Below are positions 1 to 64,000 of a DNA stretch of 64,000 nucleotides, in pieces. Under the pieces are notes generated by a model. It was not told the DNA's origin and did not search any database. It saw only the letters and a list, made by a program, of their open reading frames with translations. Position 1 is the stretch's first letter. Every line of letters starts with the position of its first letter. The position numbers and the translations under genes were made by a program. Origin of the DNA: Hymenobacter yonginensis (lineage in GTDB: Bacteria; Bacteroidota; Bacteroidia; Cytophagales; Hymenobacteraceae); assembly GCF_027625995.1 (NCBI RefSeq), contig NZ_CP115397.1, positions 124,001 through 188,000 on the forward strand, in the 5' to 3' direction.

Positions 1-2
1 TA

Positions 3-1172
3 TTGCAGGTGCTGGCCACCGTCAACGAAAAGCATCCGGCCCCGGAGCTGCTCACCGCCTCCCGCGACATTGCCTATGAGGTGGTGGGCACTGAAGCCAC
101 TGCTGGCAACATGGCGTATCTGCCCCTGCTGCGCCATTTCCTGCCCGATGACCGGCTGATTTCGGCCGATTGCAGCCGCTTCGCCAGCCGCCAGCCGCCA
201 CGCCCACTGGCTACTTCTAAGCTGTTATCCTCCTCATCGGCTCCGCAGTTGGATGCCACCATTGAGTGGATAAGTGCGGTGACGCACGGCCACCAGTGGG
301 TCGCTATAGGCACGCGCGACAACCGGCTGCACTTAGCGCGCGGCAACTGGTACGGCCATGTGGAATACCATTCCTGGCTGGCGGACATGAGCGGGGTATA
401 CGTGTTGCTCATAGCCGATGAACAGCACGGCAACACCATTCTGCTGCGCACATCGGAGGCGGTTGTTTTGGAAACCAAGCGGTTACCTAGAAATAAGTAT
501 TTCTCCGTTGCTCTCACCGTGGAGTGCCCGAGTTGGCTTCCCCCCTGGCCTGCTCGGGTTTGTTTGCTGCCCGGTGGCATGACAGCCACGGCGCACCTGC
601 AGGCAGCTACCATTACCGTGCAACGGTACCTGGCAGGGGGCCAAGGACTGCCTCCCTTTTATGCCCAACTAGCAGTTTCCATTGATGCTGGTGAGCAGGA
701 ATGGCCCGACGAGTTGCTCTATCGGGACGGATACTACTACAGTTGCTGGGGTAACTACGCAGTGCGGTGGGCTGAAAAAGGCATCAGCCAAGTGCATGAA
801 GTAGCCGAGGATTCCCAGGCTTTTCAGATGGCGTGGTCTTCTTACACGCCGAAGCTGCAACTAGCGGTGTTTACACCATTCAACCTGCTGCTTTGGGAAC
901 CTCACCAACGAATTAGCAAGGAACCGCTACCCGTTTACTCCCCCAACTTCATGGTCACTGGTGACATGCAGTTCGTGAGCGCAGAACACTTGGTTATGCT
1001 TGATGATTCGACCGCCGTGCTGCTTCGGATGCAGGAACAGCGATACGAGCAGATCCGGCTTATTGAATTGGAACACATACCCGTCGCCGTGCTGCGCACC
1101 ATCAACCGCCAGCAGTTTGCGCTGCTGGAAACCACGGGCCGCATCACACTGCATCAGATAGGAGATGAATAG
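3..1172 (+). CDS. large hypothetical protein, 5' end cut by window edge
   Basis: The frame is open from the first bases of the window, so the true start is probably upstream; the TTG at position 3 is only the first possible start. The 389 visible residues carry repeated hydrophobic/Trp-rich segments (WISAVTHGHQWVAIGT, YYYSCWGNYAVRW, FNLLLWEP) spaced like blades of a beta-propeller, ending in LLETTGRITLHQI. I do not recognise a catalytic motif. A propeller such as those found in MoxR/vWA-linked systems is possible but unproven. It ends about 160 bp before a broken gene on the other strand, so it seems to close its own transcription unit. Confidence 0.6.
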   Translation: MQVLATVNEKHPAPELLTASRDIAYEVVGTEATAGNMAYLPLLRHFLPDDRLISADCSRFASRQPPRPLATSKLLSSSSAPQLDATIEWISAVTHGHQWVAIGTRDNRLHLARGNWYGHVEYHSWLADMSGVYVLLIADEQHGNTILLRTSEAVVLETKRLPRNKYFSVALTVECPSWLPPWPARVCLLPGGMTATAHLQAATITVQRYLAGGQGLPPFYAQLAVSIDAGEQEWPDELLYRDGYYYSCWGNYAVRWAEKGISQVHEVAEDSQAFQMAWSSYTPKLQLAVFTPFNLLLWEPHQRISKEPLPVYSPNFMVTGDMQFVSAEHLVMLDDSTAVLLRMQEQRYEQIRLIELEHIPVAVLRTINRQQFALLETTGRITLHQIGDE

Positions 1173-1334
1173 GCTGTTTATTCCACCACCGCTTCTCTGC
1201 TGGTCGAGTGCAGCCTTTGGAGGGATTCATTTGTAAACTTTAGCTTGAACTACTTCTCTCATTTAGTTTGCGTGTAGATGAGTGTGTTGGCTAGGTCAAG
1301 TCTGACTACTTAGTCGACGAGTGAGCCGGTTTGA

Positions 1335-1835
1335 TCAGCGCCGAATGAGCAGAAGATGATGAAACGTGCCGGATGAGACGACAATGCGGACGGTGTACGT
1401 AGCAGATGCCCATGTAGCCACCGGTACAGTGAGTTGGCTAGCCGAAGATGCACCTTGCCATACATTCCGGCTCACTGCGTCAAAAACAGTCACGATAAGC
1501 CCGGATGTGGCTGCACTACCGGCTCGTACCGTCACCACGCCGGTGGCTGGCACCGGGAAAATGCTCGGCTCTATCGTAGCTGGTATTCCTGGGTTTAGGA
1601 GCGTGCCAGGCAAACCTGCCGGGGCTGCTCCCGTCAGGCCGGGCACCAGTAGGCAAGACACGCCCTCGGTAAGCGGGACGCCGGTTAGCGGATCCAGGGC
1701 GGCGGAGCCGACTAGCAAGCGCCCGGTAGGGTGAATAGAGATGAACGACACTTCCGGGTGAACCCGCACAGCGTCAGTAAATGTGTTGCCTAGGGCCCGT
1801 GCCCCCTTAGCGTCCAGCCACACTTTCAGAACCAC
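1335..1835 (-). pseudogene. 3' remnant of a T9SS-secreted beta-propeller protein
   Basis: This 166-residue frame begins only with a GTG, and an in-frame stop lies about 27 bases further upstream with no ATG between. It is therefore the tail of a once longer gene. Residues 1-70 look like the last propeller repeats (VSFISIHPTGRLLVGS, then ALDPLTGVPLTEG). Residues 90-166 match the layout of a type IX secretion C-terminal sorting domain: a short IFPVPATGVVTV strand, a central VTVFDAVSRNVW strand and a terminal TYTVRIVVSSG strand. The family normally has a long N-terminal passenger and signal peptide, both missing here. A second truncated T9SS tail lies at 44.4 kb. Confidence 0.6.
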
Positions 1836-1868
1836 GACCGCGCCACGCTTAGCATCGAGCTACCCCAT

Positions 1869-2141
1869 ATGGTTTCCCTCGACGTGTGGAAAGACTTTGC
1901 CAGCCAGGGACTTTATATATTCGATTTGCAGCCCCACGCGGGACCTTATCGAAAGATGAAACAGTCAGAAGGCGAAATACCATCAGCCCTGCAACACGAC
2001 ATTTTAGAGATTGAGCGCCTGCCTTTTTTTAATGGGATTTTCCGGCAAGTAGAAAGCATTGCCGTGGAGGACAGTAGCGAATTGACAACGACCTTGCGTC
2101 CATATATGGGCTCGTTTTGGAGATCCCGACCCTTTGGTTGA
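1869..2141 (+). CDS. small hypothetical protein, possibly a fragment
   Basis: The 90-residue frame starts at an ATG 33 bases past the divergent T9SS remnant and ends in a run (SFWRSRPFG) that reads like an out-of-frame tail. The N-terminal part (LDVWKDFASQGLYIFDLQP) is plausible protein. No family is recognised. It may be the remains of an accessory gene from the same disturbed stretch. Confidence 0.3.
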   Translation: MVSLDVWKDFASQGLYIFDLQPHAGPYRKMKQSEGEIPSALQHDILEIERLPFFNGIFRQVESIAVEDSSELTTTLRPYMGSFWRSRPFG

Positions 2142-2157
2142 ACTTCTGTGGCGTAGG

Positions 2158-2388
2158 TTATTCTTCCCGCACCGTGATGTAGCCTTCCGTCCACTCGCGC
2201 CTATCTAGCTCATAAGTAGAAATCTCTAACCCTGCTGGCTGGTCTCTGAAGCCTGGCTGTGTTAAGCTGGCGTCTAAGGCTTCTTCAGCCTTTAGGTAGC
2301 TGGAGTAGACTCCCAAGAGTTTGACATCCTCGCCGCTTGGTAAATCCTCGTCTTCGTGAGTATGCCATAAGAAGAACACATGTGTCAT
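2158..2388 (-). CDS. DUF7336-like small protein
   Basis: A 76-residue soluble protein that opens with MTHVFFLWHTHEDEDLPSGEDVK, then LLGVYSSYLKAEEAL, QPGFRDQP, and ends ELDRREWTEGYITV. This order (VxxLWHxHE, GEDxKLLGVYSS, PGFRD, WTEGYxTV) is, from memory, that of the DUF7336 family, short proteins of unknown role often found among immunity and accessory genes. The length fits. It sits with other small unlinked genes before the polysaccharide locus. No cassette repeat was found on either side. Confidence 0.6.
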   Translation of the reverse strand: MTHVFFLWHTHEDEDLPSGEDVKLLGVYSSYLKAEEALDASLTQPGFRDQPAGLEISTYELDRREWTEGYITVREE

Positions 2389-2489
2389 GACAGAGCGCTG
2401 TTTGTTTTAGGGTAATGTAAGGCTCTTTACGCTAAAGCACTTTCTAAAGAAATAAGGCCTGGAAATTTGCGACGTTAGTAGGTTTGCGC

Positions 2490-2903
2490 ATGGCGCGGGC
2501 AATAGAACACACCACCCTGAATGAACAGACTGCTGAGTTATTAGCAAGGGAAGCCATTCCCCAGTTAGTGTTCATGTTTGGAAACGCGAGGGCATCAGAC
2601 TCAACGCTGTTGCAAGTGCTCGCCGGTGGCCTCGATACTCTTCTCTACCATCAACCTGTGAAGGCAGCATATTCTTTCCGCATCTGGCTCGATAACCCTG
2701 TCTGGAGTAGCACCGACACAACACACTTGGCAACCTTTATGGAGCAAATTGCCGACCGACTAAACACAGACAAGGGGCTACAGCAGCAGTTCATTGCGGA
2801 GATACTACGTGCTCCTGCTTATCAATCTGATTCTCTGCGGCCGCGGGGTGATGAAGAAGGCCGATTGTTTCCTCTTTTCAATCTTGCCATAGAGCTTTGG
2901 TAA
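2490..2903 (+). CDS. hypothetical protein
   Basis: The 137-residue protein starts at the ATG at 2490; a TTG two codons earlier is also in frame. It has no signal peptide or membrane segment and appears mainly alpha-helical (NEQTAELLAREAIPQLVFMFGN, HLATFMEQIADRLNTDKGLQQQF). No family is recognised. Gene size and isolation resemble the immunity-like cassettes further right, but the flanks lack the repeat. Confidence 0.5.
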   Translation: MARAIEHTTLNEQTAELLAREAIPQLVFMFGNARASDSTLLQVLAGGLDTLLYHQPVKAAYSFRIWLDNPVWSSTDTTHLATFMEQIADRLNTDKGLQQQFIAEILRAPAYQSDSLRPRGDEEGRLFPLFNLAIELW

Positions 2904-2973
2904 TCGCCCGTTTTTGTAAACTAGCTCCAAAGAATGGAGGTTGCAGCTAATTCCCCTTATTCAAACTTGTCCG

Positions 2974-3717
2974 ATGCGGCCTCTCCTGTTTTTCCTGTAC
3001 TTGTTGCGCATGTGCTGCCCAGCATTCGTACAAACTGGCCGTCCCATACCAACTGTCTCCGTGCGCGGAGGAGTATACAGCCAGCAGGATAGCATCATAG
3101 GCATGCGCGGGGCGGAGGTAATCTGCCGCCCCGCAAACGACTCAGTCGCCGCTCCGTACCGCGTCTGTACAGAACAGGATGGCTCCTATCTACTGCTTGT
3201 CTCTGGCTGTCGCTCCTACCGGATGGGCGTGCAGTATAGCGGGCAGCGGGTGGCACACCGGGACGTGTCAGTGCCCGTCGCAGGTGTGGTGCGGGCGAGC
3301 TTTTTCATGGACTACACCCAAGACCCCAGTGGGTTCGGTGCCATCATAGAGCCAGCTACGGTTCCGCCATTATTTTTTTCAGTTCGCCAGCGCACCTTGC
3401 GGTCAGAGGGGCGGGCCTTGCTCATGAAACTGGGCCGTATGCTGCGGGACCAGCCGGCGCTGCGGGTTCGGGTGGAAGGTCACGCCGACGCCAGAGAAGC
3501 GCCTGTCCACCACCCTGCCCCGGCCAGGTACTTGCAGCAGTTAAGCGCGCAGCGGACAGCTACCGTGGCCAGTTACCTGCGTGACCTGGGTGTGTCAGCG
3601 GCAAGAGTGATGGAAGTGGCTTATGGCACCAGCCAACCAGCAGCCTCCAGCGACGACTCGGAGAATCGGCAATTGAACCGACGCGTGGAGTTGGAGTTGG
3701 AAGGTTTGCGCCCATAG
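2974..3717 (+). CDS. OmpA-family protein with carboxypeptidase-like N-terminal domain
   Basis: The 247-residue protein begins with a hydrophobic export signal (RPLLFFLYLLRMCC), so it is probably periplasmic or outer-membrane bound. Residues about 30-110 resemble a beta-sandwich carboxypeptidase regulatory/CNA-B fold (GAEVICRPAN, DGSYLLLVSGCRSYRMGVQYSGQ). Residues about 125-247 form an OmpA C-terminal peptidoglycan-binding domain: a phenylalanine strand, LRVRVEGHADA, LSAQRTATVASYLRDLGVSAARV and NRQLNRRVELEL. Such proteins tether the outer membrane to peptidoglycan. The ATG at 2974 is preferred over a TTG at 2941 because it places the signal peptide at the N-terminus. Confidence 0.8.
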   Translation: MRPLLFFLYLLRMCCPAFVQTGRPIPTVSVRGGVYSQQDSIIGMRGAEVICRPANDSVAAPYRVCTEQDGSYLLLVSGCRSYRMGVQYSGQRVAHRDVSVPVAGVVRASFFMDYTQDPSGFGAIIEPATVPPLFFSVRQRTLRSEGRALLMKLGRMLRDQPALRVRVEGHADAREAPVHHPAPARYLQQLSAQRTATVASYLRDLGVSAARVMEVAYGTSQPAASSDDSENRQLNRRVELELEGLRP

Positions 3718-4031
3718 GAGCGCAAAGGAAACAGCAGCAGTTTTCATCAGGGCAAACATATTCTCGTTTTGCCTTTCGGGCCCTTTTCGCTGGGCTTCCG
3801 CAACCTCACACCTCTGCCCATCAGCCAACGAGCTGCACTGCTCATCATCGCAGCGTGGTCATCCGTGCGAAAGGAAACGCATAAAGAGCAGGTCTGACTT
3901 TGATCTATCCTTTAAAAGCACCCCGTTTCATTCTACAACCCCTACTTACAAAAACGGGGCGTTGGGGTTCGGAAAACCGGCATCTGGTAAACTTTCGGGC
4001 AGTTGGGCGGGCGGCGGCTTAGTTTCCGTCC
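3718..4031. other. intergenic gap before the polysaccharide operon
   Basis: No convincing gene. A CCCCGTTT/AAACGGGG inverted pair (3921-3928 and 3952-3959, 23-base loop) could be a weak terminator or operator. The promoter of the plus-strand polysaccharide operon should lie here, but no clear Bacteroidota -33/-7 pair was identified. Confidence 0.4.
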
Positions 4032-4949
4032 ATGTCTACGCCGCCGCTCGTTTCCATCGTCTCCATCAGCTACAACAACGCCCGCGTGACCTGCGAGATG
4101 CTGGCCTCGCTGCGCCGCCTTACCTACCCGCGGGTGGAGGTGATTGTGGTGGACAACGCCTCGCCCACGGAAGACCCCGCCCCGATTGCCGAGCAGTATC
4201 CGGAGGTACGGCTGCTGCGCTCAGCGCAGAATCTGGGCTTTGCGGGCGGCAACAACCTGGGTTTGCGCGCCGCCCGCGGGGCCTACGTGCTCTTCCTCAA
4301 CAACGACACCGAGGTGGAGCCCGGCCTGCTGGAGCCGCTGCTGGCCGCGTTCCGGGCCCACCCGCGCGCCGGCATCGTCTCGCCCAAAATCGTGTTCCAC
4401 CACTCGCCCGGCCGCCTCATCCAGTACGCCGGCTGCGCGGGCATCAGCCCCTGGACCGGGCGCGGGCGCACCATCGGCAGCCAGGAGCCCGACCGGGGCC
4501 AGCACAACGGCAGCTACCGCACGGGCTTGGCGCACGGGGCCTGCATGCTGCTGCCCATGGCCGTTATCCGGCAGGTGGGCCTGATGCCGGAGCAGTACTT
4601 TCTCTACTACGAGGAGCACGACTGGTGCCAGATGGTGCAGCGCGCCGGCTACGAGTGCCACTACGTGGGCAGCACCACGGTGTATCACAAGGAATCGGTA
4701 TCGGTGGGGCGGGCCTCGGCGCTCAAAACCCACTACCAGTACCGCAACCGGCTGCTGTACATGCGCCGCAACCTGCGCGGGCTGCAGTTCTGGGTGGGGG
4801 CGCTGTACTTCCTGCTGCTGGCCGTGCCCCGGCACGCGCTGCGCTTCGGGCTGAGCCGGCAGACCGACCACCTGCGGGCCCTCTGGCGCGGCCTGCGCTG
4901 GCACCTGCGGCCCCGCAACGTGCACCACAACCAGTTTCTGGCGGCCTGA
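4032..4949 (+). CDS. glycosyltransferase family 2, rhamnosyltransferase-like
   Basis: First gene of the plus-strand exopolysaccharide operon. The 305-residue enzyme has a GT-A fold: SIVSISYNNARVT at the N-terminus, VIVVDNASPTEDP, NLGFAGGNNLGLRAARG, then the metal/nucleotide motif LFLNNDTEVEPG. FLYYEEHDWCQMVQRAG is the usual EEDWC acceptor-side motif of WbbL/RfbN-type rhamnosyltransferases. A C-terminal segment (YRNRLLYMRRN, FWVGALYFLLLAV) probably sits on the inner membrane. It should add one sugar to the undecaprenyl-linked repeat unit; the sugar cannot be read from sequence. The next gene follows 40 bases later. Confidence 0.9.
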   Translation: MSTPPLVSIVSISYNNARVTCEMLASLRRLTYPRVEVIVVDNASPTEDPAPIAEQYPEVRLLRSAQNLGFAGGNNLGLRAARGAYVLFLNNDTEVEPGLLEPLLAAFRAHPRAGIVSPKIVFHHSPGRLIQYAGCAGISPWTGRGRTIGSQEPDRGQHNGSYRTGLAHGACMLLPMAVIRQVGLMPEQYFLYYEEHDWCQMVQRAGYECHYVGSTTVYHKESVSVGRASALKTHYQYRNRLLYMRRNLRGLQFWVGALYFLLLAVPRHALRFGLSRQTDHLRALWRGLRWHLRPRNVHHNQFLAA

Positions 4950-4989
4950 TGCCGCCGCCGCGTTTTCTTACCCCTAACCTCTCGCGACC

Positions 4990-5625
4990 ATGATTTCCGC
5001 TTCCCTCACCGGCTTTACGCCCCTGCTGCAGCGCCGTCTCGCCCGACTGCAGCAGCAGCAGCCCACGCTGGCCGGCCCCGGCCTGTGGCTGGGCCTGCTG
5101 CAGGATCTGTGCGCGGGCCTGGGCCGCCTGGTGGCCGCCCGCTACTACCTGCGCGGGGTGGAGCGGGGCCGGCTGGTATCGGTGAAGGGGCGGCCCCGGC
5201 TGCGCAACGCCGGGCGCATCGTGCTCGGCCACGAGGTGCGGGTGTGGTCGGAGGTGAGCCCGGTGAAGCTGTTCGTGGGCCGTGGTGCGACGCTACGTGT
5301 GGGTGACAACACCCGCCTGAACGGCGTGCACATCTCGGTGAGCGTGGGCGTGGACATCGGCCGCAACGTGCGCATCGGGCCCAACGTGGTGATTCTGGAC
5401 GACGACTTTCACGATGCCGCCGACCACAATGCCCCCGGCCGCGCCGCCGCCATCCGCATCGACGACGACGTGTGGCTGGCCACGGGGGCCACGGTGCTCA
5501 AGGGCGTGCACATCGGCCGGGGCGCGGCGGTGGCCGCCGGGGCGGTGGTCACCAAGGATGTACCGCCCTACACGCTGGTTGCCGGCGTGCCCGCCAAATC
5601 CATTCGCATCCTCCGCCATGACTAA
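4990..5625 (+). CDS. left-handed beta-helix (hexapeptide) acyltransferase
   Basis: A 211-residue acyltransferase of the LacA/WcaF/NodL type. Hexapeptide turns run from about residue 95 to 205 (VGRGATLRVGDNTRLNGVHISV, DIGRNVRIGPNVVI). The conserved LDDDFHDA stretch holds the probable catalytic histidine, and WLATGATVLKGVHIGRGAAVAAGAVVTKDVPPYTLVAGVPAK is the family signature. It most likely O-acetylates a sugar of the polysaccharide with acetyl-CoA. Its last codons overlap the start of the next gene by 8 bases, pointing to translational coupling. Confidence 0.9.
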   Translation: MISASLTGFTPLLQRRLARLQQQQPTLAGPGLWLGLLQDLCAGLGRLVAARYYLRGVERGRLVSVKGRPRLRNAGRIVLGHEVRVWSEVSPVKLFVGRGATLRVGDNTRLNGVHISVSVGVDIGRNVRIGPNVVILDDDFHDAADHNAPGRAAAIRIDDDVWLATGATVLKGVHIGRGAAVAAGAVVTKDVPPYTLVAGVPAKSIRILRHD

Positions 5626-6856
5626 CACCCTGCTGCTGCTGGCCAGCCTGCCGCTGTACGTGGCCGCCGCCTACGCCGTGTTCAACGTGCTCTACCTGCT
5701 GATTTTCGCCCTGGCCGGCCACCTGCCTGCCCGCCGCAGGGCAGTGGCCGCCCCGGCCCCGGAGCCCGCTTCCCCGCGCCGGTTCTGCGTGCTGATGCCG
5801 GCCTACCGCGCCGATGCCGTGATTCGGGAAACGGCCCCGGCGGCCCTGGCCTGCGCCCGCGCCTACGCCGGGCTGGCCGAGGTGTGCGTGGTGGCCGACG
5901 GCCTGCGCCCCGGCACCGTGGCCGCCCTGCGCGCCGAAGGCGTCATGGTGGTGGAAGTGGCCTTTGCCCGCAGCACCAAGGGCAAGGCCCTGCGCGCCGC
6001 CCTGGCCGCGTTGCCCCCCACGGCCTTCGACGCGGCCGTGGTACTGGACGTGGACAACGAAATGGCCCCCGATTTCCTGCCGCAGATTGATGCCGCGCTG
6101 GCCGTCGGCTACCGGGTGGTGCAGGGCCACCGCATGGCAAAAAACCTGGATTCGCCCTTTGCCGTGCTCGACGCCTGCAACGAGGAAATCAACAACCATA
6201 TCTTCCGGCTGGGCCACGCCCGGCTCGGGCTGTCGGCCTCGCTCATCGGCTCGGGCATGGCCTTCGACTACGGCTACCTGCGCCACCTGCTCCACGACAT
6301 CGGCGAAACCACCGGCGAGGACAAGGAAATCGACTTCCGCATCCTACGCGCCGGGACGCCCATTGCCTACCTGCCCACGGCCCACGTGCTCGATGAGAAG
6401 ACCGGCAGCGCGGCCGCCTTCGGCACCCAGCGTACCCGCTGGATGGCCGCGCAGTGGGAGTTTCTGTGCAAGTACGGCCGCGAGGGGCTGGGCCAGCTCG
6501 GGCGCGGCAACCACGCCTTCGGCGACAAGATTCTCCAGTCGGCGCTGCTGCCGCGGGTACTGCTGCTGGGGCTGCTGGGCGCGCTGCTGCTGCTGACGGG
6601 CGGATTGCAGGCGGCCGGGCTGGCGCTGGGGCCGCCGCCGCTGCTCTGGGCCGGGCTGCTGGCCGGCACCGGGCTGGCGCTGCTGCTGGCGCTGCCGGCA
6701 CGGCTGTACTGCTGGCCGGTGCTGCGGGCGCTAACTCACCTGCCGCTGGCGCTGGGCGCGATGGTGCTGGCCCTGCTGCGGCTGAAGCGCGCCCGCCTCT
6801 CGTTTCTGCCCACCCCGCACGCCGTCCGCGCCGGGCAGGCCGCGCCCGTTCGCTAA
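5618..6856 (+). CDS. processive-type membrane glycosyltransferase family 2
   Basis: The start is set at the ATG at 5618, inside the end of the acyltransferase frame, because the protein then begins with a membrane segment (LLLLASLPLYVAAAYAVFNVLYLLIF). The cytosolic GT2 domain has RFCVLMPAYRADAVI, the DVDNEMAPDF metal motif, TTGEDKEIDFRILRAG and QRTRWMAAQWEF, equivalent to the Q-x-x-R-W signature of hyaluronan/cellulose-synthase-like enzymes. Two or three further hydrophobic helices follow. The full length is 412 residues. It may extend or add a beta-linked sugar at the inner membrane. Adjacent acyltransferases suggest decoration of the product. Confidence 0.88.
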   Translation: MTNTLLLLASLPLYVAAAYAVFNVLYLLIFALAGHLPARRRAVAAPAPEPASPRRFCVLMPAYRADAVIRETAPAALACARAYAGLAEVCVVADGLRPGTVAALRAEGVMVVEVAFARSTKGKALRAALAALPPTAFDAAVVLDVDNEMAPDFLPQIDAALAVGYRVVQGHRMAKNLDSPFAVLDACNEEINNHIFRLGHARLGLSASLIGSGMAFDYGYLRHLLHDIGETTGEDKEIDFRILRAGTPIAYLPTAHVLDEKTGSAAAFGTQRTRWMAAQWEFLCKYGREGLGQLGRGNHAFGDKILQSALLPRVLLLGLLGALLLLTGGLQAAGLALGPPPLLWAGLLAGTGLALLLALPARLYCWPVLRALTHLPLALGAMVLALLRLKRARLSFLPTPHAVRAGQAAPVR

Positions 6857-6861
6857 TAGCC

Positions 6862-6948
6862 ATGCCCTGGGAAATCGTGGCCCTGCCCGCACTGCTCTGT
6901 TTCGTTTTTGGCTGCTGGATGGGCCTGCGCGCCCACGCCCGCCGCTGA
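6862..6948 (+). CDS. 28-residue single-span membrane peptide
   Basis: A short frame begins 6 bases after the glycosyltransferase stop and encodes MPWEIVALPALLCFVFGCW followed by MGLRAHARR. It is one hydrophobic helix with an arginine-rich cytoplasmic end, the usual shape of a small membrane protein. It lies within the operon and ends 25 bases before the next start. Its tight placement supports a real gene, but a 28-residue frame can arise by chance in DNA of this GC content. Confidence 0.4.
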   Translation: MPWEIVALPALLCFVFGCWMGLRAHARR

Positions 6949-6973
6949 TGTATCCTCTTTTTCTCCCCGCATC

Positions 6974-7642
6974 ATGTCCCTCTCCGCTACTCTGGATTCT
7001 GCTGCTGCCCCGGCTGCCGGCCGCCTGGCCGCGCTGGCCGGGCGCATCAAGCGCAGCCCGCACTTGAAGAAGCTGGCCGCCTGGCTGCTGTTTCAGCCCC
7101 GCCGCTCCCGGCCCCGGGTTTGGATGAAGTGGCTGGCTAACCCCTTCGTGCACCATTATGCCCCCGGCTCGCTGGTGCGCCGCGCCCGCCGCGACCTGGT
7201 GCCCTTCCACGCCTTCAGCCTGGGCCGGGACTCCATCCTGGAAGACCAGGTAACGGTGGCCAACGGCATGGGTGGCATTCACATCGGCAACCGCACGCTC
7301 ATCGGCATCGGTGACGTGCTCATCGGGCCCGTGCGCATCGGTCACCACGTGATTCTGGCCCAGCACGTGGTGCTCTCCGGACTGAACCACGGCTACCAGG
7401 ACCCGGCCCGGCCCATCCGCGACCAGCCCTGCACGGCGGCCGAAATCGTGGTGGAGGATGAGGTCTGGATCGGGGCCAACGTGGTGGTGACGGCCGGCGT
7501 GCGCATTGGCCGGCACGCGGTGGTGGCCGGCGGCAGCGTGGTGACCAGGGACGTGCCAGCCTACTCGGTGGTGGCCGGCAACCCCGCCCGGGTGCTGCGC
7601 CAGCTCAACCCCGCCACCGGCCAGTGGGAACGGGTGGAGTAG
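6974..7642 (+). CDS. second hexapeptide acyltransferase
   Basis: A 222-residue WcaF/NodL-type acyltransferase. The N-terminal 60 residues are basic and helical (GRIKRSPHLKKLAAWLLFQPRRS), followed by beta-helix turns (IHIGNRTLIGIGDVLIGPVRIGHHVILAQHVVL). SGLNHGYQDP carries the probable catalytic histidine, and VWIGANVVVTAGVRIGRHAVVAGGSVVTRDVPAYSVVAGNPARV closes the helix. The start at 6974 is chosen because the preceding residues in this frame are the alternative reading of the 28-residue peptide. It presumably acetylates a different sugar or position from the 4990 enzyme. Confidence 0.88.
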   Translation: MSLSATLDSAAAPAAGRLAALAGRIKRSPHLKKLAAWLLFQPRRSRPRVWMKWLANPFVHHYAPGSLVRRARRDLVPFHAFSLGRDSILEDQVTVANGMGGIHIGNRTLIGIGDVLIGPVRIGHHVILAQHVVLSGLNHGYQDPARPIRDQPCTAAEIVVEDEVWIGANVVVTAGVRIGRHAVVAGGSVVTRDVPAYSVVAGNPARVLRQLNPATGQWERVE

Positions 7643-7718
7643 TTGGTAGTTGCTGGTTGTCAGTTGTCAGTTAATGCCGCATTGGTTTCGTCTGCATTGA
7701 CAATCAGCAACTACCAAC
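7642..7718. repeat. 20-bp imperfect inverted repeat
   Basis: Arms at 7642-7661 and 7699-7718 pair at 19 of 20 positions, separated by 37 bases. Further GTTGTCAGTT/AACTGACAAC copies lie inside and just after the arms, to about 7747. The element fills the whole gap between the acyltransferase and the next glycosyltransferase. It may be a terminator or a dispersed mobile repeat; the multiple CAACTGACAAC-type units favour a dispersed repeat. Confidence 0.6.
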
Positions 7719-7753
7719 TGACAACCAATAACGATAACTGACAACTAAAAACC

Positions 7754-8926
7754 ATGCTGACGACTTTGTTCTGGCTGTTTCTGGCCGTGGTGCTGTACAC
7801 CTACGTGGGCTACGCCGGCGTGGTGTGGGCCTGGGCCTGGCTACTGCGCCCGGCCCCCGCAGTGGCGGGCGGTTCCGAGCCTTTCGAGCCCGAAGTGACG
7901 CTGGTAGTGCCGGCTTACAATGAGGCCGATATCCTGGAAGCCAAAATCCGCAACTGTCTGGCCCTGGATTATCCTTGCGCCAAGCTGCGGCTGCTTTTCA
8001 TCACCGACGGCAGCACCGACCATTCGGCGCGGGTGCTGGCGCGGTTTCCATTGGTGCAGCATCTGCACCAGCCCCAGCGGGCCGGCAAGTCGATGGCTGA
8101 AAACCGCGCCATCCGCCACGTCCGCACGCCCTTCGTGGTGTTCACCGACTGCAACACCCTGCTCAACCCCGAGGCGGTGCGCCGGTTAGTGCGCCACTAC
8201 GCCGATCCGCGGGTCGGGGCCGTGTCGGGTGAGAAGCGTGTGCAGGCCGACGGCAGCACCGCCGGGGCCGGCGAGGGCCTGTACTGGCGCTACGAGTCGC
8301 TGCTCAAGCGCTGCGACTCGGCCATCAGCAGCCTGATGGGCGCGGCCGGGGAGCTGGTGTCCTTCCGCACGGCCCTGTTCCGCCCGCTGGAGGCCGACAC
8401 CATCCTCGACGACTTCGTGCAGTCCATGCGCATTGTAGCCGACGGGTACCGCGTGGTGTACGAGCCCGGCGCCTACGCCACCGAGCCGCCGTCGTTTTCG
8501 CTCAGGGAGGAGCTGAAGCGCAAGGTGCGTATCTGTGCCGGGGGCTGGCAGGCCATGACGCGTCTGCCGGGTTTGCTCAACCCCGTGCGGCAGCCGGTGA
8601 TCACGTTTCTGTACGCCTCGCACCGGGTGCTGCGCTGGAGCCTGACGCCGCTGCTGCTGGCGCTGCTGCTGCCGCTGAGCGCGGTGCTGGCCGCCAACCA
8701 GGGCGGGGTGTACGCGCTGGCGCTGGCCGGGCAGCTGGCCTTCTACGCGGCGGCCGGGCTGGGCTGGGCGCTGGCTAGTCGGGGCCGGCCGGCGGGGCGG
8801 CTGCTGGTGCCGCTGTACTTCACGCTCATGCACGTGGCCGTGTTCCAGGGTTTCTGGCGTTTCGTGCGCCGCGCCCAGCCCGCCGCCTGGGACAAGGCCC
8901 GACGCGCCACCGTCGCCACGGCATAA
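7754..8926 (+). CDS. cellulose-synthase-like glycosyltransferase family 2
   Basis: A 390-residue membrane enzyme. An N-terminal span (LFWLFLAVVLYTYVGYAGVVWAW) precedes a GT2 domain with VTLVVPAYNEADILEAKI, FITDGSTDHS and VVFTDCNTLLNPEAV, where the usual DxD is DCN. ILDDFVQSMRI and the KRKVRICAGG segment stand where Q-x-x-R-W is normal. Three C-terminal spans follow. It is separated from the upstream genes by the inverted repeat but remains in the same direction, 25 bases before the flippase. It should transfer a sugar onto lipid-linked intermediate on the cytosolic face. Confidence 0.87.
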   Translation: MLTTLFWLFLAVVLYTYVGYAGVVWAWAWLLRPAPAVAGGSEPFEPEVTLVVPAYNEADILEAKIRNCLALDYPCAKLRLLFITDGSTDHSARVLARFPLVQHLHQPQRAGKSMAENRAIRHVRTPFVVFTDCNTLLNPEAVRRLVRHYADPRVGAVSGEKRVQADGSTAGAGEGLYWRYESLLKRCDSAISSLMGAAGELVSFRTALFRPLEADTILDDFVQSMRIVADGYRVVYEPGAYATEPPSFSLREELKRKVRICAGGWQAMTRLPGLLNPVRQPVITFLYASHRVLRWSLTPLLLALLLPLSAVLAANQGGVYALALAGQLAFYAAAGLGWALASRGRPAGRLLVPLYFTLMHVAVFQGFWRFVRRAQPAAWDKARRATVATA

Positions 8927-8950
8927 CCTGCAGAATTTCAGTCCTAACCT

Positions 8951-10324
8951 ATGCTTCAGCTCTTTGCCCGCTTTACGCCTTGCCTGCGCTCCAACCAGTT
9001 TCTGTCGCTGGCCGGCAACGTGGCGGCTTCGGGGCTCACCGTGGTGTCGGTGTCGGTGCTTTTCCGGCTGCTGCCGGTGGCCGAGGTGGGGGCCTGGGTG
9101 TTCTTCCTCTCGATGCTGGGGCTGGGGGAGGCCTTCCGGGCGGGGTTTCTGACCACGGCCTTCATTCGGGCCTACGCCGGCACCGGCGCGGCGCGTGCAA
9201 AGGAGGTCATAGGCTCGGCCTGGGTGCTGGCAGCCCTGATTACGGCCGGCCTGGGCGGCCTTTGCCTGCTGGCTGCTCTGGCGATGCCGGCTGCCGCCAA
9301 CCCTAGCGTGGCGCTGTTCGTGCAGTGGTTTCCGCTCTCGTTCGCCCTCACGTTGCCGGGCTTCGTGGCCAGCTGCGCCCAGCAGGCCCGTCAGCGCTTT
9401 GGCCGCCTGCTTGCCCTGCGTCTGCTCACCCAGCTCACGTTTCTGGCGGGCGTGGGCACGCTGGGGCTGCTGCACGAAGCCTCGCTGGCCCGGGTGGTGT
9501 ACAGCCACCTGGGAGCCACCGCCCTGAGCAGCGTGGCGGCCCTGGCCCTGGGCTGGACCGGGCTGAGCAGCCTGCGCCACCGCTCGGCGGCCACGGTGCG
9601 GGAGCTGGCCCACTTCGGCAAGTACAGCGTGGGCAGCTACATCGGCTCCTACCTGCTGCGCAGCTCTGATACCTTACTCATCACCGTGCTGCTGGGCCCG
9701 GCTGCGCTGGCCGTGTACAACCTGGCCCAGCGCTTTCTGGAAATCATTGAAATTCCGCTGCGCAGCGTCACGGCCACGGCCATTCCGGCGCTGTCGGCCG
9801 CCTTCAACCGCCACGACCGGGCCGGGCTGGCCGCCCTGCTGGAGCGGCAGGCGGGCCTGCTCACCTGGGCGCTGCTGCCCGTGATAGTGGGCACGGTGCT
9901 GCTGGCCGAAGTGCCCATTGCCCTCATCGGCGGGCGGCAGTACCTGGGCACCGAGGCCGCCAACGTGCTGCGCCTGAGCATCAGCATGGCCGTGTTGTTT
10001 CCCCTCGACCGGTTCACCGGCGTGGCCCTCGATGTGCTGGGCCGGCCCCACCTCAACCTGCTGAAGGTGCTGCTGATGCTGGCCGTAAACGTGGCCGGCG
10101 ACCTGATCGGCATTCACTTCACCCACAGCATCTACGGCGTGGCCCTGGCCAGCCTGCCCACTATTCTAGTCGGCTTTGGGTTCGGCTTCCAACTGCTGCA
10201 GCGTGAACTGCCCGTGCGGGCCAGTGGGATGCTGCGGGCCGGTTGGGTTGCGGGGCGCCGCCTGTTGGGCAGCTGGCGCGGCCGCCTTGTAGTTCAGCCA
10301 TCTGCTACTCTGCCCGTATCATGA
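8951..10324 (+). CDS. polysaccharide repeat-unit flippase (Wzx/MATE-like)
   Basis: The 457-residue protein is almost entirely hydrophobic, with about 12-14 predicted spans. It opens like a Wzx/RfbX family member (NQFLSLAGNVAASGLTVVSVSVLFRLLPVAEVGAWVFF) and has LAHFGKYSVGSYIGSYLL at mid-length, the classic start of the second half. It would flip undecaprenyl-linked repeat units to the periplasm for the ligase/polymerase at 11679. Its stop overlaps the next ATG in an ATGA, so the two genes are translationally coupled. Confidence 0.88.
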   Translation: MLQLFARFTPCLRSNQFLSLAGNVAASGLTVVSVSVLFRLLPVAEVGAWVFFLSMLGLGEAFRAGFLTTAFIRAYAGTGAARAKEVIGSAWVLAALITAGLGGLCLLAALAMPAAANPSVALFVQWFPLSFALTLPGFVASCAQQARQRFGRLLALRLLTQLTFLAGVGTLGLLHEASLARVVYSHLGATALSSVAALALGWTGLSSLRHRSAATVRELAHFGKYSVGSYIGSYLLRSSDTLLITVLLGPAALAVYNLAQRFLEIIEIPLRSVTATAIPALSAAFNRHDRAGLAALLERQAGLLTWALLPVIVGTVLLAEVPIALIGGRQYLGTEAANVLRLSISMAVLFPLDRFTGVALDVLGRPHLNLLKVLLMLAVNVAGDLIGIHFTHSIYGVALASLPTILVGFGFGFQLLQRELPVRASGMLRAGWVAGRRLLGSWRGRLVVQPSATLPVS

Positions 10325-11196
10325 AAATCGCCCACCTCATCATCGCTCACAAGGGCCCGCAGCAGCTGGGCCGCCTGCTCGATGCCCTGGCCCATCCCGA
10401 CGTGGACTGCTACATCCACCTCGACCGGAAAACGGATGCCGCGCCCTTCAACTTTCTGCGCGACCGGCCCCGCGTATACTTCACCCGTACCCGCAACGCC
10501 ATTACCTGGGGCGGCTACAGCCAGACCCGGAATACGGTCGACTGCCTACGCGAAATCCTGACCCGCAACCCGGCCTGTGAATTTATTAACGTGCTGAGCG
10601 GGCAGGACTACCCGCTGGTGCCGCCCGCGCAGGTGCTGGCTTTCCTGGCCGGGCGGCGGGGCGAGTCGTTTCTGGCCACTGAGCCTTCCGATGGGGCTTG
10701 GTGGCAGGCCAACCGCACGCGCGCCACCCGCTACCACCTCACCGAGTTTTCCTTTCCTGGCCGCTACTTGGTGCAGCGCGCCCTCAACACCCTGCTGCCC
10801 GAGCGCCGGCTTCCCCTCGATGGTCCGCTCTACGGCGGCCCCACCTGCAGCTGGTTTACCCTGGCCCGCGCGACGGCCCGCTACGTGGTCGATTTTATGG
10901 CGGCCAATCCCCGGCTGCACCGCTTTGCCTGCCTCACCTGGGGCTCCGATGAATTTCTGCTGCCCACCGTGCTGCTCAACTCGCCGCTGGCCGCCTCGGT
11001 CCGCAACGACAGCCTCCGCTACATCGACTGGCGGGCGGGCGGTGCTACTCCCAAGATGCTGACCAGCGCCGACCTGCCCGCACTGCTTAGCTCGGGCCGA
11101 TTCTGGGCCCGCAAGTTTGATACCTGCCACGATGCCTCCGTGCTCGATGCGCTGGACTCGCTGGTCCTGGGCAGGCAGCCCATTGAGGTGGGGTAG
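10321..11196 (+). CDS. GT14-like beta-1,6-N-acetylglucosaminyltransferase
   Basis: The 291-residue protein matches the bacterial core-2/I-branching (GT14) layout: MKIAHLIIAHKGPQQLGRLLDAL, a short CYIHLDRKTD segment, RNAITWGGYSQTRNTVDCLREIL, the diagnostic INVLSGQDYPLVPP, and the C-terminal FACLTWGSDEFLLPTVLLNS. No signal peptide or span is seen, so it is probably cytosolic. It would add a branch GlcNAc-type sugar. It is the last polysaccharide gene on the plus strand, started by the ATGA overlap with the flippase. Confidence 0.87.
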   Translation: MKIAHLIIAHKGPQQLGRLLDALAHPDVDCYIHLDRKTDAAPFNFLRDRPRVYFTRTRNAITWGGYSQTRNTVDCLREILTRNPACEFINVLSGQDYPLVPPAQVLAFLAGRRGESFLATEPSDGAWWQANRTRATRYHLTEFSFPGRYLVQRALNTLLPERRLPLDGPLYGGPTCSWFTLARATARYVVDFMAANPRLHRFACLTWGSDEFLLPTVLLNSPLAASVRNDSLRYIDWRAGGATPKMLTSADLPALLSSGRFWARKFDTCHDASVLDALDSLVLGRQPIEVG

Positions 11197-11272
11197 GCGC
11201 ACTACCGCACCCGGCGGCCGTGCGGCGGTGGCGTTATTCCCGGCCTGGCTGCTTGGAGCATGACGCAAGGTT

Positions 11273-11605
11273 GTGAGGGTTTCCTGTTTGCTCACGCAAA
11301 CGGTCAACAAAGTGGGGCCACGAATCGGGTACTGCAACTGCCTTTGCCTGTTAAGTTATCCCCGAACGGGTATCCTCCTGACCACTGCTTTATCCGCCTT
11401 GGTCAAGCAGTGTCGCAAGCTGTTACAGCTGTCCCAGCCTGACCTGGCCGTTAAGGCCGGCGTAGGGTTGCGCTTTGTGCGCGAGCTGGAACAGGGGAAA
11501 GGCACCCTGCGGCTGAACAAGGTCAAGCAGGTGCTGCGCCTATTCGGCCACGAGCCGGCGCCCGCTTCCATTGACCTTACCCTGCTCCTGAGTCAGCAGC
11601 CTTAA
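11273..11605 (+). CDS. HipB-like helix-turn-helix regulator
   Basis: The frame is 110 residues, but only residues about 40-110 look like protein: LSALVKQCRKLLQLSQPDLAVKAGVGLRFVRELEQGKGTLRLNKVKQVLRLFGHEP. This is the Xre/HipB (y4mF-type) fold, in which the recognition helix is followed by RELEQGK. The start is uncertain. There is no good ATG, and a TTG near 11399 would give a normal 68-residue regulator. No HipA partner is next to it; the following gene is on the other strand. It may be an orphan antitoxin-type regulator. Confidence 0.65.
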   Translation: MRVSCLLTQTVNKVGPRIGYCNCLCLLSYPRTGILLTTALSALVKQCRKLLQLSQPDLAVKAGVGLRFVRELEQGKGTLRLNKVKQVLRLFGHEPAPASIDLTLLLSQQP

Positions 11606-11645
11606 GAAAAGCCGAAGTCTGCCTTGGCGATGGCTGAGCGCGTCC

Positions 11646-11672
11646 AGCCCGGCCATAAGCCGGCTTCTTTTC
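11646..11672 (+). terminator. probable terminator between convergent operons
   Basis: AGCC-C-GGC and GCCGGCT pair around CATAA and are followed by TTCTTTT on the plus strand. It lies between the HTH gene and the end of the O-antigen polymerase gene, where a terminator is expected. Confidence 0.5.
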
Positions 11673-11678
11673 GCCTGC

Positions 11679-13133
11679 TCACCCCTCCTGCCCCACAGGC
11701 TTCCGCGGGGTATCGAGCGTGGGGCCGAGGAAGACGAAGGCCCAGCCCAGATAGACGATCATGGCGGTGGGCATCTGGTTCATCACCTCGTTGCCGTAGC
11801 TGCCCATGAGCACGCCGAAGTAGCCGGCGGTGAGGGCCAGCAGCATCTGGCGCAGCCGGGGGTTGCGGGTGCGCCAAACGATGCCGCAGCTCTTGCCCAG
11901 GATGTAGAGCATCATGCCCAGCCAGATGACGAAGCCCACGATGCCGTACTCGGCCCAGATTTTCACGAAGTAGCTGTCGGGCGCGATGGTGGAGAGGTAC
12001 TTGCCGGCATTGTACTTCTCGCCCCACATACCGATGCTGCCCACCCCGCCCCCGAAGGGCCGCGGTGCCAGGTACTCGCGCAGCCTAGCTTGGTTGCGCA
12101 GGCGCACCTGCAGCGAGGCGTCGTTGGGGTCGAGGGAGGTGCGCATGCGCACGATGCTGGCGTTGCCGTTGCCGATGGTGGTGTACTTGAGCACCCCAAA
12201 CGCGCCGCCGGCCAGCAGCCCGCCCAGCACCAGCACCTTGAGCTGCTTGCTGAGCACCAGCCACATAAACACGCCCGCCACCAGCACGAACAGGGCCCCG
12301 CGGGTGCCCGAAATCAGCATTCCTTCCAGGCACAGCGCGGCGGTAAGCCCAAACAGCATCCGCTTCCACCACCGGAACGGCCCCACGGCCAGCACCAGAC
12401 TCACCACGGCAATGTGCGCCTGCGAAGCGCCGAACTGGGCTGCCTCGCTGTAGTAGGAAAACACCCGCAACACCCCGAACAGCACGTGCGTCTTGGCTGC
12501 CCCCGAGGCCAGCCAGAGCTGCTCGGCGGCATCGGGGCCGATAGTCTTCTGCTTGAGGCCGTACAGCGCCCCGGCCACCGAAAAGCCCAGCACCAGTCCC
12601 AGAAACAGCCGTAAATCCTGCAGCCGGTAGAACAGCAGCATGGCCAGCGGCACGCTCAGCACCCAATAGAAAGTGGTGCCGCGCATCTCGTAGTACCAGC
12701 CCGCCAGGCTGGCCCCGGCGGGGTTGGCCACTTCGAGCAGGTTGATGACAAACCAGGCCAGCCCCAGGTAGCACAGATCGTTGCGAATCCGGCCCCACTG
12801 TACCACCGTGCGCGAGCTGTGAAACAGCACCGCCACCCACGTAAGCACCAGCATCCCATCAATGCCCAGCCCAAACGGCACGCCCCGGAAGTGGCGGTTG
12901 ATGGTCATCACCAGAAAGCAGTACCCGATAAACGCCAGCACCCCCCGCCGCGGCATCCGAAACAGCGCCACCAGCCCGAATACCGCCAGCGGCAGCCCCA
13001 CCAGGGCCAGTGGCACCAGCACCCCCACCCGGCTCGTGAGCCAGCCCACCGCCACCGTGGCCGCCGCCACTACCGGCCCCAGCAGCCAGGGGCTGCGGGT
13101 CGCGTGCAAAGCAGTTGAAGTGAGGAAGGTCAT
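11679..13133 (-). CDS. O-antigen ligase/Wzy-like polysaccharide polymerase
   Basis: A 484-residue inner-membrane protein with about 11-12 spans. The large periplasmic loop (about residues 330-390) contains RLRNQARLREYLAPRPFGGGVGSIG and APDSYFVKIWAEYGIVGFVIWLGMML, the arginine-rich loop and H/E-x-G region typical of the Wzy_C/O-antigen ligase family. SGTRGALFVLVAGVF is the conserved transmembrane motif. It should polymerise or ligate the repeat units flipped by the 8951 protein. It is the last gene of the minus-strand operon, 53 bases after the Wzc-like gene. Confidence 0.87.
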   Translation of the reverse strand: MTFLTSTALHATRSPWLLGPVVAAATVAVGWLTSRVGVLVPLALVGLPLAVFGLVALFRMPRRGVLAFIGYCFLVMTINRHFRGVPFGLGIDGMLVLTWVAVLFHSSRTVVQWGRIRNDLCYLGLAWFVINLLEVANPAGASLAGWYYEMRGTTFYWVLSVPLAMLLFYRLQDLRLFLGLVLGFSVAGALYGLKQKTIGPDAAEQLWLASGAAKTHVLFGVLRVFSYYSEAAQFGASQAHIAVVSLVLAVGPFRWWKRMLFGLTAALCLEGMLISGTRGALFVLVAGVFMWLVLSKQLKVLVLGGLLAGGAFGVLKYTTIGNGNASIVRMRTSLDPNDASLQVRLRNQARLREYLAPRPFGGGVGSIGMWGEKYNAGKYLSTIAPDSYFVKIWAEYGIVGFVIWLGMMLYILGKSCGIVWRTRNPRLRQMLLALTAGYFGVLMGSYGNEVMNQMPTAMIVYLGWAFVFLGPTLDTPRKPVGQEG

Positions 13134-13186
13134 TGGGTAATTGAATCAGCGTAGAATCCTGAACGTCATGCTGAGCATTCCGCGCA

Positions 13187-15289
13187 TCAGACCAGAATTT
13201 CCCGGCCGTCAAACGCATCCACGCCCGTAAGCACCACTTCCACCGGGGCGGCGGTGGCGGAGCGCAGGGCCTGGAGTGCCTGTTGGTCTTTGGGTTCCCA
13301 GGTGCGGTCGGCGCGCAGGGTGAGCAGCACCAGCTGGGCCTGGGGCAGCAGCGTCACGGGGTAGTCGTCTTCGAGCAGGGCGGGCAGCTCCAGCAGCACC
13401 AGCTCAGCGGTGGCGGCGGCAGGGCTCAGGGCGGCCAGAGCGGGCAGCTGCACGGCGGCCAGGGCAGCATCGTAGAGGGTAGCGCCGGACTCAACGGCTT
13501 CCGGGGCGAAGGCTGTACCAGCGGGGTACAGGGCCACGGTGCGCAGGCCCAGGGCAGTACAGCGGGCGGCCAGGGCCTGCGTGAGGCTGGTTTTGCCCTC
13601 GTGGCGGCGGGGGCTGGCCACGGCCACCACAAAAGGCTGGCCCGGCGTGGCGCTGCCGCGCTGGCGCAGCAGCTGCCGGGCCAGGTGGTGCAGGCTGGCC
13701 TGGTCGTGGGTGTTGGGGGCGGGCACGGGGGCCAGCGGCATGGGCAGCACGCCCAGCACCGGCAGGCCGGTGTGGCGGGCGGCCACCGAGGGCTTGCGCA
13801 GGCGGCCATCGAGCAGGCCCGCGCCCAGCACCAGCGCCGCCACGAAGAAGAAGCCCCCGAACGCGCCGCCCGCCAGCAGCAGCTTGCGCTTGCCGCTCTT
13901 GGGGTGCAGGGGCCGGAAGGCCGGGGCCACCACTTTCAGCTCGGTGGTCAGCTCGTTGTTTTGCTGCGAGGCCTTGCTATCGTTGAGGTGGTTGAGGAGC
14001 ACGAGGTAGGTTTTCTGGGCCAGGTCGATTTCCCGCTCGATGATTTTGAGGGTGGCCCCCAGCGGGGCCATCCTGTGGTATTCGGCCATGAACTCGCCCT
14101 TGCGCTTCTGCATCACGGCCAGCTTGGCTTCGTTTTCGGTGGCCGCAATCAGGTTCTGCAGCCACTCGTCGAGCAGGCTTTTGCTGGGCATGCCCTCCAC
14201 CGTGCCCACCTGGGCATAGTGGGTGGTGAGGGTGGTGTGCATGGCAGCGGTGGTGGCCGCCACCTGGGCCTGCAGCGCCGGCACCACGGCCGAGGGACTG
14301 CCCTCGCGCTGGCGGGCAAATACCTCTTGGTTGGCCAGCTCGACGTGCAGGGCTTCGAGGCGGCGGCGCTGGCCCAGCAGCTCGCCCGAACTCAGGATGG
14401 CGGCGGCCCGGCCGGCCAGCTTGCCGTTCACGGCGCGCAAAGCGGCGCGGGCGGCGGCGTACTGCATCTCAATCTTGTTGATGTCGGAGTTGAGGTACTC
14501 CCGCTCGCCGGCAATGTACTTGGTCTGCTCGTAGTAGTTGATGATGTCGTTGTCGCGGTTGAAAGCCAGAAAGCGACGCTCGGCGGCGCTCAGGGCGCGC
14601 AGGGCCTTGTCGGTTTCCCGCTCGTAGTAGTGAATCACGGCCTGGGTCTGATCCACGCGCAGGCCGCGGTACTGCTCGCTGAACACCTGCATGGTCAGCT
14701 GCAGGGTGTAGCGGCAGATGGCCGCGTCGCCGGCCTCGTATTCGAGCTTTATCAGGTCGCTGGAGTTGATGCGGGCGGCCGCCACCCGGCCCAGCGCTTC
14801 CACCGAGTACACGTCGTCGTGGGAGTTGAGCAGGCGGTAGAGTTCGTTGTCGTCGTTGGCGGCGGCGTAGGCGCGCACGCGGCGCAGGGTTTCGGGCAGC
14901 GCGGGACCGGTGAGGCGGGCCCGCAGCGGGGCGGGCAGCAGCTCGTGCAGGTGGCTGAGCGAATTCCAGCTCAGCAGCTGGGCATCGAGCGAGTCGCCGA
15001 GCTGCAGATGGTGGGCCAGCAGGCGGCAGGCCACCTCCTCCCGCGTCTCGCGCGACTTGATGAGCGAGAGCAGGTTATCGAAGGCGTTGCTGGTCGAGAA
15101 AAAGTCACTCTCCGCGTTGCCGCTCAGCGTGTAGCCCGAGGCAATGCCGGTGTAGATGGTCATCTCCGAGGCGTACACCTTCTTCTCGTGGCGGGTGAAG
15201 AAGAAGATGGCTCCCGCCAGCAGCAGAGGCACGCCCAACAGGGCGTAGCGGTAGCGCCAGAGCTGGCGCAGGGCATCGGTCAGGCTCAT
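13187..15289 (-). CDS. Wzz/Wzc-like polysaccharide co-polymerase with degraded kinase domain
   Basis: A 700-residue protein. It has a first span near residue 20 (YALLGVPLLLAGAIFFF), a long periplasmic coiled-coil region (about 60-420), the Wzz proline-rich segment KVVAPAFRPLHPKSGKRK and a second span (LLLAGGAFGGFFFVAALVLGAGL). The cytosolic BY-kinase part starts near 510. A P-loop-like ASPRRHEGKTS stands near residue 565. The Walker A' motif (hydrophobic-D-x-D-x-R) is replaced by TVALYPAGTAF, and the C-terminus lacks a tyrosine cluster. It probably controls chain length without autophosphorylation. Its ATG overlaps the upstream TolC-like stop. Confidence 0.85.
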   Translation of the reverse strand: MSLTDALRQLWRYRYALLGVPLLLAGAIFFFTRHEKKVYASEMTIYTGIASGYTLSGNAESDFFSTSNAFDNLLSLIKSRETREEVACRLLAHHLQLGDSLDAQLLSWNSLSHLHELLPAPLRARLTGPALPETLRRVRAYAAANDDNELYRLLNSHDDVYSVEALGRVAAARINSSDLIKLEYEAGDAAICRYTLQLTMQVFSEQYRGLRVDQTQAVIHYYERETDKALRALSAAERRFLAFNRDNDIINYYEQTKYIAGEREYLNSDINKIEMQYAAARAALRAVNGKLAGRAAAILSSGELLGQRRRLEALHVELANQEVFARQREGSPSAVVPALQAQVAATTAAMHTTLTTHYAQVGTVEGMPSKSLLDEWLQNLIAATENEAKLAVMQKRKGEFMAEYHRMAPLGATLKIIEREIDLAQKTYLVLLNHLNDSKASQQNNELTTELKVVAPAFRPLHPKSGKRKLLLAGGAFGGFFFVAALVLGAGLLDGRLRKPSVAARHTGLPVLGVLPMPLAPVPAPNTHDQASLHHLARQLLRQRGSATPGQPFVVAVASPRRHEGKTSLTQALAARCTALGLRTVALYPAGTAFAPEAVESGATLYDAALAAVQLPALAALSPAAATAELVLLELPALLEDDYPVTLLPQAQLVLLTLRADRTWEPKDQQALQALRSATAAPVEVVLTGVDAFDGREILV

Positions 15290-16107
15290 GGCTGGGCAAG
15301 TAAATCGGCGACTCTGGCCCCGGCGGCCTCCTCCAGCTGCAACAGCGCGGTGGTGTAGGAGCTGGCCGCGCTTTCCCGGTCAATGCTGGCGTTGATGAAC
15401 CGGTCCTGCAGCAGGGCCAGGTCGGCCAGGGTGGCTTCGCCGGTTCGGAACTGCTTTTCCACCAGCTGGGCATTCAACTGGGCATTCACGTAGCTCTGCT
15501 GGCGCAGCATCAGCACGCGGTGGGCCAGTAGCACGGCCTGGTAGAGGTCGATGACGTGCTGGCGGATGGCGTCGCGCTGGGCCTGCTCGAGGTGCTCGAA
15601 GCGCTGGCCCTGCAGCTTCTGGCGCGCAATCTGGTGGGGGCGATTCAGGAGGCGGTCGAGGGGCAGGTTGAAGTTGAGGCCGGTGGCGTAGTGGCGGGCC
15701 GAGTTGGCGGTGCGCACGGCGGCCACGCTCTGGTCGGCCAGGGCCACGTTGGCGATGTTGCCGTAGCCGATGCTGTTGGTGAGCAGCACGCTGCCCAGAA
15801 TGGCCTTGCGGGCCATCTGCAAATCCTCGCGCACCATGGCCCGCTCGGCCCCCAGGGCCTTGAGCTCGGCCGAGCGGCGCACGGCCGCCTCCACCAGCAC
15901 AGGCAGCGTGAGCTCCGGAGCGTCGAAAAACCGGGCTTCCCAGGCAGCGCGCGGGGCCAGCGGCGCTGCCGAGGCGGATTGCGCAGCCGAAGCAGGCTGG
16001 CCAGCGCCGCGCCCGCCCGACGGCACCGCCGCCGATACCTGGGCTGCCGCCGGCCGGCTGGCCGCCAGCAGCAGCGGGAGCAGCAAGAGTAGCAAGGCCT
16101 TGTTCAT
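15286..16107 (-). CDS. short TolC-family outer-membrane protein
   Basis: The protein is 273 residues from the ATG at 16107, with a clear signal peptide (NKALLLLLLPLLLAASRPAAAQ). The rest is TolC-like helix: VLVEAAVRRSAELKALGAERAMVREDLQMARKAIL, then a TNSIGYGN beta segment, LNFNLPLDRLL and VEKQFRTGEATLADLALLQDRF. Normal TolC proteins are about 420 residues with two repeats; only about one repeat is present, so three copies would need another partner or a different oligomer. It is ATGA-coupled to the co-polymerase, which suggests a role in export of the polysaccharide. Confidence 0.82.
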   Translation of the reverse strand: MNKALLLLLLPLLLAASRPAAAQVSAAVPSGGRGAGQPASAAQSASAAPLAPRAAWEARFFDAPELTLPVLVEAAVRRSAELKALGAERAMVREDLQMARKAILGSVLLTNSIGYGNIANVALADQSVAAVRTANSARHYATGLNFNLPLDRLLNRPHQIARQKLQGQRFEHLEQAQRDAIRQHVIDLYQAVLLAHRVLMLRQQSYVNAQLNAQLVEKQFRTGEATLADLALLQDRFINASIDRESAASSYTTALLQLEEAAGARVADLLAQP

Positions 16108-16112
16108 GGCAA

Positions 16113-16952
16113 TCAGACGTTTTCCTGTTGAAATAAAGCCGGGATGGTGCGCAGCAGAATCCCGAAATCGGTGCGCAGGCTGTGGCAGCGGGCGTACTCG
16201 TTGTCGAGCTCCTTGCGCTCCTGCTCCGACAGGCCGCCCGCCTTGCCGCGCCGGCTGACCTGCCAGAGCCCGGTGAGGCCGGCCGGCGCGATGAAGCGGG
16301 CGGCGGCCTGGTCGGTGGTCAGCTTTTCGGCCTCGTAGAGCGGCAGCGGGCGGTTGCCCACCAGGCTCATGTCGCCGCAGAGCACGTTCCAGAGCTGGGG
16401 CAGCTCGTCGATGCTGGTGTTGCGGATGAAGCGCCCCACCCGGGTGATGCGCGGGTCGTTGGCAATCTTCACGAAGGTGGCCGCGCCCCGGGCCTGCCGC
16501 TGCCGGCGGTGCAGTGCCTCGCACACCGGCTGGCCCTGCCCATCAATCAGCACGCTGGCGCAGGCCCCCGCCGCGGCCCCGCAGCCCGGACAGCCGGCCC
16601 CGGCCGCCGCTGGGGCCGCAGAGCCAGTCGTAGCGGCGGCGTACTGGTTGCGGCCCTGCATGCTGGTTAGCAGCTGGTCGGCATCCACGCGCATCGAGCG
16701 GAATTTCCAGAACCGGAACACCCGGTACCCCTGCCCTACCCGGGGCGAATGGTACAGCACCGGCCCCCGCGACTCAAGCCGGATGAGCAGGGCCACCAGC
16801 AGCAGCAGCGGCGCGAGCAGCAGCAGCGCCGTAGCGGCCACCGTCACGTCCAGCACGCGCTTGAGCACGGAGGCGCGGAAAGTGTATCTGCCGGCGTCAA
16901 GTATGACGTTGGCTTTGGTTTCGATGGCGGAGGTGGGTAAGAGTATCTGCAT
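16113..16952 (-). CDS. undecaprenyl-phosphate sugar-1-phosphate transferase
   Basis: The initiating enzyme of the pathway. It moves a sugar phosphate from UDP-sugar to undecaprenyl phosphate. One span ([22 protein letters not shown]) is followed by [14 protein letters not shown], the [11 protein letters not shown] catalytic segment, [46 protein letters not shown] and [12 protein letters not shown], all standard for the PglC/WbaP core. Between the catalytic part and the C-terminal half lies an insert of about 60 residues with [11 protein letters not shown] and a later VCE, which looks like a small zinc-binding loop known from other Bacteroidota homologues. It ends 5 bases before the TolC-like gene. 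Confidence 0.92.
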
Positions 16953-16993
16953 AGCTTTTCTGGTTTAGCGAAGGGTGGCGCGGGGGTGCGGCG

Positions 16994-17374
16994 TTAGTCG
17001 CGGGGCATGCGGCGCAGCATTACCCGCAGGCGCAGCTCCAGCTCCTCGGGGTTGAAGGGTTTTACCAGGTAGTCGTCGGCGCCGTGGCGCAGGCACTGGA
17101 TTTTGCTGCTGGTTTCCTCTTTGCCCGAGAGCACCAGCAGCGGCACGTGGCGGTGCAGGGGGTGGCGGCGCACCTGCTCGATGAAGGCGGGGCCGTCCAT
17201 CACGGGCATCTGGTAGTCGGCCACGATGGCGTCCACGGCGTGGCCGGCATTGAGCCACTGCAGGGCCAGCGCCCCGTTGGCCTGCGTCACCACGGTGTAG
17301 TCGGCGCTGAAGTAGCGGGTGAGAATGAGCTGCATAGCGGGCTCATCATCAACGATAAGTAGATTCTTCTTCAT
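16994..17374 (-). CDS. single-domain response regulator (CheY-like)
   Basis: A 126-residue receiver with no output domain, starting at the ATG at 17374. It has KNLLIVDDEP with the acidic pair, DAIVADYQMPVMDG with the phospho-accepting Asp, PLLVLSGKE with the switch Ser and DDYLVKPF with the conserved Lys. It is embedded in the polysaccharide operon between the sugar transferase and the glycosyltransferases. It may receive phosphate from the hybrid kinase/HPt genes 3-7 kb away and act through protein contacts (inference). Confidence 0.9.
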   Translation of the reverse strand: MKKNLLIVDDEPAMQLILTRYFSADYTVVTQANGALALQWLNAGHAVDAIVADYQMPVMDGPAFIEQVRRHPLHRHVPLLVLSGKEETSSKIQCLRHGADDYLVKPFNPEELELRLRVMLRRMPRD

Positions 17375-17446
17375 GAAAAATGAGTTGCAAAAGGTGAGGT
17401 AGTAGCGGTAGCGGGGCGGCAATCAGGCAGGGCGAAAAACGCGGGG

Positions 17447-18559
17447 TCAGGCGGCGTGGCGGCGGTAGAGCTGCTCCACCTGCCGGGTCATGCCCTGCAC
17501 GCTGAAGCCGGTCTGCACGGTGTGGGCGGCCTGCGCGCCCAGGGCCGCCCGCAGCACGGGCCGGGCGGCCAAGTGGGCCAGGGCGGCGGCCAGCGCGGCC
17601 GGGTCGGCGGGCGGAATCAGCCAGCCATTGTGGCCGTGGGTTAGCAGCTCCCGGGTGCCGTCCACGGCCGTGGCCACTACGGGGCGGCCGCAGGCCATGG
17701 CCTCCAGCACCCCGATGGGCAGGCCCTCCCAGAGCGAGGGTAGGCAGTAGATGTCAAGGGCGCGCAGCACGGCCGGCACGTCCTGGCGGAAGCCCACGAA
17801 GCGCACCCGCTTGGCCATGCCCAGCTGCCGGGCCAGGGCTTCGGCCGGGGCGCGCAGCTCGCCGTCGCCCACCAGCACAACCACCACGTCGAGGTCGGCG
17901 GGCAGGGCGGCTACGGCCCGAATCAGGGTCAGCGGGTCTTTCTGGGCCGTGAGGCGGGCCACGCAGCCCACCAGCACGGTGTCGGGTCCCACGCCCAGCT
18001 CGGCCCGGAAGCCGGCCTCGGCCGCCGGCTGGAACCGGCTGGGGTCGATGCCGTTTTTGATGACCGTGGCCCGTTCCATGCGGCTGAAGGCGCGGCCGTC
18101 CTGGAAGTTGCTATCCGACACGCAGATGGTACCGGCGGCCTGCGCCATCAGCAGCTGCTCGCTGAGCTGACGGTAGCGGCGGTGCAGCGGGCTCTGGTCG
18201 GGATGAAACGACCAGCCGTGCACCGTGTACAGCAGCGGCAGCCCCAGCCGCCGCGCTGCCCAAAACGTGTTCGACTGGGCCCGGGTGCCGTGGGCATGCA
18301 CCAGGTCGATGCGCTCCTCTCGCAGCAGCCGCTGCACCCGGCCCCAGCAGCGCACGTCGAACGGCACCTCGGTTTCGATGACGTGCACCGGAATGTTTAG
18401 CTCGGTGAGCCGGTCCACGAGTGGGCCGGGGGTGAAGGCCAGCACCACGGGCGCAAACTGGCTTTTGTCGAGGGCCTGCACGAGGTCGAACACGTGGGTT
18501 TCGCCCCCGCCGATGCGGCCCTGGCGGATGGTCTGGAGTACTCGGATTTTAGCAGGCAT
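17447..18559 (-). CDS. glycosyltransferase family 4
   Basis: A 370-residue GT-B enzyme. The N-terminal domain has RIGGGETHVFDLVQAL and HAHGTRAQSNTFWAAR. The C-terminal nucleotide-binding domain has VLVGCVARLTAQKDPLTLIRAV, VVLVGDGELR, FVGFRQDVPAVLRALDIYCLPSLWEGLPIGVLEAMACGRPVVAT, with the E-x7-E pair. It should act in the cytosol on the lipid-linked acceptor. The start overlaps the upstream gene by 11 bases, which fits one transcript with 18549. Confidence 0.9.
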   Translation of the reverse strand: MPAKIRVLQTIRQGRIGGGETHVFDLVQALDKSQFAPVVLAFTPGPLVDRLTELNIPVHVIETEVPFDVRCWGRVQRLLREERIDLVHAHGTRAQSNTFWAARRLGLPLLYTVHGWSFHPDQSPLHRRYRQLSEQLLMAQAAGTICVSDSNFQDGRAFSRMERATVIKNGIDPSRFQPAAEAGFRAELGVGPDTVLVGCVARLTAQKDPLTLIRAVAALPADLDVVVVLVGDGELRAPAEALARQLGMAKRVRFVGFRQDVPAVLRALDIYCLPSLWEGLPIGVLEAMACGRPVVATAVDGTRELLTHGHNGWLIPPADPAALAAALAHLAARPVLRAALGAQAAHTVQTGFSVQGMTRQVEQLYRRHAA

Positions 18560-19784
18560 GGTGCGTAGCAGGAACAGGCGTGGCAGAAACGGACAGGGAG
18601 CTGGTCAGATGCAAAGCGGCGTAGAGGCGGGCCACGCTGGCGGCCCAGGTGTGGCTGCGGGCGAAGGCCATGCCCCGCGCGGCGCGTTCGGGCTGCGGGT
18701 TTTGCAGCGCTTCTTCGAGGGCGGCCAGCCAGCCGGCCTCGTTGCGGGGCAGGGCCACGTGGTCGGCAAACAGCTCCATGGTGCGGGTGTGGGTGGCCAC
18801 CACGGGCTTGCCCATGGCCAGGTACTCATCAATCTTGAGCGGGTAGTTGCCCTGGGTCACCTCGTTCACCACCTGGGGGTTGAGGCACACCTCGAGGTGC
18901 TGCACGTAGGCCGGCAGCAGCTCCGGCCGCTTGTTGCCCAGAAAGTGCACGTTGGGCAGCTGGTGCAGGGCGCTGCGGCGGAAGTCCTCGTCCTCGGGCC
19001 CCACCAGTACCAGGTGCCAGTCGGGGCGCTGGCGGGCCAGCTGCTCCAGCAAAGGCAGGTCCAGCCGCACGGTGGTGAGGTAGCCGGTGTAGCCCAGGCG
19101 CGGGTGGGGCACGGCGGCCAGGTCGGCGGGCTCGGCGTAATCGAGGGCGGGCTGGTAGCTAGCCAGCTGGCAGCCCTGCCCAATGTCGTAGCTCCAGGGG
19201 TTGTGCCGGCGGGCGTAGTCGGCCAGGTAGGCCGAGTTGGTAGCCACCACGTCGGCCTGGGTTAGCAGGCAGGCTTCGGCGGCGGGGCCGTGGCGCCGGA
19301 AGTAGGGCACGGTGAGCATGTAGTCGCGCAGGTAGTACACGAAGCGGGCGGGCCGCAGCCGACGCTTGAGCTCGGTGGCTGGGAAGATGATGCCATCCAC
19401 CAACAGCGTGGCGTCGTGAAAGCCCAGGGCTTGGGTGGCACGCCCGATGCTGCGGGCCAGCAGCCAGGCATTGAGGCCGTTGAGCAGGGCAAACAGCCAG
19501 GCCCAGGGCACCCAATTGATGGACAGAGCCAGGCAGGCGGGCGTGAGTACCCAGATGCCGGGGCTCACCTGCTCGAGGCTGGGCGTACGGCCCAGCAAGC
19601 GGCGGCAGTGCTGCCTGGTCTGGCCGCGCCGCAGGCCACGCACCACGGTGTGCAGGTCCAGCGGCAGGTTCACGTAGAGCACCCGGTTTTGGGCCGACAG
19701 TTCCCAGGCCAGGCTGCGGGCGTTGGTGCCCAGCGGCAGGCTCCAGTCCTGCTGGCAGAGCATGATGATGTTTTGCTGGTTCAT
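18549..19784 (-). CDS. GT-B glycosyltransferase, first gene of the minus operon
   Basis: A 411-residue protein. It starts NIIMLCQQDWSLPLGTNARSLAWELS, has ATNSAYLADYARR and a C-terminal GT4-like half (PHPRLGYTGYLTTVRLDLPLLEQLA, WHLVLVGPEDEDF, VHFLGNKRPELLPAYVQHLEVCLNPQ, YPLKIDEYLAMGKPVVAT). The catalytic E-x7-E is replaced by a KIDEYLAMG version, common in YpjH-like enzymes. The promoter of the minus operon should lie in the 130 bases upstream. The downstream start lies inside its last codons. Confidence 0.85.
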   Translation of the reverse strand: MNQQNIIMLCQQDWSLPLGTNARSLAWELSAQNRVLYVNLPLDLHTVVRGLRRGQTRQHCRRLLGRTPSLEQVSPGIWVLTPACLALSINWVPWAWLFALLNGLNAWLLARSIGRATQALGFHDATLLVDGIIFPATELKRRLRPARFVYYLRDYMLTVPYFRRHGPAAEACLLTQADVVATNSAYLADYARRHNPWSYDIGQGCQLASYQPALDYAEPADLAAVPHPRLGYTGYLTTVRLDLPLLEQLARQRPDWHLVLVGPEDEDFRRSALHQLPNVHFLGNKRPELLPAYVQHLEVCLNPQVVNEVTQGNYPLKIDEYLAMGKPVVATHTRTMELFADHVALPRNEAGWLAALEEALQNPQPERAARGMAFARSHTWAASVARLYAALHLTSSLSVSATPVPATHHAC

Positions 19785-19915
19785 GGGGCGGAGGTTGAAA
19801 TAAACCGTACTGCTGACGGCGGCTATCGGCTACGAACCTACCCCGGCCTCCCTGCGGAAGCCGGACTATTCACTGAATCAGGTGAAAACGAAGCTGAATG
19901 GCCGCTTTCCGTGCC

Positions 19916-20329
19916 TCAGGCCGGTTCTAGCTGACTCGCTGCGCAGCTGCCGGCGCGTAGCTCATTGTGGAGAGCCAGCAGCACCGGGGCCACCGACAGG
20001 CGCAAACTCCGCAGCCAAATGGGCATGTGCTGCTGGGCGGGGCGCGAGTCGGCGGCCTGCTCCATCTGCCGCAGCAGGTGCATGGACTGCCGCAAACCCA
20101 GCAGGCCCATCATCGACTTGAGGCTGTGGGCCTCCCGGGCCACCAGGCCCCAGTTGGCCGCGGCAATAGCCGCTTCCAGGCCCGCCAGCCGGGCCGGCGT
20201 GTCCTGCAGAAACACCTGTTTGATTTCGCGCACGAAGGCGGGGGCGTTGGCCAGCCGGCCCAGGGCGGCGAAATGGTACAGCGGCGCGTTGTCTTCGCAC
20301 GCAGGGGCGGCGGGGGTAGAATGGTACAT
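19916..20329 (-). CDS. stand-alone HPt phosphotransfer protein
   Basis: A 137-residue protein whose middle section, VREIKQVFLQDTPARLAGLEAAIAAANWGLVAREAHSLKSMMGLLG, is a histidine phosphotransfer four-helix bundle. The phospho-accepting His is in REAHSLKSMMG. It has no receiver or kinase part. It probably shuttles phosphate between the hybrid kinase at 21362 and the receivers at 20591 or 16994 (inference from proximity). It is divergent from the LytTR regulator. Confidence 0.85.
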   Translation of the reverse strand: MYHSTPAAPACEDNAPLYHFAALGRLANAPAFVREIKQVFLQDTPARLAGLEAAIAAANWGLVAREAHSLKSMMGLLGLRQSMHLLRQMEQAADSRPAQQHMPIWLRSLRLSVAPVLLALHNELRAGSCAASQLEPA

Positions 20330-20590
20330 GAGTAGGGCAGGCTAGGTGTGGGAAACGGGACTCGGCGCGGGCAGGACAGGCAGCGGACTGATGTGCTGCA
20401 CTGCCTGTCTGAAGTTGCCTGCCTTGCGGCTTGCCTGCCGGAGTATTTACTGAAACCGCCGCCCACGTATCCGAATGGGGCGCAACGGTAGCCGAAGCGC
20501 CTGGCCCAGGGGATGCCGGCGGGCCGATTGCCGACTTATCCGTATCATGGGGCATAATTATCAGCGTCACGCCTGCCTGTCGCCCAACCT
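20330..20590. promoter_or_regulatory. divergent promoter region between HPt and LytTR genes
   Basis: About 260 bases separate two divergent signalling genes, so promoters for both must lie here. No LytTR direct repeats or clear -33/-7 pair were resolved by eye. Confidence 0.4.
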
Positions 20591-21322
20591 ATGCCCGCTC
20601 CTACCCCACTTACCTGCGTTATTGTCGATGACAACACCATGAACCGGCTCACGCTGGAGCAGTTCGTGCGCATCACGGAGGGGCTGGAGGTGCAGGCCTC
20701 CCTGGCCGACCCCGTGGCGTTGCTGCCGCTGCTGGAGCAGGAGCCCCTGCCCCACCTGCTGCTGCTCGATATCGAGATGCCCCAGCTCACGGGCCTGGAG
20801 CTGGTGAAGCTGCTGCCCACGCCCGGCCCGGAAGTAGTGCTGGTGACCTCGCACGCCCAGTTTGCCGTTGATGCCTTCGCGCTGCGCGTAACCGATTACC
20901 TGCTCAAACCCCTCGAATACGCCCGCTTCCTGCAGGCCGTGGCCCGGGTGCGGGAGCGGCTGGCCAGCCACGCCGCCGTTGCTCCTGCCACCACCGACCT
21001 GCACGCCGACGACCATTCCCTCTTCATCCGCACTAACAACAAGCTGCTGCGCCTGGACTTCGACCAGGTGCTCTACATCGAGGCCATGTCGGCCTACTGC
21101 ACGCTGGTCACGGCCACCCGCAAGCATATCGTGCACGCAACCCTCAAGGCCCTCGACGAGCAGCTGCCCTTCGCCCACTTCCTGCGGGTACACCGCTCCT
21201 ACATGGTCAATACCCGACTCATCGACAGCGTAGCCGATGGCCACCTGCAGCTCGGCAGCTTCGAGGTGCCCATCGGCAAAAGCTACGAGCAGACCCTGAT
21301 GGCCCGGCTGCGCAGTTTGTAG
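20591..21322 (+). CDS. LytTR-family response regulator
   Basis: A 243-residue transcription factor. The receiver (residues 1-120) has TCVIVDDNTMNR, LLLLDIEMPQLTGLEL with the phospho-Asp, VLVTSHAQFAVDAF and DYLLKPLEYARF. The LytTR DNA-binding domain (about 145-243) has LFIRTNNKLLRLDFDQVLYIEAMSAYCTLVT, THKALKALDEQLP-type helix and FLRVHRSYMVNTRLID. A possible signal source is the hybrid kinase convergent to it 40 bases downstream. LytTR regulators of this type often control cell-surface polysaccharide genes. Confidence 0.92.
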   Translation: MPAPTPLTCVIVDDNTMNRLTLEQFVRITEGLEVQASLADPVALLPLLEQEPLPHLLLLDIEMPQLTGLELVKLLPTPGPEVVLVTSHAQFAVDAFALRVTDYLLKPLEYARFLQAVARVRERLASHAAVAPATTDLHADDHSLFIRTNNKLLRLDFDQVLYIEAMSAYCTLVTATRKHIVHATLKALDEQLPFAHFLRVHRSYMVNTRLIDSVADGHLQLGSFEVPIGKSYEQTLMARLRSL

Positions 21323-21361
21323 CGCGAACTACCAAGTCCGCGCTGCAGCCTCGCCCCTACC

Positions 21362-24300
21362 CTACCCCGGCAGCTCCCGGGCCAGTGGCTCCAGCACCAT
21401 GCCCACGGCGGCCGTCAGCTGCCCGACTACCTCCAGCATGGGGCCAGGGTTTTCGAGGGTTACCGGACTGATGGTATCCAGCTCGGCGAGCAGCGGGGCA
21501 GTGCCGGCCACGGCCAGGGCCTCCAGGTTGGGCTTGATGAAGTGCACCAGCCGGCGGGCCTCGGTCCAGCGGCCACTGGCTACGGCCTCGCGCAGCTGGT
21601 TTAGGCTGGGCGGGATATCGTGCAGAAATGAGCGGATGATGTCGGGCACGAAGTCGGCGTTGCCGTGGGCCAGGGCCCGGAACTTGCTCAGGTCGTAGAG
21701 CATGGCGGCGGCCGGGCGCAAAGCCTGCAGCTTGTGGCACAGCTCGGCCTCATCGAAGGGCTTGGCCAGGCAGTCGTTCATGCCGGCGGCCAGGTACTGC
21801 TGCATATCCGACTGGTAGGCGTTGGCCGTGAGGGCCAGGATGGCCACCCCGGCGCGGGAAGCATCGGCGTGCTGCCGGATGTGCCGGGTAATGTCGAGCC
21901 CGCTCATGCCCGGCAGCTGAATGTCCATCAGCACCACATCGTAGCGGTTTTTCTCTAACAGCTCCAGAGCCACCAGGCCGTCGGGCGCCTCATCGACGTG
22001 GCCGCCCCAGCTCTGCACCATCTGGCGGGCCACCAGCCGGTTGATGGTGTTGTCTTCCACCAGCAGCACCCGCAGGCCCTCCAGGGCGCCGTCCTGGGGC
22101 ATGGGAGCCGTCACGCTCAGCGGCGCGGCCGCTTTGGGCAGGGTGAGGCTGAAGCAGAAGGTGCTGCCCTGCCCGGGTGTGGATTCCACTACCAGCCGGC
22201 TGCCAAACTGCTCTACCAAGGCCCGGCTGATGTTCAGGCCCAGACCCGTGCCCCCGAACTGCCGGGCGGTGTCGGCCTTGGCCTGGGTGAAGCTTTCAAA
22301 GATGTAGTCCAGCTTGTCGGCCGGGATGCCGATGCCGGTGTCCGACACCCGGAACTCCACCGTGACCTTATCGGCGCTGTCGGCCAGCAGCCGGCTGCTG
22401 AGCGTGACGGCCCCGTAGTGCGTGAACTTGATGGCGTTGCTGAGCAGGTTAAGTAGAATCTGATTGAGGCGGAACGGGTCGCCGAGCACCCAGGGACAGT
22501 CGGCACCGGGCAGCTCGGCCCGAAACTCCAGCCCCCGCTGCCGGGCCTGCTGGGCCAGCGGCGCCACCGCCTGCCCCACCGAGTCGCAGAGGTTGAAGGC
22601 GGTCTGCTCCAGCTCGAGCTTGCCGGAGGTAATCTTGGCCACATCGAGCACGTCGTTGATGACGGCCAGCAGGTGCTGCCCCGAGGAGTGGATGATGGCC
22701 ACCTGCTCGTGCTGCTCGGCGGTGAGCTTGGTTTTGGCCAGCAGCGCGGCCATGCCCAGCACCCCGTTCAGCGGCGTCCTGATCTCGTGGCTCATGTTGG
22801 CCAGGAAGGTGGTGCGGGCCTGGGCGGCGGTTTCGGCCACCTTCTTGGCGCGCTTCAGCTCCTGCTCGGCCAGCACCCGGTCGGTAATATCCTGGCCGTA
22901 ACCGATGACGTAGGGCTCCTGCCCGGCTTCCTGCACCCGGTGGCTGTGGTAAAGCACGAAGTGCGTCTGGCCGGCGGCGGTGCTCACGCGCACCACCCCG
23001 CGCACCTCGCCCTCGGTATTGAGCGTGCGCAGGTAGTTTTCGACGCGGGGCCGCAGCGGCGGGGCCAGGGCGTGGGCCAGGCGGCCGGCGGCCAGCACCT
23101 CGGCCGGCACGCCCATGAGCTGGGCGCAGGCGGGGTTCACGGTCAGCATCTGCCCGTCGAGGGTGTGGGTGTAGATGAGGGCCAAGGCGTAGTGCTGCAG
23201 GTCGCGGTAGCGCTTTTCGCTGCGCTCCACCCGCAGGCGGGCTTCCTTGCTGGCCGTAATGTCGGTGCTGGCGCCCAGCACCAGCACCGTGCCGTCGGGA
23301 CGCGGGAAGGGGCATTTTACGGTCTGGAACCAGCGCACTTCGCCGTTGGCCAGCGTGAGGGAGTCTTCGCTGCGCACGGCCTGGCCGCTGGCCAGCACCT
23401 GGGCGTCCACCTGGGCGTAGTGGGCCACCTCGCGGGCCTCCTGCCCCTTGGGGTTCTGCCGTACGCGCTTGGTCTGGCCGCGGGCCAGCTCGTTGAGCTC
23501 CTGCATGGCGCGGTTGGCGAAGGTGGTGCGGCCCTGGTCGCGCACGTACACGGCGGCCGGAATCACATCGAGCACCAGCTGCTGGAAGGCCTGCTGCTCG
23601 CGCAGCATCTCGTCGCTCTCGCGCAGCAGCTCCTCGGTGCGGCGGCGGTCGGTGATGTCGAGGCCGTAGCCGAGCATGAAGTTCAGGGTGCCGTCGGGCC
23701 GGTAGATGGGCAGGAAGCGGCGCAGGAAATACTTGGTGCCTTCGGGCAGGCGCAGCTCCTCTTCCCAGGCTGCTTCGGTGCGCGAGGTGAGGGCCTGGGT
23801 GAAGTACTGCCGCCGACCCATGGCGCGCTCGGGCGAGAAGCCGCGGTATTCGCAGTACTCGAAGTCGTCCTTGCCCACAATCCAGGTCCGGATTTCAGGG
23901 TTCTTGATGGCGGCCGGATTCAGGAAGATGTAGCGGTGCTCGGCGCTGAACACGGCCACGTCGCCGGGCAGCTCGTTGAGCACGCTCTGGAAGAAGTCGC
24001 GCTGCTGGGTGACTAGCTGCTCGGCCTGATAGTGCTCAGTGATGTCGGTGAAGTAGAGCGTGGCAGAGTTGGTGGTGGGCTCGGGGCAGGCCGTGAGCGT
24101 GAAGTAGCGGCCGCCGCTGCCCAGCTCCGTGCGTAGCGCGTGGCCCGCCGCCAGACAGGCCGCGGCCTGCTCGCGCAGACGGGCCTGCAACTCGGCTGCC
24201 GCCGCGGCGGGCAGCTGCTGCTCGAAGGCGCAGGCCGCCGCGTTGGCGTACGCACGCGTGCCGGCGGCATCGAGGCGGATCAGCAGGTTGGGGCTGTGCT

Positions 24301-24406
24301 CGGTGACGGCGGCCACAGCGCGCAGCGTGGCCAGCTCCGCCTCAAGCTCGGCAAGACGCCGATCGGCAGCGGAGGGGGATTCGGAAGGCGGGACGGGTAT
24401 TTTCAT
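21362..24406 (-). CDS. PAS-rich hybrid histidine kinase with receiver and HPt domains
   Basis: The ATG at 24406 gives 1014 residues with no transmembrane segment, so it is a cytosolic sensor. In order: a short coiled coil; four PAS/PAC units (about 35-520, three closed by D-I-T-D/A/E motifs such as GYGLDITDRRR); HisKA with MSHEIRTPLNGVLGMAA (His near 540); HATPase with LLSNAIKFTHYG, VSDTGIGIPADKLDYIFESFTQ and FGGTGLGLNISRALV; a receiver with VVLMDIQLPGMSGLD (Asp near 827); and an HPt domain with ARRLVHFIKPNLEAL (His near 954). It is a full phosphorelay in one chain, convergent with the LytTR regulator. Confidence 0.93.
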   Translation of the reverse strand: MKIPVPPSESPSAADRRLAELEAELATLRAVAAVTEHSPNLLIRLDAAGTRAYANAAACAFEQQLPAAAAAELQARLREQAAACLAAGHALRTELGSGGRYFTLTACPEPTTNSATLYFTDITEHYQAEQLVTQQRDFFQSVLNELPGDVAVFSAEHRYIFLNPAAIKNPEIRTWIVGKDDFEYCEYRGFSPERAMGRRQYFTQALTSRTEAAWEEELRLPEGTKYFLRRFLPIYRPDGTLNFMLGYGLDITDRRRTEELLRESDEMLREQQAFQQLVLDVIPAAVYVRDQGRTTFANRAMQELNELARGQTKRVRQNPKGQEAREVAHYAQVDAQVLASGQAVRSEDSLTLANGEVRWFQTVKCPFPRPDGTVLVLGASTDITASKEARLRVERSEKRYRDLQHYALALIYTHTLDGQMLTVNPACAQLMGVPAEVLAAGRLAHALAPPLRPRVENYLRTLNTEGEVRGVVRVSTAAGQTHFVLYHSHRVQEAGQEPYVIGYGQDITDRVLAEQELKRAKKVAETAAQARTTFLANMSHEIRTPLNGVLGMAALLAKTKLTAEQHEQVAIIHSSGQHLLAVINDVLDVAKITSGKLELEQTAFNLCDSVGQAVAPLAQQARQRGLEFRAELPGADCPWVLGDPFRLNQILLNLLSNAIKFTHYGAVTLSSRLLADSADKVTVEFRVSDTGIGIPADKLDYIFESFTQAKADTARQFGGTGLGLNISRALVEQFGSRLVVESTPGQGSTFCFSLTLPKAAAPLSVTAPMPQDGALEGLRVLLVEDNTINRLVARQMVQSWGGHVDEAPDGLVALELLEKNRYDVVLMDIQLPGMSGLDITRHIRQHADASRAGVAILALTANAYQSDMQQYLAAGMNDCLAKPFDEAELCHKLQALRPAAAMLYDLSKFRALAHGNADFVPDIIRSFLHDIPPSLNQLREAVASGRWTEARRLVHFIKPNLEALAVAGTAPLLAELDTISPVTLENPGPMLEVVGQLTAAVGMVLEPLARELPG

Positions 24407-24922
24407 AGCGGGCGGGTGCGCCGTAAATTGCCGGTAGTTTTTCAGAAATGCTGCTGAAAAAACCGAACGGCACATTTGGGCACCTGAACGCCCCCCTGGC
24501 GTGAGCGAACTTGCCCCAATCCGTAGTGAACGGTGCGGCCCGGGCGGCCTTTGGTATGTCGGGGCCCAGCAAGGCAGGGTGTGTAAAGCCCTGTAAAAGA
24601 ACGTTTATAGCATGTTATACCTGCTTTTCCACCCGATCTTGTCACATCTGTACACCACCGTTCAGAAAACGTTATACGGCTTCAAAGACGAGACACATCC
24701 ATGAGCTGGTGCAGGAACTCAATCAGCAACTGGAGCAGGAGGCGTAGCGCCAGATAGCTCAGCAGTGCCTCCACTAGGCTGAGCAGCAGTACAGCCGAGG
24801 AGGTGGAATAGGTATGTAAGCAACTTTAACCTGTTGTGAACCGTGATTTTCAGCACATAAGGCAAACCTATTCTACCTTAGCTTCTCGAATATTCTACAC
24901 CTTGCTGTCCTTATAATGGATA
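24407..24922. other. 516-base gap, no gene seen
   Basis: The short frames here look random. The stretch marks the border between the polysaccharide/signalling block and the accessory region, and the base composition turns more AT-rich after about 24.8 kb. The promoter of the hybrid kinase must lie in its first part. No cassette repeat was recognised. Confidence 0.5.
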
Positions 24923-25873
24923 ATGGTGAATTCTCTAACTCTGATAATGCTGTTCGCGCAGGCTGTTGAGGCCTTGGGTTCCGCAAGTGCCAACCAGAAC
25001 GACGACCCGAAGCCCGTGGGCCGCGAGGTGGCCAGGCCTGCAAAATGCCAAGTGTATCAGTACTTGGGAGTGGATAGTACGGCCCGGCAACTGGTTCTTA
25101 CCCGCACCTATCACCAAAATGGTCGGGTATTGGAGGAACAATACAGCAAGTACCGGCTATCGCATGAATACATGGCGAGCACGGGCACGGAACAGTCCCG
25201 TTACCGGGATACGATGCTGGTTGAGCGCCTTGAGACTGATGAACGAGGCGACCAGATCAAGACACGCTATTTCCACGACCATCTTAACCGACTAACGCGG
25301 GAGGAGCGTCTTACTTCTGAGCGTCGCCAGAAGAAAAACATGGATAAGGGCAATGGAAGGCCCGGCGGCTGCATTCTGGTCGATTCTGATTTTCGAAAAC
25401 GTCGCACCTGGGAGAAGACCAGCGTCATCAACTACGCCTATGATGCGCAGGGCAGGCTGGTAAGCTATTATGCCCCCAAGTTGCACTACTCGTCCCAAAA
25501 CCGCTACACCTGGGTCTACGATAGCCTGGGGCGCGTCAGTCAGCATTTCTCCTATGACCGGCAGCGCTTGATTTGGGTAGAGGAAATTGCCTACTTCCCG
25601 GGTGGTCATCGCCGCACTCGTACTTGGTACAACGAAGCGGATGGCAGCCCAAGCCATCTTAAGCCCGAGAATAAAGGCTACTGGCCCCAGTACACCACCA
25701 CGTACCACTACGACGATAACGGCCAGGTTAAATCGAAGGAAACGTCCTCAGAAAAAGGCGTTCTGGTCAGCCGCACCCAGTGGTATTACAATGCCCAGCA
25801 TCAGCTTACAAAAACCGTCTACCAGGATGGAAAAGGTGAGGTTAAACTAACGCACTTGTTCAGCTATCAATAG
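24923..25873 (+). CDS. RHS/YD-repeat-containing exported protein
   Basis: A 316-residue protein with a weak export signal (SLTLIMLFAQAVEALGSASA). Its body is made of YD-type repeats: YQYLGVDSTARQLVLTRTYHQNGRVLEEQY, INYAYDAQGRLVSYY, TWVYDSLGRVSQHFSY, TTTYHYDDNGQVKSKE and QWYYNAQHQLTKTVYQDGKGEV. It has no RHS core cap (DxxGR ... RYDPxxGR) and no toxin tip, so it is a short surface or periplasmic YD protein and not a complete RHS toxin. It precedes the immunity-like cassette array but is not flanked by the repeat. Confidence 0.75.
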   Translation: MVNSLTLIMLFAQAVEALGSASANQNDDPKPVGREVARPAKCQVYQYLGVDSTARQLVLTRTYHQNGRVLEEQYSKYRLSHEYMASTGTEQSRYRDTMLVERLETDERGDQIKTRYFHDHLNRLTREERLTSERRQKKNMDKGNGRPGGCILVDSDFRKRRTWEKTSVINYAYDAQGRLVSYYAPKLHYSSQNRYTWVYDSLGRVSQHFSYDRQRLIWVEEIAYFPGGHRRTRTWYNEADGSPSHLKPENKGYWPQYTTTYHYDDNGQVKSKETSSEKGVLVSRTQWYYNAQHQLTKTVYQDGKGEVKLTHLFSYQ

Positions 25874-26080
25874 GGCCTATTTCTGGCCCGCTAAGCAAAA
25901 TCAAGAATAGGGTGGAAGCTTCACAATATTAGCGAAGTACCACGCCGGTACCAAGCCGCGCAAGGAGGCTAAAACCGCCACTTTTTCAAGGTATCACTTA
26001 TCTAGTCTTATGTAAAGCAACATTTTCGAGGTATGGGTGAAATAAAGTAAGTTGGTGGCTCTTGGTATTTTCTCAAAAAG

Positions 26081-26857
26081 ATGCTGCTACAAGGTGCCCT
26101 TTCTTATGTGTCGCCTCCTCCTGTCCGACTGCAACCTTTGCCTCGGTTAGAGGAGGACTTTGGTTGCTGCTGTTGGCGAGTAGGAGCCTCGGTTCTGGCG
26201 ACGCTAACGGTAAATAGCTTACCTGATGGCCCGCTAGTCTTGGGGGAAACGAAAGCAGCCAAACTAAAAATAGCCGATGAAGTGAGGAAAAGGCTTCAGG
26301 TGGGAGACTTACTGCTACTTGGGACCGCGCAGCAAGAAGCGATTGGGCAGTTTGTTATTCAATCCCTGGAGCCAGATCCAATCCTAGCTCGTGCTTTGCG
26401 TCCACGGCCAGGGCTACCGGTTGCGCGTGAGCCCTTAACGGCGTCGGAGCAGCAGCTCTTCACCTATGTAGAAGAGTGGGTAAAACAAGCGGACCGGCTC
26501 TGCCGCTTCTTACGGGAGGAGTTTCAGCTCGATTTTACCCGCGTCTCGCGTGCGGAGCGTACGGCCCGCATGGGCATGAGTGGTAAGACAAAGGGGATTA
26601 GCTTTGGTTTTCACGGCATTGGCTGCCACTTCAAAACCAAAGTTCTTGAACTAGATGTCGATTTTGACTCGCAGGGTGACTGTAGAGGCGTTGATTTATG
26701 GCGCATCGAAATGTTCATCAAGTGGAACTACCCCAAAGCGGACCTCTCCTACACGCACATTAAACAAGGCATTTCTGCACTGCTGCAGAAGAGGTGGTTG
26801 TATCAAGTTGATAGGCCCAATGATCAGCACTTCTTCTATGTAACGCCAACATCATAA
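26081..26857 (+). CDS. DUF6896-like protein
   Basis: A 258-residue soluble protein. The last 130 residues have GISFGFHGIGCHFKTKVLELDVDFDSQGDCRGVDLWRIEMFIKWNYP. As I recall it, the family core of DUF6896 is Y/F-x-F-H-G-x-G-C followed by a V-D-F-D strand and W-R-x-x-x-F. The N-terminal half (VLATLTVNSLPDGPLVLGE) is not recognised. DUF6896 proteins are common as predicted immunity proteins (established only as an association). It lies just before the first array repeat and is followed by a hairpin. Family assignment is from memory. Confidence 0.55.
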   Translation: MLLQGALSYVSPPPVRLQPLPRLEEDFGCCCWRVGASVLATLTVNSLPDGPLVLGETKAAKLKIADEVRKRLQVGDLLLLGTAQQEAIGQFVIQSLEPDPILARALRPRPGLPVAREPLTASEQQLFTYVEEWVKQADRLCRFLREEFQLDFTRVSRAERTARMGMSGKTKGISFGFHGIGCHFKTKVLELDVDFDSQGDCRGVDLWRIEMFIKWNYPKADLSYTHIKQGISALLQKRWLYQVDRPNDQHFFYVTPTS

Positions 26858-26929
26858 AAGCTGTCCGAGAAGTCGAGTCACGTTAACCAAAATACGTATT
26901 TACTAGGCGTCCAAAAAAGGATGACAAAA

Positions 26930-26961
26930 ACGGCCCTGAAAAACCGTGTTTCTGGGGCCGT
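26930..26961 (+). terminator. hairpin after the DUF6896-like gene
   Basis: ACGGCCC (26930-26936) pairs with GGGCCGT (26955-26961); inner GAAA and TTTC extend the stem. It lies 72 bases after the stop and could end the transcript. No T-run follows. Confidence 0.45.
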
Positions 26962-27040
26962 GGAGGCGGGTACTGCAAGCGTCCAGAAATCGACCGTTTT
27001 TTGGAGGGTAGTTGTAGGGTCAATTACATTATCTGATAAT

Positions 27041-27070
27041 GCGGCAACTTTGACCACCGTTGAGATGAAC
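27041..27070 (-). repeat. cassette repeat R1 (degenerate, first of array)
   Basis: On the minus strand it reads GTTCATCTCAACGGTGG, then loses the clear right box. It lies 20 bases before the barstar start and is the leftmost recognisable copy. Confidence 0.5.
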
Positions 27071-27090
27071 GCTGTTCAGTAACTTCCGAG

Positions 27091-27357
27091 ATGAAAATTT
27101 TTCTATCAGGGGCCGAGATGACGAGCGAGCCGGTATTACACGCCCACCTCAAACAGAAGCTCTCGTTCCCCGATTATTACGGGGAAAATCTGGATGCACT
27201 GTGGGACTGTATCAGGTGTGTTGATGTTCCGTTAACCGTGGTGTGGCAGGACTTTGCCCAAAGCCAAGAACACCTGGGTCAGTACGCGGAACGAGTGCTC
27301 CAAACGTTTCGGGACGCCGAGCAAGACGTACCCGGTTTTATTCTCGAAGTCGAGTAG
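27091..27357 (+). CDS. barstar-family ribonuclease inhibitor
   Basis: An 88-residue cytosolic protein that matches barstar along its whole length: LHAHLKQKLSFPDYYGENLDALWDCI is the barnase-binding helix-loop region with FPxYYGxNLDALWD. It is followed by VPLTVVWQDFAQS and a C-terminal helix and strand. Barstar proteins bind and block barnase-type ribonucleases. No barnase-like toxin gene is nearby. It occupies its own cassette between repeats R1 and R2, and the repeat starts one base after its stop codon. Confidence 0.9.
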   Translation: MKIFLSGAEMTSEPVLHAHLKQKLSFPDYYGENLDALWDCIRCVDVPLTVVWQDFAQSQEHLGQYAERVLQTFRDAEQDVPGFILEVE

Positions 27358-27358
27358 G

Positions 27359-27390
27359 GCCTCGTCTACCTTCGGACCGTTTTCTTGAAC
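27359..27390 (-). repeat. cassette repeat R2
   Basis: Minus strand: GTTCAAGAAAACGGTCCGAA then AGACGAGGC. Between barstar and the DUF5063-like gene; its end is 7 bases before the next ATG. Confidence 0.9.
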
Positions 27391-27397
27391 TGGCATT

Positions 27398-27928
27398 ATG
27401 GACCGCCAACAGTCTACCGAAGAGATTCTCAAAGCCCCAACCTTTACGGCCTACTACCAAGCCGCGGTGGCCTTTTGTGCCTTCATCGAGCAACCGGAGC
27501 CCGGTCTGCCGCAGGACTTTCTGCTGGCAACTCGTCGGTACTTGGTCAGCTTGTATGATGCTGCATCTGCCTTGCCGTGGGTTGACCTGCAATCGGAACA
27601 GGACTATGACGACCCCTTGGCCGCCACTACCTTTCAGGCGACCCTTTCCAGCATCGCGGAGCGGTTGGGAGAAGCCCGCTATTACTGGCTAGTGTTTGAC
27701 CCCCTCGACGACATGGAGCACACCCCGGTTTGCGGTGACTTGCTGGACGATGTAGGGGATATCTACAAAGACGTTCGCAATGCTCTCTTGGTCTTCCAGT
27801 TAGGCCAACCTGACTGTCAGGAAAATGCGTTGTGGCAATTCAAGTTTGATTTTGACGCGCACTGGGACCGCCATTGTGTGGGCGCCTTGTCCGCTATTCA
27901 CTTTTACTTGAAAAGGCTCCAACAATAA
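27398..27928 (+). CDS. DUF5063-like protein
   Basis: A 176-residue soluble helical protein: TAYYQAAVAFCAFIEQP, FLLATRRYLVSLYDAASALP, IAERLGEARYYWLVFDPLDD, LLDDVGDIYKDVRNALLVF and ENALWQFKFDFDAHWDRHCVGALSAIHFYL. This order, with YYWLVFDPL and the W-x-F-x-F-x-x-H-W-x-x-H segment, is that of DUF5063, small proteins often found in immunity-gene clusters. The function is unknown. It is a single-gene cassette with only 7 bases between the repeat and the start, so the promoter must lie in the repeat or further upstream. Confidence 0.7.
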   Translation: MDRQQSTEEILKAPTFTAYYQAAVAFCAFIEQPEPGLPQDFLLATRRYLVSLYDAASALPWVDLQSEQDYDDPLAATTFQATLSSIAERLGEARYYWLVFDPLDDMEHTPVCGDLLDDVGDIYKDVRNALLVFQLGQPDCQENALWQFKFDFDAHWDRHCVGALSAIHFYLKRLQQ

Positions 27929-27963
27929 GCCTCGTTTTGGCGAATCCGACCGTTTTCCTAAGC
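27929..27963 (-). repeat. cassette repeat R3
   Basis: Minus strand: CTTAGGAAAACGGTCGGATT then CGCCAAAACGAGGC. It begins directly after the TAA of the DUF5063-like gene. One of the best short-form copies. Confidence 0.95.
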
Positions 27964-27983
27964 CCAGTGAGGTAGCTTGCGCC

Positions 27984-28421
27984 ATGCGCTTTCTAAACAG
28001 CTTTTCCGCTGGCCACCGCTGGGTGGCGACCCGATATGCCGTAGTATGGCTGCTGCTCTTCGTGCTCGGTAGCAGCTTGTCGGCTTGCATGGACTTCTTC
28101 ACCCGAGAAACGCCCATTTACGGCCCGTATTACGTCGCCCATGACCCGTCAGGGGCCGGCTACAGCCTCTTTTACCGGGGCCCTAACGGTGTAGACTATG
28201 ACCGTTTTCAAGACGTTTCCCGGGTCGGCCACAAAGCCGGGTACGTGTTTATCCAATCCGGGCCCCGTTACTATTGGTTTGCCGTCCGCAATGACCGGAA
28301 TACCGACCCTGGGGACCCCGCCATTCAGGCCTTAATCAGCAAACCCCTCACGCCCGCGCAGTTCCAGCGGTTGACCGACAGCTTGGGCACCGGTCCCATT
28401 GCGTTTCAATTTCAAGACTGA
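27984..28421 (+). CDS. small lipoprotein, unknown
   Basis: 145 residues. A basic N-terminus and hydrophobic helix (YAVVWLLLFVLGSSLSAC) end in a lipobox-like LSAC, so it is probably a lipoprotein. The mature part has GPYYVAHDPSGAGYSLFYRG and SRVGHKAGYVFIQSGPRYYWFAVRN. No family is recognised. It sits alone between repeats R3 and R4. A membrane-anchored immunity protein is possible from context only. Confidence 0.7.
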   Translation: MRFLNSFSAGHRWVATRYAVVWLLLFVLGSSLSACMDFFTRETPIYGPYYVAHDPSGAGYSLFYRGPNGVDYDRFQDVSRVGHKAGYVFIQSGPRYYWFAVRNDRNTDPGDPAIQALISKPLTPAQFQRLTDSLGTGPIAFQFQD

Positions 28422-28456
28422 AGCGCACGTTACCGCGACCTAGTACCAATCTAAAT

Positions 28457-28488
28457 GCTCCCTTGCTTGAACCACCGTTTTCTTGAAT
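28457..28488 (-). repeat. cassette repeat R4
   Basis: Minus strand: ATTCAAGAAAACGGTGGTTC then AAGCAAGGGAGC. The left box is intact and the right box weak. Confidence 0.8.
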
Positions 28489-28544
28489 GAAATACTTAGC
28501 GCTATCGACTCTAAAGCCCGACGATTTGCGGTTATCATTGCCGC

Positions 28545-29051
28545 ATGAGAATATATGAACTTGTCAGGGGAGCATTGTGGAGCGTTTCGCTACTACTGTC
28601 GGCTTGCAAAAGCGCGAGCCCAGCCGATCAGGTTGGGTTGGAGCATACGCTAGCCACCCCCAGGGAGAAGCCCTCGATTCTTGGCGTGTGGTATTTGCAA
28701 ACTGTTTATATCGAAGGCCAGCTCAGCAATGACAGCACGCCCTTTAGCAACGTCGTAGAGGTAAAGCCAGGGGCCAACGGCCACATGTACACGAAGGACC
28801 ATAAAGCGCTCCATCTCGTCTATGGGAACATACTCGACGAGAATTCTTACCGAGCATTCGGAGATAGTTTGATCGTCTTCGATAGCGCCAATGTCTACCG
28901 CGAACGCATACTGGATCTCACGCCGACACGCTTAGTCAAGGTCCTCGTCACGGATAAACCCGAAGGCTACTTCAAAACCACCACCACGTTTAAACGAACT
29001 TCCTTAAAAGAGTTAAAAAACTTAAGGCAGCGATTTCTAAGCAGCGAGTAG
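28545..29051 (+). CDS. lipoprotein, lipocalin-like unknown
   Basis: 168 residues. The signal (GALWSVSLLLSAC) has a lipobox ending in LSAC. The mature part contains LGVWYLQTVYIEGQLSNDSTPFSNVVEVKPGA, typical of lipocalin-like lipoproteins that open with GxWxL, and ends in a basic helix. No defined family. Single-gene cassette between R4 and R5. Confidence 0.7.
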   Translation: MRIYELVRGALWSVSLLLSACKSASPADQVGLEHTLATPREKPSILGVWYLQTVYIEGQLSNDSTPFSNVVEVKPGANGHMYTKDHKALHLVYGNILDENSYRAFGDSLIVFDSANVYRERILDLTPTRLVKVLVTDKPEGYFKTTTTFKRTSLKELKNLRQRFLSSE

Positions 29052-29084
29052 TAATTGCGTCCAGACTTTGAGTTTGAAAAAGTA

Positions 29085-29116
29085 GCTCTACTACTCGAAT
29101 CACCGTTTAATTAAAC
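29085..29116 (-). repeat. cassette repeat R5
   Basis: Minus strand: GTTTAATTAAACGGTGATTC then a decayed right box. It follows the lipoprotein gene by 33 bases. Confidence 0.75.
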
Positions 29117-29183
29117 CCGTCCTGTCGCAAGGTTATGGGACGGCTGGTCCACGCCGGTAAATGCCGTGGGCTTGGGCAAGTCG

Positions 29184-29408
29184 CTACGACGTCTCTTCCT
29201 GCTGTTGCATTTCTGTACGTTTGCCTCTGCGTATCCACGCCACGACGAGCCATAGCAATCCAACATTAGCCAGTATTGCTGCAGCAAAGAAATAGTCTGT
29301 TTCGACGGGAATATTGTGGCCACTAGCATACGCCATAGCCCATAGCAAGCACCAACCCAGCAGCGATAGGCTCAATAGACACGCTAACACCAACAAAAAA
29401 TATCTCAT
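29184..29408 (-). CDS. small two-span membrane protein
   Basis: 74 residues with two hydrophobic segments (YFLLVLACLLSLSLLGWCLLWAMAYA and YFFAAAILANVGLLWLVVAWI) and a charged C-terminus (RRGKRTEMQQQEE). The function is unknown. It lies alone between R5 and R6, opposite in direction to the preceding genes while the repeat polarity stays the same. Small two-span proteins are common as immunity proteins against membrane-acting toxins (context only). Confidence 0.65.
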   Translation of the reverse strand: MRYFLLVLACLLSLSLLGWCLLWAMAYASGHNIPVETDYFFAAAILANVGLLWLVVAWIRRGKRTEMQQQEETS

Positions 29409-29441
29409 CCCTTTTTGCGCTTATAGTTTAGGTAAAGAAAC

Positions 29442-29476
29442 CCCTCATTTAAGCGATTCTGACCGTTTGATTGAAT
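29442..29476 (-). repeat. cassette repeat R6
   Basis: Minus strand: ATTCAATCAAACGGTCAGAA then TCGCTTAAATGAGGG. Between the two-span protein gene and the SMI1/KNR4 gene. Confidence 0.85.
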
Positions 29477-29494
29477 TGGAATGCTACGCAACGC

Positions 29495-30142
29495 TCATCG
29501 GGCTTCCTCTTCGCTGGTCCAATAGTTGGGGTTTCGTTCTCGGTCTGGAAACTCCTCCGCGTCATTCACATGGGTGGTTCGGGCGAAGGCGTCTTTTATT
29601 AGCCAGCCCTGAAGCGTATCCGTCCAGAGCGAGCCGTAAACATCGGGTTGCGGATTGCGTCGCGTCGGGGAAACCGGCGTCAGGAAATACACCGGATTTG
29701 TCTTCCGGTCGATAATTAGAAAATAAAAGTCGTTGATTGGGAAGATAAAGGGGATGGCCTTTTCTTTCATCCGGTCAAGGGTGAGGCCCTTGATGGCCAA
29801 GAGTTCCGCAATGCGCTGCTGGATGTAGGGCAGGTGTTCGGGGTAAGAAAAATAGATGGGCGCAAAGTCATAGGGGGTGCCGCATTCCCCGTACACGTTG
29901 ACCCCCGGCACAGTCGTACCATTCATGACCCGGTAAAAGGCTCGCAATTCTTCCGGAAAATCGAATCCCAAGGCCGCTTGAAACGCCTCGAGTGCGGGCT
30001 CGGTCAACCCCGGCCGCCAGTGCGTTCCTGGTTGGTGCTGTAGCCCGTAGGCCTCGACGTCCAGCTGTAGTTCGGCAAAATGTCGCTCGCTGTGGTATTT
30101 GAACCAACGCATGAATTCACCGGGAACGGCGGGGTACTCCAT
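29495..30142 (-). CDS. SMI1/KNR4-family protein, copy A
   Basis: 215 residues. GLTEPALEAFQAALGFDFPEELRAFYRVMNGT is the family core, followed by YPEHLPYIQQRIAEL, FPINDFYFLIIDRKTNPVYFLTP and WTDTLQGWLIKDAF. SMI1/KNR4 proteins are a well-known superfamily of immunity proteins against polymorphic toxins. A closely related copy B lies at 45123 on the opposite strand; both open with MEYPA and keep GLTE, FPEELRAFYR, GVNVYG and LWTDTLQGWL. Relative to the repeat polarity both copies point the same way, as if the block had inverted or the cassette had been copied. Confidence 0.88.
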   Translation of the reverse strand: MEYPAVPGEFMRWFKYHSERHFAELQLDVEAYGLQHQPGTHWRPGLTEPALEAFQAALGFDFPEELRAFYRVMNGTTVPGVNVYGECGTPYDFAPIYFSYPEHLPYIQQRIAELLAIKGLTLDRMKEKAIPFIFPINDFYFLIIDRKTNPVYFLTPVSPTRRNPQPDVYGSLWTDTLQGWLIKDAFARTTHVNDAEEFPDRERNPNYWTSEEEAR

Positions 30143-30177
30143 AACACCTTACCAAGAGAGATTATCTTCCAAGAATA

Positions 30178-30209
30178 CGCTCGTTTACTTTCCGACCGTT
30201 TCACTAAAC
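30178..30209 (-). repeat. cassette repeat R7
   Basis: Minus strand: GTTTAGTGAAACGGTCGGAA then AGTAAACGAGCG. Upstream of SMI1/KNR4 copy A. Confidence 0.9.
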
Positions 30210-30246
30210 CTTTAGGGGTTCTGGTTTCAACTTCTGGCCAGGGGTG

Positions 30247-30852
30247 TTAGTCCATGCGCGGCTTGCGGTCCAGCCATATGGGTTGTAGCGGCAGGCCCAG
30301 CACCTGTTGCACCGCCCGGTGGGCGTGCAAGCCATTGGAGCGGTCGTCGACCACCGACCAGCGGGCGCCCCACTCCAGCGCGTACAGGTCCGCGGGAAAG
30401 TGCGTACCAACGGCCGTGTGGTGGTAAATGCGCCGTAGCACGTTATCAAGTTGGGCCAGTTGGCGGACCCGCGGCCGGTGGCTCTGGGCCAGCACCCGAG
30501 CCTGCGGGCGGTAACGGCGGTAGAACGCCGCCGCGCCGGCAGAGCCTTCCCACACAGCCGTTTCGGCGGTGGGGTAGACCAGTTGCGCGGCGTGCACGGA
30601 ATCGCCGCGCGCCACGACGCGGACGCCGTAGTGCACGGCCGCCGCGTGGGCGTAGTACATCGGATAGCTGAAGTAGAGCGTGTCCCCGGCGGTGAAGGCC
30701 CCGAGCCGGAGCGTGTCGCCGTACACGGCCAACGGCGTGGCCGGGGAAGGCAATCGGGCCGGACGCCCCCCGGCGCACGCCCAGAGCAGGGTTACCCCTG
30801 CAGCTGCGGCCAACAAACGGGCCCACGCGAATTGAGAATACCACACGTGCAT
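30247..30852 (-). CDS. lipoprotein, unknown
   Basis: 201 residues with a signal peptide (WARLLAAAAGVTLLWAC) whose lipobox ends LWAC. The body has AVYGDTLRLGAFTAGDTLYFSYPMYYAHAAAVHYGVRVVARGD and LDNVLRRIYHHTAVGTHFP. No family was recognised. High GC, like the core genome. A single gene between R7 and R8. Confidence 0.65.
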   Translation of the reverse strand: MHVWYSQFAWARLLAAAAGVTLLWACAGGRPARLPSPATPLAVYGDTLRLGAFTAGDTLYFSYPMYYAHAAAVHYGVRVVARGDSVHAAQLVYPTAETAVWEGSAGAAAFYRRYRPQARVLAQSHRPRVRQLAQLDNVLRRIYHHTAVGTHFPADLYALEWGARWSVVDDRSNGLHAHRAVQQVLGLPLQPIWLDRKPRMD

Positions 30853-30888
30853 AGAAGCGAGGGCGCAAAAAGAGAGACGAGAAAATTA

Positions 30889-30930
30889 CGCTCGTTTCCC
30901 TTAACATACTACTTATTCCGTTTTCTAAGC
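30889..30930 (-). repeat. cassette repeat R8 (variant)
   Basis: Minus strand: GCTTAGAAAACGGAATAAG, a widened centre, then GGGAAACGAGCG. The same altered left half recurs at 62925-62947. Confidence 0.75.
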
Positions 30931-30936
30931 ACGCCC

Positions 30937-32508
30937 TTATTTCAGGGGCTGGAGCTGGTAGCGCAGCATCTTGCGGCTGATTTCGTAGCGGTACACCAAC
31001 ACCTGGCCGCGGGGACCAACCACGAAATTGGCCAATTGGTCAGGCTGATAGTTCACCACGGGCGGACCCTGCGGACCGTTCACGGCTTTGTTCACGGCTT
31101 CGACGCCGGTGTTCAGCTTCTGCTGCAGCGAACCAAGCCGGCCGGTCAGCCGGTCCAGGGCCGGGCTGCTGGCCATGGGCGGTGTGGCCGAGTAGGCCGG
31201 CAGCTCGGGCAACTTTTCGGCTTCGGTCAGCGCGCGCGTGGCGGAGCGCGTGGGCGTGTTGGCGAGCACCGTGGCGTAGGCATAAGCCTGGTTGCCCTCT
31301 ACCCCGGTGTAGACCAGGGTGGGCTCGCCCTGCCGGCCAATGACGCCACGGTAGCTGCTCAGGCGCTGCTCAGCGGGCGTGCCAAGGGTTTTGAAGGTGC
31401 GCGCCACCGGGTAGACGGTGGCCGCCCCCCCGGCCGCCGCGGGGTAGGTCAGCACCACAAACGGGCCCGGCTGCGCAGCACCGTATTCGGCCACCAGCGT
31501 GGCGTCGGCGCCGGTGGTGGTCAGCAGCTCCAGGAGGCGGAAGCTGCCCTTGCCCTCGTACAGGCGGCGGCCCAGCGCCGGCTCTCCGGTCGCTGCGGCT
31601 AGTTCCGCCCAGGGCGTCAGGGTAGGGGCAACGGCCTGCCCGTCGGCGCGGTACGCCGTCATGAATACGCCCAGCACGCTGTCCCGGCGCGTGGCCTGGG
31701 GCTGGGTATACACGCCGGCGGCCACCACGCGGCCGTCGGCCAGGGGCAGCAGCTGCGTGGGCAGGAGCGTGAACTTGTCCTGGCGAACTGGCGTGCGGAA
31801 CAGCATCTTGCCGGTGCCGCGGTCCAGGCCCAGCACGGCCAGGTCCGTGACGCCCCGTTGCTTGGGCGTGTTGGGGTTCACGGTGTAGGAATCAGACAAC
31901 ACCAAGGTGATGAGGTCCTTGCTCACGGCCACTTGCAGGGGCACGTGCTGGCGCAAGTCGGCGGGGAAATACATCCGCGACCACTGGGTTTTGAGGTCTT
32001 TGTCGAGCACCGTCACCGTGTAGCCCGCCGTGTCCCGGCGGAAGGGTTGCACGAGACAGAACCCCTCCGTGGGCGTCATGGCGATCAGGGGACGGCCGGT
32101 GGGCACACGGCGACGGTCCGGCTCGGCCACCAGATCACGGCGGAGCTGGGCCCCGGTTTGCGGATTAAAGGTGTAGAGCGACAGCCGGGCCGCGCTCTGG
32201 TCATGGAAGGGCAGCGCAAACGTCGTCTTGCCGTCCAGGCGGGGTAGCATCGCGGCGCCCACGGGCACGGGCAACGCATACTGGTGCCGCACGTTCAGGG
32301 CGGGGTCGAGCAGGCGCAGGGCATAGATGTCCTGCCCCTCTTCTCCCGCTTCACTGCGGTAGAACAACGCGTAGCCCTGATCGTCGAGTGGCAGCACCTG
32401 GGGCGGCTGGGGCACGCCGCGAATTTCCTGCATCTGTTGGGCTTGGCTGGCCAAGGGCAGCAGTACGGCTAGGAAAGCCAGAAAGAAGAGGCGGATAGGA
32501 GGTTTCAT
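30937..32508 (-). CDS. large periplasmic protein, propeller-like, paralogue of 32559
   Basis: 523 residues with a signal peptide (RLFFLAFLAVLLPLASQAQ). The mature part is built of repeated strands (PLDDQGYALFYRSEAG, DGKTTFALPFHDQ, GYTVTVLDKDLKTQWSRMYF, LLPLADGRVVAAGVYTQPQATR) and ends in PRGQVLVYRYEISRKMLRYQLQPLK. No enzyme motif is visible. It lies 50 bases after the related 32559 gene with no repeat between them, so these two form the only clear multi-gene unit in the array and the longest cassette. Exported scaffold or binding protein is the safest call. Confidence 0.7.
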   Translation of the reverse strand: MKPPIRLFFLAFLAVLLPLASQAQQMQEIRGVPQPPQVLPLDDQGYALFYRSEAGEEGQDIYALRLLDPALNVRHQYALPVPVGAAMLPRLDGKTTFALPFHDQSAARLSLYTFNPQTGAQLRRDLVAEPDRRRVPTGRPLIAMTPTEGFCLVQPFRRDTAGYTVTVLDKDLKTQWSRMYFPADLRQHVPLQVAVSKDLITLVLSDSYTVNPNTPKQRGVTDLAVLGLDRGTGKMLFRTPVRQDKFTLLPTQLLPLADGRVVAAGVYTQPQATRRDSVLGVFMTAYRADGQAVAPTLTPWAELAAATGEPALGRRLYEGKGSFRLLELLTTTGADATLVAEYGAAQPGPFVVLTYPAAAGGAATVYPVARTFKTLGTPAEQRLSSYRGVIGRQGEPTLVYTGVEGNQAYAYATVLANTPTRSATRALTEAEKLPELPAYSATPPMASSPALDRLTGRLGSLQQKLNTGVEAVNKAVNGPQGPPVVNYQPDQLANFVVGPRGQVLVYRYEISRKMLRYQLQPLK

Positions 32509-32558
32509 GATAGAGAAGCAGGCAATAAACCGGAATAGATCAAGCAGGTAGTCCTTCG

Positions 32559-34169
32559 CTAGTTGCCGGGTACGTCCAGCACTTGCAGGTGCAGGCGGGA
32601 CGTGGCCGGATCGTAGTGGCTGTAGAGAAACTTGCCGGGCGCGTGCGGCAGTACTTCGTCAAAGAAGAGCGCGGCGGGGGCGTAGTCGATGGCGCCGGCG
32701 ATGTCGTTGGAGTAGGTGCGCACGGTGAGCTCGCCCAGGTCGGGTCCCCCGGGCACGGCGGGTTGGTCGAGGTAGCGGCGGGTGAAAAGGTTGTCGCGCG
32801 CGTCGGTGGCCGGCTTCAGGCTGTTGACGTAGAGCAAGCCCTGGTGCCAGTTGAAGAATACCACTTCGGGCAGCTTCGCCGGGTCGCGTTGGTAGAGAAA
32901 GCGGTAGGCGTACACGGTTTTGTTGTTGAACTCGGCGTTGCCGCCCCCGCCTACTGCCTGGTCGCTGTAAATTTTGTACGGCTTGGGAATGCGCCGCAGC
33001 GATTCCAGCTGTCCTTGGGCCGTAAACTGGAACACGACGAAGTCAAGGATGTCGCGGCGCAGGGGGCCGGGGCCCGCCGTGCCGTTCAGGCCCGGGGCCC
33101 GCACCCCGCCCGCCGCCTCGTACTGCGGGTCGGTGAAGCTGAAGGTTTTAAAGGTTTCGCCCAGCAGCGCGTAGCCGCCACCCGGCCGGGGCAGGAAGGC
33201 GTGCACCTTCACGCCGGGTGTCTCGCCCACGGTAAACTGCGGCAACGTGGAGCGGGTGTTGAGCTTGCCGGCCAAGTCCTGGGCGTAGCTCAGGCGGGTC
33301 AGAAAATCCGGCTTGCCATCGGGGCCCAGGGCCAGCGTGAACAAGCCGCCACGCGGGGGCATGTTGGCCGAAGAAACAGAGACCAGGGGCGTTTTCTGCG
33401 CGGTCTCCGCGTAGGTGCCGGTCAACAGCAGGTGGCCGTTCGAGCCGAGACCGGCGAAGGTGGGTGTGAGCGACGTGGCCTCGGCCGGCAGATCCTGGTG
33501 CAGTTGCTCGGCGCCGGTGGGCCCGTCCAGGCACACCACTTCGAAGGTGCCCTTGGTGTGGTCGGCGACGACGTACACGTGGGCGGCATCGGCCTGGGCA
33601 AAGCGCACGCGGTACTTGCCTTTCTCGGGGGCGTAGTCCTTTTTCCACTTCACGCTCAAATCCGGGCCGTAGCGGGCCACCGCGTAACCGGTGTTGCCGG
33701 AATCGAAGGGGTACGCCAGATAAAAATCACCGTTCCCGGCCGGCATAATCACGGCCTGGCTCATCCATACGTCGTTGGCCGGGAAGCGCACTTCCTTGAA
33801 CTTCTGCCCCGTGGCGTCGACGGTCAGTAACAACCCTTCTTTGCCGGTGAAAAAGTAAAACACGGCCTGGTCGCCCACCATGCGGGCATCGCCTTGGTAC
33901 CAGTTGCGGCCCAGGCGCACGTCGGTGGTGCCTTTCTTTTGCAGGTTACGGCCGTATACCTCGAGGTGAAACAGGTCGTAGACGTTGCGCTCCTGCCGCA
34001 GCATGAAGTACACCTGCCCCTCCACGGTTCGAAAGCCCCGGTAATAACTCGCTCCCAAGTCGGAGATGGTCGCTTCCTGGGCGGCAGCGGGCAGCGCCGC
34101 GAGAGAGAAGGCGCCAAGGACGATAAAGCCGCTGCGTAGCACCAGCCGCTGGAGATAAGAACCAATCAT
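32559..34169 (-). CDS. large periplasmic protein, propeller-like, paralogue of 30937
   Basis: 536 residues with a signal peptide (LRSGFIVLGAFSLAALPAAAQ). Shared features with the downstream gene include GYAVARYGPDLSVKWKKDYAPEKGKYRV (against GYTVTVLDKDLKTQW), a central GNGDFYLAYPFDSGN strand set and a C-terminal FLYSHYDPATSRLHLQVLDVPGN. No catalytic residues were recognised. First gene of a two-gene unit; the long-form repeat R9 lies upstream after about 300 bases of empty DNA. Such pairs in Bacteroidota are usually secreted proteins of unknown role. Confidence 0.68.
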   Translation of the reverse strand: MIGSYLQRLVLRSGFIVLGAFSLAALPAAAQEATISDLGASYYRGFRTVEGQVYFMLRQERNVYDLFHLEVYGRNLQKKGTTDVRLGRNWYQGDARMVGDQAVFYFFTGKEGLLLTVDATGQKFKEVRFPANDVWMSQAVIMPAGNGDFYLAYPFDSGNTGYAVARYGPDLSVKWKKDYAPEKGKYRVRFAQADAAHVYVVADHTKGTFEVVCLDGPTGAEQLHQDLPAEATSLTPTFAGLGSNGHLLLTGTYAETAQKTPLVSVSSANMPPRGGLFTLALGPDGKPDFLTRLSYAQDLAGKLNTRSTLPQFTVGETPGVKVHAFLPRPGGGYALLGETFKTFSFTDPQYEAAGGVRAPGLNGTAGPGPLRRDILDFVVFQFTAQGQLESLRRIPKPYKIYSDQAVGGGGNAEFNNKTVYAYRFLYQRDPAKLPEVVFFNWHQGLLYVNSLKPATDARDNLFTRRYLDQPAVPGGPDLGELTVRTYSNDIAGAIDYAPAALFFDEVLPHAPGKFLYSHYDPATSRLHLQVLDVPGN

Positions 34170-34541
34170 AAAAGCGCGGTAGAAAAGGAGGATAAAAAGC
34201 GGTTTAAAAAGAATAAAGCGGCCTAGCTATACAGGCAGTTGCCAAAGATAGCTAACAACTTGGGATGCCGTTGACTGCGTGAAATAGCTCGGGTGCCCCT
34301 CACTTCTCCGTTGCTGGAGCGCCATTACGGCGGCGGTACCCAGGCAGGGCCCTTTTCCAATGGTTCTTTCTGGGCTGCCTGGCTATGGCCGCGAGTTCAT
34401 CCGGTACGAGGCCGAGGCCTCGACCGAGTGGAAGCAACGCGGTATGACATAGAAGAGCAAAGAATTCACTCCTTATTTCGAACAGCGCGCGTTTAAGCCA
34501 GGACCGTTTCGCTGAACCTACTCGGCAGTTTGGCAACGCTC
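34170..34541. other. 372-base gap holding one long-form repeat
   Basis: Apart from the repeat at 34464-34517, no gene is convincing; two overlapping frames of 67 and 78 codons read as random. The empty DNA may be the remains of a lost cassette. Confidence 0.5.
34464..34517 (-). repeat. cassette repeat R9 (long form)
   Basis: Minus strand: GTTCAGCGAAACGGTCCTGG, CTTAAACGCGCGC, then a second block TTCGAAATAAGGAGTGAAT. It is the only long copy with reversed polarity. Confidence 0.85.
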
Positions 34542-34964
34542 CTATTCGTAACGGAGGGATATACCACTGCTGCCACCTTTTGCGTCATATACAACCTCCA
34601 CGGTGCCCCATGGGAAACGCCCTTCATGTCCCAGCTCGTCGCGTACCCACTGCTTGTACTCCCCCAGTCGCTGCCGTTCGGCGCTTTCCGACCACGTATC
34701 CCAGCTGCTGGATAATTCAAGTCGGGTGGGCGAAAAAACCAAATGGACTTGCCTTAAGCGGTTGTTATAAAAGGCAAACCCAACAGAGAAGTACTGACTT
34801 TCCTTGTGTACGTTCTGAGCCCTCAACCATGTCCACCCGGTGCCCATCTCCTGCACCTGATGGCCCTCGCCTAGCGCAAGAGAGGCAACCGTCTCTAGCT
34901 GATCGCCGACGCAGACACGCACCGACAGGGCAAAAATCAAGTCTCCGGTTGAGCGGTCAATCAT
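34542..34964 (-). CDS. hypothetical protein
   Basis: 140 residues, soluble. VRVCVGDQLETVASLALGEGHQVQEMGTGWTWLRAQNV, FYNNRLRQVHLVFSPTRLELSSSWDTWSESAERQRLGEYKQWVRDELG and FPWGTVEVVYDAKGGSSGISLRYE read as a small alpha/beta domain of the kind often seen in immunity proteins. No family name can be given. Single-gene cassette next to R9. Confidence 0.65.
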   Translation of the reverse strand: MIDRSTGDLIFALSVRVCVGDQLETVASLALGEGHQVQEMGTGWTWLRAQNVHKESQYFSVGFAFYNNRLRQVHLVFSPTRLELSSSWDTWSESAERQRLGEYKQWVRDELGHEGRFPWGTVEVVYDAKGGSSGISLRYE

Positions 34965-34977
34965 GCCAGTAAAGAAA

Positions 34978-34990
34978 CGCTCGTTTACTT
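34978..34990 (-). repeat. half repeat (right box only)
   Basis: Minus strand AAGTAAACGAGCG, identical to the right half of R7, without a left box. Near the point where polarity changes. Confidence 0.55.
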
Positions 34991-35064
34991 ACATTTCACA
35001 CCTTCCCATACTTAACCTTTGCCATCGACTCGACACGTCGATGTATCTATTTCGCCTGCCTTAA

Positions 35065-35235
35065 ATGAGAAAAATGGCCGTATTTGCACTCATATCGATA
35101 ATCCTTGTCCCTTTAGTGTACATGCGGTTTTCACAAAGCAAAAGCTTCTCGTGGGGGTGGTTCTGGGGTGCTGCCGGCCTCTTCTTAATTTCGCTTCTGT
35201 TGGAACAATACAAGGGTAGGATCCGAGAAAAGTAG
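35065..35235 (+). CDS. 56-residue membrane protein
   Basis: A short gene with a clean ATG encodes RKMAVFALISIILVPLVYMRF, SQSKSFSWGWFW and GAAGLFLISLLLEQYKGRIREK: two hydrophobic segments with a basic tail. The size, topology and position between repeat traces match the other small membrane-protein cassettes. The function is unknown. Confidence 0.55.
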   Translation: MRKMAVFALISIILVPLVYMRFSQSKSFSWGWFWGAAGLFLISLLLEQYKGRIREK

Positions 35236-35300
35236 ATTGTCGAGAGGATAATAACAGCCTCAGGACAGCAATAGCGGCCGTCAGAACGGGCAGAATATAG

Positions 35301-35440
35301 GTTCACGAAACTCATTTGCTAGTGCGGTTTTCTGTACTTAGCTAATTGAACCAGTTTACTGAACTCAATCTGGACATTGTAGTGGGTTTAGAGGGCAAGC
35401 TAGCTCCCACAAGTAGCGGTTCACTGAAAGGAGCATTTTA
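35301..35440. repeat. mixed repeat fragments at the polarity switch
   Basis: GTTCACGAAA (35301-35310, forward left box), CCAGTTTACTGAAC (35352-35365, reversed left box) and GTTCACTGAAAGGAGC (35419-35434, forward) stand within 140 bases. All copies to the left are reversed and all copies to the right are forward, so this is the junction of the two array halves. Confidence 0.6.
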
Positions 35441-35450
35441 ACTTTCAATC

Positions 35451-35990
35451 ATGCGCAAACTTCTGCTTTACTCCGCTTGCCTGCTGCTCACCCAGTGCTC
35501 GAAGTGCAAAGACAACGACCCCACGCCTGAAGAGCAGCTGCCCCCCGCCACCCAAACCGGCGCCAACACATTCGGCTGCCTCGTCAACGGGCAACCATGG
35601 ACACCGCAGGGTAGTGATGGTACAGCTAATTACACGGTATCGTACGATCTATTTCCAAGCGGGGGAATACTAAATATTAGTACATACAGAATCTCTGGTC
35701 AGGGGGGCAATGATTTCCAGACCATTGCTCTCTGGGCAAAAGAAATACAGAGCCCAAATACTTTTTCTATTCAAAACTCATCAACTGCTGCCGCAAGTTT
35801 TCTAGACCGGAAGACTAACTGTTACTGGAGTAGCACTGATGCTACCCTTACTTACCGCCGCGGCACACTCACTATCACGCGGCTGGACCTGCAAGCTGGC
35901 ATCGTTTCCGGCACTTTCGCCTTTACACTTTACAAGCCGGGCTGCGATTCCATCCGCGTCACCAATGGTCGCTTCGATTACAAGCTGTGA
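35451..35990 (+). CDS. DUF6252-like lipoprotein
   Basis: 179 residues. The signal (RKLLLYSACLLLTQC) ends in a lipobox LTQC; the mature protein opens KCKDNDPTPEEQLPPATQTGANTFGCLVNGQPWTP, the typical N-terminus of Bacteroidota DUF6252 lipoproteins. It continues with strands such as LNISTYRISG, RRGTLTITRLDLQAGIVSGTFAFTLY and RVTNGRFDY, an Ig-like or lipocalin-like sheet. The role is unknown. First gene of the forward-polarity half of the array. Confidence 0.75.
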   Translation: MRKLLLYSACLLLTQCSKCKDNDPTPEEQLPPATQTGANTFGCLVNGQPWTPQGSDGTANYTVSYDLFPSGGILNISTYRISGQGGNDFQTIALWAKEIQSPNTFSIQNSSTAAASFLDRKTNCYWSSTDATLTYRRGTLTITRLDLQAGIVSGTFAFTLYKPGCDSIRVTNGRFDYKL

Positions 35991-36008
35991 CTAATTATTG
36001 ATAGACGT

Positions 36009-36064
36009 GTTCACGAAAACGGTGGGTCGGTGAACACGGCCCGTTAAAAGATAGGAGGAGTTAA
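36009..36064 (+). repeat. cassette repeat F1 (long form)
   Basis: GTTCACGAAAACGGTGGGTC, a centre, then AGATAGGAGGAGTTAA. The stop codon of the next minus-strand gene (36061-36063) lies in its right end. Confidence 0.9.
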
Positions 36065-36498
36065 TTTGCCGCAGGGAGCGCCACAAGGTTGTACACGGTA
36101 AAGTGGACACAAGAAGAATCGACTCGCCCCGCTTGGTTAAGCTGCCATAACGATTTACCGGTATGCAACGCATCGTGCTTGGGTGAGTACCTGACCAGCA
36201 ACGAGAGGCTCTTGAGAAGCCCCGTTTTCGGCAATTGGTCTAATCGAATCAGGCTGTCGGTTCGCGTGTAGTGGCCGGTCACTACGTCCGAGGAGAGAAA
36301 CGCCGCGCTCTCGTAACGAAACGTCCCGTTGGCTCGAAATTCCAGCATTGTGCCGCTCACCCCGGATTTGTAGGAAGCAAACAACACGACGGAGCTGGGC
36401 GGGGCTTCTGGCACGAGGTAGCGTAAGAGTGCGTAGCCAACAAATGCCAGCGATGAGAGCCCGATAAACCAGATAAAGACTGAGAAAAATTTATTCAC
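36061..36498 (-). CDS. membrane-anchored hypothetical protein
   Basis: 145 residues from the GTG at 36498, chosen because it places a positively flanked helix first (NKFFSVFIWFIGLSSLAFVGYALL). The longer frame would run into the repeat. The rest is a beta-rich periplasmic part (SSVVLFASYKSGVSGTMLEFRANGTFRYESAAFLSSDVVTGHYTRTDSLIRLDQLP), similar in shape to lipocalin-like domains. The function is unknown. The stop codon is inside repeat F1. Confidence 0.65.
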   Translation of the reverse strand: MNKFFSVFIWFIGLSSLAFVGYALLRYLVPEAPPSSVVLFASYKSGVSGTMLEFRANGTFRYESAAFLSSDVVTGHYTRTDSLIRLDQLPKTGLLKSLSLLVRYSPKHDALHTGKSLWQLNQAGRVDSSCVHFTVYNLVALPAAN

Positions 36499-36547
36499 GT
36501 GGCAAAGTAGTGCTGCATGAGGCGCAGAATAGGGCAGGGAGCATCCT

Positions 36548-36580
36548 GTTCCGGAAAACGGTCCGAGTAGCAAAACGAGG
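36548..36580 (+). repeat. cassette repeat F2
   Basis: GTTCCGGAAAACGGTCCGAG then TAGCAAAACGAGG. Between two minus-strand genes. Confidence 0.93.
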
Positions 36581-36600
36581 GGTGAGTCATCCGCCGTTGG

Positions 36601-37238
36601 CTATTGCCATAGCTTGTGCTCGGTGACCTTTACGCGTAGCTTGCCCAGCCTGTATCGACCATGGACGCCGCTAAAACAATCGAGTAAAATCACATGACCA
36701 TGGGGTACCAAAGCGACTGCTCGTAGTTTCTCCTCCCGTGGCCACTGTCTAAACTCCTCCTCATACTGACAGAAGACGACCTCGCGTAGGCTGTGCATGT
36801 CTCTAATACTATTGGGTAGCGATGTAAGGTGATTGTTGGAGAGGTTCAGCACCGCCACGTGTTGCAATAGCCCTACTTGTACGGGCAGTGAATCTAGCTG
36901 GCAGGCGGACAGATCTAACCTTTTAAGCTTCCGCAGGTCCTTAATTTTGTAAATGAGGTCTGCCACGTTTAGGTGGGGGTTGCCGGAAACGATCAACGTT
37001 TCCAGATTGGTTAACTGCTGAATGCTGGTGGGGAGTGTAGCAATCCCTTACGGGAAAGGAACAACGTTTTCACACTGCGGGGATGAGCAGCTGCGCTATC
37101 TAGATTTTCAAAGAAGTGCTTATCAACCACCATCCCGCCTTTCCTGGCGGGGCGTTGACAAGCCCCGAGTAACCACAGGACTACGAGGGCTTGCATGACA
37201 GATGCTCCTGGGCTAGGTCGGACTTTGCTATGCTTCAC
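36601..37238 (-). pseudogene. leucine-rich-repeat lipoprotein broken by a frameshift
   Basis: Two frames join into one gene. The first (37238-37011) has a signal and lipobox (ALVVLWLLGAC) and FFENLDSAAAHPRSVKTLFLSRKG. The second (to 36601) reads IATLPTSIQQLTNLETLIVSGNP, LRKLKRLDLSACQLDSLPVQVG and LQHVAVLNLSNNHLTSLPNSIRD, textbook leucine-rich repeats. A one-base change in the AAGGGATT stretch near 37047 joins KG directly to IATLP. Repaired, it would be a lipoprotein of about 212 residues. The break may be real or an assembly error. Confidence 0.75.
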
Positions 37239-37289
37239 GTGACGGTTAGAAATTTGTGTCAGCTGCGTCTAGTGTTGTAGCGCAAAGTA

Positions 37290-37325
37290 GTTCGCGGAAA
37301 CGGTCGGATTCGCCAAAACGAGAGG
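37290..37325 (+). repeat. cassette repeat F3
   Basis: GTTCGCGGAAACGGTCGGAT then TCGCCAAAACGAGAGG. The same centre as R3 and the copy at 41227. Confidence 0.93.
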
Positions 37326-37348
37326 AATAGTCAACCCGTGCTATCGTG

Positions 37349-37978
37349 CTACCGAACGTTAAATTCCTTGTCAGTGGCCTGTTGAAGCAGGGCCAACTGG
37401 TGCTCCAAGTGGGTAGCCTCGGGCCCAGGGTTGGCAGCAAGCACGTGGTGCAGCGAAAACGAAAAATCTCGGGTTTGAACGTACCATTCGGTGGTGATGA
37501 AGGGCACGAGGAAAGCAATCAAGGAAACAGCGGCTGGGTTCGGGTAATTGCCCAAAAATTCGAGCAGGTTGTTTAGGCCCATGTCCTCTTCTGGGGAGTT
37601 GCCCATCACGAAGTAGCACGCTTGGATTAGCGCCGCGGAAATGTCTTTCTCCGGCTCCTGGATTTGAAGGCAATTGATGAGAAAGGTGTATTTGTGGCGC
37701 TCATTCGCATAGAGCGGCAGAAAGGCATCCGTGAAGGGCAACGCCAGCGGATTGCCCGTGCTGGCAGGTGTTGACCAAGCCAGCAGTTCCTGCTCGATGA
37801 AATCATCATAGTTAACGCCCGTTGCGGTCAGCAATTCAAGCAGCGCGTTCCAAACGGCATGATTGCTTGCACGGTATTGGGCATAGTCGTATTTCCACTT
37901 GTTGTTCACAAACACGTTCCCGTATCCCACTTCAATGAAAGTGGCAAAGGATTCTTCGAAGCGTTGGATTGCCAGCAT
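37349..37978 (-). CDS. hypothetical helical protein
   Basis: 209 residues, soluble, helix-rich: RFEESFATFIEVGYGNVFVNNKWKYDYAQYRASNH, FIEQELLAW, FTDAFLPLYANERHKYTFLINCLQIQEPEKDISAALIQACYFVMGNSPEEDMGLNNLLEFLG. No family recognised; the layout resembles all-helical immunity proteins. Single-gene cassette between F3 and F4. Confidence 0.65.
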   Translation of the reverse strand: MLAIQRFEESFATFIEVGYGNVFVNNKWKYDYAQYRASNHAVWNALLELLTATGVNYDDFIEQELLAWSTPASTGNPLALPFTDAFLPLYANERHKYTFLINCLQIQEPEKDISAALIQACYFVMGNSPEEDMGLNNLLEFLGNYPNPAAVSLIAFLVPFITTEWYVQTRDFSFSLHHVLAANPGPEATHLEHQLALLQQATDKEFNVR

Positions 37979-38050
37979 AGCGTAATTACTTGAGCATTTG
38001 CGGCTGTGAGTACGAAGTAGAAAGGCGGCAAGCTAATTCTCCCCATTCCA

Positions 38051-38100
38051 GTTCAAGAAAAGGGTTCGAAGGTAAACGCAGCAGCTCAAAAGGAAGGAGT
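38051..38100 (+). repeat. cassette repeat F4 (long form)
   Basis: GTTCAAGAAAAGGGTTCGAA, GGTAAACGCAGCAG, then AAAAGGAAGGAGT. The left box has G for C at one position. Confidence 0.8.
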
Positions 38101-38128
38101 GATAGATTTACTGCCCATTCCTAGTCCA

Positions 38129-38503
38129 ATGTGCCTCACTCCCCACCGCCCCCACTACGTTTGCACCGCAACCGGCATCCACCTGCCCGATAGCCGATGC
38201 GTGGCCACTTGGTCGGACATTACCCGCGTCGAGGCAGCCAAACTAGAGGGCGGGGACGAAATTAACGACAACACCTACTATTTGTTTGTCCACGCCCGCG
38301 GCCGCGTCCTGAAAACCGATACCACGTGGGAGAACGTCTCAGGATACGCGGCTATTCAGCAGGGACTGGTCGCCTATTTGCCCGGCTTCTCTCCGGATTG
38401 GCAACAAGTAGTCGATCGCCGCTTTGCCCAAACAACCCGCTGGAATCTGGTATTTGCCACCTTTTATTACAAGGATAAAGTCGTGGTTTATCCGCTCCCC
38501 TAG
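38129..38503 (+). CDS. hypothetical small protein
   Basis: 124 residues from the ATG at 38129 (an upstream in-frame start at 38099 touches the repeat). HYVCTATGIHLPDSRCVATWSDITRVEAAKLEGGDEINDNTYYLFVHARG and WQQVVDRRFAQTTRWNLVFATFYYK suggest a PH-like or other small beta-sheet domain. No family name. Its stop lies immediately before repeat F5. Confidence 0.65.
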   Translation: MCLTPHRPHYVCTATGIHLPDSRCVATWSDITRVEAAKLEGGDEINDNTYYLFVHARGRVLKTDTTWENVSGYAAIQQGLVAYLPGFSPDWQQVVDRRFAQTTRWNLVFATFYYKDKVVVYPLP

Positions 38504-38537
38504 ACTAGGAAAACGGTCGGAATCTCTAAAACGAGGG
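38504..38537 (+). repeat. cassette repeat F5
   Basis: ACTAGGAAAACGGTCGGAAT then CTCTAAAACGAGGG. It begins directly after the TAG of the preceding gene. Confidence 0.93.
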
Positions 38538-38543
38538 TTCAGG

Positions 38544-38879
38544 TTATGCCGGTAGTTTAAGGGGAAGGCATACCCTCAAGTAGTGTCCGGCCGACTCCCA
38601 CGGTAAGCCAGCGGCGGTTAAGCCGGCTTCGAGCGCTGCCCGATGGTCAGTCCGCCGCTCGGGCACCAACCGGCCCACGTAGGTGGTCGCCACGGGGTTG
38701 ATTTCGAGCCATTCCACTTCTTCGGTTCGCCATGGCCCCGTGGTGAACATCTCAATGTAGCCCATGACGGGCTCTGACACCCACGCGGACCAGTCTGACG
38801 GGGCCGTTGCTTGCCGTAGCAGCAGGCGTACCTGGCAGCCATGCGCGGCGAGCAGGTTGTGAATCGTGTCGATGGTCAT
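38544..38879 (-). CDS. hypothetical small protein
   Basis: 111 residues, soluble: TIDTIHNLLAAHGCQVRLLLRQATAPSDWSAWVSE, MGYIEMFTTGPWRTEEVEWLEINPVATTYVGRLVPERR, then a C-terminal helix and strand. The function is unknown. It stands alone between F5 and F6 and ends only 6 bases from the repeat. Confidence 0.65.
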   Translation of the reverse strand: MTIDTIHNLLAAHGCQVRLLLRQATAPSDWSAWVSEPVMGYIEMFTTGPWRTEEVEWLEINPVATTYVGRLVPERRTDHRAALEAGLTAAGLPWESAGHYLRVCLPLKLPA

Positions 38880-38932
38880 CAGGGAACCCCGCGGTTTAGG
38901 AGCAGAAAAGGTACGCCTCAGTTCTGACGCAC

Positions 38933-38988
38933 GTTCAGGAAAACGGTCCTGCCCTAAACTTAGGCCCGTTCAAAATTAGGAGGGGTTA
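38933..38988 (+). repeat. cassette repeat F6 (long form)
   Basis: GTTCAGGAAAACGGTCCTGC, CCTAAACTTAGGCC, then CAAAATTAGGAGGGGTTA. The last three bases are the stop of the 38986 gene. Confidence 0.93.
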
Positions 38989-39402
38989 ACCAGCTAGAAT
39001 AGAATCGCGGTACGCTTCAAAGCGTCGGAGGGCGACGGGGTCCTCATCGAGTAGCTGTTCGTAAAACGCATCTTCCGCCTGGGCCCAAGGCTCGAAACTG
39101 CATATTTGCCGCTCGCCGAGGTTAAGTTCGGCTACCGCCGCCACGCGGGTTTCGGCTCTGTCCCAGCTGTCTGGAAGCCGCCCGTCGACTAGGTCAAACA
39201 AAGCGGCCGGAAAGGCGAGCGGGTAACGGTTGGATTCATCTCCTAGCACGAACACAAAATACTGCCCCTCGTACCGAGACACTGCGAGCACTGGGTATAA
39301 GGTTCCCTGCGTTAATTCCAGGGCACTGCCGTTAGCCCAGCGGCTGAGCCACTCGTCGTGCAGGATCGGGTCGGGGTGGTCAATAGTACAGCGTACGAGC
39401 AT
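38986..39402 (-). CDS. hypothetical protein
   Basis: 138 residues, soluble: LVRCTIDHPDPILHDEWLSRWANGSALELTQGTLYPVLAVSRYEGQYFVFVLGDESNRYPLAFPAALFDLVDGRLPDSW, then a helical, acidic tail (AQAEDAFYEQLLDEDPVALRRFEAYRDS). It resembles small predicted immunity proteins in size and acidity. The family was not identified. The start is 16 bases from F7 and the stop codon lies inside F6, so the whole cassette is compact. Confidence 0.68.
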   Translation of the reverse strand: MLVRCTIDHPDPILHDEWLSRWANGSALELTQGTLYPVLAVSRYEGQYFVFVLGDESNRYPLAFPAALFDLVDGRLPDSWDRAETRVAAVAELNLGERQICSFEPWAQAEDAFYEQLLDEDPVALRRFEAYRDSILAG

Positions 39403-39418
39403 AAGAAATGATTAGCAC

Positions 39419-39454
39419 GTTCAAGTAAAGGGTGGTTGAGGCAAATCAGCGTTG
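39419..39454 (+). repeat. cassette repeat F7
   Basis: GTTCAAGTAAAGGGTGGTTG then AGGCAAATCAGCGTTG, a decayed copy. The stop of the next gene (39446-39448) falls inside it. Confidence 0.7.
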
Positions 39455-40228
39455 CTTTTTTTGTCCCTTCCTGCCGCCTGTATTACAGTACTTCGCGAGG
39501 TAGGCCTTCGCTCGTTGATGGTTATAGCGTGCAGCAGCAGCCCAACAAGTACAATAGCTTGTATCCTGTCGGTTAAACTTTAACAAGCCCATGTAAAAGA
39601 AGTCGTCTGCATAGTCTGGAAACTGCGTGTCATACGGCCCCAATCCTCCCACTTCATAATCCGCCAGTGCTTGGTCATAGTCCCCGCGTATTACAGCCAA
39701 ACGGGCACGTTGAAAACGGGCTCTTGGGAACTTGTGGTAGTAGTATATGGCGCTGTCGGTATCAACGAGCGCGGCGATTGTGTCCCCAGCCTTCAACCGT
39801 GCCCGTCCCCGATAAAAGTAAAAGTTCTCCATGGGGGTAGAGGGCAAATCGGGTGAGCGGGTTGGGAGGCAGACCGCCAGGGCGGTGGTGTAGTCACGGA
39901 TGGCTTCGGGCAGGTGGTTTGTTGCCTCTAATACTTCGCCCCGGTCACCAAAAAGATACCCGCTGTTGTAGGTTGGCTCCAAAGCAATGGCTTGGGTAAA
40001 GTCCGCAATAGCCTTTTCCGGTTGGTTAGTTTTGGCGTATTCGTTGCCACGCCGCCAAAGTGCCAGCACGTTGCTGGGCTCATTAGCAAGAGCGTGAGTG
40101 TATAGCCGAATAGCTTTCCTTTCGGTAGTTTCTTCGCCTTCCTCGACCAGTTGAGTAACCGATTTATAGGCGCAGCCCCCAGCGATAAGTAGCAGAACAC
40201 AGCAGAGCGGCCGAATCATCGAGAACAT
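39446..40228 (-). CDS. TPR lipoprotein
   Basis: 260 residues. The signal (RPLCCVLLLIAGGC) ends in a lipobox AGGC. At least five tetratricopeptide repeats follow: ALWRRGNEYAKTNQPEKAIADFTQAIALEPT, YLFGDRGEVLEATNHLPEAIRDYTTAL, FYFYRGRARLKAGDTIAALVDTDSAIYY and RARLAVIRGDYDQALADYE. It is a periplasmic protein-binding scaffold. The start codon touches repeat F8 and the stop lies inside F7, so the gene fills the whole cassette. Confidence 0.85.
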   Translation of the reverse strand: MFSMIRPLCCVLLLIAGGCAYKSVTQLVEEGEETTERKAIRLYTHALANEPSNVLALWRRGNEYAKTNQPEKAIADFTQAIALEPTYNSGYLFGDRGEVLEATNHLPEAIRDYTTALAVCLPTRSPDLPSTPMENFYFYRGRARLKAGDTIAALVDTDSAIYYYHKFPRARFQRARLAVIRGDYDQALADYEVGGLGPYDTQFPDYADDFFYMGLLKFNRQDTSYCTCWAAAARYNHQRAKAYLAKYCNTGGRKGQKKQR

Positions 40229-40260
40229 AAGAAAACGGTCGGAATAGCGAAACGAGGGTA
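40226..40260 (+). repeat. cassette repeat F8
   Basis: ATAAGAAAACGGTCGGAATA then GCGAAACGAGGGTA. The left end overlaps the start codon of the TPR gene, and the stop of the ADP-ribosylglycohydrolase gene follows directly. Confidence 0.9.
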
Positions 40261-41169
40261 TTAAACAACGTGCTGCTGGGCAATCTGGAGCACGTTATTT
40301 ACCCATGCGTAGCCGTCTACCCGAGCAAGCTTTTGGAGCAGTTCCGGGGGGAGATGGTGCGGGCCAAGCAAGGCGCCGGCGATTTGGCCCGCCAGTGAAG
40401 CATTAGTGTCGGTATCGCCCCCCGCTGCGATGATGGCTGCGAACGTCTGGCTGAGCCCCAAACGCGGCACCTGCGCCGCGCAGAACAAGGCAAATGGCAC
40501 TGAATCCACCACGTACCCGCTCGTACCCAGCCGAGCCACGTCGGCAATGGCAGGAGAGCCCGGCAAGGCTTGTATTTCCAGGAGCCGGTCCCGCAACCGC
40601 GTGTCCGGGAGTTGCGGCACCAGTAGGTCAAGCAGCGATTCCGGGCCCGTCCACTGTTTGGAAAGCACCGCCCGCAGGGCTAACACTACGGCCAAGGCGC
40701 CCACGTACGCGTCGACGTGGCGGTGGGTAATGTGGCAGAAGTCGTGGAGCTCAGCGCGGTCGTACTCTGGCCAGAAGGCAAACGGGGCGATACGCATCGC
40801 CGCGCCGTTGCCCGCCCCGTATTCGCCTTCGCGCCCTACGCGGCTCCAGTGCCCGCCGGCCTGCAACTCCCGCAGGGCTTTTAAGGTGCTTGCGCCCAAC
40901 CCAGTTAGCCTGCCTTGGGCATAGGCCGCCACCAAGTGGTTGGCGAGCGTTGCCGGCGCCAGACGCGGCCCCTGGCACAGGGCTTCCAACGTAACCAGAG
41001 TCAACTGGGTATCGTCCGTCAACTGCCACACGGGTCGCCGGGTAGGCGGGGGCTGCAGATAAAAGGTCGTCGGGTCCGGCCCTTTGGGCAGGTTTTCGAA
41101 ACCACTGCCCCAAGCGTCCCCAATGGCGCCGGCCAAGACACAGCCTGCTAATCGTTCCGGTGTGGTCAT
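40261..41169 (-). CDS. ADP-ribosylglycohydrolase family protein
   Basis: 302 residues from the ATG at 41169; an ATG at 41199 is also possible. The family motifs are all present: GCVLAGAIGDAWGSGFE, LTDDTQLT with the metal-binding acidic residues, NGAAMRIAPFAF and GGDTDTNASLAGQIAGALLG. These enzymes remove ADP-ribose from proteins or nucleic acids and can act as antidotes to ADP-ribosyltransferase toxins. In this array that antidote role is attractive (inference). High GC and full length suggest a working enzyme. Confidence 0.92.
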   Translation of the reverse strand: MTTPERLAGCVLAGAIGDAWGSGFENLPKGPDPTTFYLQPPPTRRPVWQLTDDTQLTLVTLEALCQGPRLAPATLANHLVAAYAQGRLTGLGASTLKALRELQAGGHWSRVGREGEYGAGNGAAMRIAPFAFWPEYDRAELHDFCHITHRHVDAYVGALAVVLALRAVLSKQWTGPESLLDLLVPQLPDTRLRDRLLEIQALPGSPAIADVARLGTSGYVVDSVPFALFCAAQVPRLGLSQTFAAIIAAGGDTDTNASLAGQIAGALLGPHHLPPELLQKLARVDGYAWVNNVLQIAQQHVV

Positions 41170-41226
41170 ACCCAAAGGTGGTGAGGAATCCACCCACATT
41201 TACGGGCGCAGGTAGCTACGAACGGA

Positions 41227-41261
41227 GTTCATTCAAACGGTCGGATTCGCCAAAACGAGCG
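41227..41261 (+). repeat. cassette repeat F9
   Basis: GTTCATTCAAACGGTCGGAT then TCGCCAAAACGAGCG, a near-consensus short copy. Confidence 0.95.
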
Positions 41262-41280
41262 AATCTTTACGCGGGCACTT

Positions 41281-42702
41281 ATGCAAAAAGGCCGGCTCCA
41301 GCATCAGTTAGGTATGTTAACCTTTAAACACCCATCTCTCCTATACCTGCTACTTGGGCTGATGGTGTTGGGAGGACCTCACCCCAACTTAGCACTGAGC
41401 GGTCTGCCCCTAAGCGACTCGTCCTGGCAGCCAGGTTTCGAGATGCCGCAGGGTACTAACGGGGAAGTTTTGGCGATGGTCTGGGCCCGGGGCAACCTCT
41501 ACATCGGTGGCCGCTTTACGGCTGTCGGGGGGGTAGCCGCCCGCAACGTAGCCCGCTGGGACGGCCGTCGCTGGCATAGTCTGGGAAGCGGCAGTGACAA
41601 TGGTATTAGTGAACCCTACCGCTATGATTACTACAACGGCCGCAAGCACGAGCACGAGTCCATCGTACGAGCGCTCGCCGTCGCGCCCAACGGCGACGTG
41701 TACGTGGGCGGTGAATTTAGCCGGGCCGGCCAGGTAGCCGCCACCTGCCTCGCCCGCTGGGACGGCCGCCGCTGGAACCCCGTCGGCAACTTTCTACATT
41801 TAGAGGAGGCCATTTCTTTCCAGCTCGATGAGCAGGCAGAGCGGCGCTGGGACACGTATCAGCGCCGCATCTATACGCGTACTTTCCAAAAGCCCTACGT
41901 AAGCGAGTCGCCCCGACACCGCGTCGTATTCGCCCTGACGCTCGCGTCCGACGGCACGCTGTATGCTGGGGGAACTTTTCAGTATGCTGCTACTGCCTAC
42001 CCTGCCGATACCACGGCCAGTAGTGTGGCCCGCTGGGACGGCCGTACCTGGACCGTACCTGGCCACGGTGTGCCGGGCACGGTTCACGCGCTAGCTGCCG
42101 CGGCGGATGGCCGGGTGTACGCGGGCGGCGACCTCTGGAGCGGGCAGCGCGCCAATCCGGATGTGCGCGGGCGCGTGGCCTGCTGGGACGGCCGTGCCTG
42201 GGTGACGATTGGCACGGCCCATAACTACCTCGGCACTGAAATGGGGTCCGGCATACCCGGTGTCGTACACGCGCTGGCTGTGTTGCCTGATGGCACGCTC
42301 TGTGCCGCCGGCAGGGGCGAGAGCTACGAATCGGTCCCCGGTGATACCGCCAGCACGGTGGCGCGCTGGGATGGCCGCGCTTGGCACTATTTCGGGCCGG
42401 GCGGGCTCTACCCCTACTCTGCTATCTACGTCTTAGCTTCAACTGCTGATGGCCGCTTGTATGCGGCCGGTCAGTTGGAGGACTCCATGGGCGCCCACCC
42501 TCGCCTGCTACGCTGGGACGGCCACAGGTGGCAGCGATTAGGGCTTGCTGCGCCGGCTCCCGCCATTAACACGGTGCAGGCACTGGCCGTGACACCAGCT
42601 GGGAAAGTGTTTGCCGGGGGCCACTTTCAGGATAGCAGCGCACACCCGGTAATACATTACTTAGCCCGCTGGGCCCGTCGGCGCTGGAACTACCAGTGGT
42701 AG
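41281..42702 (+). CDS. exported repeat protein with WDGRxW blades
   Basis: 473 residues. If the ATG at 41314 is used, the signal peptide (LYLLLGLMVLGG) comes first. The body holds six or so repeats with ARWDGRRWHSLGSG, ALAVAPNGDVYVGGEFSRAGQVAATCLARWDGRRWNPVG and similar units, the arrangement of a delta-60/Kelch-like beta-propeller of the Rax2-like secreted type. No sorting domain is seen at the C-terminus (YLARWARRRWNYQW). It is one of the longest cassettes. Extracellular or periplasmic binding protein is the safest call. Confidence 0.78.
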   Translation: MQKGRLQHQLGMLTFKHPSLLYLLLGLMVLGGPHPNLALSGLPLSDSSWQPGFEMPQGTNGEVLAMVWARGNLYIGGRFTAVGGVAARNVARWDGRRWHSLGSGSDNGISEPYRYDYYNGRKHEHESIVRALAVAPNGDVYVGGEFSRAGQVAATCLARWDGRRWNPVGNFLHLEEAISFQLDEQAERRWDTYQRRIYTRTFQKPYVSESPRHRVVFALTLASDGTLYAGGTFQYAATAYPADTTASSVARWDGRTWTVPGHGVPGTVHALAAAADGRVYAGGDLWSGQRANPDVRGRVACWDGRAWVTIGTAHNYLGTEMGSGIPGVVHALAVLPDGTLCAAGRGESYESVPGDTASTVARWDGRAWHYFGPGGLYPYSAIYVLASTADGRLYAAGQLEDSMGAHPRLLRWDGHRWQRLGLAAPAPAINTVQALAVTPAGKVFAGGHFQDSSAHPVIHYLARWARRRWNYQW

Positions 42703-42715
42703 GGTGGAAAGATGG

Positions 42716-42753
42716 GTTTAGGAAAACGGTCGGAATCGCTAAAACGAGGGTTA
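42716..42753 (+). repeat. cassette repeat F10
   Basis: GTTTAGGAAAACGGTCGGAA then TCGCTAAAACGAGGGTTA. Best example of the short form; the AAAACG cores are 18 bases apart. Confidence 0.95.
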
Positions 42754-42761
42754 CTCCATGC

Positions 42762-43079
42762 CTACTCTTTCCGCCGTTTTTGCTTGAATAGCTCCAATTG
42801 CTTGGGAGTAGGCATTTTCCAATATTGAAGGTCTGCTAGGAGTTGCTCTATTTCATCCTGGTCTTGCCCTTTCTCCAACTCTTGCTTGTATTTGCTGTGA
42901 ATCATGCTGCGCACATGAGCCGCTTCTTTGAATACGCCCCGCGAGAACACATAAGCCATCGTCCATGCTTGGTCCTCAGGGCTTAGATGGTAACGGCTCC
43001 CGAGACGGTCTAAGCCCACGACCAGTTTATTCATAAAGGCTAGGAGTTGTAAGGCTTCTGGTTCGGTAAATTCTCTCAT
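42762..43079 (-). CDS. hypothetical helical protein
   Basis: 105 residues from the ATG at 43079; the longer GTG start would run towards the repeat. It is all-helical: REFTEPEALQLLAFMNKLVVGLDRLGSRYHLSPEDQAWTMAYVFSRGVFKEAAHVRSMI, then a charged tail with LELFKQKRRKE. No family recognised. It resembles helical immunity proteins in size. Single-gene cassette between F10 and F11. Confidence 0.65.
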   Translation of the reverse strand: MREFTEPEALQLLAFMNKLVVGLDRLGSRYHLSPEDQAWTMAYVFSRGVFKEAAHVRSMIHSKYKQELEKGQDQDEIEQLLADLQYWKMPTPKQLELFKQKRRKE

Positions 43080-43097
43080 AGACTCAATATTGCCCAC

Positions 43098-43136
43098 GTT
43101 CACGAAAAGAGTGCCCAGGTAAACGTACTGTGGTTA
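43098..43136 (+). repeat. cassette repeat F11
   Basis: GTTCACGAAAAGAGTGCCCA then GGTAAACGTACTGTGGTTA. It ends with the stop codon of the DUF6984-like gene. Confidence 0.8.
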
Positions 43137-43466
43137 GTTGCAGGAGGGTATCTGCAAGTTGACGGTAGGAGAAAAGTCGACTTTCCAGACATCCAATTCG
43201 TGGAGCTGGCCGTGTTGGTCCACGAGTAAAGTGACCAACACGGACATGCCGTCTTCATCTTTCAGCCACACCTCGGCCACGGCGTCGCCAAAACGGCGTT
43301 CTGCGTTTACGCTGGGCGGGTAGAACTGCACGCTTCCCATGCTCCCGTCGCCCATCTCCGTCACCCGCTGCTCGGATAAACAGGGCAATAATTGATCAGC
43401 ATAAGCCGTGCCCGTGAGGAGCAACGTGACTAAAAAATGCTCTTTTGCAGTAAGGGGACGTGACAT
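43134..43466 (-). CDS. DUF6984-like protein
   Basis: 110 residues from the ATG at 43466, directly next to repeat F12. RPLTAKEHFLVTLLLTG is followed by QLLPCLSEQRVTEMGDGSMGSVQFYP and AVAEVWLKDEDGMSVLVTLLVDQHGQLHELDVWKVDFSP, the order I recall for DUF6984 (RPLTxxE, LLPxL, SVxF, LLVDxxGxLxELDVWK). Function unknown; the family occurs in predicted immunity clusters. The stop codon is inside F11, so the gene fills its cassette from end to end. Confidence 0.65.
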   Translation of the reverse strand: MSRPLTAKEHFLVTLLLTGTAYADQLLPCLSEQRVTEMGDGSMGSVQFYPPSVNAERRFGDAVAEVWLKDEDGMSVLVTLLVDQHGQLHELDVWKVDFSPTVNLQIPSCN

Positions 43467-43500
43467 GTTCACTCAAACGTTCCGACGGGAAACATGCTCC
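43467..43500 (+). repeat. cassette repeat F12
   Basis: GTTCACTCAAACGTTCCGAC then GGGAAACATGCTCC. The next repeat is 2.3 kb away, the longest repeat-free stretch of the forward half. Confidence 0.8.
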
Positions 43501-43566
43501 ATTTAGGGTATTATTAAATACCTCAGACTAGAAGGTATTTTCTTATTCGTTTCATAACACCCAACC

Positions 43567-43716
43567 ATGAAAAGCATCAACGTAGTTCTAACACAGGCAC
43601 GACAGTCAGAAGGCGTGGCAGTGGAGGAAAACTACCTGCATCGCAACAAGCGCGAGGGTACCATTGGCATGATTGAGCGGGAACGTGAGCCGCAGGAGCA
43701 GAACATGTTTATGTAA
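43567..43716 (+). CDS. 49-residue hypothetical protein
   Basis: The gene starts at a clean ATG and encodes KSINVVLTQARQSEGVAVEE, NYLHRNKREGTIGMIERERE and PQEQNMFM. It is hydrophilic, with no span. The AT-rich DNA upstream (about 43510-43560) could hold a promoter. Unknown; it does not look like the flanking cassettes. Confidence 0.4.
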   Translation: MKSINVVLTQARQSEGVAVEENYLHRNKREGTIGMIEREREPQEQNMFM

Positions 43717-43721
43717 AGGCG

Positions 43722-44081
43722 TTAGTGCGAGCCCCCTAGCCGCGGCCGCCGTTTACGCACTGTTGTTGAACTTTCACGTGCGGTGGCTGGCACTGGTGGC
43801 GATGCCGGCAAAGGCGCTTTCAAAGGGGCTGTGTCTTGCTCGTCTTCGTGCAAGGGGCTGCTCATCAGCTGCGTCAACTGGTCTGACTCAGACGAACTGC
43901 CCATACGGGCCGTAAGTCTTGGGCCAAGGTGCTGGTTTGCCTGCCAGCGTAAAAGGCTATCGGCCAGATTCTCTACTGCCTGTGCAATCCTTGGCGGAAT
44001 GTTTCCAGACGCAGTAGTTGGCAACAGGGGAGATAAGGCGGCCGTGAGTTCGGCTAGAAGTGCCTGTTTCGATGGTTTCAC
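43722..44081 (-). CDS. hypothetical protein, disordered C-terminus
   Basis: 119 residues from a GTG. The N-terminal half is helical (KQALLAELTAALSPLLPTTASGNIPPRIAQAVENLADSLLRWQANQHL); the C-terminal half is Ser/Pro/Arg-rich and probably unstructured, ending in VRKRRPRLGG. No family recognised. It is convergent with the 49-residue gene 6 bases away. Neither is flanked by the repeat, so this pair is probably an insert in the array. Confidence 0.45.
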   Translation of the reverse strand: MKPSKQALLAELTAALSPLLPTTASGNIPPRIAQAVENLADSLLRWQANQHLGPRLTARMGSSSESDQLTQLMSSPLHEDEQDTAPLKAPLPASPPVPATARESSTTVRKRRPRLGGSH

Positions 44082-44302
44082 TTGCGTAGGTACTGATTAA
44101 CAAGCAAGAGGTTACAGCAATTGATGTCCACCACCTGCCAGCAGTTGTGCTCTGCACGACTACCTAGGTAGGTCCACTTAAATTCTCTGGCTTCTGGTTT
44201 TATCATGCTACGTACACTTTCTACCGTGTTTTTCGCAGTATGGGGTTCTTCTTCCAACGGGGCGGATTTACACGCTAAGAATTATATTTTAAAATTAAGA
44301 CT

Positions 44303-44340
44303 GGCAAAGCCTACCACGTGTCAGCATGATAGGCTTTGCC
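44303..44340 (-). terminator. strong terminator of the T9SS remnant
   Basis: GGCAAAGCCTA (44303-44313) pairs perfectly with TAGGCTTTGCC (44330-44340). On the minus strand it is followed by a T-rich run, as expected for the end of the 44370 gene. Confidence 0.85.
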
Positions 44341-44369
44341 ATTCTCGTATAACTCTTCGGAGTTAGTGT

Positions 44370-45074
44370 CTAGCGTGTAACTTGTAAAGTGCGTGTTTCT
44401 TTTTGACGACCGTTGCCAGTATGCAAGTGATAGAGGCCTGGAGGCAATTCTCGCAGTGGTAAGCGTACCTTTCCTCGGGCAGCCCGTTTCTCATATATAA
44501 GTCTACCCTGGCCGTTATAGAGCACGACATCAAATGCTTCACTTGGTGCCGCTAGATTTTCAACGGTCGTCTCATCTTGAGCGGGATTGGGGTAGACGGC
44601 AAAGCGGGTACCGGTTGAGCAGCCGGGCACGTCGATGGTCTGCGAACTGGTGGTTGAGCCACACGCGTTTTGCGTGACCACAGTTACATAGCCTGCGCCT
44701 GTCTGAGCCCCAACTTTCACATTAATGGTACCTGTAGAGGCATTGAATCCTCCAAACAGACGCAACGAACCACCGGCACTAACAGAGTAGGTAAACGCTG
44801 GATTGAGATTGGTGATTTGAAAGGAACCAGCGAATGTATTGCATCCGTCCAGACCGGAAGGAGCCTGCAGTTCCGCTGCCGGCGGTGCTCCTACGTAGAT
44901 GGTGCGCGTGACTACAAAATTCCCGCAATTACCGGAAACAGTAGCCCGCAGTGTAACGCTGCCACTGGTATTGGCAGTCGCTTGAAATGTAGGAGAAGAG
45001 CCGAAGGAGGTAGTCAACACTCCGAAAGGCTGTGCTACCCACTGCACTGTTGCTCCCACGGGCAGGCCAGTAAT
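44370..45074 (-). pseudogene. 3' remnant of a T9SS-secreted adhesin-like protein
   Basis: The frame has no proper start; an in-frame stop lies near 45088, where homology would continue upstream (TITGLPVGATVQWVAQPFG is a typical mid-protein PKD/Ig-like strand). The visible part is the tail of a large surface protein: Ig-like repeats (SVTLRATVSGNCGNFVVTRTIYVG, ASTGTINVKVGAQTGAGYVTVVTQNACG), then a type IX sorting domain with FAVYPNPAQDETTVENLAA, VVLYNGQGRLIYEKRA and LPPGLYHLHTGN. The truncation point falls just before SMI1/KNR4 copy B, whose upstream repeat is missing. Confidence 0.75.
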
Positions 45075-45122
45075 GGTATATTCAGCCTATTATTGGCTGC
45101 TGGTCTCTTCCGGCACTGTGTT

Positions 45123-45770
45123 ATGGAATACCCCGCCGACCCGCGCGAATTCATGGTGTGGTTCAAAGACCGCAGCGAGCGCCACTTTGCCAACATGTGC
45201 TTGGACCTTGATGCCTACGGGACGCAGCACCAACCGGGCACCAAGTGGCGGCCGGGCCTGACCGAATCGGAACTGGCGGCCTTTGAAGCGGCCCTTGGGT
45301 TTGCGTTTCCGGAAGAATTACGCGCCTTTTACCGGCTCATGAACGGGACGGACCGCCCGGGGGTGAACGTGTACGGGCAAAGCGGCCTGCCCTATACCTA
45401 TGCTCCCCTGTACCCTTCCTACCCCGAGCACCTGCCCGACATCCAGCGGCGCATCGCCCAGGTATTGGCTGCCAAGGGACTGACCACCGACCGGATGCGG
45501 GAAGCGGCCATTCCGTTCGTTTTTCCCCTTGTCAACTTCTATTTCCTTGTGCTCGACGGGCACACGAACCCGGTGTATCTCCTGTCGCCGCTTCCTCCAG
45601 GTCGCGGACGTCCGCATGCCGACATCTACGGCGAACTTTGGACGGACACGCTACAGGGGTGGTTGCTGAAAGACGCCTTCGACCAATGCAACCATGTTAA
45701 CGACGCAGTGGAGTTTCCAGACCGGCCGCGCCGGCCCAACTACTGGACCAGCCCACAGGACACGCCCTGA
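45123..45770 (+). CDS. SMI1/KNR4-family protein, copy B
   Basis: 215 residues, close homologue of copy A at 29495: GLTESELAAFEAALGFAFPEELRAFYRLMNGT, GVNVYGQSGLPYTYAPLYPSYPEHLPDIQRRIAQVL, FYFLVLDGHTNPVYLLSPLP and LWTDTLQGWLLKDAF. The frame stays open upstream into the T9SS remnant, but the ATG at 45123 matches copy A's start. Predicted cytosolic immunity protein. Relative to the repeat polarity of its half of the array it points the same way as copy A. Confidence 0.88.
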   Translation: MEYPADPREFMVWFKDRSERHFANMCLDLDAYGTQHQPGTKWRPGLTESELAAFEAALGFAFPEELRAFYRLMNGTDRPGVNVYGQSGLPYTYAPLYPSYPEHLPDIQRRIAQVLAAKGLTTDRMREAAIPFVFPLVNFYFLVLDGHTNPVYLLSPLPPGRGRPHADIYGELWTDTLQGWLLKDAFDQCNHVNDAVEFPDRPRRPNYWTSPQDTP

Positions 45771-45838
45771 GGAGCGAGGGTACCAAGAAACGAGCAAAAT
45801 ACAGGCTTCGTCTTGCCGTAACTACTGTTTATGGGGAA

Positions 45839-45894
45839 GTTCACTCAAACGGTACTGCCGTAAACGCGCTCCGTTCAATCGAAGGAGCGTTTTA
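45839..45894 (+). repeat. cassette repeat F13 (long form)
   Basis: GTTCACTCAAACGGTACTGC, CGTAAACGCGCTCC, then CGAAGGAGCGTTTTA. Inner CGCTCC and GGAGCG can pair. The stop of the 45892 gene lies in its right end. Confidence 0.93.
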
Positions 45895-46167
45895 TTGCGT
45901 TTGATTCGCCGAACGTCTATGCTCGTAAACAAGCAAGCCCGTGATGGCCGCTAGGGTCGCAAATATCAGGGCATTGCAGCCGTTGCTTTGCCGGTGTAAT
46001 TGCGCTTGCCTCTTTTTCAAAGGGGCGGTGCTCAACCCACGGACTTCCACAACCGTGGTGAGCACGTCCTGGTCCTTTTGCAAGGCCGCCAAGTTGACCC
46101 GCATGAATGATGCGAGTAGCAAAAAGGCAATCAAAATGAGTTTGGCTATTGGCAAGAATGCCTTCAT
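45892..46167 (-). CDS. small two-span membrane protein
   Basis: 91 residues from the ATG at 46167 (the longer frame enters the repeat). Two hydrophobic helices (KAFLPIAKLILIAFLLLASFMRV and NALIFATLAAITGLLVYEH) flank a hydrophilic middle with a basic stretch (LKKRQAQLHRQ). The function is unknown. The stop codon lies inside F13. Confidence 0.65.
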   Translation of the reverse strand: MKAFLPIAKLILIAFLLLASFMRVNLAALQKDQDVLTTVVEVRGLSTAPLKKRQAQLHRQSNGCNALIFATLAAITGLLVYEHRRSANQTQ

Positions 46168-46195
46168 AAACGGGTGAAATCCGAGGGGTGTCCGA

Positions 46196-46250
46196 GTTTG
46201 GTTAAACGGTCCCGCCATAAACGCGGCAATTCAGTTTAAGGAGCGTTAAG
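46196..46250 (+). repeat. cassette repeat F14 (long form)
   Basis: GTTTGGTTAAACGGTCCCGC, CATAAACGCGGCAA, then TTTAAGGAGCGTTAAG. Its right half is nearly identical to F22. Confidence 0.93.
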
Positions 46251-46279
46251 TTTGATTGTGCTTGAAAAGCCGACTGTAA

Positions 46280-46684
46280 ATGAAGCCCTATCCTGACCCG
46301 GAGCCAAGAAGTTTCGCGCAATGGTGCAGTGATATGGGCACAAGCCATGAAGGAAGGGCTTGGCCACCCAACCAGGTTATGACTTACCTGGAATTTTGCT
46401 TTCTGCCCGAAACAACACTCAGAAAGACTAGCTCAGGAGCTTTATATGGATTTTGGCGCCAATATGGGGATGTATACGGTGAACCAAGAACCGTTAAAGA
46501 GTGGCTGGAAGACATAGGGTGGCATCTTGTTGAGCCGACCGAAGAGGATTTGAGAGACTTGAATTTATTCCTGGCCCATGACGAATTCTGGACATGGAGC
46601 GGGGGCAAAATCGAACAAGACCTTAACGATTCGGAAGGAATCAGCCTATTCGAAAAACTTAGAAAGCTCTTTGCCAAGAAGTAG
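46280..46684 (+). CDS. hypothetical protein of lower GC
   Basis: 134 residues, soluble: RSFAQWCSDMGTSHEGRAWPPNQVMTYLEFCF, FWRQYGDVYGEPRTVKEWLEDIGWHLVEPTEEDLRDLNLFLAHDEFWTWSGG and a basic helical tail. No family recognised. Its codon use is clearly more AT-rich than the core genes, which supports recent transfer. Single-gene cassette. Confidence 0.65.
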   Translation: MKPYPDPEPRSFAQWCSDMGTSHEGRAWPPNQVMTYLEFCFLPETTLRKTSSGALYGFWRQYGDVYGEPRTVKEWLEDIGWHLVEPTEEDLRDLNLFLAHDEFWTWSGGKIEQDLNDSEGISLFEKLRKLFAKK

Positions 46685-46703
46685 TGATACCAAGGCTGCA
46701 GTA

Positions 46704-46743
46704 GTTCAGGAGAAGGGGGGATTCCAGCAAAACGGGCGTTCTA
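46704..46743 (+). repeat. cassette repeat F15
   Basis: GTTCAGGAGAAGGGGGGATT then CCAGCAAAACGGGCGTTCTA. The left box is decayed. It ends with the stop codon of the third SMI1/KNR4 gene. Confidence 0.8.
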
Positions 46744-47337
46744 GTTCAAGTTGATGGTATTCCCGGCGTCTTCCGCTTGCCAGTAGGTGGCGTGTGGGTT
46801 GAGCGCCTTGGCTAAGACACCTTCGGCGTCCATATCATAGTCAAAATAGCCGTCGGCATTGTACCAGTAAACGCCTTGCGCAAAGCAGGCCGTCAAGGTG
46901 GCCAGCATAGCCTCCAGCGAATCATACATCCGCTCGGGCGTGAGGAGTAGCAGGCTTGGGCACCAGCGGTACAGGCGCCCGTGATGCGGGCTCTGCGGGT
47001 CCAGGTTGAGCAACAACGTGTCGTCAAACAGGGGAAAAAAGTGGGGCTCATAGAAGTGCTCTTTTTGGTTCAGGGCATATTCTTCTATGGCCATTTCCAA
47101 CGGGTAAAAGACCCCGGGTGCGCCGACCCATAACTCTCCCACTAGCCCGCCCTCGTACGACTGGCCGTTTTTCCACGTGTAAAGCGCGAGCAACTCTGGG
47201 GTGGGGACAACGCCGGCTGCGGCAAACAGGTCGCGCACCGTGCCCGCTTCCAGGCCGGCGTTCCAGTACTGTGCGACCGGATACCCGGCCACAACGAGTT
47301 GGTGTTCAAAGGTGGCGAGCGTGGAACGGAAAGACAT
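46741..47337 (-). CDS. SMI1/KNR4-family protein, divergent third member
   Basis: 198 residues from the ATG at 47337. RSTLATFEHQLVVAG, then TVRDLFAAAGVVPTPELLALYTWKNGQ (the SMI1/KNR4 core with P-x-x-L-x-x-L-Y-x-W-x-N-G), YPLEMAIEEY, FFPLFDDTLLLNLD and CFAQGVYWYNADGYFDYD. It is much less similar to copies A and B than they are to each other, so it was acquired separately. Predicted immunity protein. The stop codon is inside F15. Confidence 0.82.
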   Translation of the reverse strand: MSFRSTLATFEHQLVVAGYPVAQYWNAGLEAGTVRDLFAAAGVVPTPELLALYTWKNGQSYEGGLVGELWVGAPGVFYPLEMAIEEYALNQKEHFYEPHFFPLFDDTLLLNLDPQSPHHGRLYRWCPSLLLLTPERMYDSLEAMLATLTACFAQGVYWYNADGYFDYDMDAEGVLAKALNPHATYWQAEDAGNTINLN

Positions 47338-47406
47338 GCGGCGCAAGAAAATAATCGGTGGTGGGACACCAGTCGAACAGCGAAGTAAGCACTGCCTACT
47401 CTAGCA

Positions 47407-47440
47407 GTTTACTGAAACGGTCGGAGATCGGAACTAGGCT
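47407..47440 (+). repeat. cassette repeat F16
   Basis: GTTTACTGAAACGGTCGGAG, then a decayed right box GGAACTAGGCT. Confidence 0.82.
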
Positions 47441-47450
47441 TGCTTCACTA

Positions 47451-47672
47451 TTAGCTCCCCGGTGGGTCCATTGGGTGATAGGCCAAGAATAGGAATAAGA
47501 TAGCTGCGCTCAACAATACCAAGCCAAACAGTAAGGCAATTCCAACGCCAACCAGCCCCCATGTAGTCCACTGCTGGGATTGGTGTAGCCGATACCCTAG
47601 TAGTACACTCAAGGTTAAGTAGCCGAAGACGGGTGCCACTACATAGAGCAAAAAGGACACTTTTAAGCTCAT
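47451..47672 (-). CDS. small two-span membrane protein
   Basis: 73 residues: LKVSFLLYVVAPVFGYLTLSVLLGYRL, HQSQQWTTW, then LVGVGIALLFGLVLLSAAILFLFLAYHP. Two helices with a short polar loop. The function is unknown. The start is 20 bases from repeat F17. Confidence 0.65.
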   Translation of the reverse strand: MSLKVSFLLYVVAPVFGYLTLSVLLGYRLHQSQQWTTWGLVGVGIALLFGLVLLSAAILFLFLAYHPMDPPGS

Positions 47673-47692
47673 CTATCTGCCAAATATTCGGT

Positions 47693-47728
47693 GTTCGCGA
47701 AAACGGTAATTCGGCGAAACGAGGCTTA
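47693..47728 (+). repeat. cassette repeat F17
   Basis: GTTCGCGAAAACGGTAATTC then GGCGAAACGAGGCTTA. Good short copy. Confidence 0.93.
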
Positions 47729-47761
47729 AAACTTGACAACACCCTATACACCCTTGCCAGT

Positions 47762-48031
47762 ATGTTGCAAGAACAGCGCATTAACCGAACCTTACGCAGA
47801 ACTGCCCTCTTGCTGGCCATACTGCTTGTACTCCTTGCAGGAAGTATATTTTTAACGGACGGATCACCTCACTCCAATACGGAAAGCATACTGAGTTATT
47901 ATAGTCCGATTCTGATCGCAATTGCCATTGCTTCTTTGCTGTGGATAATTCCCTGGGTTGCTGCCTTTTTTCTATTCCTGTCACTCGTAAAGGGATACTA
48001 TTTACTTCAAAACCGCAATAATTTAGTATGA
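47762..48031 (+). CDS. small two-span membrane protein
   Basis: 89 residues: a basic start (LQEQRINRTLRR), a first helix TALLLAILLVLLAGSIFL, a polar loop with SILSYYSP and a second helix ILIAIAIASLLWIIPWVAAFFLFLSLV. The function is unknown. It reads away from the previous small membrane gene, while the repeat polarity does not change. Confidence 0.65.
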   Translation: MLQEQRINRTLRRTALLLAILLVLLAGSIFLTDGSPHSNTESILSYYSPILIAIAIASLLWIIPWVAAFFLFLSLVKGYYLLQNRNNLV

Positions 48032-48084
48032 ATCAAGCAACGACTGGGTACTAACAAGCAAATGCTCCCAACTGTAGCCAAGAC

Positions 48085-48118
48085 GTTCACCCAAACGGTG
48101 ATTCTAGCAAAACTAGCG
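48085..48118 (+). repeat. cassette repeat F18
   Basis: GTTCACCCAAACGGTGATTC then TAGCAAAACTAGCG. Confidence 0.9.
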
Positions 48119-48139
48119 ATCGGGAGCCTATCTTGGACC

Positions 48140-48610
48140 ATGCACCTGATAAGTGAATCCGTCTTTGCCGCCGCCGTGGAGCAGCTCATCGGCACGACCA
48201 TTCAAACCACTCACGCGGGTCCCGGGACGGGCTCCATTTTTACCATGAATCTGCGGGCGCCCACCAGGGAGGAGCACCACCTGATGGTGTTTTGCGCTTG
48301 GAAGCTGCTGCGGGCCGGGACCATCACCTGCACTTGGCGAGACGCGGAAGAGGACTTGGCGGCGGCCCTAGCCGCCCATCAAAGGGAAACGCTCGCCGGG
48401 GCACGGGTAGAATCCGGCGGGGACCTCGTCCTGACGCTGGCCTCCGGGGCCGAACTCAAGCTCTTTGCTGACGGCCGCGTCCCGGACGAGCCGGCTGACC
48501 AGGACCAAGCCAGCGATTACTTCCTGCAGCAAGGCCTCACCACCTTCGTCAGCCTACGGGGCGCTTTTTACCAGGAAAACACGCCGCCTAGGGCGAAAAA
48601 GAAAGGGTAG
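48140..48610 (+). CDS. hypothetical protein with a truncated relative at 60.8 kb
   Basis: 156 residues, soluble: SESVFAAAVEQLIGTTIQTTHAGPGTGSIFTMNLRAP, HHLMVFCAWKLLRAGTITCTWRD, DLVLTLASGAELKLFADGRVPDEPADQDQASDYFLQQGLTTFVSLRGAFYQE. No named family. The last 28 residues are matched by a fragment on the minus strand at 60804-60890, so this cassette gene has a relative that was destroyed next to a resolvase remnant. The stop codon touches repeat F19. Confidence 0.7.
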   Translation: MHLISESVFAAAVEQLIGTTIQTTHAGPGTGSIFTMNLRAPTREEHHLMVFCAWKLLRAGTITCTWRDAEEDLAAALAAHQRETLAGARVESGGDLVLTLASGAELKLFADGRVPDEPADQDQASDYFLQQGLTTFVSLRGAFYQENTPPRAKKKG

Positions 48611-48640
48611 CCAACCGGTGATTCGGCGAAACGAGCATAA
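48607..48640 (+). repeat. cassette repeat F19
   Basis: GTAGCCAACCGGTGATTC then GGCGAAACGAGCATAA. It overlaps the TAG of the preceding gene; the left box has changed. Confidence 0.8.
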
Positions 48641-48709
48641 GTTCAGGCTTAAGCGGACGTCTATTGGTTCCCTACTTTTCCTCCAAACTACTTTACTTGC
48701 CCTGCGGCT

Positions 48710-49000
48710 ATGAATGAAGCGGATTACAAACCCATTCTAGCGGACTACCTGAGCAACCGCCTGACGGTGGACGAATACATTTCGGCCTTTATGAAGCAAT
48801 GGAAGCACGACCGCGACGTAGCGTGGGGTACGCCTTTGCCAGAGCAGGCGCCGAGACAAGAGCAATTTCACAAAATGATGAACCGTCTCTTCACTAGTGG
48901 CGATTGCTACGAGGAACACCCCGAATCTTCTTGGGAAATCAGTGAGGAAGAATTGCGCCAGGAAGTCCAGTTGTTTTACCAACGCTTATGGGGAGCGTAA
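48710..49000 (+). CDS. colicin-D-immunity-like protein
   Basis: 96 residues, helical and acidic: YKPILADYLSNRLTVDEYISAFMKQWKHDRD, FHKMMNRLFTSGDCYEEHP and ISEEELRQEVQLFYQRL. The pattern YxxLxxxYLxxxLSxxEFxxxFxxxWKxDRD, FxxLxxLFxxxDxYxxxP, xEExLRxEVxxxL is that of self-protective colicin-like immunity proteins, which bind tRNase toxins of the colicin D type. The assignment is from motif order and not from a search. It is a single-gene cassette with no toxin nearby. Confidence 0.6.
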   Translation: MNEADYKPILADYLSNRLTVDEYISAFMKQWKHDRDVAWGTPLPEQAPRQEQFHKMMNRLFTSGDCYEEHPESSWEISEEELRQEVQLFYQRLWGA

Positions 49001-49013
49001 CGAAAAGAAGTTC

Positions 49014-49048
49014 GTTCACGAAAACGGTCCGACGTTAAACGAGCGTTA
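49014..49048 (+). repeat. cassette repeat F20
   Basis: GTTCACGAAAACGGTCCGAC then GTTAAACGAGCGTTA. The final TTA is the stop of the 49046 gene. Confidence 0.96.
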
Positions 49049-49657
49049 GTTGTATTCCCTTGTCAGGCTGAATATGCACTTGCTAATCAACTCTTCATTG
49101 AGAGGGTGGTACTCGTACACCGAATAGGTTGTGGAGGAAAAGACTTCTGCCCGGTCAACGTAAAATTTCACGAGCGGTATGGGGTGCGTGCCAAGCTGCT
49201 TGCCGTGGTAGAAAAAACCAATGTGGCCGTGCGCTTTGTCTACGGGCAGCGAGTCCACCTGCACCGTGGACAGCACACTTGACTGGGTCATGACCTCGTA
49301 GGTGTACTGGAGAGTCTGCCCGCCTATGGTAGTGGGCTTGTTATTGCGGCCCCTGAACCATGGCAGGAACAGTTCTTTGTAATTAGTGCGGTAACTGACC
49401 GTAACGACGTTGCCCACCCAACTGCGAACCACAAAGGCTTCGTTGTGCATTGTAATTTCTTGCTGATCCCCGCCACTGACAGGAAAGAAGGTGAGCGTGC
49501 GAACCCCCTCTCCGTTCGTATTCTTCGCTCGCAAGAGACCGGCCGCCGTCGGGTAGAAGGTAAATGAAGTATCCGGGTGGTCCCAGTTCAATCCATCTTC
49601 GGGCGTGCAGGCCGTCAGTAGTCCCCCCAAGGTCCATAAAGCACGATGTCGTTGCAT
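49046..49657 (-). CDS. lipoprotein, unknown
   Basis: 203 residues from the ATG at 49657. The short signal (RALWTLGGLLTAC) ends in a lipobox LTAC. The mature protein is beta-rich: TSFTFYPTAAGLLRAKNTNGEGVRTLTFFPVSGGDQQEITMHNEAFVVRSWVGNVVTVSYRT, LQYTYEVMTQSSVLSTVQVDSLPV. No family recognised. The stop codon lies in repeat F20. Possible membrane-anchored immunity or stress protein. Confidence 0.68.
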   Translation of the reverse strand: MQRHRALWTLGGLLTACTPEDGLNWDHPDTSFTFYPTAAGLLRAKNTNGEGVRTLTFFPVSGGDQQEITMHNEAFVVRSWVGNVVTVSYRTNYKELFLPWFRGRNNKPTTIGGQTLQYTYEVMTQSSVLSTVQVDSLPVDKAHGHIGFFYHGKQLGTHPIPLVKFYVDRAEVFSSTTYSVYEYHPLNEELISKCIFSLTREYN

Positions 49658-49698
49658 AACCAAAGCTAGGGCCACTCAATGGTAGATGTTAAGAGGTT

Positions 49699-49750
49699 GT
49701 TCAGGAAAACGGTGGTGGCCTAAACGCGCTGTTTGGTTAGAGGAGGAATT
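49699..49750 (+). repeat. cassette repeat F21 (long form)
   Basis: GTTCAGGAAAACGGTGGTGG, CCTAAACGCGCTG, then GGTTAGAGGAGGAATT. Confidence 0.9.
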
Positions 49751-49791
49751 GGAGTATGTTCTCCCGACGGGCCAGCCATGTGAACATCCGG

Positions 49792-50238
49792 TTACATATT
49801 GCTCTCTGCTGGTTGAACGGGAGGTCCCTTTTTTATTTCCAGCAGGATGGTATCCGCTTCGTGCATTCCTTTCGCGGCTGCTTTCGTGAGATAATGCCGC
49901 AGCAAGGCTTGCGTTTCCTTGTCCAGGTCGTGAAAGCTGCGCGCTCCGTTCATTTCACACTCTTTGTAGATGTCATGGTACACATCCAGGTACGCCGGCG
50001 GATAATAGTTTTTGTTGGCCATCATTAGCGCGTCGTAGAGGAATTCAGTGCCGGGGGAGAAATCCAAGGCGATAATTCGCAATCGTTGATAGGCCTCCAC
50101 GTTGCCATTGTAGGCTGCTTGTTGCAGCTTCGGAATGTCGTCACTCTCATAATTATTCATCGACACTTGCTCGCTGCTAGGTGTTTGACACATGGGGAAA
50201 GCCAGCAGCACAAACCACCAGAGCAGACGTTTTTTCAT
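49792..50238 (-). CDS. lipoprotein, helical (Sel1/TPR-like)
   Basis: 148 residues from the ATG at 50238. The signal (KRLLWWFVLLAFPMC) has a lipobox FPMC. The mature part is helical: DDIPKLQQAAYNGNVEAYQRLRIIALDFSPGTEFLYDALMMANKNYYPPAYLDVYHDIYKEC and LLRHYLTKAAAKGMHEADTILLEI. The pattern of alternating A/Y/L helices is like Sel1 or TPR units. Unknown partner. Single-gene cassette. Confidence 0.68.
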   Translation of the reverse strand: MKKRLLWWFVLLAFPMCQTPSSEQVSMNNYESDDIPKLQQAAYNGNVEAYQRLRIIALDFSPGTEFLYDALMMANKNYYPPAYLDVYHDIYKECEMNGARSFHDLDKETQALLRHYLTKAAAKGMHEADTILLEIKKGPPVQPAESNM

Positions 50239-50280
50239 TTGATTGTGGCGTGAAGCAATGTTAGCAGACAGCGTCCACTC

Positions 50281-50330
50281 GTTCAAGAATGGTCGTGGCC
50301 TAAACGCGGCAATTCAGTTTAACGAGCGTC
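50281..50330 (+). repeat. cassette repeat F22 (long form)
   Basis: GTTCAAGAATGGTCGTGGCC, TAAACGCGGCAATT, then CAGTTTAACGAGCGTC. Two bases are lost from the left box (AATGGT for AAAACGGT). Confidence 0.88.
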
Positions 50331-50361
50331 CTGAGGGATATATAACCTAGCAGCGTGTTGG

Positions 50362-50850
50362 CTAAAAAGCCGAGTAACAAATTTCCTCAACTTGCTGGCC
50401 TTGCAAAGTTGACTGGCGCTGACGCACGGTTAGCGTTGATTCGGACAATTCGGTAATATCGTACACGTTGGACTGGCCCGCAGTGAAGGGATGGGGCAAG
50501 GCCGCAATTAGCTGCGACTCGTCACTTCCAGGTCTAAAACTCCACGTATACACCCGCTGTTGAGGGTCGCCCGGGGCGCAGGTCGAGGGGCCTTCATCAA
50601 GCAAAAGGGTAGTGTTGCGCTCAAACCTGAGAAAGTCATCATGCCAACAGGCGGGCCGAGCATCGAAAACATTGCCTCCAGTGAAGGCTTTTTGATTTGA
50701 ACCAGAAAGGGTCAGGGTGTGCCCGACTTCTCGCCATGGGCGGCGGGTGAGCAGGTCGGCCTTAGAGGGGGAAGCAACCGGCGTTTCTGCCTCTTTCTTG
50801 CAGGAAAAGAGTAGGCCGACTGTAGCCAGAAATAACAGGGACTTTCGCAT
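50362..50850 (-). CDS. lipocalin-like lipoprotein
   Basis: 162 residues from the ATG at 50850. The signal and lipobox (RKSLLFLATVGLLFSC) are followed by KKEAETP and LLTRRPWREVGHTLTL, the usual opening of Bacteroidota lipocalin-like proteins. FLRFERNTTLLLDEGPSTCAPGDPQQRVYTWSF, YDITELSESTLTVRQ complete the strand pattern. Unknown ligand. Single-gene cassette. Confidence 0.72.
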   Translation of the reverse strand: MRKSLLFLATVGLLFSCKKEAETPVASPSKADLLTRRPWREVGHTLTLSGSNQKAFTGGNVFDARPACWHDDFLRFERNTTLLLDEGPSTCAPGDPQQRVYTWSFRPGSDESQLIAALPHPFTAGQSNVYDITELSESTLTVRQRQSTLQGQQVEEICYSAF

Positions 50851-50906
50851 TGAGGTAGAAATAGGTAAAGGCAAGGAACAAGATAAGGCAACAGCATGGC
50901 ACACGC

Positions 50907-50942
50907 GTTTAGAAAAACGGTGATTAGGCGAAACGAGCGTTA
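50907..50942 (+). repeat. cassette repeat F23
   Basis: GTTTAGAAAAACGGTGATTA then GGCGAAACGAGCGTTA. It is followed at once by GAACGCGTTTTCAACGCGTTC, a second perfect small palindrome-like stretch at 50946-50966. Confidence 0.93.
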
Positions 50943-50974
50943 CTTGAACGCGTTTTCAACGCGTTCGCATCAAG

Positions 50975-51229
50975 ATGGAGGACCTTCAATTTCCTTTGTT
51001 TTTGCTCACCTACATCCAGGAACACGATGGCAAGTGGTACTGGTACCAATTGGACCGCGCGGTGAGCACCACGGAAGGCTTGAACGGTCGGTCTTTGCGG
51101 CGAGAACTCGACGCGTTACATGCTGCGGGATTGATGGAGAGCCAGGAAGTAGCGGGTCGACTACGTTACTTTATTACCGACAACGGCAGACAGTTTGTGG
51201 CGACAGGTGGCAACAGCCAGCAGCTGTAA
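50975..51229 (+). CDS. small winged-helix-like protein
   Basis: 84 residues, soluble: FPLFLLTYIQEHDGKWYWYQLDRAVSTTEGLNGRSLRRELDALHAAGLMESQEVAGRLRYFITDNGRQFVATGG. The order (helix, short strand, recognition-type helix LRRELDALHAAGLM, wing VAGRLRYFITDNGRQFV) resembles a PadR- or ArsR-type winged helix. Regulator or toxin-neutralising protein; not decided. It is the last cassette gene before the terminal palindrome. Confidence 0.6.
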   Translation: MEDLQFPLFLLTYIQEHDGKWYWYQLDRAVSTTEGLNGRSLRRELDALHAAGLMESQEVAGRLRYFITDNGRQFVATGGNSQQL

Positions 51230-51244
51230 CAAGGGCCCTTTAAT

Positions 51245-51279
51245 GTTTAGTCAAAAGGGTCTGCCTGCAAACGGGCGGC
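51245..51279 (+). repeat. cassette repeat F24 (last of array)
   Basis: GTTTAGTCAAAAGGGTCTGC then CTGCAAACGGGCGGC. Its right two thirds form one arm of the 30-bp palindrome at 51257-51322. Confidence 0.75.
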
Positions 51280-51322
51280 TGTACACACTAGGGTGCACAG
51301 CCGCCCGTTTGCAAGCAGACCC
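51257..51322. terminator. 30-bp palindrome closing the cassette array
   Basis: Arms 51257-51286 and 51293-51322 pair at 28 of 30 positions, with a 6-base loop. It lies between convergent genes and can end both transcripts. Because the left arm is built from the last cassette repeat, it also looks like an inverted duplication of that site, possibly the end of the array. Confidence 0.85.
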
Positions 51323-51331
51323 TCTGCGGTC

Positions 51332-51961
51332 TTAGTAAGGGCTCTTCATGGTCTGCGCCTCTGCGGGGAGCACGAAGAATGTGTTGCTCAGCTTCAGCGG
51401 GTGTACCCCGGTCGCCACGCTTTCCAGGCTAAACTGAGGGGTTTCGATCACCATCTTCAGCGGCACCGCACCCGCTTGCGAGAGGTAGGCATACCAGTTG
51501 CCGTACCGGTGCGCTTTGTACAGGTCTTGCTGCACCGGCAGCCGCGGGCTGAAGTAGTATTTCTGCACCCCGCTGCGGCACACCAGCGTCAACTCGTCGC
51601 AGGTATACCCCATGATCGTCGTGGCGCCTGTGCGAAGCGTGGTGCTCAGCACGCTGTCGGGGTTCACGGCACCGTCATTCCAGAGCAGCTTGTTCAAACC
51701 GGCGACCTTGCTGTACAGCTTGTTTTCGCTGTTCCGGTACAACTGCCAGGCCACCTGCGTTCCGTTGAGCTCGGACCGGTAATCGCCACCCTTGATGTAC
51801 CAGTTCTGCACGTCGCCCATCAGAGCGGTGAGCTGTGCATCGGAGAGACCAGGGGTTTTGCTCTGATAGGTGTTGCGGTACACGATTTTGCCCTCGAAGT
51901 GCTGGGCATGGGCTACGAGGCAGTTAACTACCAAGGCCAGAGCGAATAGAAGTTGTTTCAT
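51332..51961 (-). CDS. GLPGLI-family-like exported protein
   Basis: 209 residues. The signal peptide (KQLLFALALVVNCLVAHAQ) is followed by HFEGKIVYRNTYQSK, a central NWYIKGGDYRSELNGT strand pair, TTIMGYTCDELTLVCRSG and YAYLSQAGAVPLKMVIETPQFSLESVATGVHP. This is the strand order of GLPGLI/DUF4412-type proteins, common outer-envelope or periplasmic proteins of Bacteroidota with unknown role. First core-type gene right of the array. Confidence 0.72.
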   Translation of the reverse strand: MKQLLFALALVVNCLVAHAQHFEGKIVYRNTYQSKTPGLSDAQLTALMGDVQNWYIKGGDYRSELNGTQVAWQLYRNSENKLYSKVAGLNKLLWNDGAVNPDSVLSTTLRTGATTIMGYTCDELTLVCRSGVQKYYFSPRLPVQQDLYKAHRYGNWYAYLSQAGAVPLKMVIETPQFSLESVATGVHPLKLSNTFFVLPAEAQTMKSPY

Positions 51962-52120
51962 GTTGAACGGGGTGGGGGTTGGATACTAGTGATTTGGAAA
52001 GAGTATGCTGACAAGTGAAACTATTTTGGTTGGGGTATGGCTGGCTGGGCTTCCGACTGCGCCCCTTGTGGACGCTGCCGGGGAACAGGCTACGCCTCAC
52101 CCGCTCTCACCCAGCGTGGC

Positions 52121-52741
52121 TTAGACGCCGGGGGCCTCTTCCAGTTCGCGCAGGTTGGATTCCATGGCCTGTATGCGGCTGAAAAAAACAGCCCGGTAAT
52201 ACCAATACCTAATCAGGAAGGAAAAACCAGTCAGGGCCACGGAAGCCAGGCTACTGGTAGCAAAAGGTAGTCCGAGGCTGGGCAGCTCAAACACCGCGTA
52301 AAAGGCCACGGGGGAGACCACCAGAAAGACGGCGTTGGTGAATCGGTAATACTTGTTGAACGCTGTCAGGGTGCGGCGGAGCGCTTCCCTCGAGCTGGCA
52401 ACCGTATTCTCCGAGAAGATCTCTTCCTGTCGGCGGTAGGTCCACCCGGAGAACAGAGCGAAACCTACTAAGACGGCGACCAAGGGAAGCTTCACGGCCA
52501 GGGCGCTCCCTCCCAGGCCCCGGTGGTAGTTCCAAGCTAAGTAACCAACCGTCAGCAGAAGCAGCAGGGCGGCATTCCACCCGCCGATCCGGTTCCAGAA
52601 GGCACTCTTTTCCCGCAACTCCCCCAAAGCGCTGGTGTTCCGTTCTATGATCCTCTCCAAGGTCGCACGGGTATGCCTCCCCGGTTCAGCTCCTTCCCTG
52701 CGGGGGGCATCCCAGCTTTTTTTGAATTCGTCCAGTTCCAT
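52121..52741 (-). CDS. membrane protein, putative anti-sigma partner
   Basis: 206 residues. A cytosolic N-terminus (ELDEFKKSWDAPRREGAEPGRHTRATLERIIERNTSALGELREK) precedes four hydrophobic segments (AALLLLLTVGYLAW, LPLVAVLVGFALFSGW, AVFLVVSPVAFYAVF, SSLASVALTGFSFLIRYWYY). It starts 1 base after the sigma-factor stop, so the pair is co-translated. The standard ZAS anti-sigma zinc motif is missing. Its role as sigma inhibitor is inferred from position. Confidence 0.68.
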   Translation of the reverse strand: MELDEFKKSWDAPRREGAEPGRHTRATLERIIERNTSALGELREKSAFWNRIGGWNAALLLLLTVGYLAWNYHRGLGGSALAVKLPLVAVLVGFALFSGWTYRRQEEIFSENTVASSREALRRTLTAFNKYYRFTNAVFLVVSPVAFYAVFELPSLGLPFATSSLASVALTGFSFLIRYWYYRAVFFSRIQAMESNLRELEEAPGV

Positions 52742-52742
52742 G

Positions 52743-53222
52743 TTAGGCTAGGCTGATGAGTGTTCGTAGTTGGCTTTTGATTCGGTGGAGTTTGTAGCCC
52801 ACGTTCGTCTCCGAGATGCCCAGCACCTCGGCCATCTCCCGGTAGCTGCAGTCCTCCAGGTAGAGCAGGGTCAGGGCCTGGTCCACTTGGGAGAGCCGCC
52901 GGATGGCCCGGTGCATGGCCGCCATTTCCTCGCTGGGGCCACCCTCCACGGCCGGCACCTGGAAGGCCTCGGGGCCCAGCTCGACGAACCGCTCGGTTCT
53001 GGTTTCCTTCCGCAGCCGGGTGAGCGCGGTGTTGAGAGCAACCTGGTACAGCCAGGTAGTGACCTTGGCGCCGCCCCGGAACGTGGGGTAAGAGCGCCAG
53101 AGCTGGAGCACAATATCCTGGAAAAGGTCTTCCCGGTCCTGCTGGGAGTTGCCGTACAGGTTGCAGACCTTGTGGAGAAGGCCCTGCTGGGTTTCGATGA
53201 GTAGAAGGAACTGCTCTTTCAA
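52743..53222 (-). CDS. ECF-type RNA polymerase sigma factor
   Basis: 159 residues from a TTG at 53222; the frame is open a further 20 or so codons with no ATG, so the start is uncertain. Sigma-70 region 2 is LHKVCNLYGNSQQDREDLFQDIVLQLWRSYPTFRGGAKVTTWLYQVALNTALTRLRKE. Region 4 is MHRAIRRLSQVDQALTLLYLEDCSYREMAEVLGISETNVGYKLHRIKSQLR, with a clear helix-turn-helix. It directs RNA polymerase to envelope or stress promoters not seen here. Confidence 0.9.
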   Translation of the reverse strand: MKEQFLLLIETQQGLLHKVCNLYGNSQQDREDLFQDIVLQLWRSYPTFRGGAKVTTWLYQVALNTALTRLRKETRTERFVELGPEAFQVPAVEGGPSEEMAAMHRAIRRLSQVDQALTLLYLEDCSYREMAEVLGISETNVGYKLHRIKSQLRTLISLA

Positions 53223-53281
53223 GATGCTGGGTATTTCCCCATTAGTCGAGGAAAGCGCGGAATCCTTAGAGAATCCCCAGA

Positions 53282-53307
53282 TTTATTTTTCGCATGAGAA
53301 AAATAAA
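53282..53307. promoter_or_regulatory. perfect 10-bp AT-rich inverted repeat upstream of the sigma gene
   Basis: TTTATTTTTC (53282-53291) and GAAAAATAAA (53298-53307) pair perfectly around a 6-base loop, 60 bases upstream of the likely start. It may be an operator or a terminator. Confidence 0.5.
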
Positions 53308-53405
53308 AGGGCGAACCCATTGGGCAACACCTGATTCACACGGGTATATAGCTAGGGGGTGAGGGATTCAATCAAGACCCAAAAAGCCTTGAATCGCCTG
53401 CTGTC

Positions 53406-53440
53406 GTTCAGCAAAACGGTGATCAGGAACGCTGGGGCCT
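53406..53440 (+). repeat. orphan cassette repeat outside the array
   Basis: GTTCAGCAAAACGGTGATCA is an intact left box; the right box is gone (GGAACGCTGG). No gene stands next to it. A footprint of a lost or excised cassette is likely. Confidence 0.7.
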
Positions 53441-53782
53441 CAGAAAAAACAAGACTTTTCCGGGTCTGGGCCCACTCGCTCCTCCCCTATCGCGGTTGCG
53501 TCCCTTCACATAATGTCCGTTATAAGCGCCCTCTTAGAATAGTGGTGGTTTTGATCTCCCAGCGCGACTTGATGCCGGTGTGGTACTTCCCCATGTATTG
53601 CCTTGAATATTGATTGTGATTTTTAAGCAAGTGGAAGATGCCTATGGATACATCAGTGGTTTGCTATAACGTAAACTCACCCCACGGTAGTGGCTATATA
53701 TGGGCTTTGGTTAAAAGTTTGGTATAAAGGTTAAATGCTGGTGACCGTGTGCATGCCAGTCTATCCAATGCCAGCCCGAGCA

Positions 53783-53798
53783 CTTAAGATTTCTTAAG
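53783..53798. promoter_or_regulatory. CTTAAG-N4-CTTAAG box upstream of the methyltransferase gene
   Basis: Two CTTAAG half-sites with a 10-base period, 67 bases before the start. OmpR/PhoB-family regulators bind paired half-sites at this spacing, and PmrA-type proteins prefer YTTAAG. A similar box is at 60662. Confidence 0.55.
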
Positions 53799-53864
53799 AA
53801 GTTTCGGCCCCGGGGCTTAACAAATGGGGCAGAGCTTTGCAGCGAACCAACGGCTACAACCGGC

Positions 53865-54443
53865 ATGCTGCTATCCTTCCTGAAGGAATACCTCCACCAC
53901 CCCGCCATGACGGGCGCGCTGGCCCCCAGCTCGGCGCATCTGGCCCGGCGCATGGCCGCCCAGATTGATTTTGACCGGGCCCACTGCCTGGTGGAATACG
54001 GCCCCGGCACGGGAGTATTCACCGATGTGCTGATTCGGCAGCGGCGGCCGGGCACTGTCGTGGTGGCAATCGAGGCGAATCCGGCCTTCTGCCGGCTGCT
54101 GCGGGCCCGCTACAGCGGGGTGCCCCACGTGCACATCATCCACGGCTCGGCGGGCCGGGCGGGGGAATGCCTGCGCCAGCTCGGGCTGCCGGCGGCCGAC
54201 TACGTCGTTTCGGGGCTGCCCTTTGCCTCGCTGCCGCGGCAGGTGTCACGCCAGATTCTGGGCACCACCCGCCGCCTGCTGCGGCCGGGAGGCAAGCTGG
54301 TGCTTTTCCAGTACACCACCCGCAAAAAGAAGCTGTTCGACGAATGCTTCACGCTGTGCCGCCAGTCGCGGGTGCTGCTCAATTTCCCGCCGGCCTTTGT
54401 GCTGACCTACGCGGCGCGCCATGAGGCGGAGGCCACCGCCTAA
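53865..54443 (+). CDS. phospholipid N-methyltransferase-like SAM enzyme
   Basis: 192 residues. LVEYGPGTGVFTDVL is the SAM-binding motif I, VVVAIEANPAFCRLLRARY motif II, VHIIHGSAG, then VVSGLPFASLPRQVSRQILGTTRRLLRPGGKLVLFQYT. The SGLPF motif and short length are typical of the PmtA/KsgA-like phospholipid methyltransferase family. It could methylate phosphatidylethanolamine or another small membrane lipid. The CTTAAG pair upstream suggests regulation by the two-component system at 56475. Confidence 0.82.
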   Translation: MLLSFLKEYLHHPAMTGALAPSSAHLARRMAAQIDFDRAHCLVEYGPGTGVFTDVLIRQRRPGTVVVAIEANPAFCRLLRARYSGVPHVHIIHGSAGRAGECLRQLGLPAADYVVSGLPFASLPRQVSRQILGTTRRLLRPGGKLVLFQYTTRKKKLFDECFTLCRQSRVLLNFPPAFVLTYAARHEAEATA

Positions 54444-54530
54444 TACCCGGCAACGGGATAAGTAATGCTGCCGTGGCAGAAGGATACCTGTCCCCCCTTA
54501 TTCACCACGCCAATTGTCCAGACCTCTACC

Positions 54531-56306
54531 ATGAAACCCTTTGCTACCACTCTGCGGCAGCTGGCTGCCGTGCTGCTGCTGCTGCTGTTTGCGCGGCCCG
54601 CAAACGCCTACCACTACGGGGAGCACCGGCTGATCGGTGACCAGGGCTTTGCCACGTTTATGCGCTGGCTGGTTGCCAGCCGGCAACTGGGCACCCCGGA
54701 GCAGACGCGGGCCTGGGCCGCCACGCACGGCGGCGTGGTCTACGACAGCACGGAGCAGGCCTACACGCTGCAGCGCCTGTCGGCGGGGCCAAACCGCGTG
54801 AGCTACGGGGCGCTCAACGGGCTGGCCGGTGACCATGCCGAGAACCCGCTGGAGCTGGAAGAGGGCCTGCGCTACGAACAGTCGCGCCTACACCAGATTC
54901 TGGCCCTGCACAATCAGGCCCTGCGCACCTTCCAGACCGCCGCCGCCGACAACGACCTGGCCCGCCTCGACAACAACTACCTACGGCTGGCCCTGACCAA
55001 CTTCTCCCATTTCTTCCACTACGGCCGCGCGTTCGACTGGCACTTCACGGCCTTTGACGCGGCCCGGCTGGAGGCGGCCCTGGACCCGGCCCGGGCGGCG
55101 GCGGCCTTTCAGGAGCTGTCCCGCACAAACGTGCTCAATATGTACGTTTCGGGCCACCTGATGGCCTTGCAGCTGGCCGAGCGCGCGGGCCAGCTGCTGG
55201 CCACCGACCCGGTTGCCGCCGACCGGTATCTGTCGTACGCGGTGATCTACAACAGCTTTGCCGACCACTTTCTGCAGGACAGCTTTGCTGCCGGCCACAT
55301 GGTCGTGAACCGCAACGTATTCGCCTCCTTCACCAACAACAAGGCCCTGCACGACCTCTACAACCGCAAGGGCGTGGAAGTAGCCAACCTGCAGGGCGAA
55401 ACCTGGCGGGCCTACGGCGACGGCTCCTTTAACCAGACCCACGGCAGCTGGCAGCAGGCACCTACCCTGCAGGCTATTGCCTACCCCGACCTCACGCCCG
55501 AGTCGGAGCGGGCGGTGCAGGCCGTGAGCCTCTCGCTGCGGGAGGTGTGGCAGGCGTTCCAGGCAGCCCGAGAAGGCCGGCCTCTTGCCTGGCGGGCGCA
55601 GCTGCCAACCCAGAAAGAACAGCTGGGGCCCTTTTTTCGCCAGCACTTCCAGGCCCTGGCCCTGATTCCCGTCCCGTTCAATACGCCCATTGCGCGCTAC
55701 CTGCCGCAGGCCGCCAACCTGCCGGAGCTGCAGCAGCGTACCCAGCTGCTGGACAACCAGCGCTTCGAGCGCAGCCGGGTGGGCAATTCGCTGAGCATCG
55801 GCATCGGCAACGTGGTCTTCTCGCAGGACACGTACTACGCCGACACCGAATTCCGCCTCCAGACCTCCCCGTTCGTGTACCGCTACCAGTACAACCCCGT
55901 CACGCGCACCCAGCGCTTCGGCAACTACCAGGTGCGGCCCACGCTGGTGTACACCACGGGCCGCATCCAGCGGCCGGAAAGCAGCCCGCGCAAAACCTAC
56001 ACGGTGAAAGGCGGGCTCAGCCTGAACGCCGACTACTGGCTGGCGCCCCGCCGGTTTGCCGGCTTGTATTCCTACCTGCAGGCCGGCGTGTACAAAGAAG
56101 AACAGGCCCCGCTCAAGACCCTGCTGGCTCCCAGCGTCGGCCTGCAGCTGGGTTCGTTGGTGGGCATTCGCTACTATGAGCTTCCCATCTGGCTGCGGCT
56201 GCCGGCCCAGCTGCTGCTGCCGCTCAAGATCCGGGCCAATACGCAGCTGGTGCCCGGCCAGCGGCCGGTATATTACTTCTCCACCGAGCTGGACCTGTTC
56301 TACTAA
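54531..56306 (+). CDS. phospholipase-C-like domain fused to an outer-membrane beta-barrel
   Basis: 591 residues from the ATG at 54531. Signal peptide: AAVLLLLLFARPANA. Residues 24-300 are helical and histidine/aspartate-rich (YHYGEHRLIGDQGFATFMRWL, FSHFFHYGRAFDWHFTAFDAARL, YNSFADHFLQDSFAAGHM), as in zinc-dependent phospholipase C/P1-nuclease folds; the H-x-x-Q-D-x-F-x-x-G-H set is the best metal-site candidate. Residues about 420-591 are amphipathic strands with aromatic ends (TYYADTEFRLQTSPFVYRYQYN, YYFSTELDLFY), ending in F-Y as outer-membrane barrels do. Likely an outer-membrane lipid hydrolase (inference). Confidence 0.65.
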   Translation: MKPFATTLRQLAAVLLLLLFARPANAYHYGEHRLIGDQGFATFMRWLVASRQLGTPEQTRAWAATHGGVVYDSTEQAYTLQRLSAGPNRVSYGALNGLAGDHAENPLELEEGLRYEQSRLHQILALHNQALRTFQTAAADNDLARLDNNYLRLALTNFSHFFHYGRAFDWHFTAFDAARLEAALDPARAAAAFQELSRTNVLNMYVSGHLMALQLAERAGQLLATDPVAADRYLSYAVIYNSFADHFLQDSFAAGHMVVNRNVFASFTNNKALHDLYNRKGVEVANLQGETWRAYGDGSFNQTHGSWQQAPTLQAIAYPDLTPESERAVQAVSLSLREVWQAFQAAREGRPLAWRAQLPTQKEQLGPFFRQHFQALALIPVPFNTPIARYLPQAANLPELQQRTQLLDNQRFERSRVGNSLSIGIGNVVFSQDTYYADTEFRLQTSPFVYRYQYNPVTRTQRFGNYQVRPTLVYTTGRIQRPESSPRKTYTVKGGLSLNADYWLAPRRFAGLYSYLQAGVYKEEQAPLKTLLAPSVGLQLGSLVGIRYYELPIWLRLPAQLLLPLKIRANTQLVPGQRPVYYFSTELDLFY

Positions 56307-56474
56307 GTATGTAGACAGAAGTACAGAGTAGTTAGAGCGCCTTTATCGAGTTGTTCGATAGGTATCTGAAAAATCCCAACTACTGATGACGCAGTACGCA
56401 AGCAAAGGGCCTTACCAGTGAGTAACCCTGTTTGCCGGCCTGCGTTGCATCCTACCACGCTTATCCCTCTTCCT

Positions 56475-57155
56475 ATGCCCCCCACCGTACTCATTGTGGA
56501 TGACGAAGCCGAAATCCGCGAGCTGGTTGCCATCTACCTGCAAAGCGACGGCCTGCACACGCTGCAGGCGGCCACGGGCGACGAAGCCCTGCAGCAGCTG
56601 AGCGCGCACTCCGTGCAGCTGGTGGTGCTGGATATCATGCTGGATGAAACGGACGGCTTCGACGTGTGCCGCCGCATCCGCGAGCAGTACACCATGCCCG
56701 TACTGTTTCTGTCGGCCAGGCAGGCCGAAATCGACAAGATCAAGGCCCTGACGCTGGGCGGCGACGACTTTATCACCAAGCCCTTCGGCTCGCTGGAGCT
56801 GCTGGCCCGGGTGAAAGCCCAGCTGCGGCGCTACCTGACCTACAACGCCGCCACCCCGGCGGCCGTGGTCACCATCGGCGAGCTGCGCATCGACACGGAC
56901 CTGCACCAGGTAACGGTGGCCGGGCAGCCGGTACGGCTCACGCCCAAGGAGTTTGAGATCCTGCTGCTGCTGGCCCGCAACCGCGGGTACGTGTTCAGCA
57001 TCGAGAAGATCTACGAAACCATCTGGCAGCAGCCCTACCTGGTGGCCGATAACACAGTGATGGTGCACATTGCGCATCTGCGGCAGAAAATCGAGCCGGA
57101 GCCGCGCACGCCGCAGTACGTGAAAACGGTCTGGGGCTTCGGCTACAAAATGTAA
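56475..57155 (+). CDS. OmpR/VanR-family response regulator
   Basis: 226 residues. Receiver: PTVLIVDDEAEIRELVAIYL, VVLDIMLDETDGFDV with the phospho-Asp, PVLFLSARQ and DDFITKPFGSLELLARV. Output: a PhoB-type winged helix with PVRLTPKEFEILLLLARNRGYVFSIEKIYETIW, MVHIAHLRQKIEPEPRTPQYVKTVWGFGYKM. It activates or represses transcription when phosphorylated by the kinase that follows, whose ATG overlaps its TAA. Probable targets are the flanking genes with CTTAAG boxes. Confidence 0.93.
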   Translation: MPPTVLIVDDEAEIRELVAIYLQSDGLHTLQAATGDEALQQLSAHSVQLVVLDIMLDETDGFDVCRRIREQYTMPVLFLSARQAEIDKIKALTLGGDDFITKPFGSLELLARVKAQLRRYLTYNAATPAAVVTIGELRIDTDLHQVTVAGQPVRLTPKEFEILLLLARNRGYVFSIEKIYETIWQQPYLVADNTVMVHIAHLRQKIEPEPRTPQYVKTVWGFGYKM

Positions 57156-58594
57156 TGCGGCAGCGTATGTGGGCCCGGATGCGCGTGTCGCTGAGTTGGA
57201 AGCTGCTGGCGGTGGTGCTGCTGAGCCTGGGCAGTGGCACGCTGGTGTTCGTGCTGCATCTGCCGCTGCTGCACCGGCAGATGCAGGGGCAGCTGCAGCA
57301 CCTGCGCGACGAGCAGCAAACCTACCGGCGCGTGGCCGGCGCGCTGCAGCAGGTGCCCCCGGCGCGGCAGGCCGACAGGCAAGCCCAGCGCCGGCTGGTT
57401 GCCCGCGTGCGGCAGCTGCTACCCGGCACAACCGCCACGGACGTGTACCTGGTGGATTTGTATGGCCGCCAGCTGTACCCGGCCGAACCGGCCCGCCAGC
57501 TGGACTTGCAACGGGAGCTGCGCCGTAAGCTGCAGCCCAACAACGTGATTGTGCCCGAGCACGACAGCCTGCTCTTTTTCCCGGTGCAGTTCACCGACGC
57601 CGGCGGCTACCTGCTGGTACAGACTCCTTACCCTCAATATTTTCAGCAGTTTCTCGATACCTACCTGTGGCAGGTGTGGGCCGTGGGCGGCCTATCGGCG
57701 CTGGTGTTCTGCGGCGTGTTTCTGCTGCTGCAGCGCCCCCGCATCCGCTACCTGCGGCAGCTGGCCCGGCAGGTGCAGGAAATGGCGGACAACCGGTTTG
57801 AGGGCCAGGTAACGGAGGCCGGCCACGACGAGCTGGGGGCCGTGGCGCGCAGCATCAACGAAATGGCCCGGCAGCTGGCCCGCCACATGGCCCAGGAGCG
57901 CCAGAACGAGCAGGCCCGCTACGAACTCATCACCAGCCTGTCGCACGACCTCAAAAGCCCCCTCACGTCCATTCTGGGCTACCTGGACCTTCTGCAGCAC
58001 CACCCCGGCCTGCACGGCGACCCAACCCCGCAGCACTACGTGGCCACCGCCCACCGCAAAGCCCTGCTGCTCAATACGCGCATCAACCGCCTGTTCGAGT
58101 ACAGCCAGCTCAGCACGCTCTCGGAACGGGGGTTGCTGCAGCCGGTGCCCACCAACGTAGCCATGCTGCTGCGGCAGCTGGCCGGCGACTTCACGCCTCT
58201 GTTTGAGCGCCGGGGCATCCGGGTCCGGCTGGTCCTGGCCCCCGATACCGTGGTGCTGGCCATCGACCACCATTACTGGGTGCGGGCACTGGAAAACCTG
58301 TTTGAAAACGCCGTCCGATATGCCGCCCCCGACTCCGAGTTCCTGCTGCACCTAACCCAGCAGCCAAACCAGGTGCTGCTGGTGCTGGAAAACGAGACCG
58401 AGCGCAGCAGCGACACCGATGCCGAACGACTCTTCGACTGGTTCTACCGGGGGGAGGCCGCCCGGCGCAGTGAGGGCAGCGGCCTGGGCCTGGCCATCAC
58501 CCGGCGCATTCTGGCGCTGCACCACAGCAGCATCAGCGCGCACTGGCAGGGCCGGCGGCTGCAGTTCCGCATTACCATCCCGCAGGTGCTCTAG
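57155..58594 (+). CDS. membrane sensor histidine kinase
   Basis: 479 residues with two spans (WKLLAVVLLSLGSGTLVFVLHL and VWAVGGLSALVFCGVFLLL) enclosing a periplasmic sensor of about 140 residues. Then HAMP (QLARQVQEMADNRFEGQV), HisKA with ELITSLSHDLKSPLTSILGYLDLL (phospho-His in SHDLKSP) and HATPase with YWVRALENLFENAVRYA, NETERSSDTDAERLFDWFYRGEA and GSGLGLAITRRILALHHSS. TAATG overlap couples it to the regulator. The sensor domain has no recognised ligand motif. Envelope or lipid stress is a guess from neighbours. Confidence 0.92.
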   Translation: MRQRMWARMRVSLSWKLLAVVLLSLGSGTLVFVLHLPLLHRQMQGQLQHLRDEQQTYRRVAGALQQVPPARQADRQAQRRLVARVRQLLPGTTATDVYLVDLYGRQLYPAEPARQLDLQRELRRKLQPNNVIVPEHDSLLFFPVQFTDAGGYLLVQTPYPQYFQQFLDTYLWQVWAVGGLSALVFCGVFLLLQRPRIRYLRQLARQVQEMADNRFEGQVTEAGHDELGAVARSINEMARQLARHMAQERQNEQARYELITSLSHDLKSPLTSILGYLDLLQHHPGLHGDPTPQHYVATAHRKALLLNTRINRLFEYSQLSTLSERGLLQPVPTNVAMLLRQLAGDFTPLFERRGIRVRLVLAPDTVVLAIDHHYWVRALENLFENAVRYAAPDSEFLLHLTQQPNQVLLVLENETERSSDTDAERLFDWFYRGEAARRSEGSGLGLAITRRILALHHSSISAHWQGRRLQFRITIPQVL

Positions 58595-58656
58595 CGGGCG
58601 GCGGGGAACCCGTACGCTAAGCAGTTCCGATTCCCCGCTGCCCGCCGCGCCGTTGT

Positions 58657-60411
58657 TCAGTTAAGCTTGCGGAAGGGCACCGCCACCAGGCCGCCGTTGC
58701 TGAGCGTAAACCCTGTCAGCTGGTTGCGGGAGTCGCGCAGGAAGGAAAGCTTGGCCCCGTAGTGTTCCAGTAGCATCGTGCGGGCGTTGAGCACCTTCAG
58801 CGGGAAGCTGCCGCTTCGGAGGCTGCTCGCTACCAGGCGGCCGCTGTGCACCCGCAGCGTGTAGAACAGGTCCAGCTCGGGGCTATGGTAGATGCCCGCG
58901 TACGGCTGCAGCTGGCCGGCGGACAGGCTGCCGGCGGTATACTTCACCAGCCGCCGGTCCGTATCACTGGAAAGCATGTGCACAACGGAGTCTTTGCCTT
59001 CGGCGGCAAAGACAAACCGGAAGCCGGGGTTGCCCACAATCGTGAACGTGTTCGGGGCCACTTCGCTGAGCGGCAGCTGCTGCCCGCCGAATGCGAGAAA
59101 CAGCTGGCGGTTCAGGTACGGAAAGCTCATCTGCGCGCCATCGTCGCCCAGGTAACTACCCCGCACCAAGCGGCCTGCTCCCGACGTAGAGGCCACCGGG
59201 GCGGCAGACGGGGCCGTCACCGCCGCCGGGGCCGGGCGAGCGGCCGGTCGGTTTTTCAGGAACAGATCAATCAGCTCGTTGGATTTTGCGGCGGGGTCCA
59301 GGGTCGCATCGTTGGCCAGGATGATAATGCCCATGTTCAACGCCGGCAGTACGGCAATATTGGTGCGGTAGCTGGCCACCGACCCACCGTGCGTGTACTG
59401 CGTGAGGCCCCGGTAGGTGTTGGAGTAGATGCCCTTCGCGTAGGTCAGCTTCTGGCCGGTCAGCAGCTGGCCCAGTTCCACCAGCTGCGCCATGTCCTGC
59501 TGGTCGCCGGCTTTGGGGTGGTAGAAGTTGGTGACCCACCGGGCCAGGTCCCGCACGCTGGCGTAGCTGCCCCCGTCCCCCACGGTGTAGACGCTGTTGA
59601 ACGTGTTTTCGTAGCCGCCCTGGCTGGTTTTGGCGTAGGAAACCGCCCGGTCCCGGATAATCAGGCCCGGCTGCTCAACGTACCGGGCGTGCGTCATTCC
59701 CAACGGGCCAAAGATGTTCGCCCGGGCAAAGTCGTTGACGGACTGCCCGCTCACCTGCTTGATGATTTCGGCCAGCAGGATGTAGTTGGTGTTGGAGTAC
59801 ACGTGCTTGGTGCCGGGCGGGAAATTCAGCCCCGTGGCGTTTTTGATGTAGTCGAGGGCCAGCTGCTGGGTAATCAGGCCCTCAAACCCAACGCCACCCA
59901 GCAGGACGGCGTTGCCGCCGTCGCGCAACCCGCTGGTGTGGTTGAGCAAGTGTCGGATGGTGATTTTCTGCTTAAAGGCCGGCATCCAGGGCAGGTAGGT
60001 GTGGATGTCGTCATCGAGCCGGAGCTTGCCCTGCCTGGCCAGCAGCACGATGCTGTAGCCCGTAAATTGCTTTGACACGGACGCCAGGCAGAAGACGGTT
60101 TCGGGGGTGATGGGGGTGCCGGTTTCCAGATTGGCCATGCCGTACCCCTTGGCGTAAATCAGCGAGTCGTTGCGCACGATACCAATGGCACAGCCCGGGC
60201 TGCCAGGCGTATTCCAGGCCCGAAACACACTGTCAATCTGCTGCGCGGTGGATGGTGGCAGCGCCTGGGCCACCAACCGGGTGACGCTGAGGGTCAACAG
60301 CAACAGCGTTATGCCACTGCGCCGGGCCAGGCGCGTGGCTACGCCGCGTAAAACAACTCTGCGTAGTGGGGTCGTAGATGCGGGTAGCGGCACTTTTTTG
60401 AGCTTTTCCAT
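58657..60411 (-). CDS. class C beta-lactamase-like serine hydrolase
   Basis: 584 residues from the ATG at 60411; the open frame runs to 60636 but that part does not read like protein. Signal peptide: GITLLLLTLSVTRLVAQ. Catalytic motifs: SVSKQ in VFCLASVSKQFTGYSIV (nucleophile Ser and general-base Lys), YSNTNY, and YTHGGSVASY in place of KTG. RHLLNHTSGLRDG is typical of the family. A C-terminal beta-domain of about 150 residues follows, as in D-aminopeptidase-like esterases. The substrate is unknown; cell-wall peptide or ester. An upstream CTTARG box may place it under the two-component system. Confidence 0.88.
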   Translation of the reverse strand: MEKLKKVPLPASTTPLRRVVLRGVATRLARRSGITLLLLTLSVTRLVAQALPPSTAQQIDSVFRAWNTPGSPGCAIGIVRNDSLIYAKGYGMANLETGTPITPETVFCLASVSKQFTGYSIVLLARQGKLRLDDDIHTYLPWMPAFKQKITIRHLLNHTSGLRDGGNAVLLGGVGFEGLITQQLALDYIKNATGLNFPPGTKHVYSNTNYILLAEIIKQVSGQSVNDFARANIFGPLGMTHARYVEQPGLIIRDRAVSYAKTSQGGYENTFNSVYTVGDGGSYASVRDLARWVTNFYHPKAGDQQDMAQLVELGQLLTGQKLTYAKGIYSNTYRGLTQYTHGGSVASYRTNIAVLPALNMGIIILANDATLDPAAKSNELIDLFLKNRPAARPAPAAVTAPSAAPVASTSGAGRLVRGSYLGDDGAQMSFPYLNRQLFLAFGGQQLPLSEVAPNTFTIVGNPGFRFVFAAEGKDSVVHMLSSDTDRRLVKYTAGSLSAGQLQPYAGIYHSPELDLFYTLRVHSGRLVASSLRSGSFPLKVLNARTMLLEHYGAKLSFLRDSRNQLTGFTLSNGGLVAVPFRKLN

Positions 60412-60661
60412 GAGGTGAGATAGTATGCCGGTTGTTGCCAGGGCAACCGCCGGCAGGTGTGTAAGGCAAGGGAGCAGTAAGCAAAACCTGCTCCCTCGTT
60501 CCAGAGCTCTGCTTGCTGCCCGTAGCGCTCCGAGCCAAAGCGCCGACGCAGCTATTATGCGGGGCGAATCTCCCGCTGCGAGACAGTAGTCGTGCCGCGC
60601 ACAGGCCGCAACCAGAGCCCCAAAACTCCCCCTCACTTGTAAGTATTCATCACCGAAAATT

Positions 60662-60677
60662 CTTAGGAATTCTTAAG
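60662..60677. promoter_or_regulatory. CTTAGG-N4-CTTAAG box upstream of the hydrolase gene
   Basis: Half-sites at 60662-60667 and 60672-60677 have the same 10-base period as the 53783 box. About 250 bases upstream of the hydrolase start; both flank the two-component genes. Confidence 0.5.
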
Positions 60678-60803
60678 CGTCTGGCGAATTACTCCAGCGG
60701 CTTGCTACACCGCGTTTCGAGCTGAAACAGTTCTGGACGTGGCCCAACTGGTGCTATAGTGCGCCTTGCACGCGGACGGGATTAACCTGCTGTTTTCTGC
60801 TGT

Positions 60804-60890
60804 TTGTTACTCCTGGTAAAAGGCGCCACATGGGCTGAAGACGGTGGTGAGGCCGTGCTGCAGGATGTAAGCGCTGGCTTGGTCCTGGCC
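60804..60890 (-). pseudogene. 3' fragment of a homologue of the 48140 cassette gene
   Basis: The minus strand encodes GQDQASAYILQHGLTTVFSP followed by CGAFYQE and a stop. The intact gene at 48140 ends DQDQASDYFLQQGLTTFVS, LRGAFYQE. The 5' part is gone, replaced by the resolvase remnant, with which it shares a border near 60890. Confidence 0.8.
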
Positions 60891-61129
60891 GGACTGGCCG
60901 CGGCCCGCCCCCGGGGACGCGTTGGCGGGCGCAAGCCCGGTCTCTCAGAAGAAGCCCAGCGCAAGGCCGCGCTGCCGAATTGCTTTATAAGGCCCGGGCA
61001 TTGAGCCTCGACGACATGGCCCGCAGCCTGCGCATCTGCAGGGCCACGTTTTACAAGTATTTGCGCCACCACGGTGTGATCCTGCACGCCCGGCCCTTAC
61101 CCAGCCCCCTCACTGTCCCGAGTCGTTGA
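60888..61129 (+). pseudogene. C-terminal remnant of a serine resolvase/invertase
   Basis: In one frame it reads GLAAARPRGRVGGRKPGLSE, EAQRKAA. After a one-base shift it continues AELLYKARALSLDDMARSLR, ICRATFYKYLRHHGV. This is the end of a Hin/Tn3-type serine recombinase, with the RGRxGGRKP linker and the helix-turn-helix that holds RATFYKYL. The catalytic serine domain is missing. It is the only recombinase trace in the window and abuts a fragment of a cassette gene. Confidence 0.8.
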
Positions 61130-61179
61130 GCCAGCCACGCATGGGATGCGGCGAATAAGGGGTATATTCGCCGCAGATT

Positions 61180-62289
61180 ATGCGGAGATTACAACCATAT
61201 ATCCATCAGCTGCCGGGTTGGCCAACCTTTACCTGGGATTCGGCGGCCCTACAAACGTTGCTGGGTACCGTGCGCCACCAACAGGGGCGGCTACTGGGAC
61301 GGCTCGAGGCGTTGGGCGTCGACCTGCGAACTGAGGCCACGTTGCGCACGCTCACGCTCGACGTGCTCAAGTCCAGCGAAATCGAAGGCGAATTGCTGCC
61401 CCCGGCCTCGGTTCGCTCCTCCATTGCCTGGCGCCTGGGGTTGGAGCAGGCCGCCTTGCCCCCCGCAGACCGGCGGGTGGAAGGCGTGGTGGCCATGCTG
61501 CTCGACGCCACCCAGCAGGCCGCGGCGCCGCTGACGGCGGCGCGCCTGTTCGGCTGGCACGCCGCCTTGTTTCCCACAGGCTACAGCGGCCTGTATCCGT
61601 TGCAGGTGGGCGCGTGGCGCACGGGCCCCATGCAGGTCGTATCCGGGCCGCTGGGCCGTGAGCGTGTGCACTACGACGCGCCCGCCGCGCAGCACCTGGA
61701 CGAGCAGATGCAGCAGTTCCTGACGTGGTTCAACTCCGACCAGGGCCTGGACCCGGTGCTGAAAGCCGGGCTGGCCCATTTCTGGTTTGTAACAATCCAC
61801 CCCTTCGACGACGGCAACGGCCGCATCGCGCGTGCCATCGCCGATTTGCAGCTGACCCGTGCCGACGGCACAGGCCAGCGCTGTTACAGCATGTCGGCGC
61901 AAATCCAGGCCGAGCGCCAAGCCTATTACGACCTGCTCGAAGCCAGCCAACGCGGCCCGTTAGACGTCACGCCGTGGTTGACGTGGTTTCTCGCGTGCTT
62001 GGGCCGAGCCTTGGAGGCCGCCGAGCACACCTTGAGCCAAGTGCTAACCAAAGCACGCTTCTGGGACCTTCACCGGGATATGGCGTTTACCGTACGCCAG
62101 CGCCAACTGCTCACGCGCCTGCTCGACGGCTTCGAAGGTAAATTCACCACGGCGAAATGGGCGCGCATGGCCCATTGCTCCCAGGATACGGCCGGCCGCG
62201 ATATCGCTGACTTGGTGGCCAAGGGCGTATTGATGCACGAAGGTGCCGGCGGGCGCAGCACCAGCTATCGATTGGCCCCAGAAGCGTAG
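61180..62289 (+). CDS. Fic-family AMPylation enzyme
   Basis: 369 residues. The N-terminal helical domain (QPYIHQLPGWPTFTWDSAAL, DVLKSSEIEGELLPP) carries the inhibitory S-S-E-I-E-G-E helix typical of class II Fic proteins. The catalytic motif is HPFDDGNGRIARAIADLQL. Residues about 280-369 are a winged helix (MAFTVRQRQLLTRLLDGFEGKFTTAKWARMAHCSQDTAGRDIADLVAKGVL). Fic enzymes move AMP from ATP to a protein hydroxyl; the intact inhibitory helix suggests a self-restrained regulator, not a free toxin. It stands between a dead resolvase gene and a satellite cassette. Confidence 0.93.
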   Translation: MRRLQPYIHQLPGWPTFTWDSAALQTLLGTVRHQQGRLLGRLEALGVDLRTEATLRTLTLDVLKSSEIEGELLPPASVRSSIAWRLGLEQAALPPADRRVEGVVAMLLDATQQAAAPLTAARLFGWHAALFPTGYSGLYPLQVGAWRTGPMQVVSGPLGRERVHYDAPAAQHLDEQMQQFLTWFNSDQGLDPVLKAGLAHFWFVTIHPFDDGNGRIARAIADLQLTRADGTGQRCYSMSAQIQAERQAYYDLLEASQRGPLDVTPWLTWFLACLGRALEAAEHTLSQVLTKARFWDLHRDMAFTVRQRQLLTRLLDGFEGKFTTAKWARMAHCSQDTAGRDIADLVAKGVLMHEGAGGRSTSYRLAPEA

Positions 62290-62301
62290 TCCTTTCATTT
62301 G

Positions 62302-62344
62302 GGTTTACACCTTGAGCAAGCTGATTTTAAGAAACCGAGCGTTA
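62302..62344 (+). repeat. degenerate cassette repeat left of the satellite cassette
   Basis: A weak left part (GTTTACACCTTGAG) and a clear right box (AAACCGAGCGTTA) whose last three bases are the stop of the next minus-strand gene, as in the main array. Confidence 0.6.
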
Positions 62345-62839
62345 ACGCTTACGTTGCAGCGTCTTCAGCGAATCTACTGCTTGTTGGTAAGATAGCAGGA
62401 CGTGCTGGTTCCCTCTGTAATAGTCTATTTCCCACGGTTGTTTGCAGGTGTAGCAGTAGCCGAAATCAATATTAACACCACCACTGCCTTTGAATATGAA
62501 CAAGTCGCTCTCCCGCTTGATGCCGCTGAGGTAATTTACTTGTACTCTTTTCCGGACGTGGCCCAAGCCGTAAACGTTGTCGCCCCAAAACTGCACTTCT
62601 CCAGTTGCGGGACTGTAATGGCTTTGCCAGCCGGGTTCGACTATTGGTATCCCCAACGTCCTTCTGTGGTCGTTGTAGGTGTGTCCATACAGTTTCAGCC
62701 GAAGCGTACTTCCACCGATGAGCAGGAGGATAGCGCTTAGCATTAGATAGCTTATCAGTTTTCTCACTCGCTCTTGTAGATGATGATAAGGGCCATGGCT
62801 TAAAGGTTGGGGCAAGAACAAGATGAATCGTTCGTGCAA
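62342..62839 (-). CDS. satellite cassette gene, membrane-anchored hypothetical protein
   Basis: The frame has 165 codons, but the only ATG is at 62743 and would leave 133 residues. Either start keeps the N-terminal span (ISYLMLSAILLLIGGSTLRLKL). The exported part has GIPIVEPGWQSHYSPATGEVQFWGDNVYGLGHVRKRV, a VNIDFGYCYTCKQPWEIDYYRG region with two Cys and a helical end. No family. It is flanked by array-type repeats on both sides and its stop lies in the right box, so it is one cassette 11 kb away from the main array. Confidence 0.65.
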   Translation of the reverse strand: MHERFILFLPQPLSHGPYHHLQERVRKLISYLMLSAILLLIGGSTLRLKLYGHTYNDHRRTLGIPIVEPGWQSHYSPATGEVQFWGDNVYGLGHVRKRVQVNYLSGIKRESDLFIFKGSGGVNIDFGYCYTCKQPWEIDYYRGNQHVLLSYQQAVDSLKTLQRKR

Positions 62840-62892
62840 GCATCAAAACCAAAAGGCAGCCCTTAAAAACCCGCAAGTAGGGCTAGCACTGC

Positions 62893-62920
62893 GTCTACTC
62901 AAACGGTGGGATTCCTTAGT
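62893..62920 (+). repeat. cassette repeat (satellite, forward)
   Basis: GTCTACTCAAACGGTGGGAT then TCCTTAGT; intact left core, weak right box. Upstream of the 62342 gene. Confidence 0.7.
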
Positions 62921-62924
62921 GTAC

Positions 62925-62947
62925 TATATTATCCGTTTTCTAAGAGC
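62925..62947 (-). repeat. cassette repeat (satellite, reversed)
   Basis: Minus strand: GCTCTTAGAAAACGGATAAT, nearly the same as the left half of R8 (30889-30930). It faces the forward copy 5 bases away. Confidence 0.65.
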
Positions 62948-63300
62948 ACTACTTAACGCGGAGAGCATCAAAAAGGGTTGAGTAGTCAGATACGTGGCTA
63001 CGGGCAAGGGTTGCAGGTATGAGGGTATTCGTCCTGCTTGTGCCTGCAGTGATTGGAGCATGAAGGTGCCCCACCCTTTTTAATGCTCTCTAAAATCAAC
63101 TACTATATGTGAGCGCCCGGGGCTAGGCTGGTATTAACCTCCATTCGCTGCCGAGCGTAGAGGACAGAAATTCGCCGCTTCGCAATAAGCTACTCACGCT
63201 CTTGCCCCTCGACGTAGCCTTTCGCCGCACATCCACACGCTCACTGCGCAAGCATTTGTCAAGCGGTTGGGGCTCAGCCATTATCCACTGTTTTTCTATT

Positions 63301-64000
63301 ATGACCATGAAATGCTCTTCTTTTTTGACAGTTGGAGCACTACTCCTCACTGCTTTGCACCTGCAGGCCCAGCCGTCGCCGGAACTGACCATGGAAATCT
63401 ACAACAGCAATATCCAGGTCATTACCAGCGGGATTATCAATAAGTCGATGCTGGACAAAGCCATGGAGCGCAACGGCAATGCCATCGGCACCCGGAGCAA
63501 GGCTAGTGCCAACACCCGCTCGACGAGCACCACAGGTAGCACCGCTTACACCTCTACACCCAGCCTGCGCCAGCAAACGGTGCAGAGCTACGTCAGCCGC
63601 CTGAAAAGCAGCGACCCGGGAGGCGCGCAGGTGGTGAATACGGCCTTCGGTCCCGGTAAGTACGACTATGGGCAGGTATACCGCACCATTCTTGCTGGCA
63701 CCGGCTTGCGCGACAATGATGCCGCCGACGCGCTAGCGGCGTATATGCTGATGGGCTACGCCATCGTGCATAACATACAGGATGGCAGGGCAATTACGGT
63801 GCCGATGGCCCGTAGCGTGCGGGCGCAGGTAGCGCCGCTGCTGGCGGTCAACACCCTAGCCCGCAACCGCGCCGCGCAGGTAGGCGAGGAAATGAAGCTG
63901 CAAACCGTCATCGTGCAGGGGGGCTGGCAGTCGGCTCTGAAGCAAGGCAAGCTACCAGCCTACCAGCAAGGCATCGGAAACCTGTTCAAGACGCAATACG
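63301..64000 (+). CDS. exported hypothetical protein, cut by window end
   Basis: The frame is open from the ATG at 63301 to the last base, at least 233 residues. A signal peptide (TMKCSSFLTVGALLLTALHLQAQ) leads into PSPELTMEIYNSNIQVITSGIINKSML, a Ser/Thr-rich linker (SKASANTRSTSTTGSTAYTS), and a helical domain with VVNTAFGPGKYDYGQVYRTILAGTGLRDNDAADALAAYMLMGYAIVHNIQDG. From memory this helical part resembles DUF6683 proteins; the assignment is weak. The stop lies outside the window. Confidence 0.7.
   Translation, partial: MTMKCSSFLTVGALLLTALHLQAQPSPELTMEIYNSNIQVITSGIINKSMLDKAMERNGNAIGTRSKASANTRSTSTTGSTAYTSTPSLRQQTVQSYVSRLKSSDPGGAQVVNTAFGPGKYDYGQVYRTILAGTGLRDNDAADALAAYMLMGYAIVHNIQDGRAITVPMARSVRAQVAPLLAVNTLARNRAAQVGEEMKLQTVIVQGGWQSALKQGKLPAYQQGIGNLFKTQY

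Follow-up and report, generated by a model that had tools for sequence, protein, structure and literature searches.

Integrons are regarded as a single invention tied to the integrase IntI and to folded attC sites. SCC elements carry their own recombinases, which are serine recombinases, and are inserted in tandem at one site. The action of small serine recombinases is usually confined to a single molecule, and integration from another molecule would therefore be unusual for them. In gut Bacteroidales, rAID clusters are described, in the sections of the source drawn on here, as having a tyrosine recombinase and genes that share one orientation (PMC12247911), and the corresponding sections on polyimmunity loci name no repeat as a defining feature (PMC3482391). 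In a full-text search of the open-licence papers of PubMed Central the term 'serine integron' had no match, and such a system was described in none of the titles and opening abstract lines listed.

The locus considered here lies in Hymenobacter yonginensis (assembly GCF_027625995.1, contig NZ_CP115397.1, forward-strand positions 124,001-188,000), and this whole stretch of 64,000 nt is called the window. The initial annotation had taken a repeat of the window for the recombination site of mobile gene cassettes, and support for this came from cassette exchange at the boxes of the repeat and from arrays with other genes. Judged from sequence comparison, the repeats probably belong to an array of mobile gene cassettes that resembles an integron in the way it works and is built from other parts, as a convergent platform run by a serine recombinase, and the Hymenobacter arrays have the look of an integron counterpart that evolved independently.

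The left box of the repeat (GTTYANNNAAACGGT) was matched with at most 2 mismatches at 38 places in the window, versus 1-8 places in 10 Markov controls. Sites were scored with a weight matrix built from 510 unique copies taken from the fetched loci and from the window itself, so that the scoring of the window is partly circular; at a score of at least 13, for which the Markov expectation was about 0.3 calls per 100 kb, 32 calls were obtained in the window, 27 of these within 27070-50907. Repeat lists added 5 degenerate copies (2 minus, 3 plus) to the 27 scored ones in the array. The dense repeat array of the initial annotation stood, and its count of at least 33 copies was slightly high because the count is 27 scored plus 5 degenerate copies. 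Copies were also called by the weight matrix beyond the annotated range of 27041-51322, at 2143 (-), 2921 (-), 53406 (+) and 62893 (+).

Repeat polarity was constant within each half of the array, as had been claimed: the scored sites in 27070-50907 were 8 minus (up to 34517) and then 19 plus (from 36009). The minus-polarity half (27036..34517) contains the scored sites 27036..27070 (score 13.6), 27356..27390 (short form, 29.7), 27929..27963 (short form, 18.5), 28454..28488 (18.9), 29082..29116 (18.5), 29442..29476 (21.9), 30175..30209 (short form, 27.1) and 34464..34517 (long form, 22.6); degenerate minus copies were placed by the repeat lists at about 30890 and about 34980. The plus-polarity half (36009..50960) begins with the first site after the head element, 36009..36062 (long form, 25.0), followed by 36548..36583 (19.1), 37290..37325 (21.8), 38051..38104 (long form, 23.3), 38503..38538 (17.3), 38933..38986 (long form, 25.8), 39419..39454 (19.6), 41227..41262 (25.8), 42716..42751 (28.6), 43098..43133 (14.0), 43467..43502 (19.6), 45839..45894 (long form, 21.8), 46196..46249 (long form, 16.0), 47407..47442 (25.5), 47693..47728 (16.1), 48085..48120 (22.3), 49014..49049 (28.2), 49699..49752 (long form, 23.3) and 50907..50942 (22.6), with degenerate copies at 40225..40260 (repeat family D4), 48605..48643 (D8) and 50281..50330 (long form, D14).

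The site is asymmetric, with a left exchange box GTTYANN|N-AAACGGT and a right exchange box |AAASGAG, which is recognisable in about half of the site copies at 24-45 bp past the left box. Among 567 copies, the spacing from the start of the left box to the right box was 24-28 bases in 202 and 40-45 bases (the long form) in 82, and neither form fitted the other 283. The bipartite repeat described initially needs the correction that the distance of the right box is not fixed. In short-form sites the right box has a left arm unlike GTTCA. By eye, a TTTG-like stretch was frequent at the right end of the site, and it may belong to a Bacteroidota promoter.

Arrays of the same repeats with different gene content were found in many Hymenobacter genomes. 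At least 10 exact left boxes were counted in 31 of 120 Hymenobacter genomes (116 in H. arizonensis), and arrays elsewhere in the genus reach 58 copies of the same polarity; the 84 other genomes of the family had at most 8 exact left boxes, with up to 7 in the reversed-pattern control. For gene direction, 17 stretches from the window, H. arizonensis and H. jeongseonensis were used, giving 256 intervals of 150-3000 bp between neighbouring sites of the same polarity (median site-to-site interval 665 bp). An ORF of at least 80 aa was present in 243 of them and covered about 80% of the interval, and the ORF direction was with the site polarity in 101 and against it in 142, a mild excess against; the units are mostly single-gene ones with genes pointing both ways, in agreement with the initial annotation. 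The window array has an RHS-repeat gene fragment at its start and barstar, SUKH, DUF5063 and colicin-immunity-like genes inside, and in this it resembles polyimmunity loci as far as the sections drawn on describe them (PMC3482391). The H. arizonensis arrays differ from those loci, on the same partial basis, in having few immunity genes (PMC3482391): Imm32, Imm11 and SUKH were represented by one protein each among the 25 families listed for 107 cassette proteins. On the same 107 proteins PADLOC returned two models (CARF) with one member each, and anti-phage content was dropped as a theme of the arrays.

Individual cassettes were found again in other species beside different neighbours, the homology ending inside the repeat; this comparison was done with one genome per species. 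The DUF5063-gene cassette at 27363..27937 (+) adjoins a head in H. lapidiphilus (91% identity) and lies inside an array of H. amundsenii (88.5%). The cassette at 28497..29108 (+) is 95% identical to one on an H. canadensis plasmid with other neighbours, and those at 47721..48067 (+), 49743..50289 (-) and 50931..51265 (+) match cassettes of H. canadensis (95.7%), H. lapidiphilus (94%) and H. canadensis (95%, with the break at the right box), respectively. The ADP-ribosylglycohydrolase cassette at 40250..41260 (-), with the degenerate site 40225..40260 at the left edge of the match, is 98.3% identical over 1011 bp to positions 277232-278241 of an H. canadensis plasmid, and the 8-kb query otherwise matches that plasmid record in one 52-bp site copy (94%, at 38933..38986). 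Examples read by eye show a left-box break at 28487 of the window and a right-box break at 50906, both against H. canadensis at 95%, and in the position-wise table homology was lost at the boxes in 23 left-end and 17 right-end pairs, which are not independent. These were used in place of a crude automatic sorting (6 left-box and 27 right-box breaks), which was set aside because many of the 27 had been misplaced by divergence within the site. The sequence shared at the breakpoints was about 8-15 bp long.

In other fetched loci, all 25 matches of the window that reach at least 150 bp are confined to one site-to-site interval. Of the pairs of homologous but non-identical cassettes, 112 had a next cassette on both sides, and in none of these was the next cassette homologous. 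Breakpoints of exchange between arrays fall inside the repeat, as a check proposed in the initial annotation required; the same genes in the same order, which would have spoken against mobility, were looked for and not found in these 112 pairs, and the repeats were clustered and not scattered genome-wide. A search for gain or loss of a whole cassette between arrays that are collinear in other respects gave only one within-locus duplicate, because the neighbours were conserved in none of the tested pairs.

At the polarity switch, a conserved head element (attI-like) lies at 35301..35440 (+), and its relatives found by blastn and nhmmer head the arrays of other loci. According to the alignment of 36 heads (A2), the head is about 140 bp long and consists of three short near-palindromes and then a terminal exchange box (GTTCACTGAAAGGAG; for array heads in general, GTTCANNNAAASGAG), and the cassette sites share this box. 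Array sites point away from the head, and arrays often extend both ways from one centre. For the 41 heads with a following site, the polarity of the head and of the next site was the same in 40 and opposite in 1; a further 11 heads had no site and 8 lay at the end of the locus. For 9 of 55 heads the first cassette was also found inside arrays; the identity was at least 80%, the copy in the array lay behind a scored site, and the homology began at the shared box. The first count of 11 fell to 9 once a scored site was required, and two head matches that pass the thresholds (L122, L152) do not coincide with a scored site. Heads are present in 103 of the 120 Hymenobacter genomes, many of them without arrays, and head counts, taken as lower bounds, correlate with site counts over the 120 genomes (Spearman 0.81).

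Beside some heads, and divergent from the array, lies a gene for a small serine recombinase of the resolvase/invertase class. The head-linked protein has the features of this class (PF00239 at 7e-44, a length of about 200 aa, and the catalytic Ser and Arg residues), its nearest PDB chain is a DNA invertase, and Ser9, Arg65 and Arg68 are kept at 97% or more in 30 copies, with Arg7 below that level. Upstream of the recombinase, a head-like match was present for all of the 30 best recombinase matches at the lax E<=1, some of these head-like matches being weak, and in 19 cases it lay no more than 13 bp from the start codon; at a stricter profile cut-off (1e-4) a head was found at 17 of 19 recombinase stretches, L171 and L173 showing none. 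A site of the head's polarity was present in the short fetched stretch at 14 of the best 30 recombinase loci, among them 13 of the 17 copies with at least 86% identity. Where the serine recombinase was a different or more distant one, 14 of 15 loci had no head-like match. Most heads have no adjacent recombinase, several recombinase copies of 74-79% identity have no array beside them, and simple pattern counts gave no variant-site array beside the heads of such array-less copies.

A recombinase copy with at least 85% identity was found in 11 of 31 array-rich versus 6 of 89 array-poor Hymenobacter genomes. Two genomes, G069 with 37 exact sites and 17 heads, and G020 with 22 and 7, respectively, gave no recombinase match at E<=1e-30. 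In the window, tblastn detected a remnant of the head-linked recombinase at 60968..61123 (+), the last ~52 residues at 79% identity, and no intact copy was seen beside the array; the window array is an array with a head and, as far as seen, without an intact recombinase of its own. The shared recombinase at an array end which the initial annotation had proposed was found as a small serine recombinase at array heads, with the qualification that the window has its remnant and that 20 of 31 array-rich genomes have no copy at 85% identity or above. The arrangement resembles Tn3-family resolvase/res modules, in which a small serine recombinase is divergent from a site with several near-palindromes, and what sets it apart from them is the recurrence of the terminal box throughout long cassette arrays. 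Similarity to SCC elements lies in the serine recombinase and in tandem insertion at one site, whereas the Ccr models scored 54.6, 39.2 and 33.5 bits here versus cut-offs of 900, 700 and 900, respectively.

From these associations we infer that the recombinase catalyses the exchange at the sites. It would bind the near-palindromes of the head, as a resolvase does at a res site, and cut inside the box; cassettes would be excised as circles, inserted at the terminal box of the head and shuffled at internal boxes, and arrays without their own copy may be served in trans.

That the cassettes are mobile and moved by a tyrosine recombinase of the host or of a plasmid (XerC/D type or a 320-390 aa family), with the serine recombinase as a bystander resolution system, is considered unlikely. 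Integrons use tyrosine recombinases, as do rAID clusters as far as described in the sections drawn on (PMC12247911), tyrosine recombinases (PF00589) were present in 6 of 6 genomes tested, and one 320-390 aa family lies on several array contigs; the head-linked gene, however, encodes a serine recombinase, the terminal box of the head equals the site box, and an integron integrase was over the cut-off in 0 of 6 genomes. The 320-390 aa family was rejected as the driver because 101 of 120 genomes carry it (E<=1e-40) irrespective of sites, some with 0 sites (G007, G027), and it gave no match in the site-rich G116, G069 and G020. On the same partial description, rAID clusters resemble the present arrays in short genes, some of them immunity-like, conserved intergenic motifs and a recombinase, and differ in gene orientation, the Hymenobacter genes (101 with and 142 against site polarity) not being co-oriented (PMC12247911).

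It is slightly less probable still that the boxes are passive, the arrays being shuffled by homologous or illegitimate recombination and the head with its recombinase being a Tn3-like resolution module that landed beside them. Heads without arrays exist, insertion elements also hit the boxes, and the best relatives of the recombinase outside Hymenobacter, among the matches listed, are 68% identical and on Pseudomonas plasmids, the one looked at lying two small genes from a Tn3-family transposase. Such shuffling fits poorly with the 8-15 bp common at breakpoints, which is short for RecA-type exchange, with a polarity constant over up to 58 sites, and with head and array polarity agreeing in 40 of 41 cases and head-adjacent cassettes joining at the shared box.

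A true integron, or a CALIN (an attC cluster without integrase), with degenerate attC sites is highly improbable. The logic is the same, with a head site, single-gene cassettes exchanged at the site, constant polarity and mostly unassigned genes, but the genes point both ways and IntI (TIGR02249) was over the cut-off in none of 6 array-bearing genomes, and an integron integrase was rejected as the driver. Paired RYYYAAC/GTTRRRY ends were absent from the site profiles, in agreement with the initial annotation; RNAalifold, run on the commonest register of each form (53 of the 82 long and 97 of the 202 short sites), gave no consensus structure, the sole candidate stem had no covariation, and folded attC-like sites were rejected. 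An Rfam scan of the array gave one chance-level match (E 0.27; 25.9 bits versus a gathering score of 84), and a known RNA family was dropped. Equally improbable are promoters, terminators or operators: the TTTG-like stretch often present at the right end of the site would suit them, but cassette boundaries coincide with boxes, and this reading was rejected because gene direction is independent of polarity (101 with, 142 against), in keeping with the original argument that such elements would follow gene direction.

The reading towards which we lean is a serine-recombinase integron, in which a Tn3-type resolvase and its res site would have turned into a gene-capture platform that inserts cassettes at a double-stranded head, with arrays often running both ways and two exchange points per site. 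Likeness to integrons, especially to sedentary chromosomal ones with long arrays, extends to cassettes of one gene whose content is shuffled and mostly unassigned, to sites of constant polarity, to a head that in some loci lies beside a recombinase gene, and to many arrays without an adjacent recombinase; unlike in integrons, the inferred driver is a small serine and not a tyrosine recombinase, the sites have two exchange points and no conserved fold, arrays often extend in both directions from a single centre, and genes lie in both directions. Under the serine-recombinase reading, integron-like gene capture would therefore have evolved more than once. If true, this would be a second platform with the same logic, other recombinase chemistry and double-stranded sites, so that cassette capture is reachable by another route, and it could yield a simple double-stranded tool for cassette assembly. 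It would also explain how one genus keeps large shuffled sets of small, mostly unassigned genes.

The cassette site of the window, a bipartite repeat of left box and right box, was scored with a weight matrix trained on 510 copies, the window's own included. From 27070 to 50907, 27 copies were found (eight on the minus strand, then 19 on the plus strand), with a Markov expectation of about 0.3 sites per 100 kb; the left box GTTYANNNAAACGGT was matched 38 times in the window and 1-8 times in ten Markov controls (up to two mismatches). The window repeat is genuine and far above chance. The initial annotation had counted at least 33 copies with constant polarity in each half of the array; the repeat and its polarity were confirmed, and the count was corrected to about 32 (27 scored and five degenerate copies). 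No conservation (0-0.1 bits in the weight matrix) was seen 5' of the first G in GTTYA. Among 567 scored copies, 202 were of the short form (right box at 24-28, consensus GTTCANNNAAACGGT-CCGAATAGCN-AAACGAG-CGTTA), 82 were of the long form (right box at 40-45, GTTCANNNAAACGGT-n6-TAAACGCGCTCC-GTTCANNNNAAGGAG-CGTTA) and 283 fitted neither right-box form.

One genome-contig scan with a 19-position pattern gave 87 stretches, 74 of them from Hymenobacter. In the scan of related genomes that had been proposed, dense arrays were found in Hymenobacter: at least ten exact left boxes were present in 31 of 120 genomes (array-rich genomes), and the maximum in 84 other genomes of the family was eight (reversed control up to seven). 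The whole genome of H. arizonensis held 116 exact left boxes vs two for the reversed pattern. The longest run of one polarity was 58 minus sites, followed on the same contig by 12 plus sites.

Gene content was surveyed in 256 intervals of 150-3000 bp between same-polarity neighbours (17 stretches, three sources; median 665 bp). An ORF of at least 80 aa was present in 243, directed with the site in 101 and against it in 142, so that genes point both ways whatever the site polarity, as first noted. No family was common to all of 107 H. arizonensis cassette proteins; among the 25 Pfam families listed, TonB_C was the largest (five proteins), followed by MORN_2 (two), with GNAT, Imm32, Imm11 and SUKH among the single matches, and PADLOC matched two CARF models, each to a single protein. 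Immunity-like genes (barstar, SUKH, DUF5063, colicin immunity) were commoner in the window array, at the left of which an RHS-repeat gene fragment (24923-25873), followed by a DUF6896 gene, adjoins the array start. Two SUKH-type genes, 29494-30181 and 45084-45771, one per array half, were 73% alike and opposite in orientation, each following its own site polarity. The end of the last cassette carried a loopless 34-bp inverted repeat (51256-51323, 91%).

Cassette exchange was assessed by aligning homologous cassettes from different places, flanks included. At the left site (23 pairs), identity was random left of position 0 and 0.61-1.0 from position 15 on; at the right site (17 pairs), it stayed at 0.71-0.94 as far as the box, fell to about 0.6 over three variable bases and was random beyond, from position 15. 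This loss of homology at the boxes bears out the predicted exchange with breaks inside the repeat. Further pairs broke at the right box, most clearly where a short-form copy meets a long-form one (window 50906 and 27389; comparison loci L128/L131 and L030/L127). All 25 window matches of at least 150 bp in other fetched loci were confined to one site-to-site interval, edge boxes included, and shared cassettes of 91-98% identity lay at 27363-27937, 28497-29108, 40250-41260, 47721-48067, 49743-50289 and 50931-51265. The cassette 40250-41260 matched the H. canadensis plasmid NZ_CP114768.1 (277232-278241) at 98.3% identity, with breaks immediately before AAASGAG and immediately after GTTCATTCAAACGGTC; the sole other match of that plasmid to the 8-kb window query was 52 bp of a site copy (38933-38984). 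The same genes in the same order, the outcome named as refuting, were not seen: among 112 pairs of homologous but non-identical cassettes, each with a next cassette on both sides, none kept a homologous neighbour; these pairs are not independent, and the 72% threshold affects the result. Separately, the left exchange box of many loci (e.g. L075:5651-5830, L002:5944-6130, L094, L186, L127:11280-12917) was occupied by insertion elements of one family (about 1.6 kb) and by small elements of about 147 bp, with ends TGGCTGTTGCAGAAC; the context AAACGGTCG|...|CGGTCC shows what looks like a target duplication, and a left box directly precedes 23 of the 70 unique ends. ISs targeting integron attC sites are a parallel.

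At the polarity switch of the window lies a head element (35301-35440) with relatives at array heads elsewhere. The alignment of 36 heads comprised, in order, GTTTACGAAACTCAT, GTTTCGTAAACTTTGA, GTAGACGAGTTTCTTAAACTC, a variable stretch and the terminal box GTTCANNNAAASGAG. Within 3 kb of 60 unique heads, the first site had the same polarity in 40 and the opposite one in one, was absent in 11, and eight stretches ended too early; the median head-to-first-site distance was 554 bp, i.e. one cassette. Many of these loci were fetched for holding sites or recombinase, and empty heads may be under-counted. Of 62 heads, 55 had a recognisable terminal box of the right-box type, and no left-box-type one was seen among 30 recombinase-locus heads or the 36 aligned heads. 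In nine of the 55, the first cassette recurred behind a scored site at 80% identity or more with homology from the box onward (two further matches, not at a scored site, were left out); window cassette 27363-27937, which adjoins a head in H. lapidiphilus, is one of them. Such recurrence fits insertion at the head via right-box exchange. Heads were present in 103 of 120 genomes, many without arrays; at least two were found in all 31 array-rich genomes and none in 17 of 89 others. Head and site counts were correlated (Spearman 0.81, 120 genomes), high head counts being lower bounds with 27 candidates per genome scored.

Just outside some heads, and divergent from the array, lies a gene for a serine recombinase of about 203 aa, a PF00239 protein whose nearest PDB entry is a DNA invertase. 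It was matched at E<=1e-30 in 87 of 120 genomes in the genus search, distant paralogues included. At a lax E<=1, all 30 best-match loci (75-100% identity) had a head-like match upstream, starting within 13 bp of the start codon in 19 and at 16-39 bp, sometimes weakly, in the rest; with a rebuilt head profile (E<=1e-4) it was kept in 17 of 19 larger recombinase stretches, L171 and L173 being without. Within the short regions fetched, a site of head polarity was present in 14 of the 30 loci, and in 13 of 17 with copies of at least 86%. Where the serine recombinase was a different or more distant one (15 loci, 12 of them from four array-rich genomes), one partial head match was obtained, beside a 74% copy. 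Copies of at least 85% occurred in 11 of 31 array-rich vs six of 89 other genomes (Fisher p=0.0003). A typical layout, with minus array, head, recombinase and plus array in that order, is seen on the complete H. canadensis plasmid, which has a second two-way array in another place. The sole recombinase trace seen for the window array is a C-terminal remnant (60968-61123). A Fic-domain gene (61180-62289) adjoins this remnant, and in L119 and the H. canadensis plasmid the recombinase likewise has Fic genes nearby. L169, L170 and other loci with 74-79% copies hold head and recombinase with no detectable array, and may be empty platforms or plain resolution systems. The best non-Hymenobacter relatives, among the matches listed from a plasmid collection, had 68% identity; because the one examined lies two small genes away from a Tn3-family transposase, descent of recombinase and head from a transposon resolvase and its res site is suggested.

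The arrays resemble integrons in working, but lack the defining features that were tested: no IntI was over the cut-off in six array-bearing genomes, and no folded attC was found among the cassette sites; the earlier remark that they do not show the paired ends of attC also holds. As described in PMC12247911, rAID clusters have a tyrosine recombinase and co-oriented genes, whereas Hymenobacter arrays have a serine recombinase at some heads and genes both ways. PMC3482391 notes XerC/D-type recombinases beside several polyimmunity loci. A tyrosine recombinase family of 320-390 aa, noted on contigs C9, C10, C13 and C16 of genome G001 and C12, C19 and C20 of G002, was matched in 101 of the 120 Hymenobacter genomes; an in-frame stop interrupts several of its copies. 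No description of such a cassette system was found among the papers listed in full-text searches of the open-licence PubMed Central literature.

At the level of sequence, unit boundaries, polarity, heads, exchange and head-recombinase linkage are shown. Against the recombinase as the agent stand array-rich genomes without a close copy (G069, G020), the occurrence of empty heads and of linked copies lacking an array, and site copies fitting neither right-box form; small serine recombinases, moreover, usually act intramolecularly. A cassette platform run by the serine recombinase is judged probable, at slightly reduced confidence because nine heads, not 11, showed recurrence and every second site copy matches neither form of the right box. 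The recombinase would bind the near-palindromes of the head and cut within the box, acting in trans for arrays like that of the window, for which a remnant is all that was seen, and cassettes would form circles, insert at heads and be shuffled internally.
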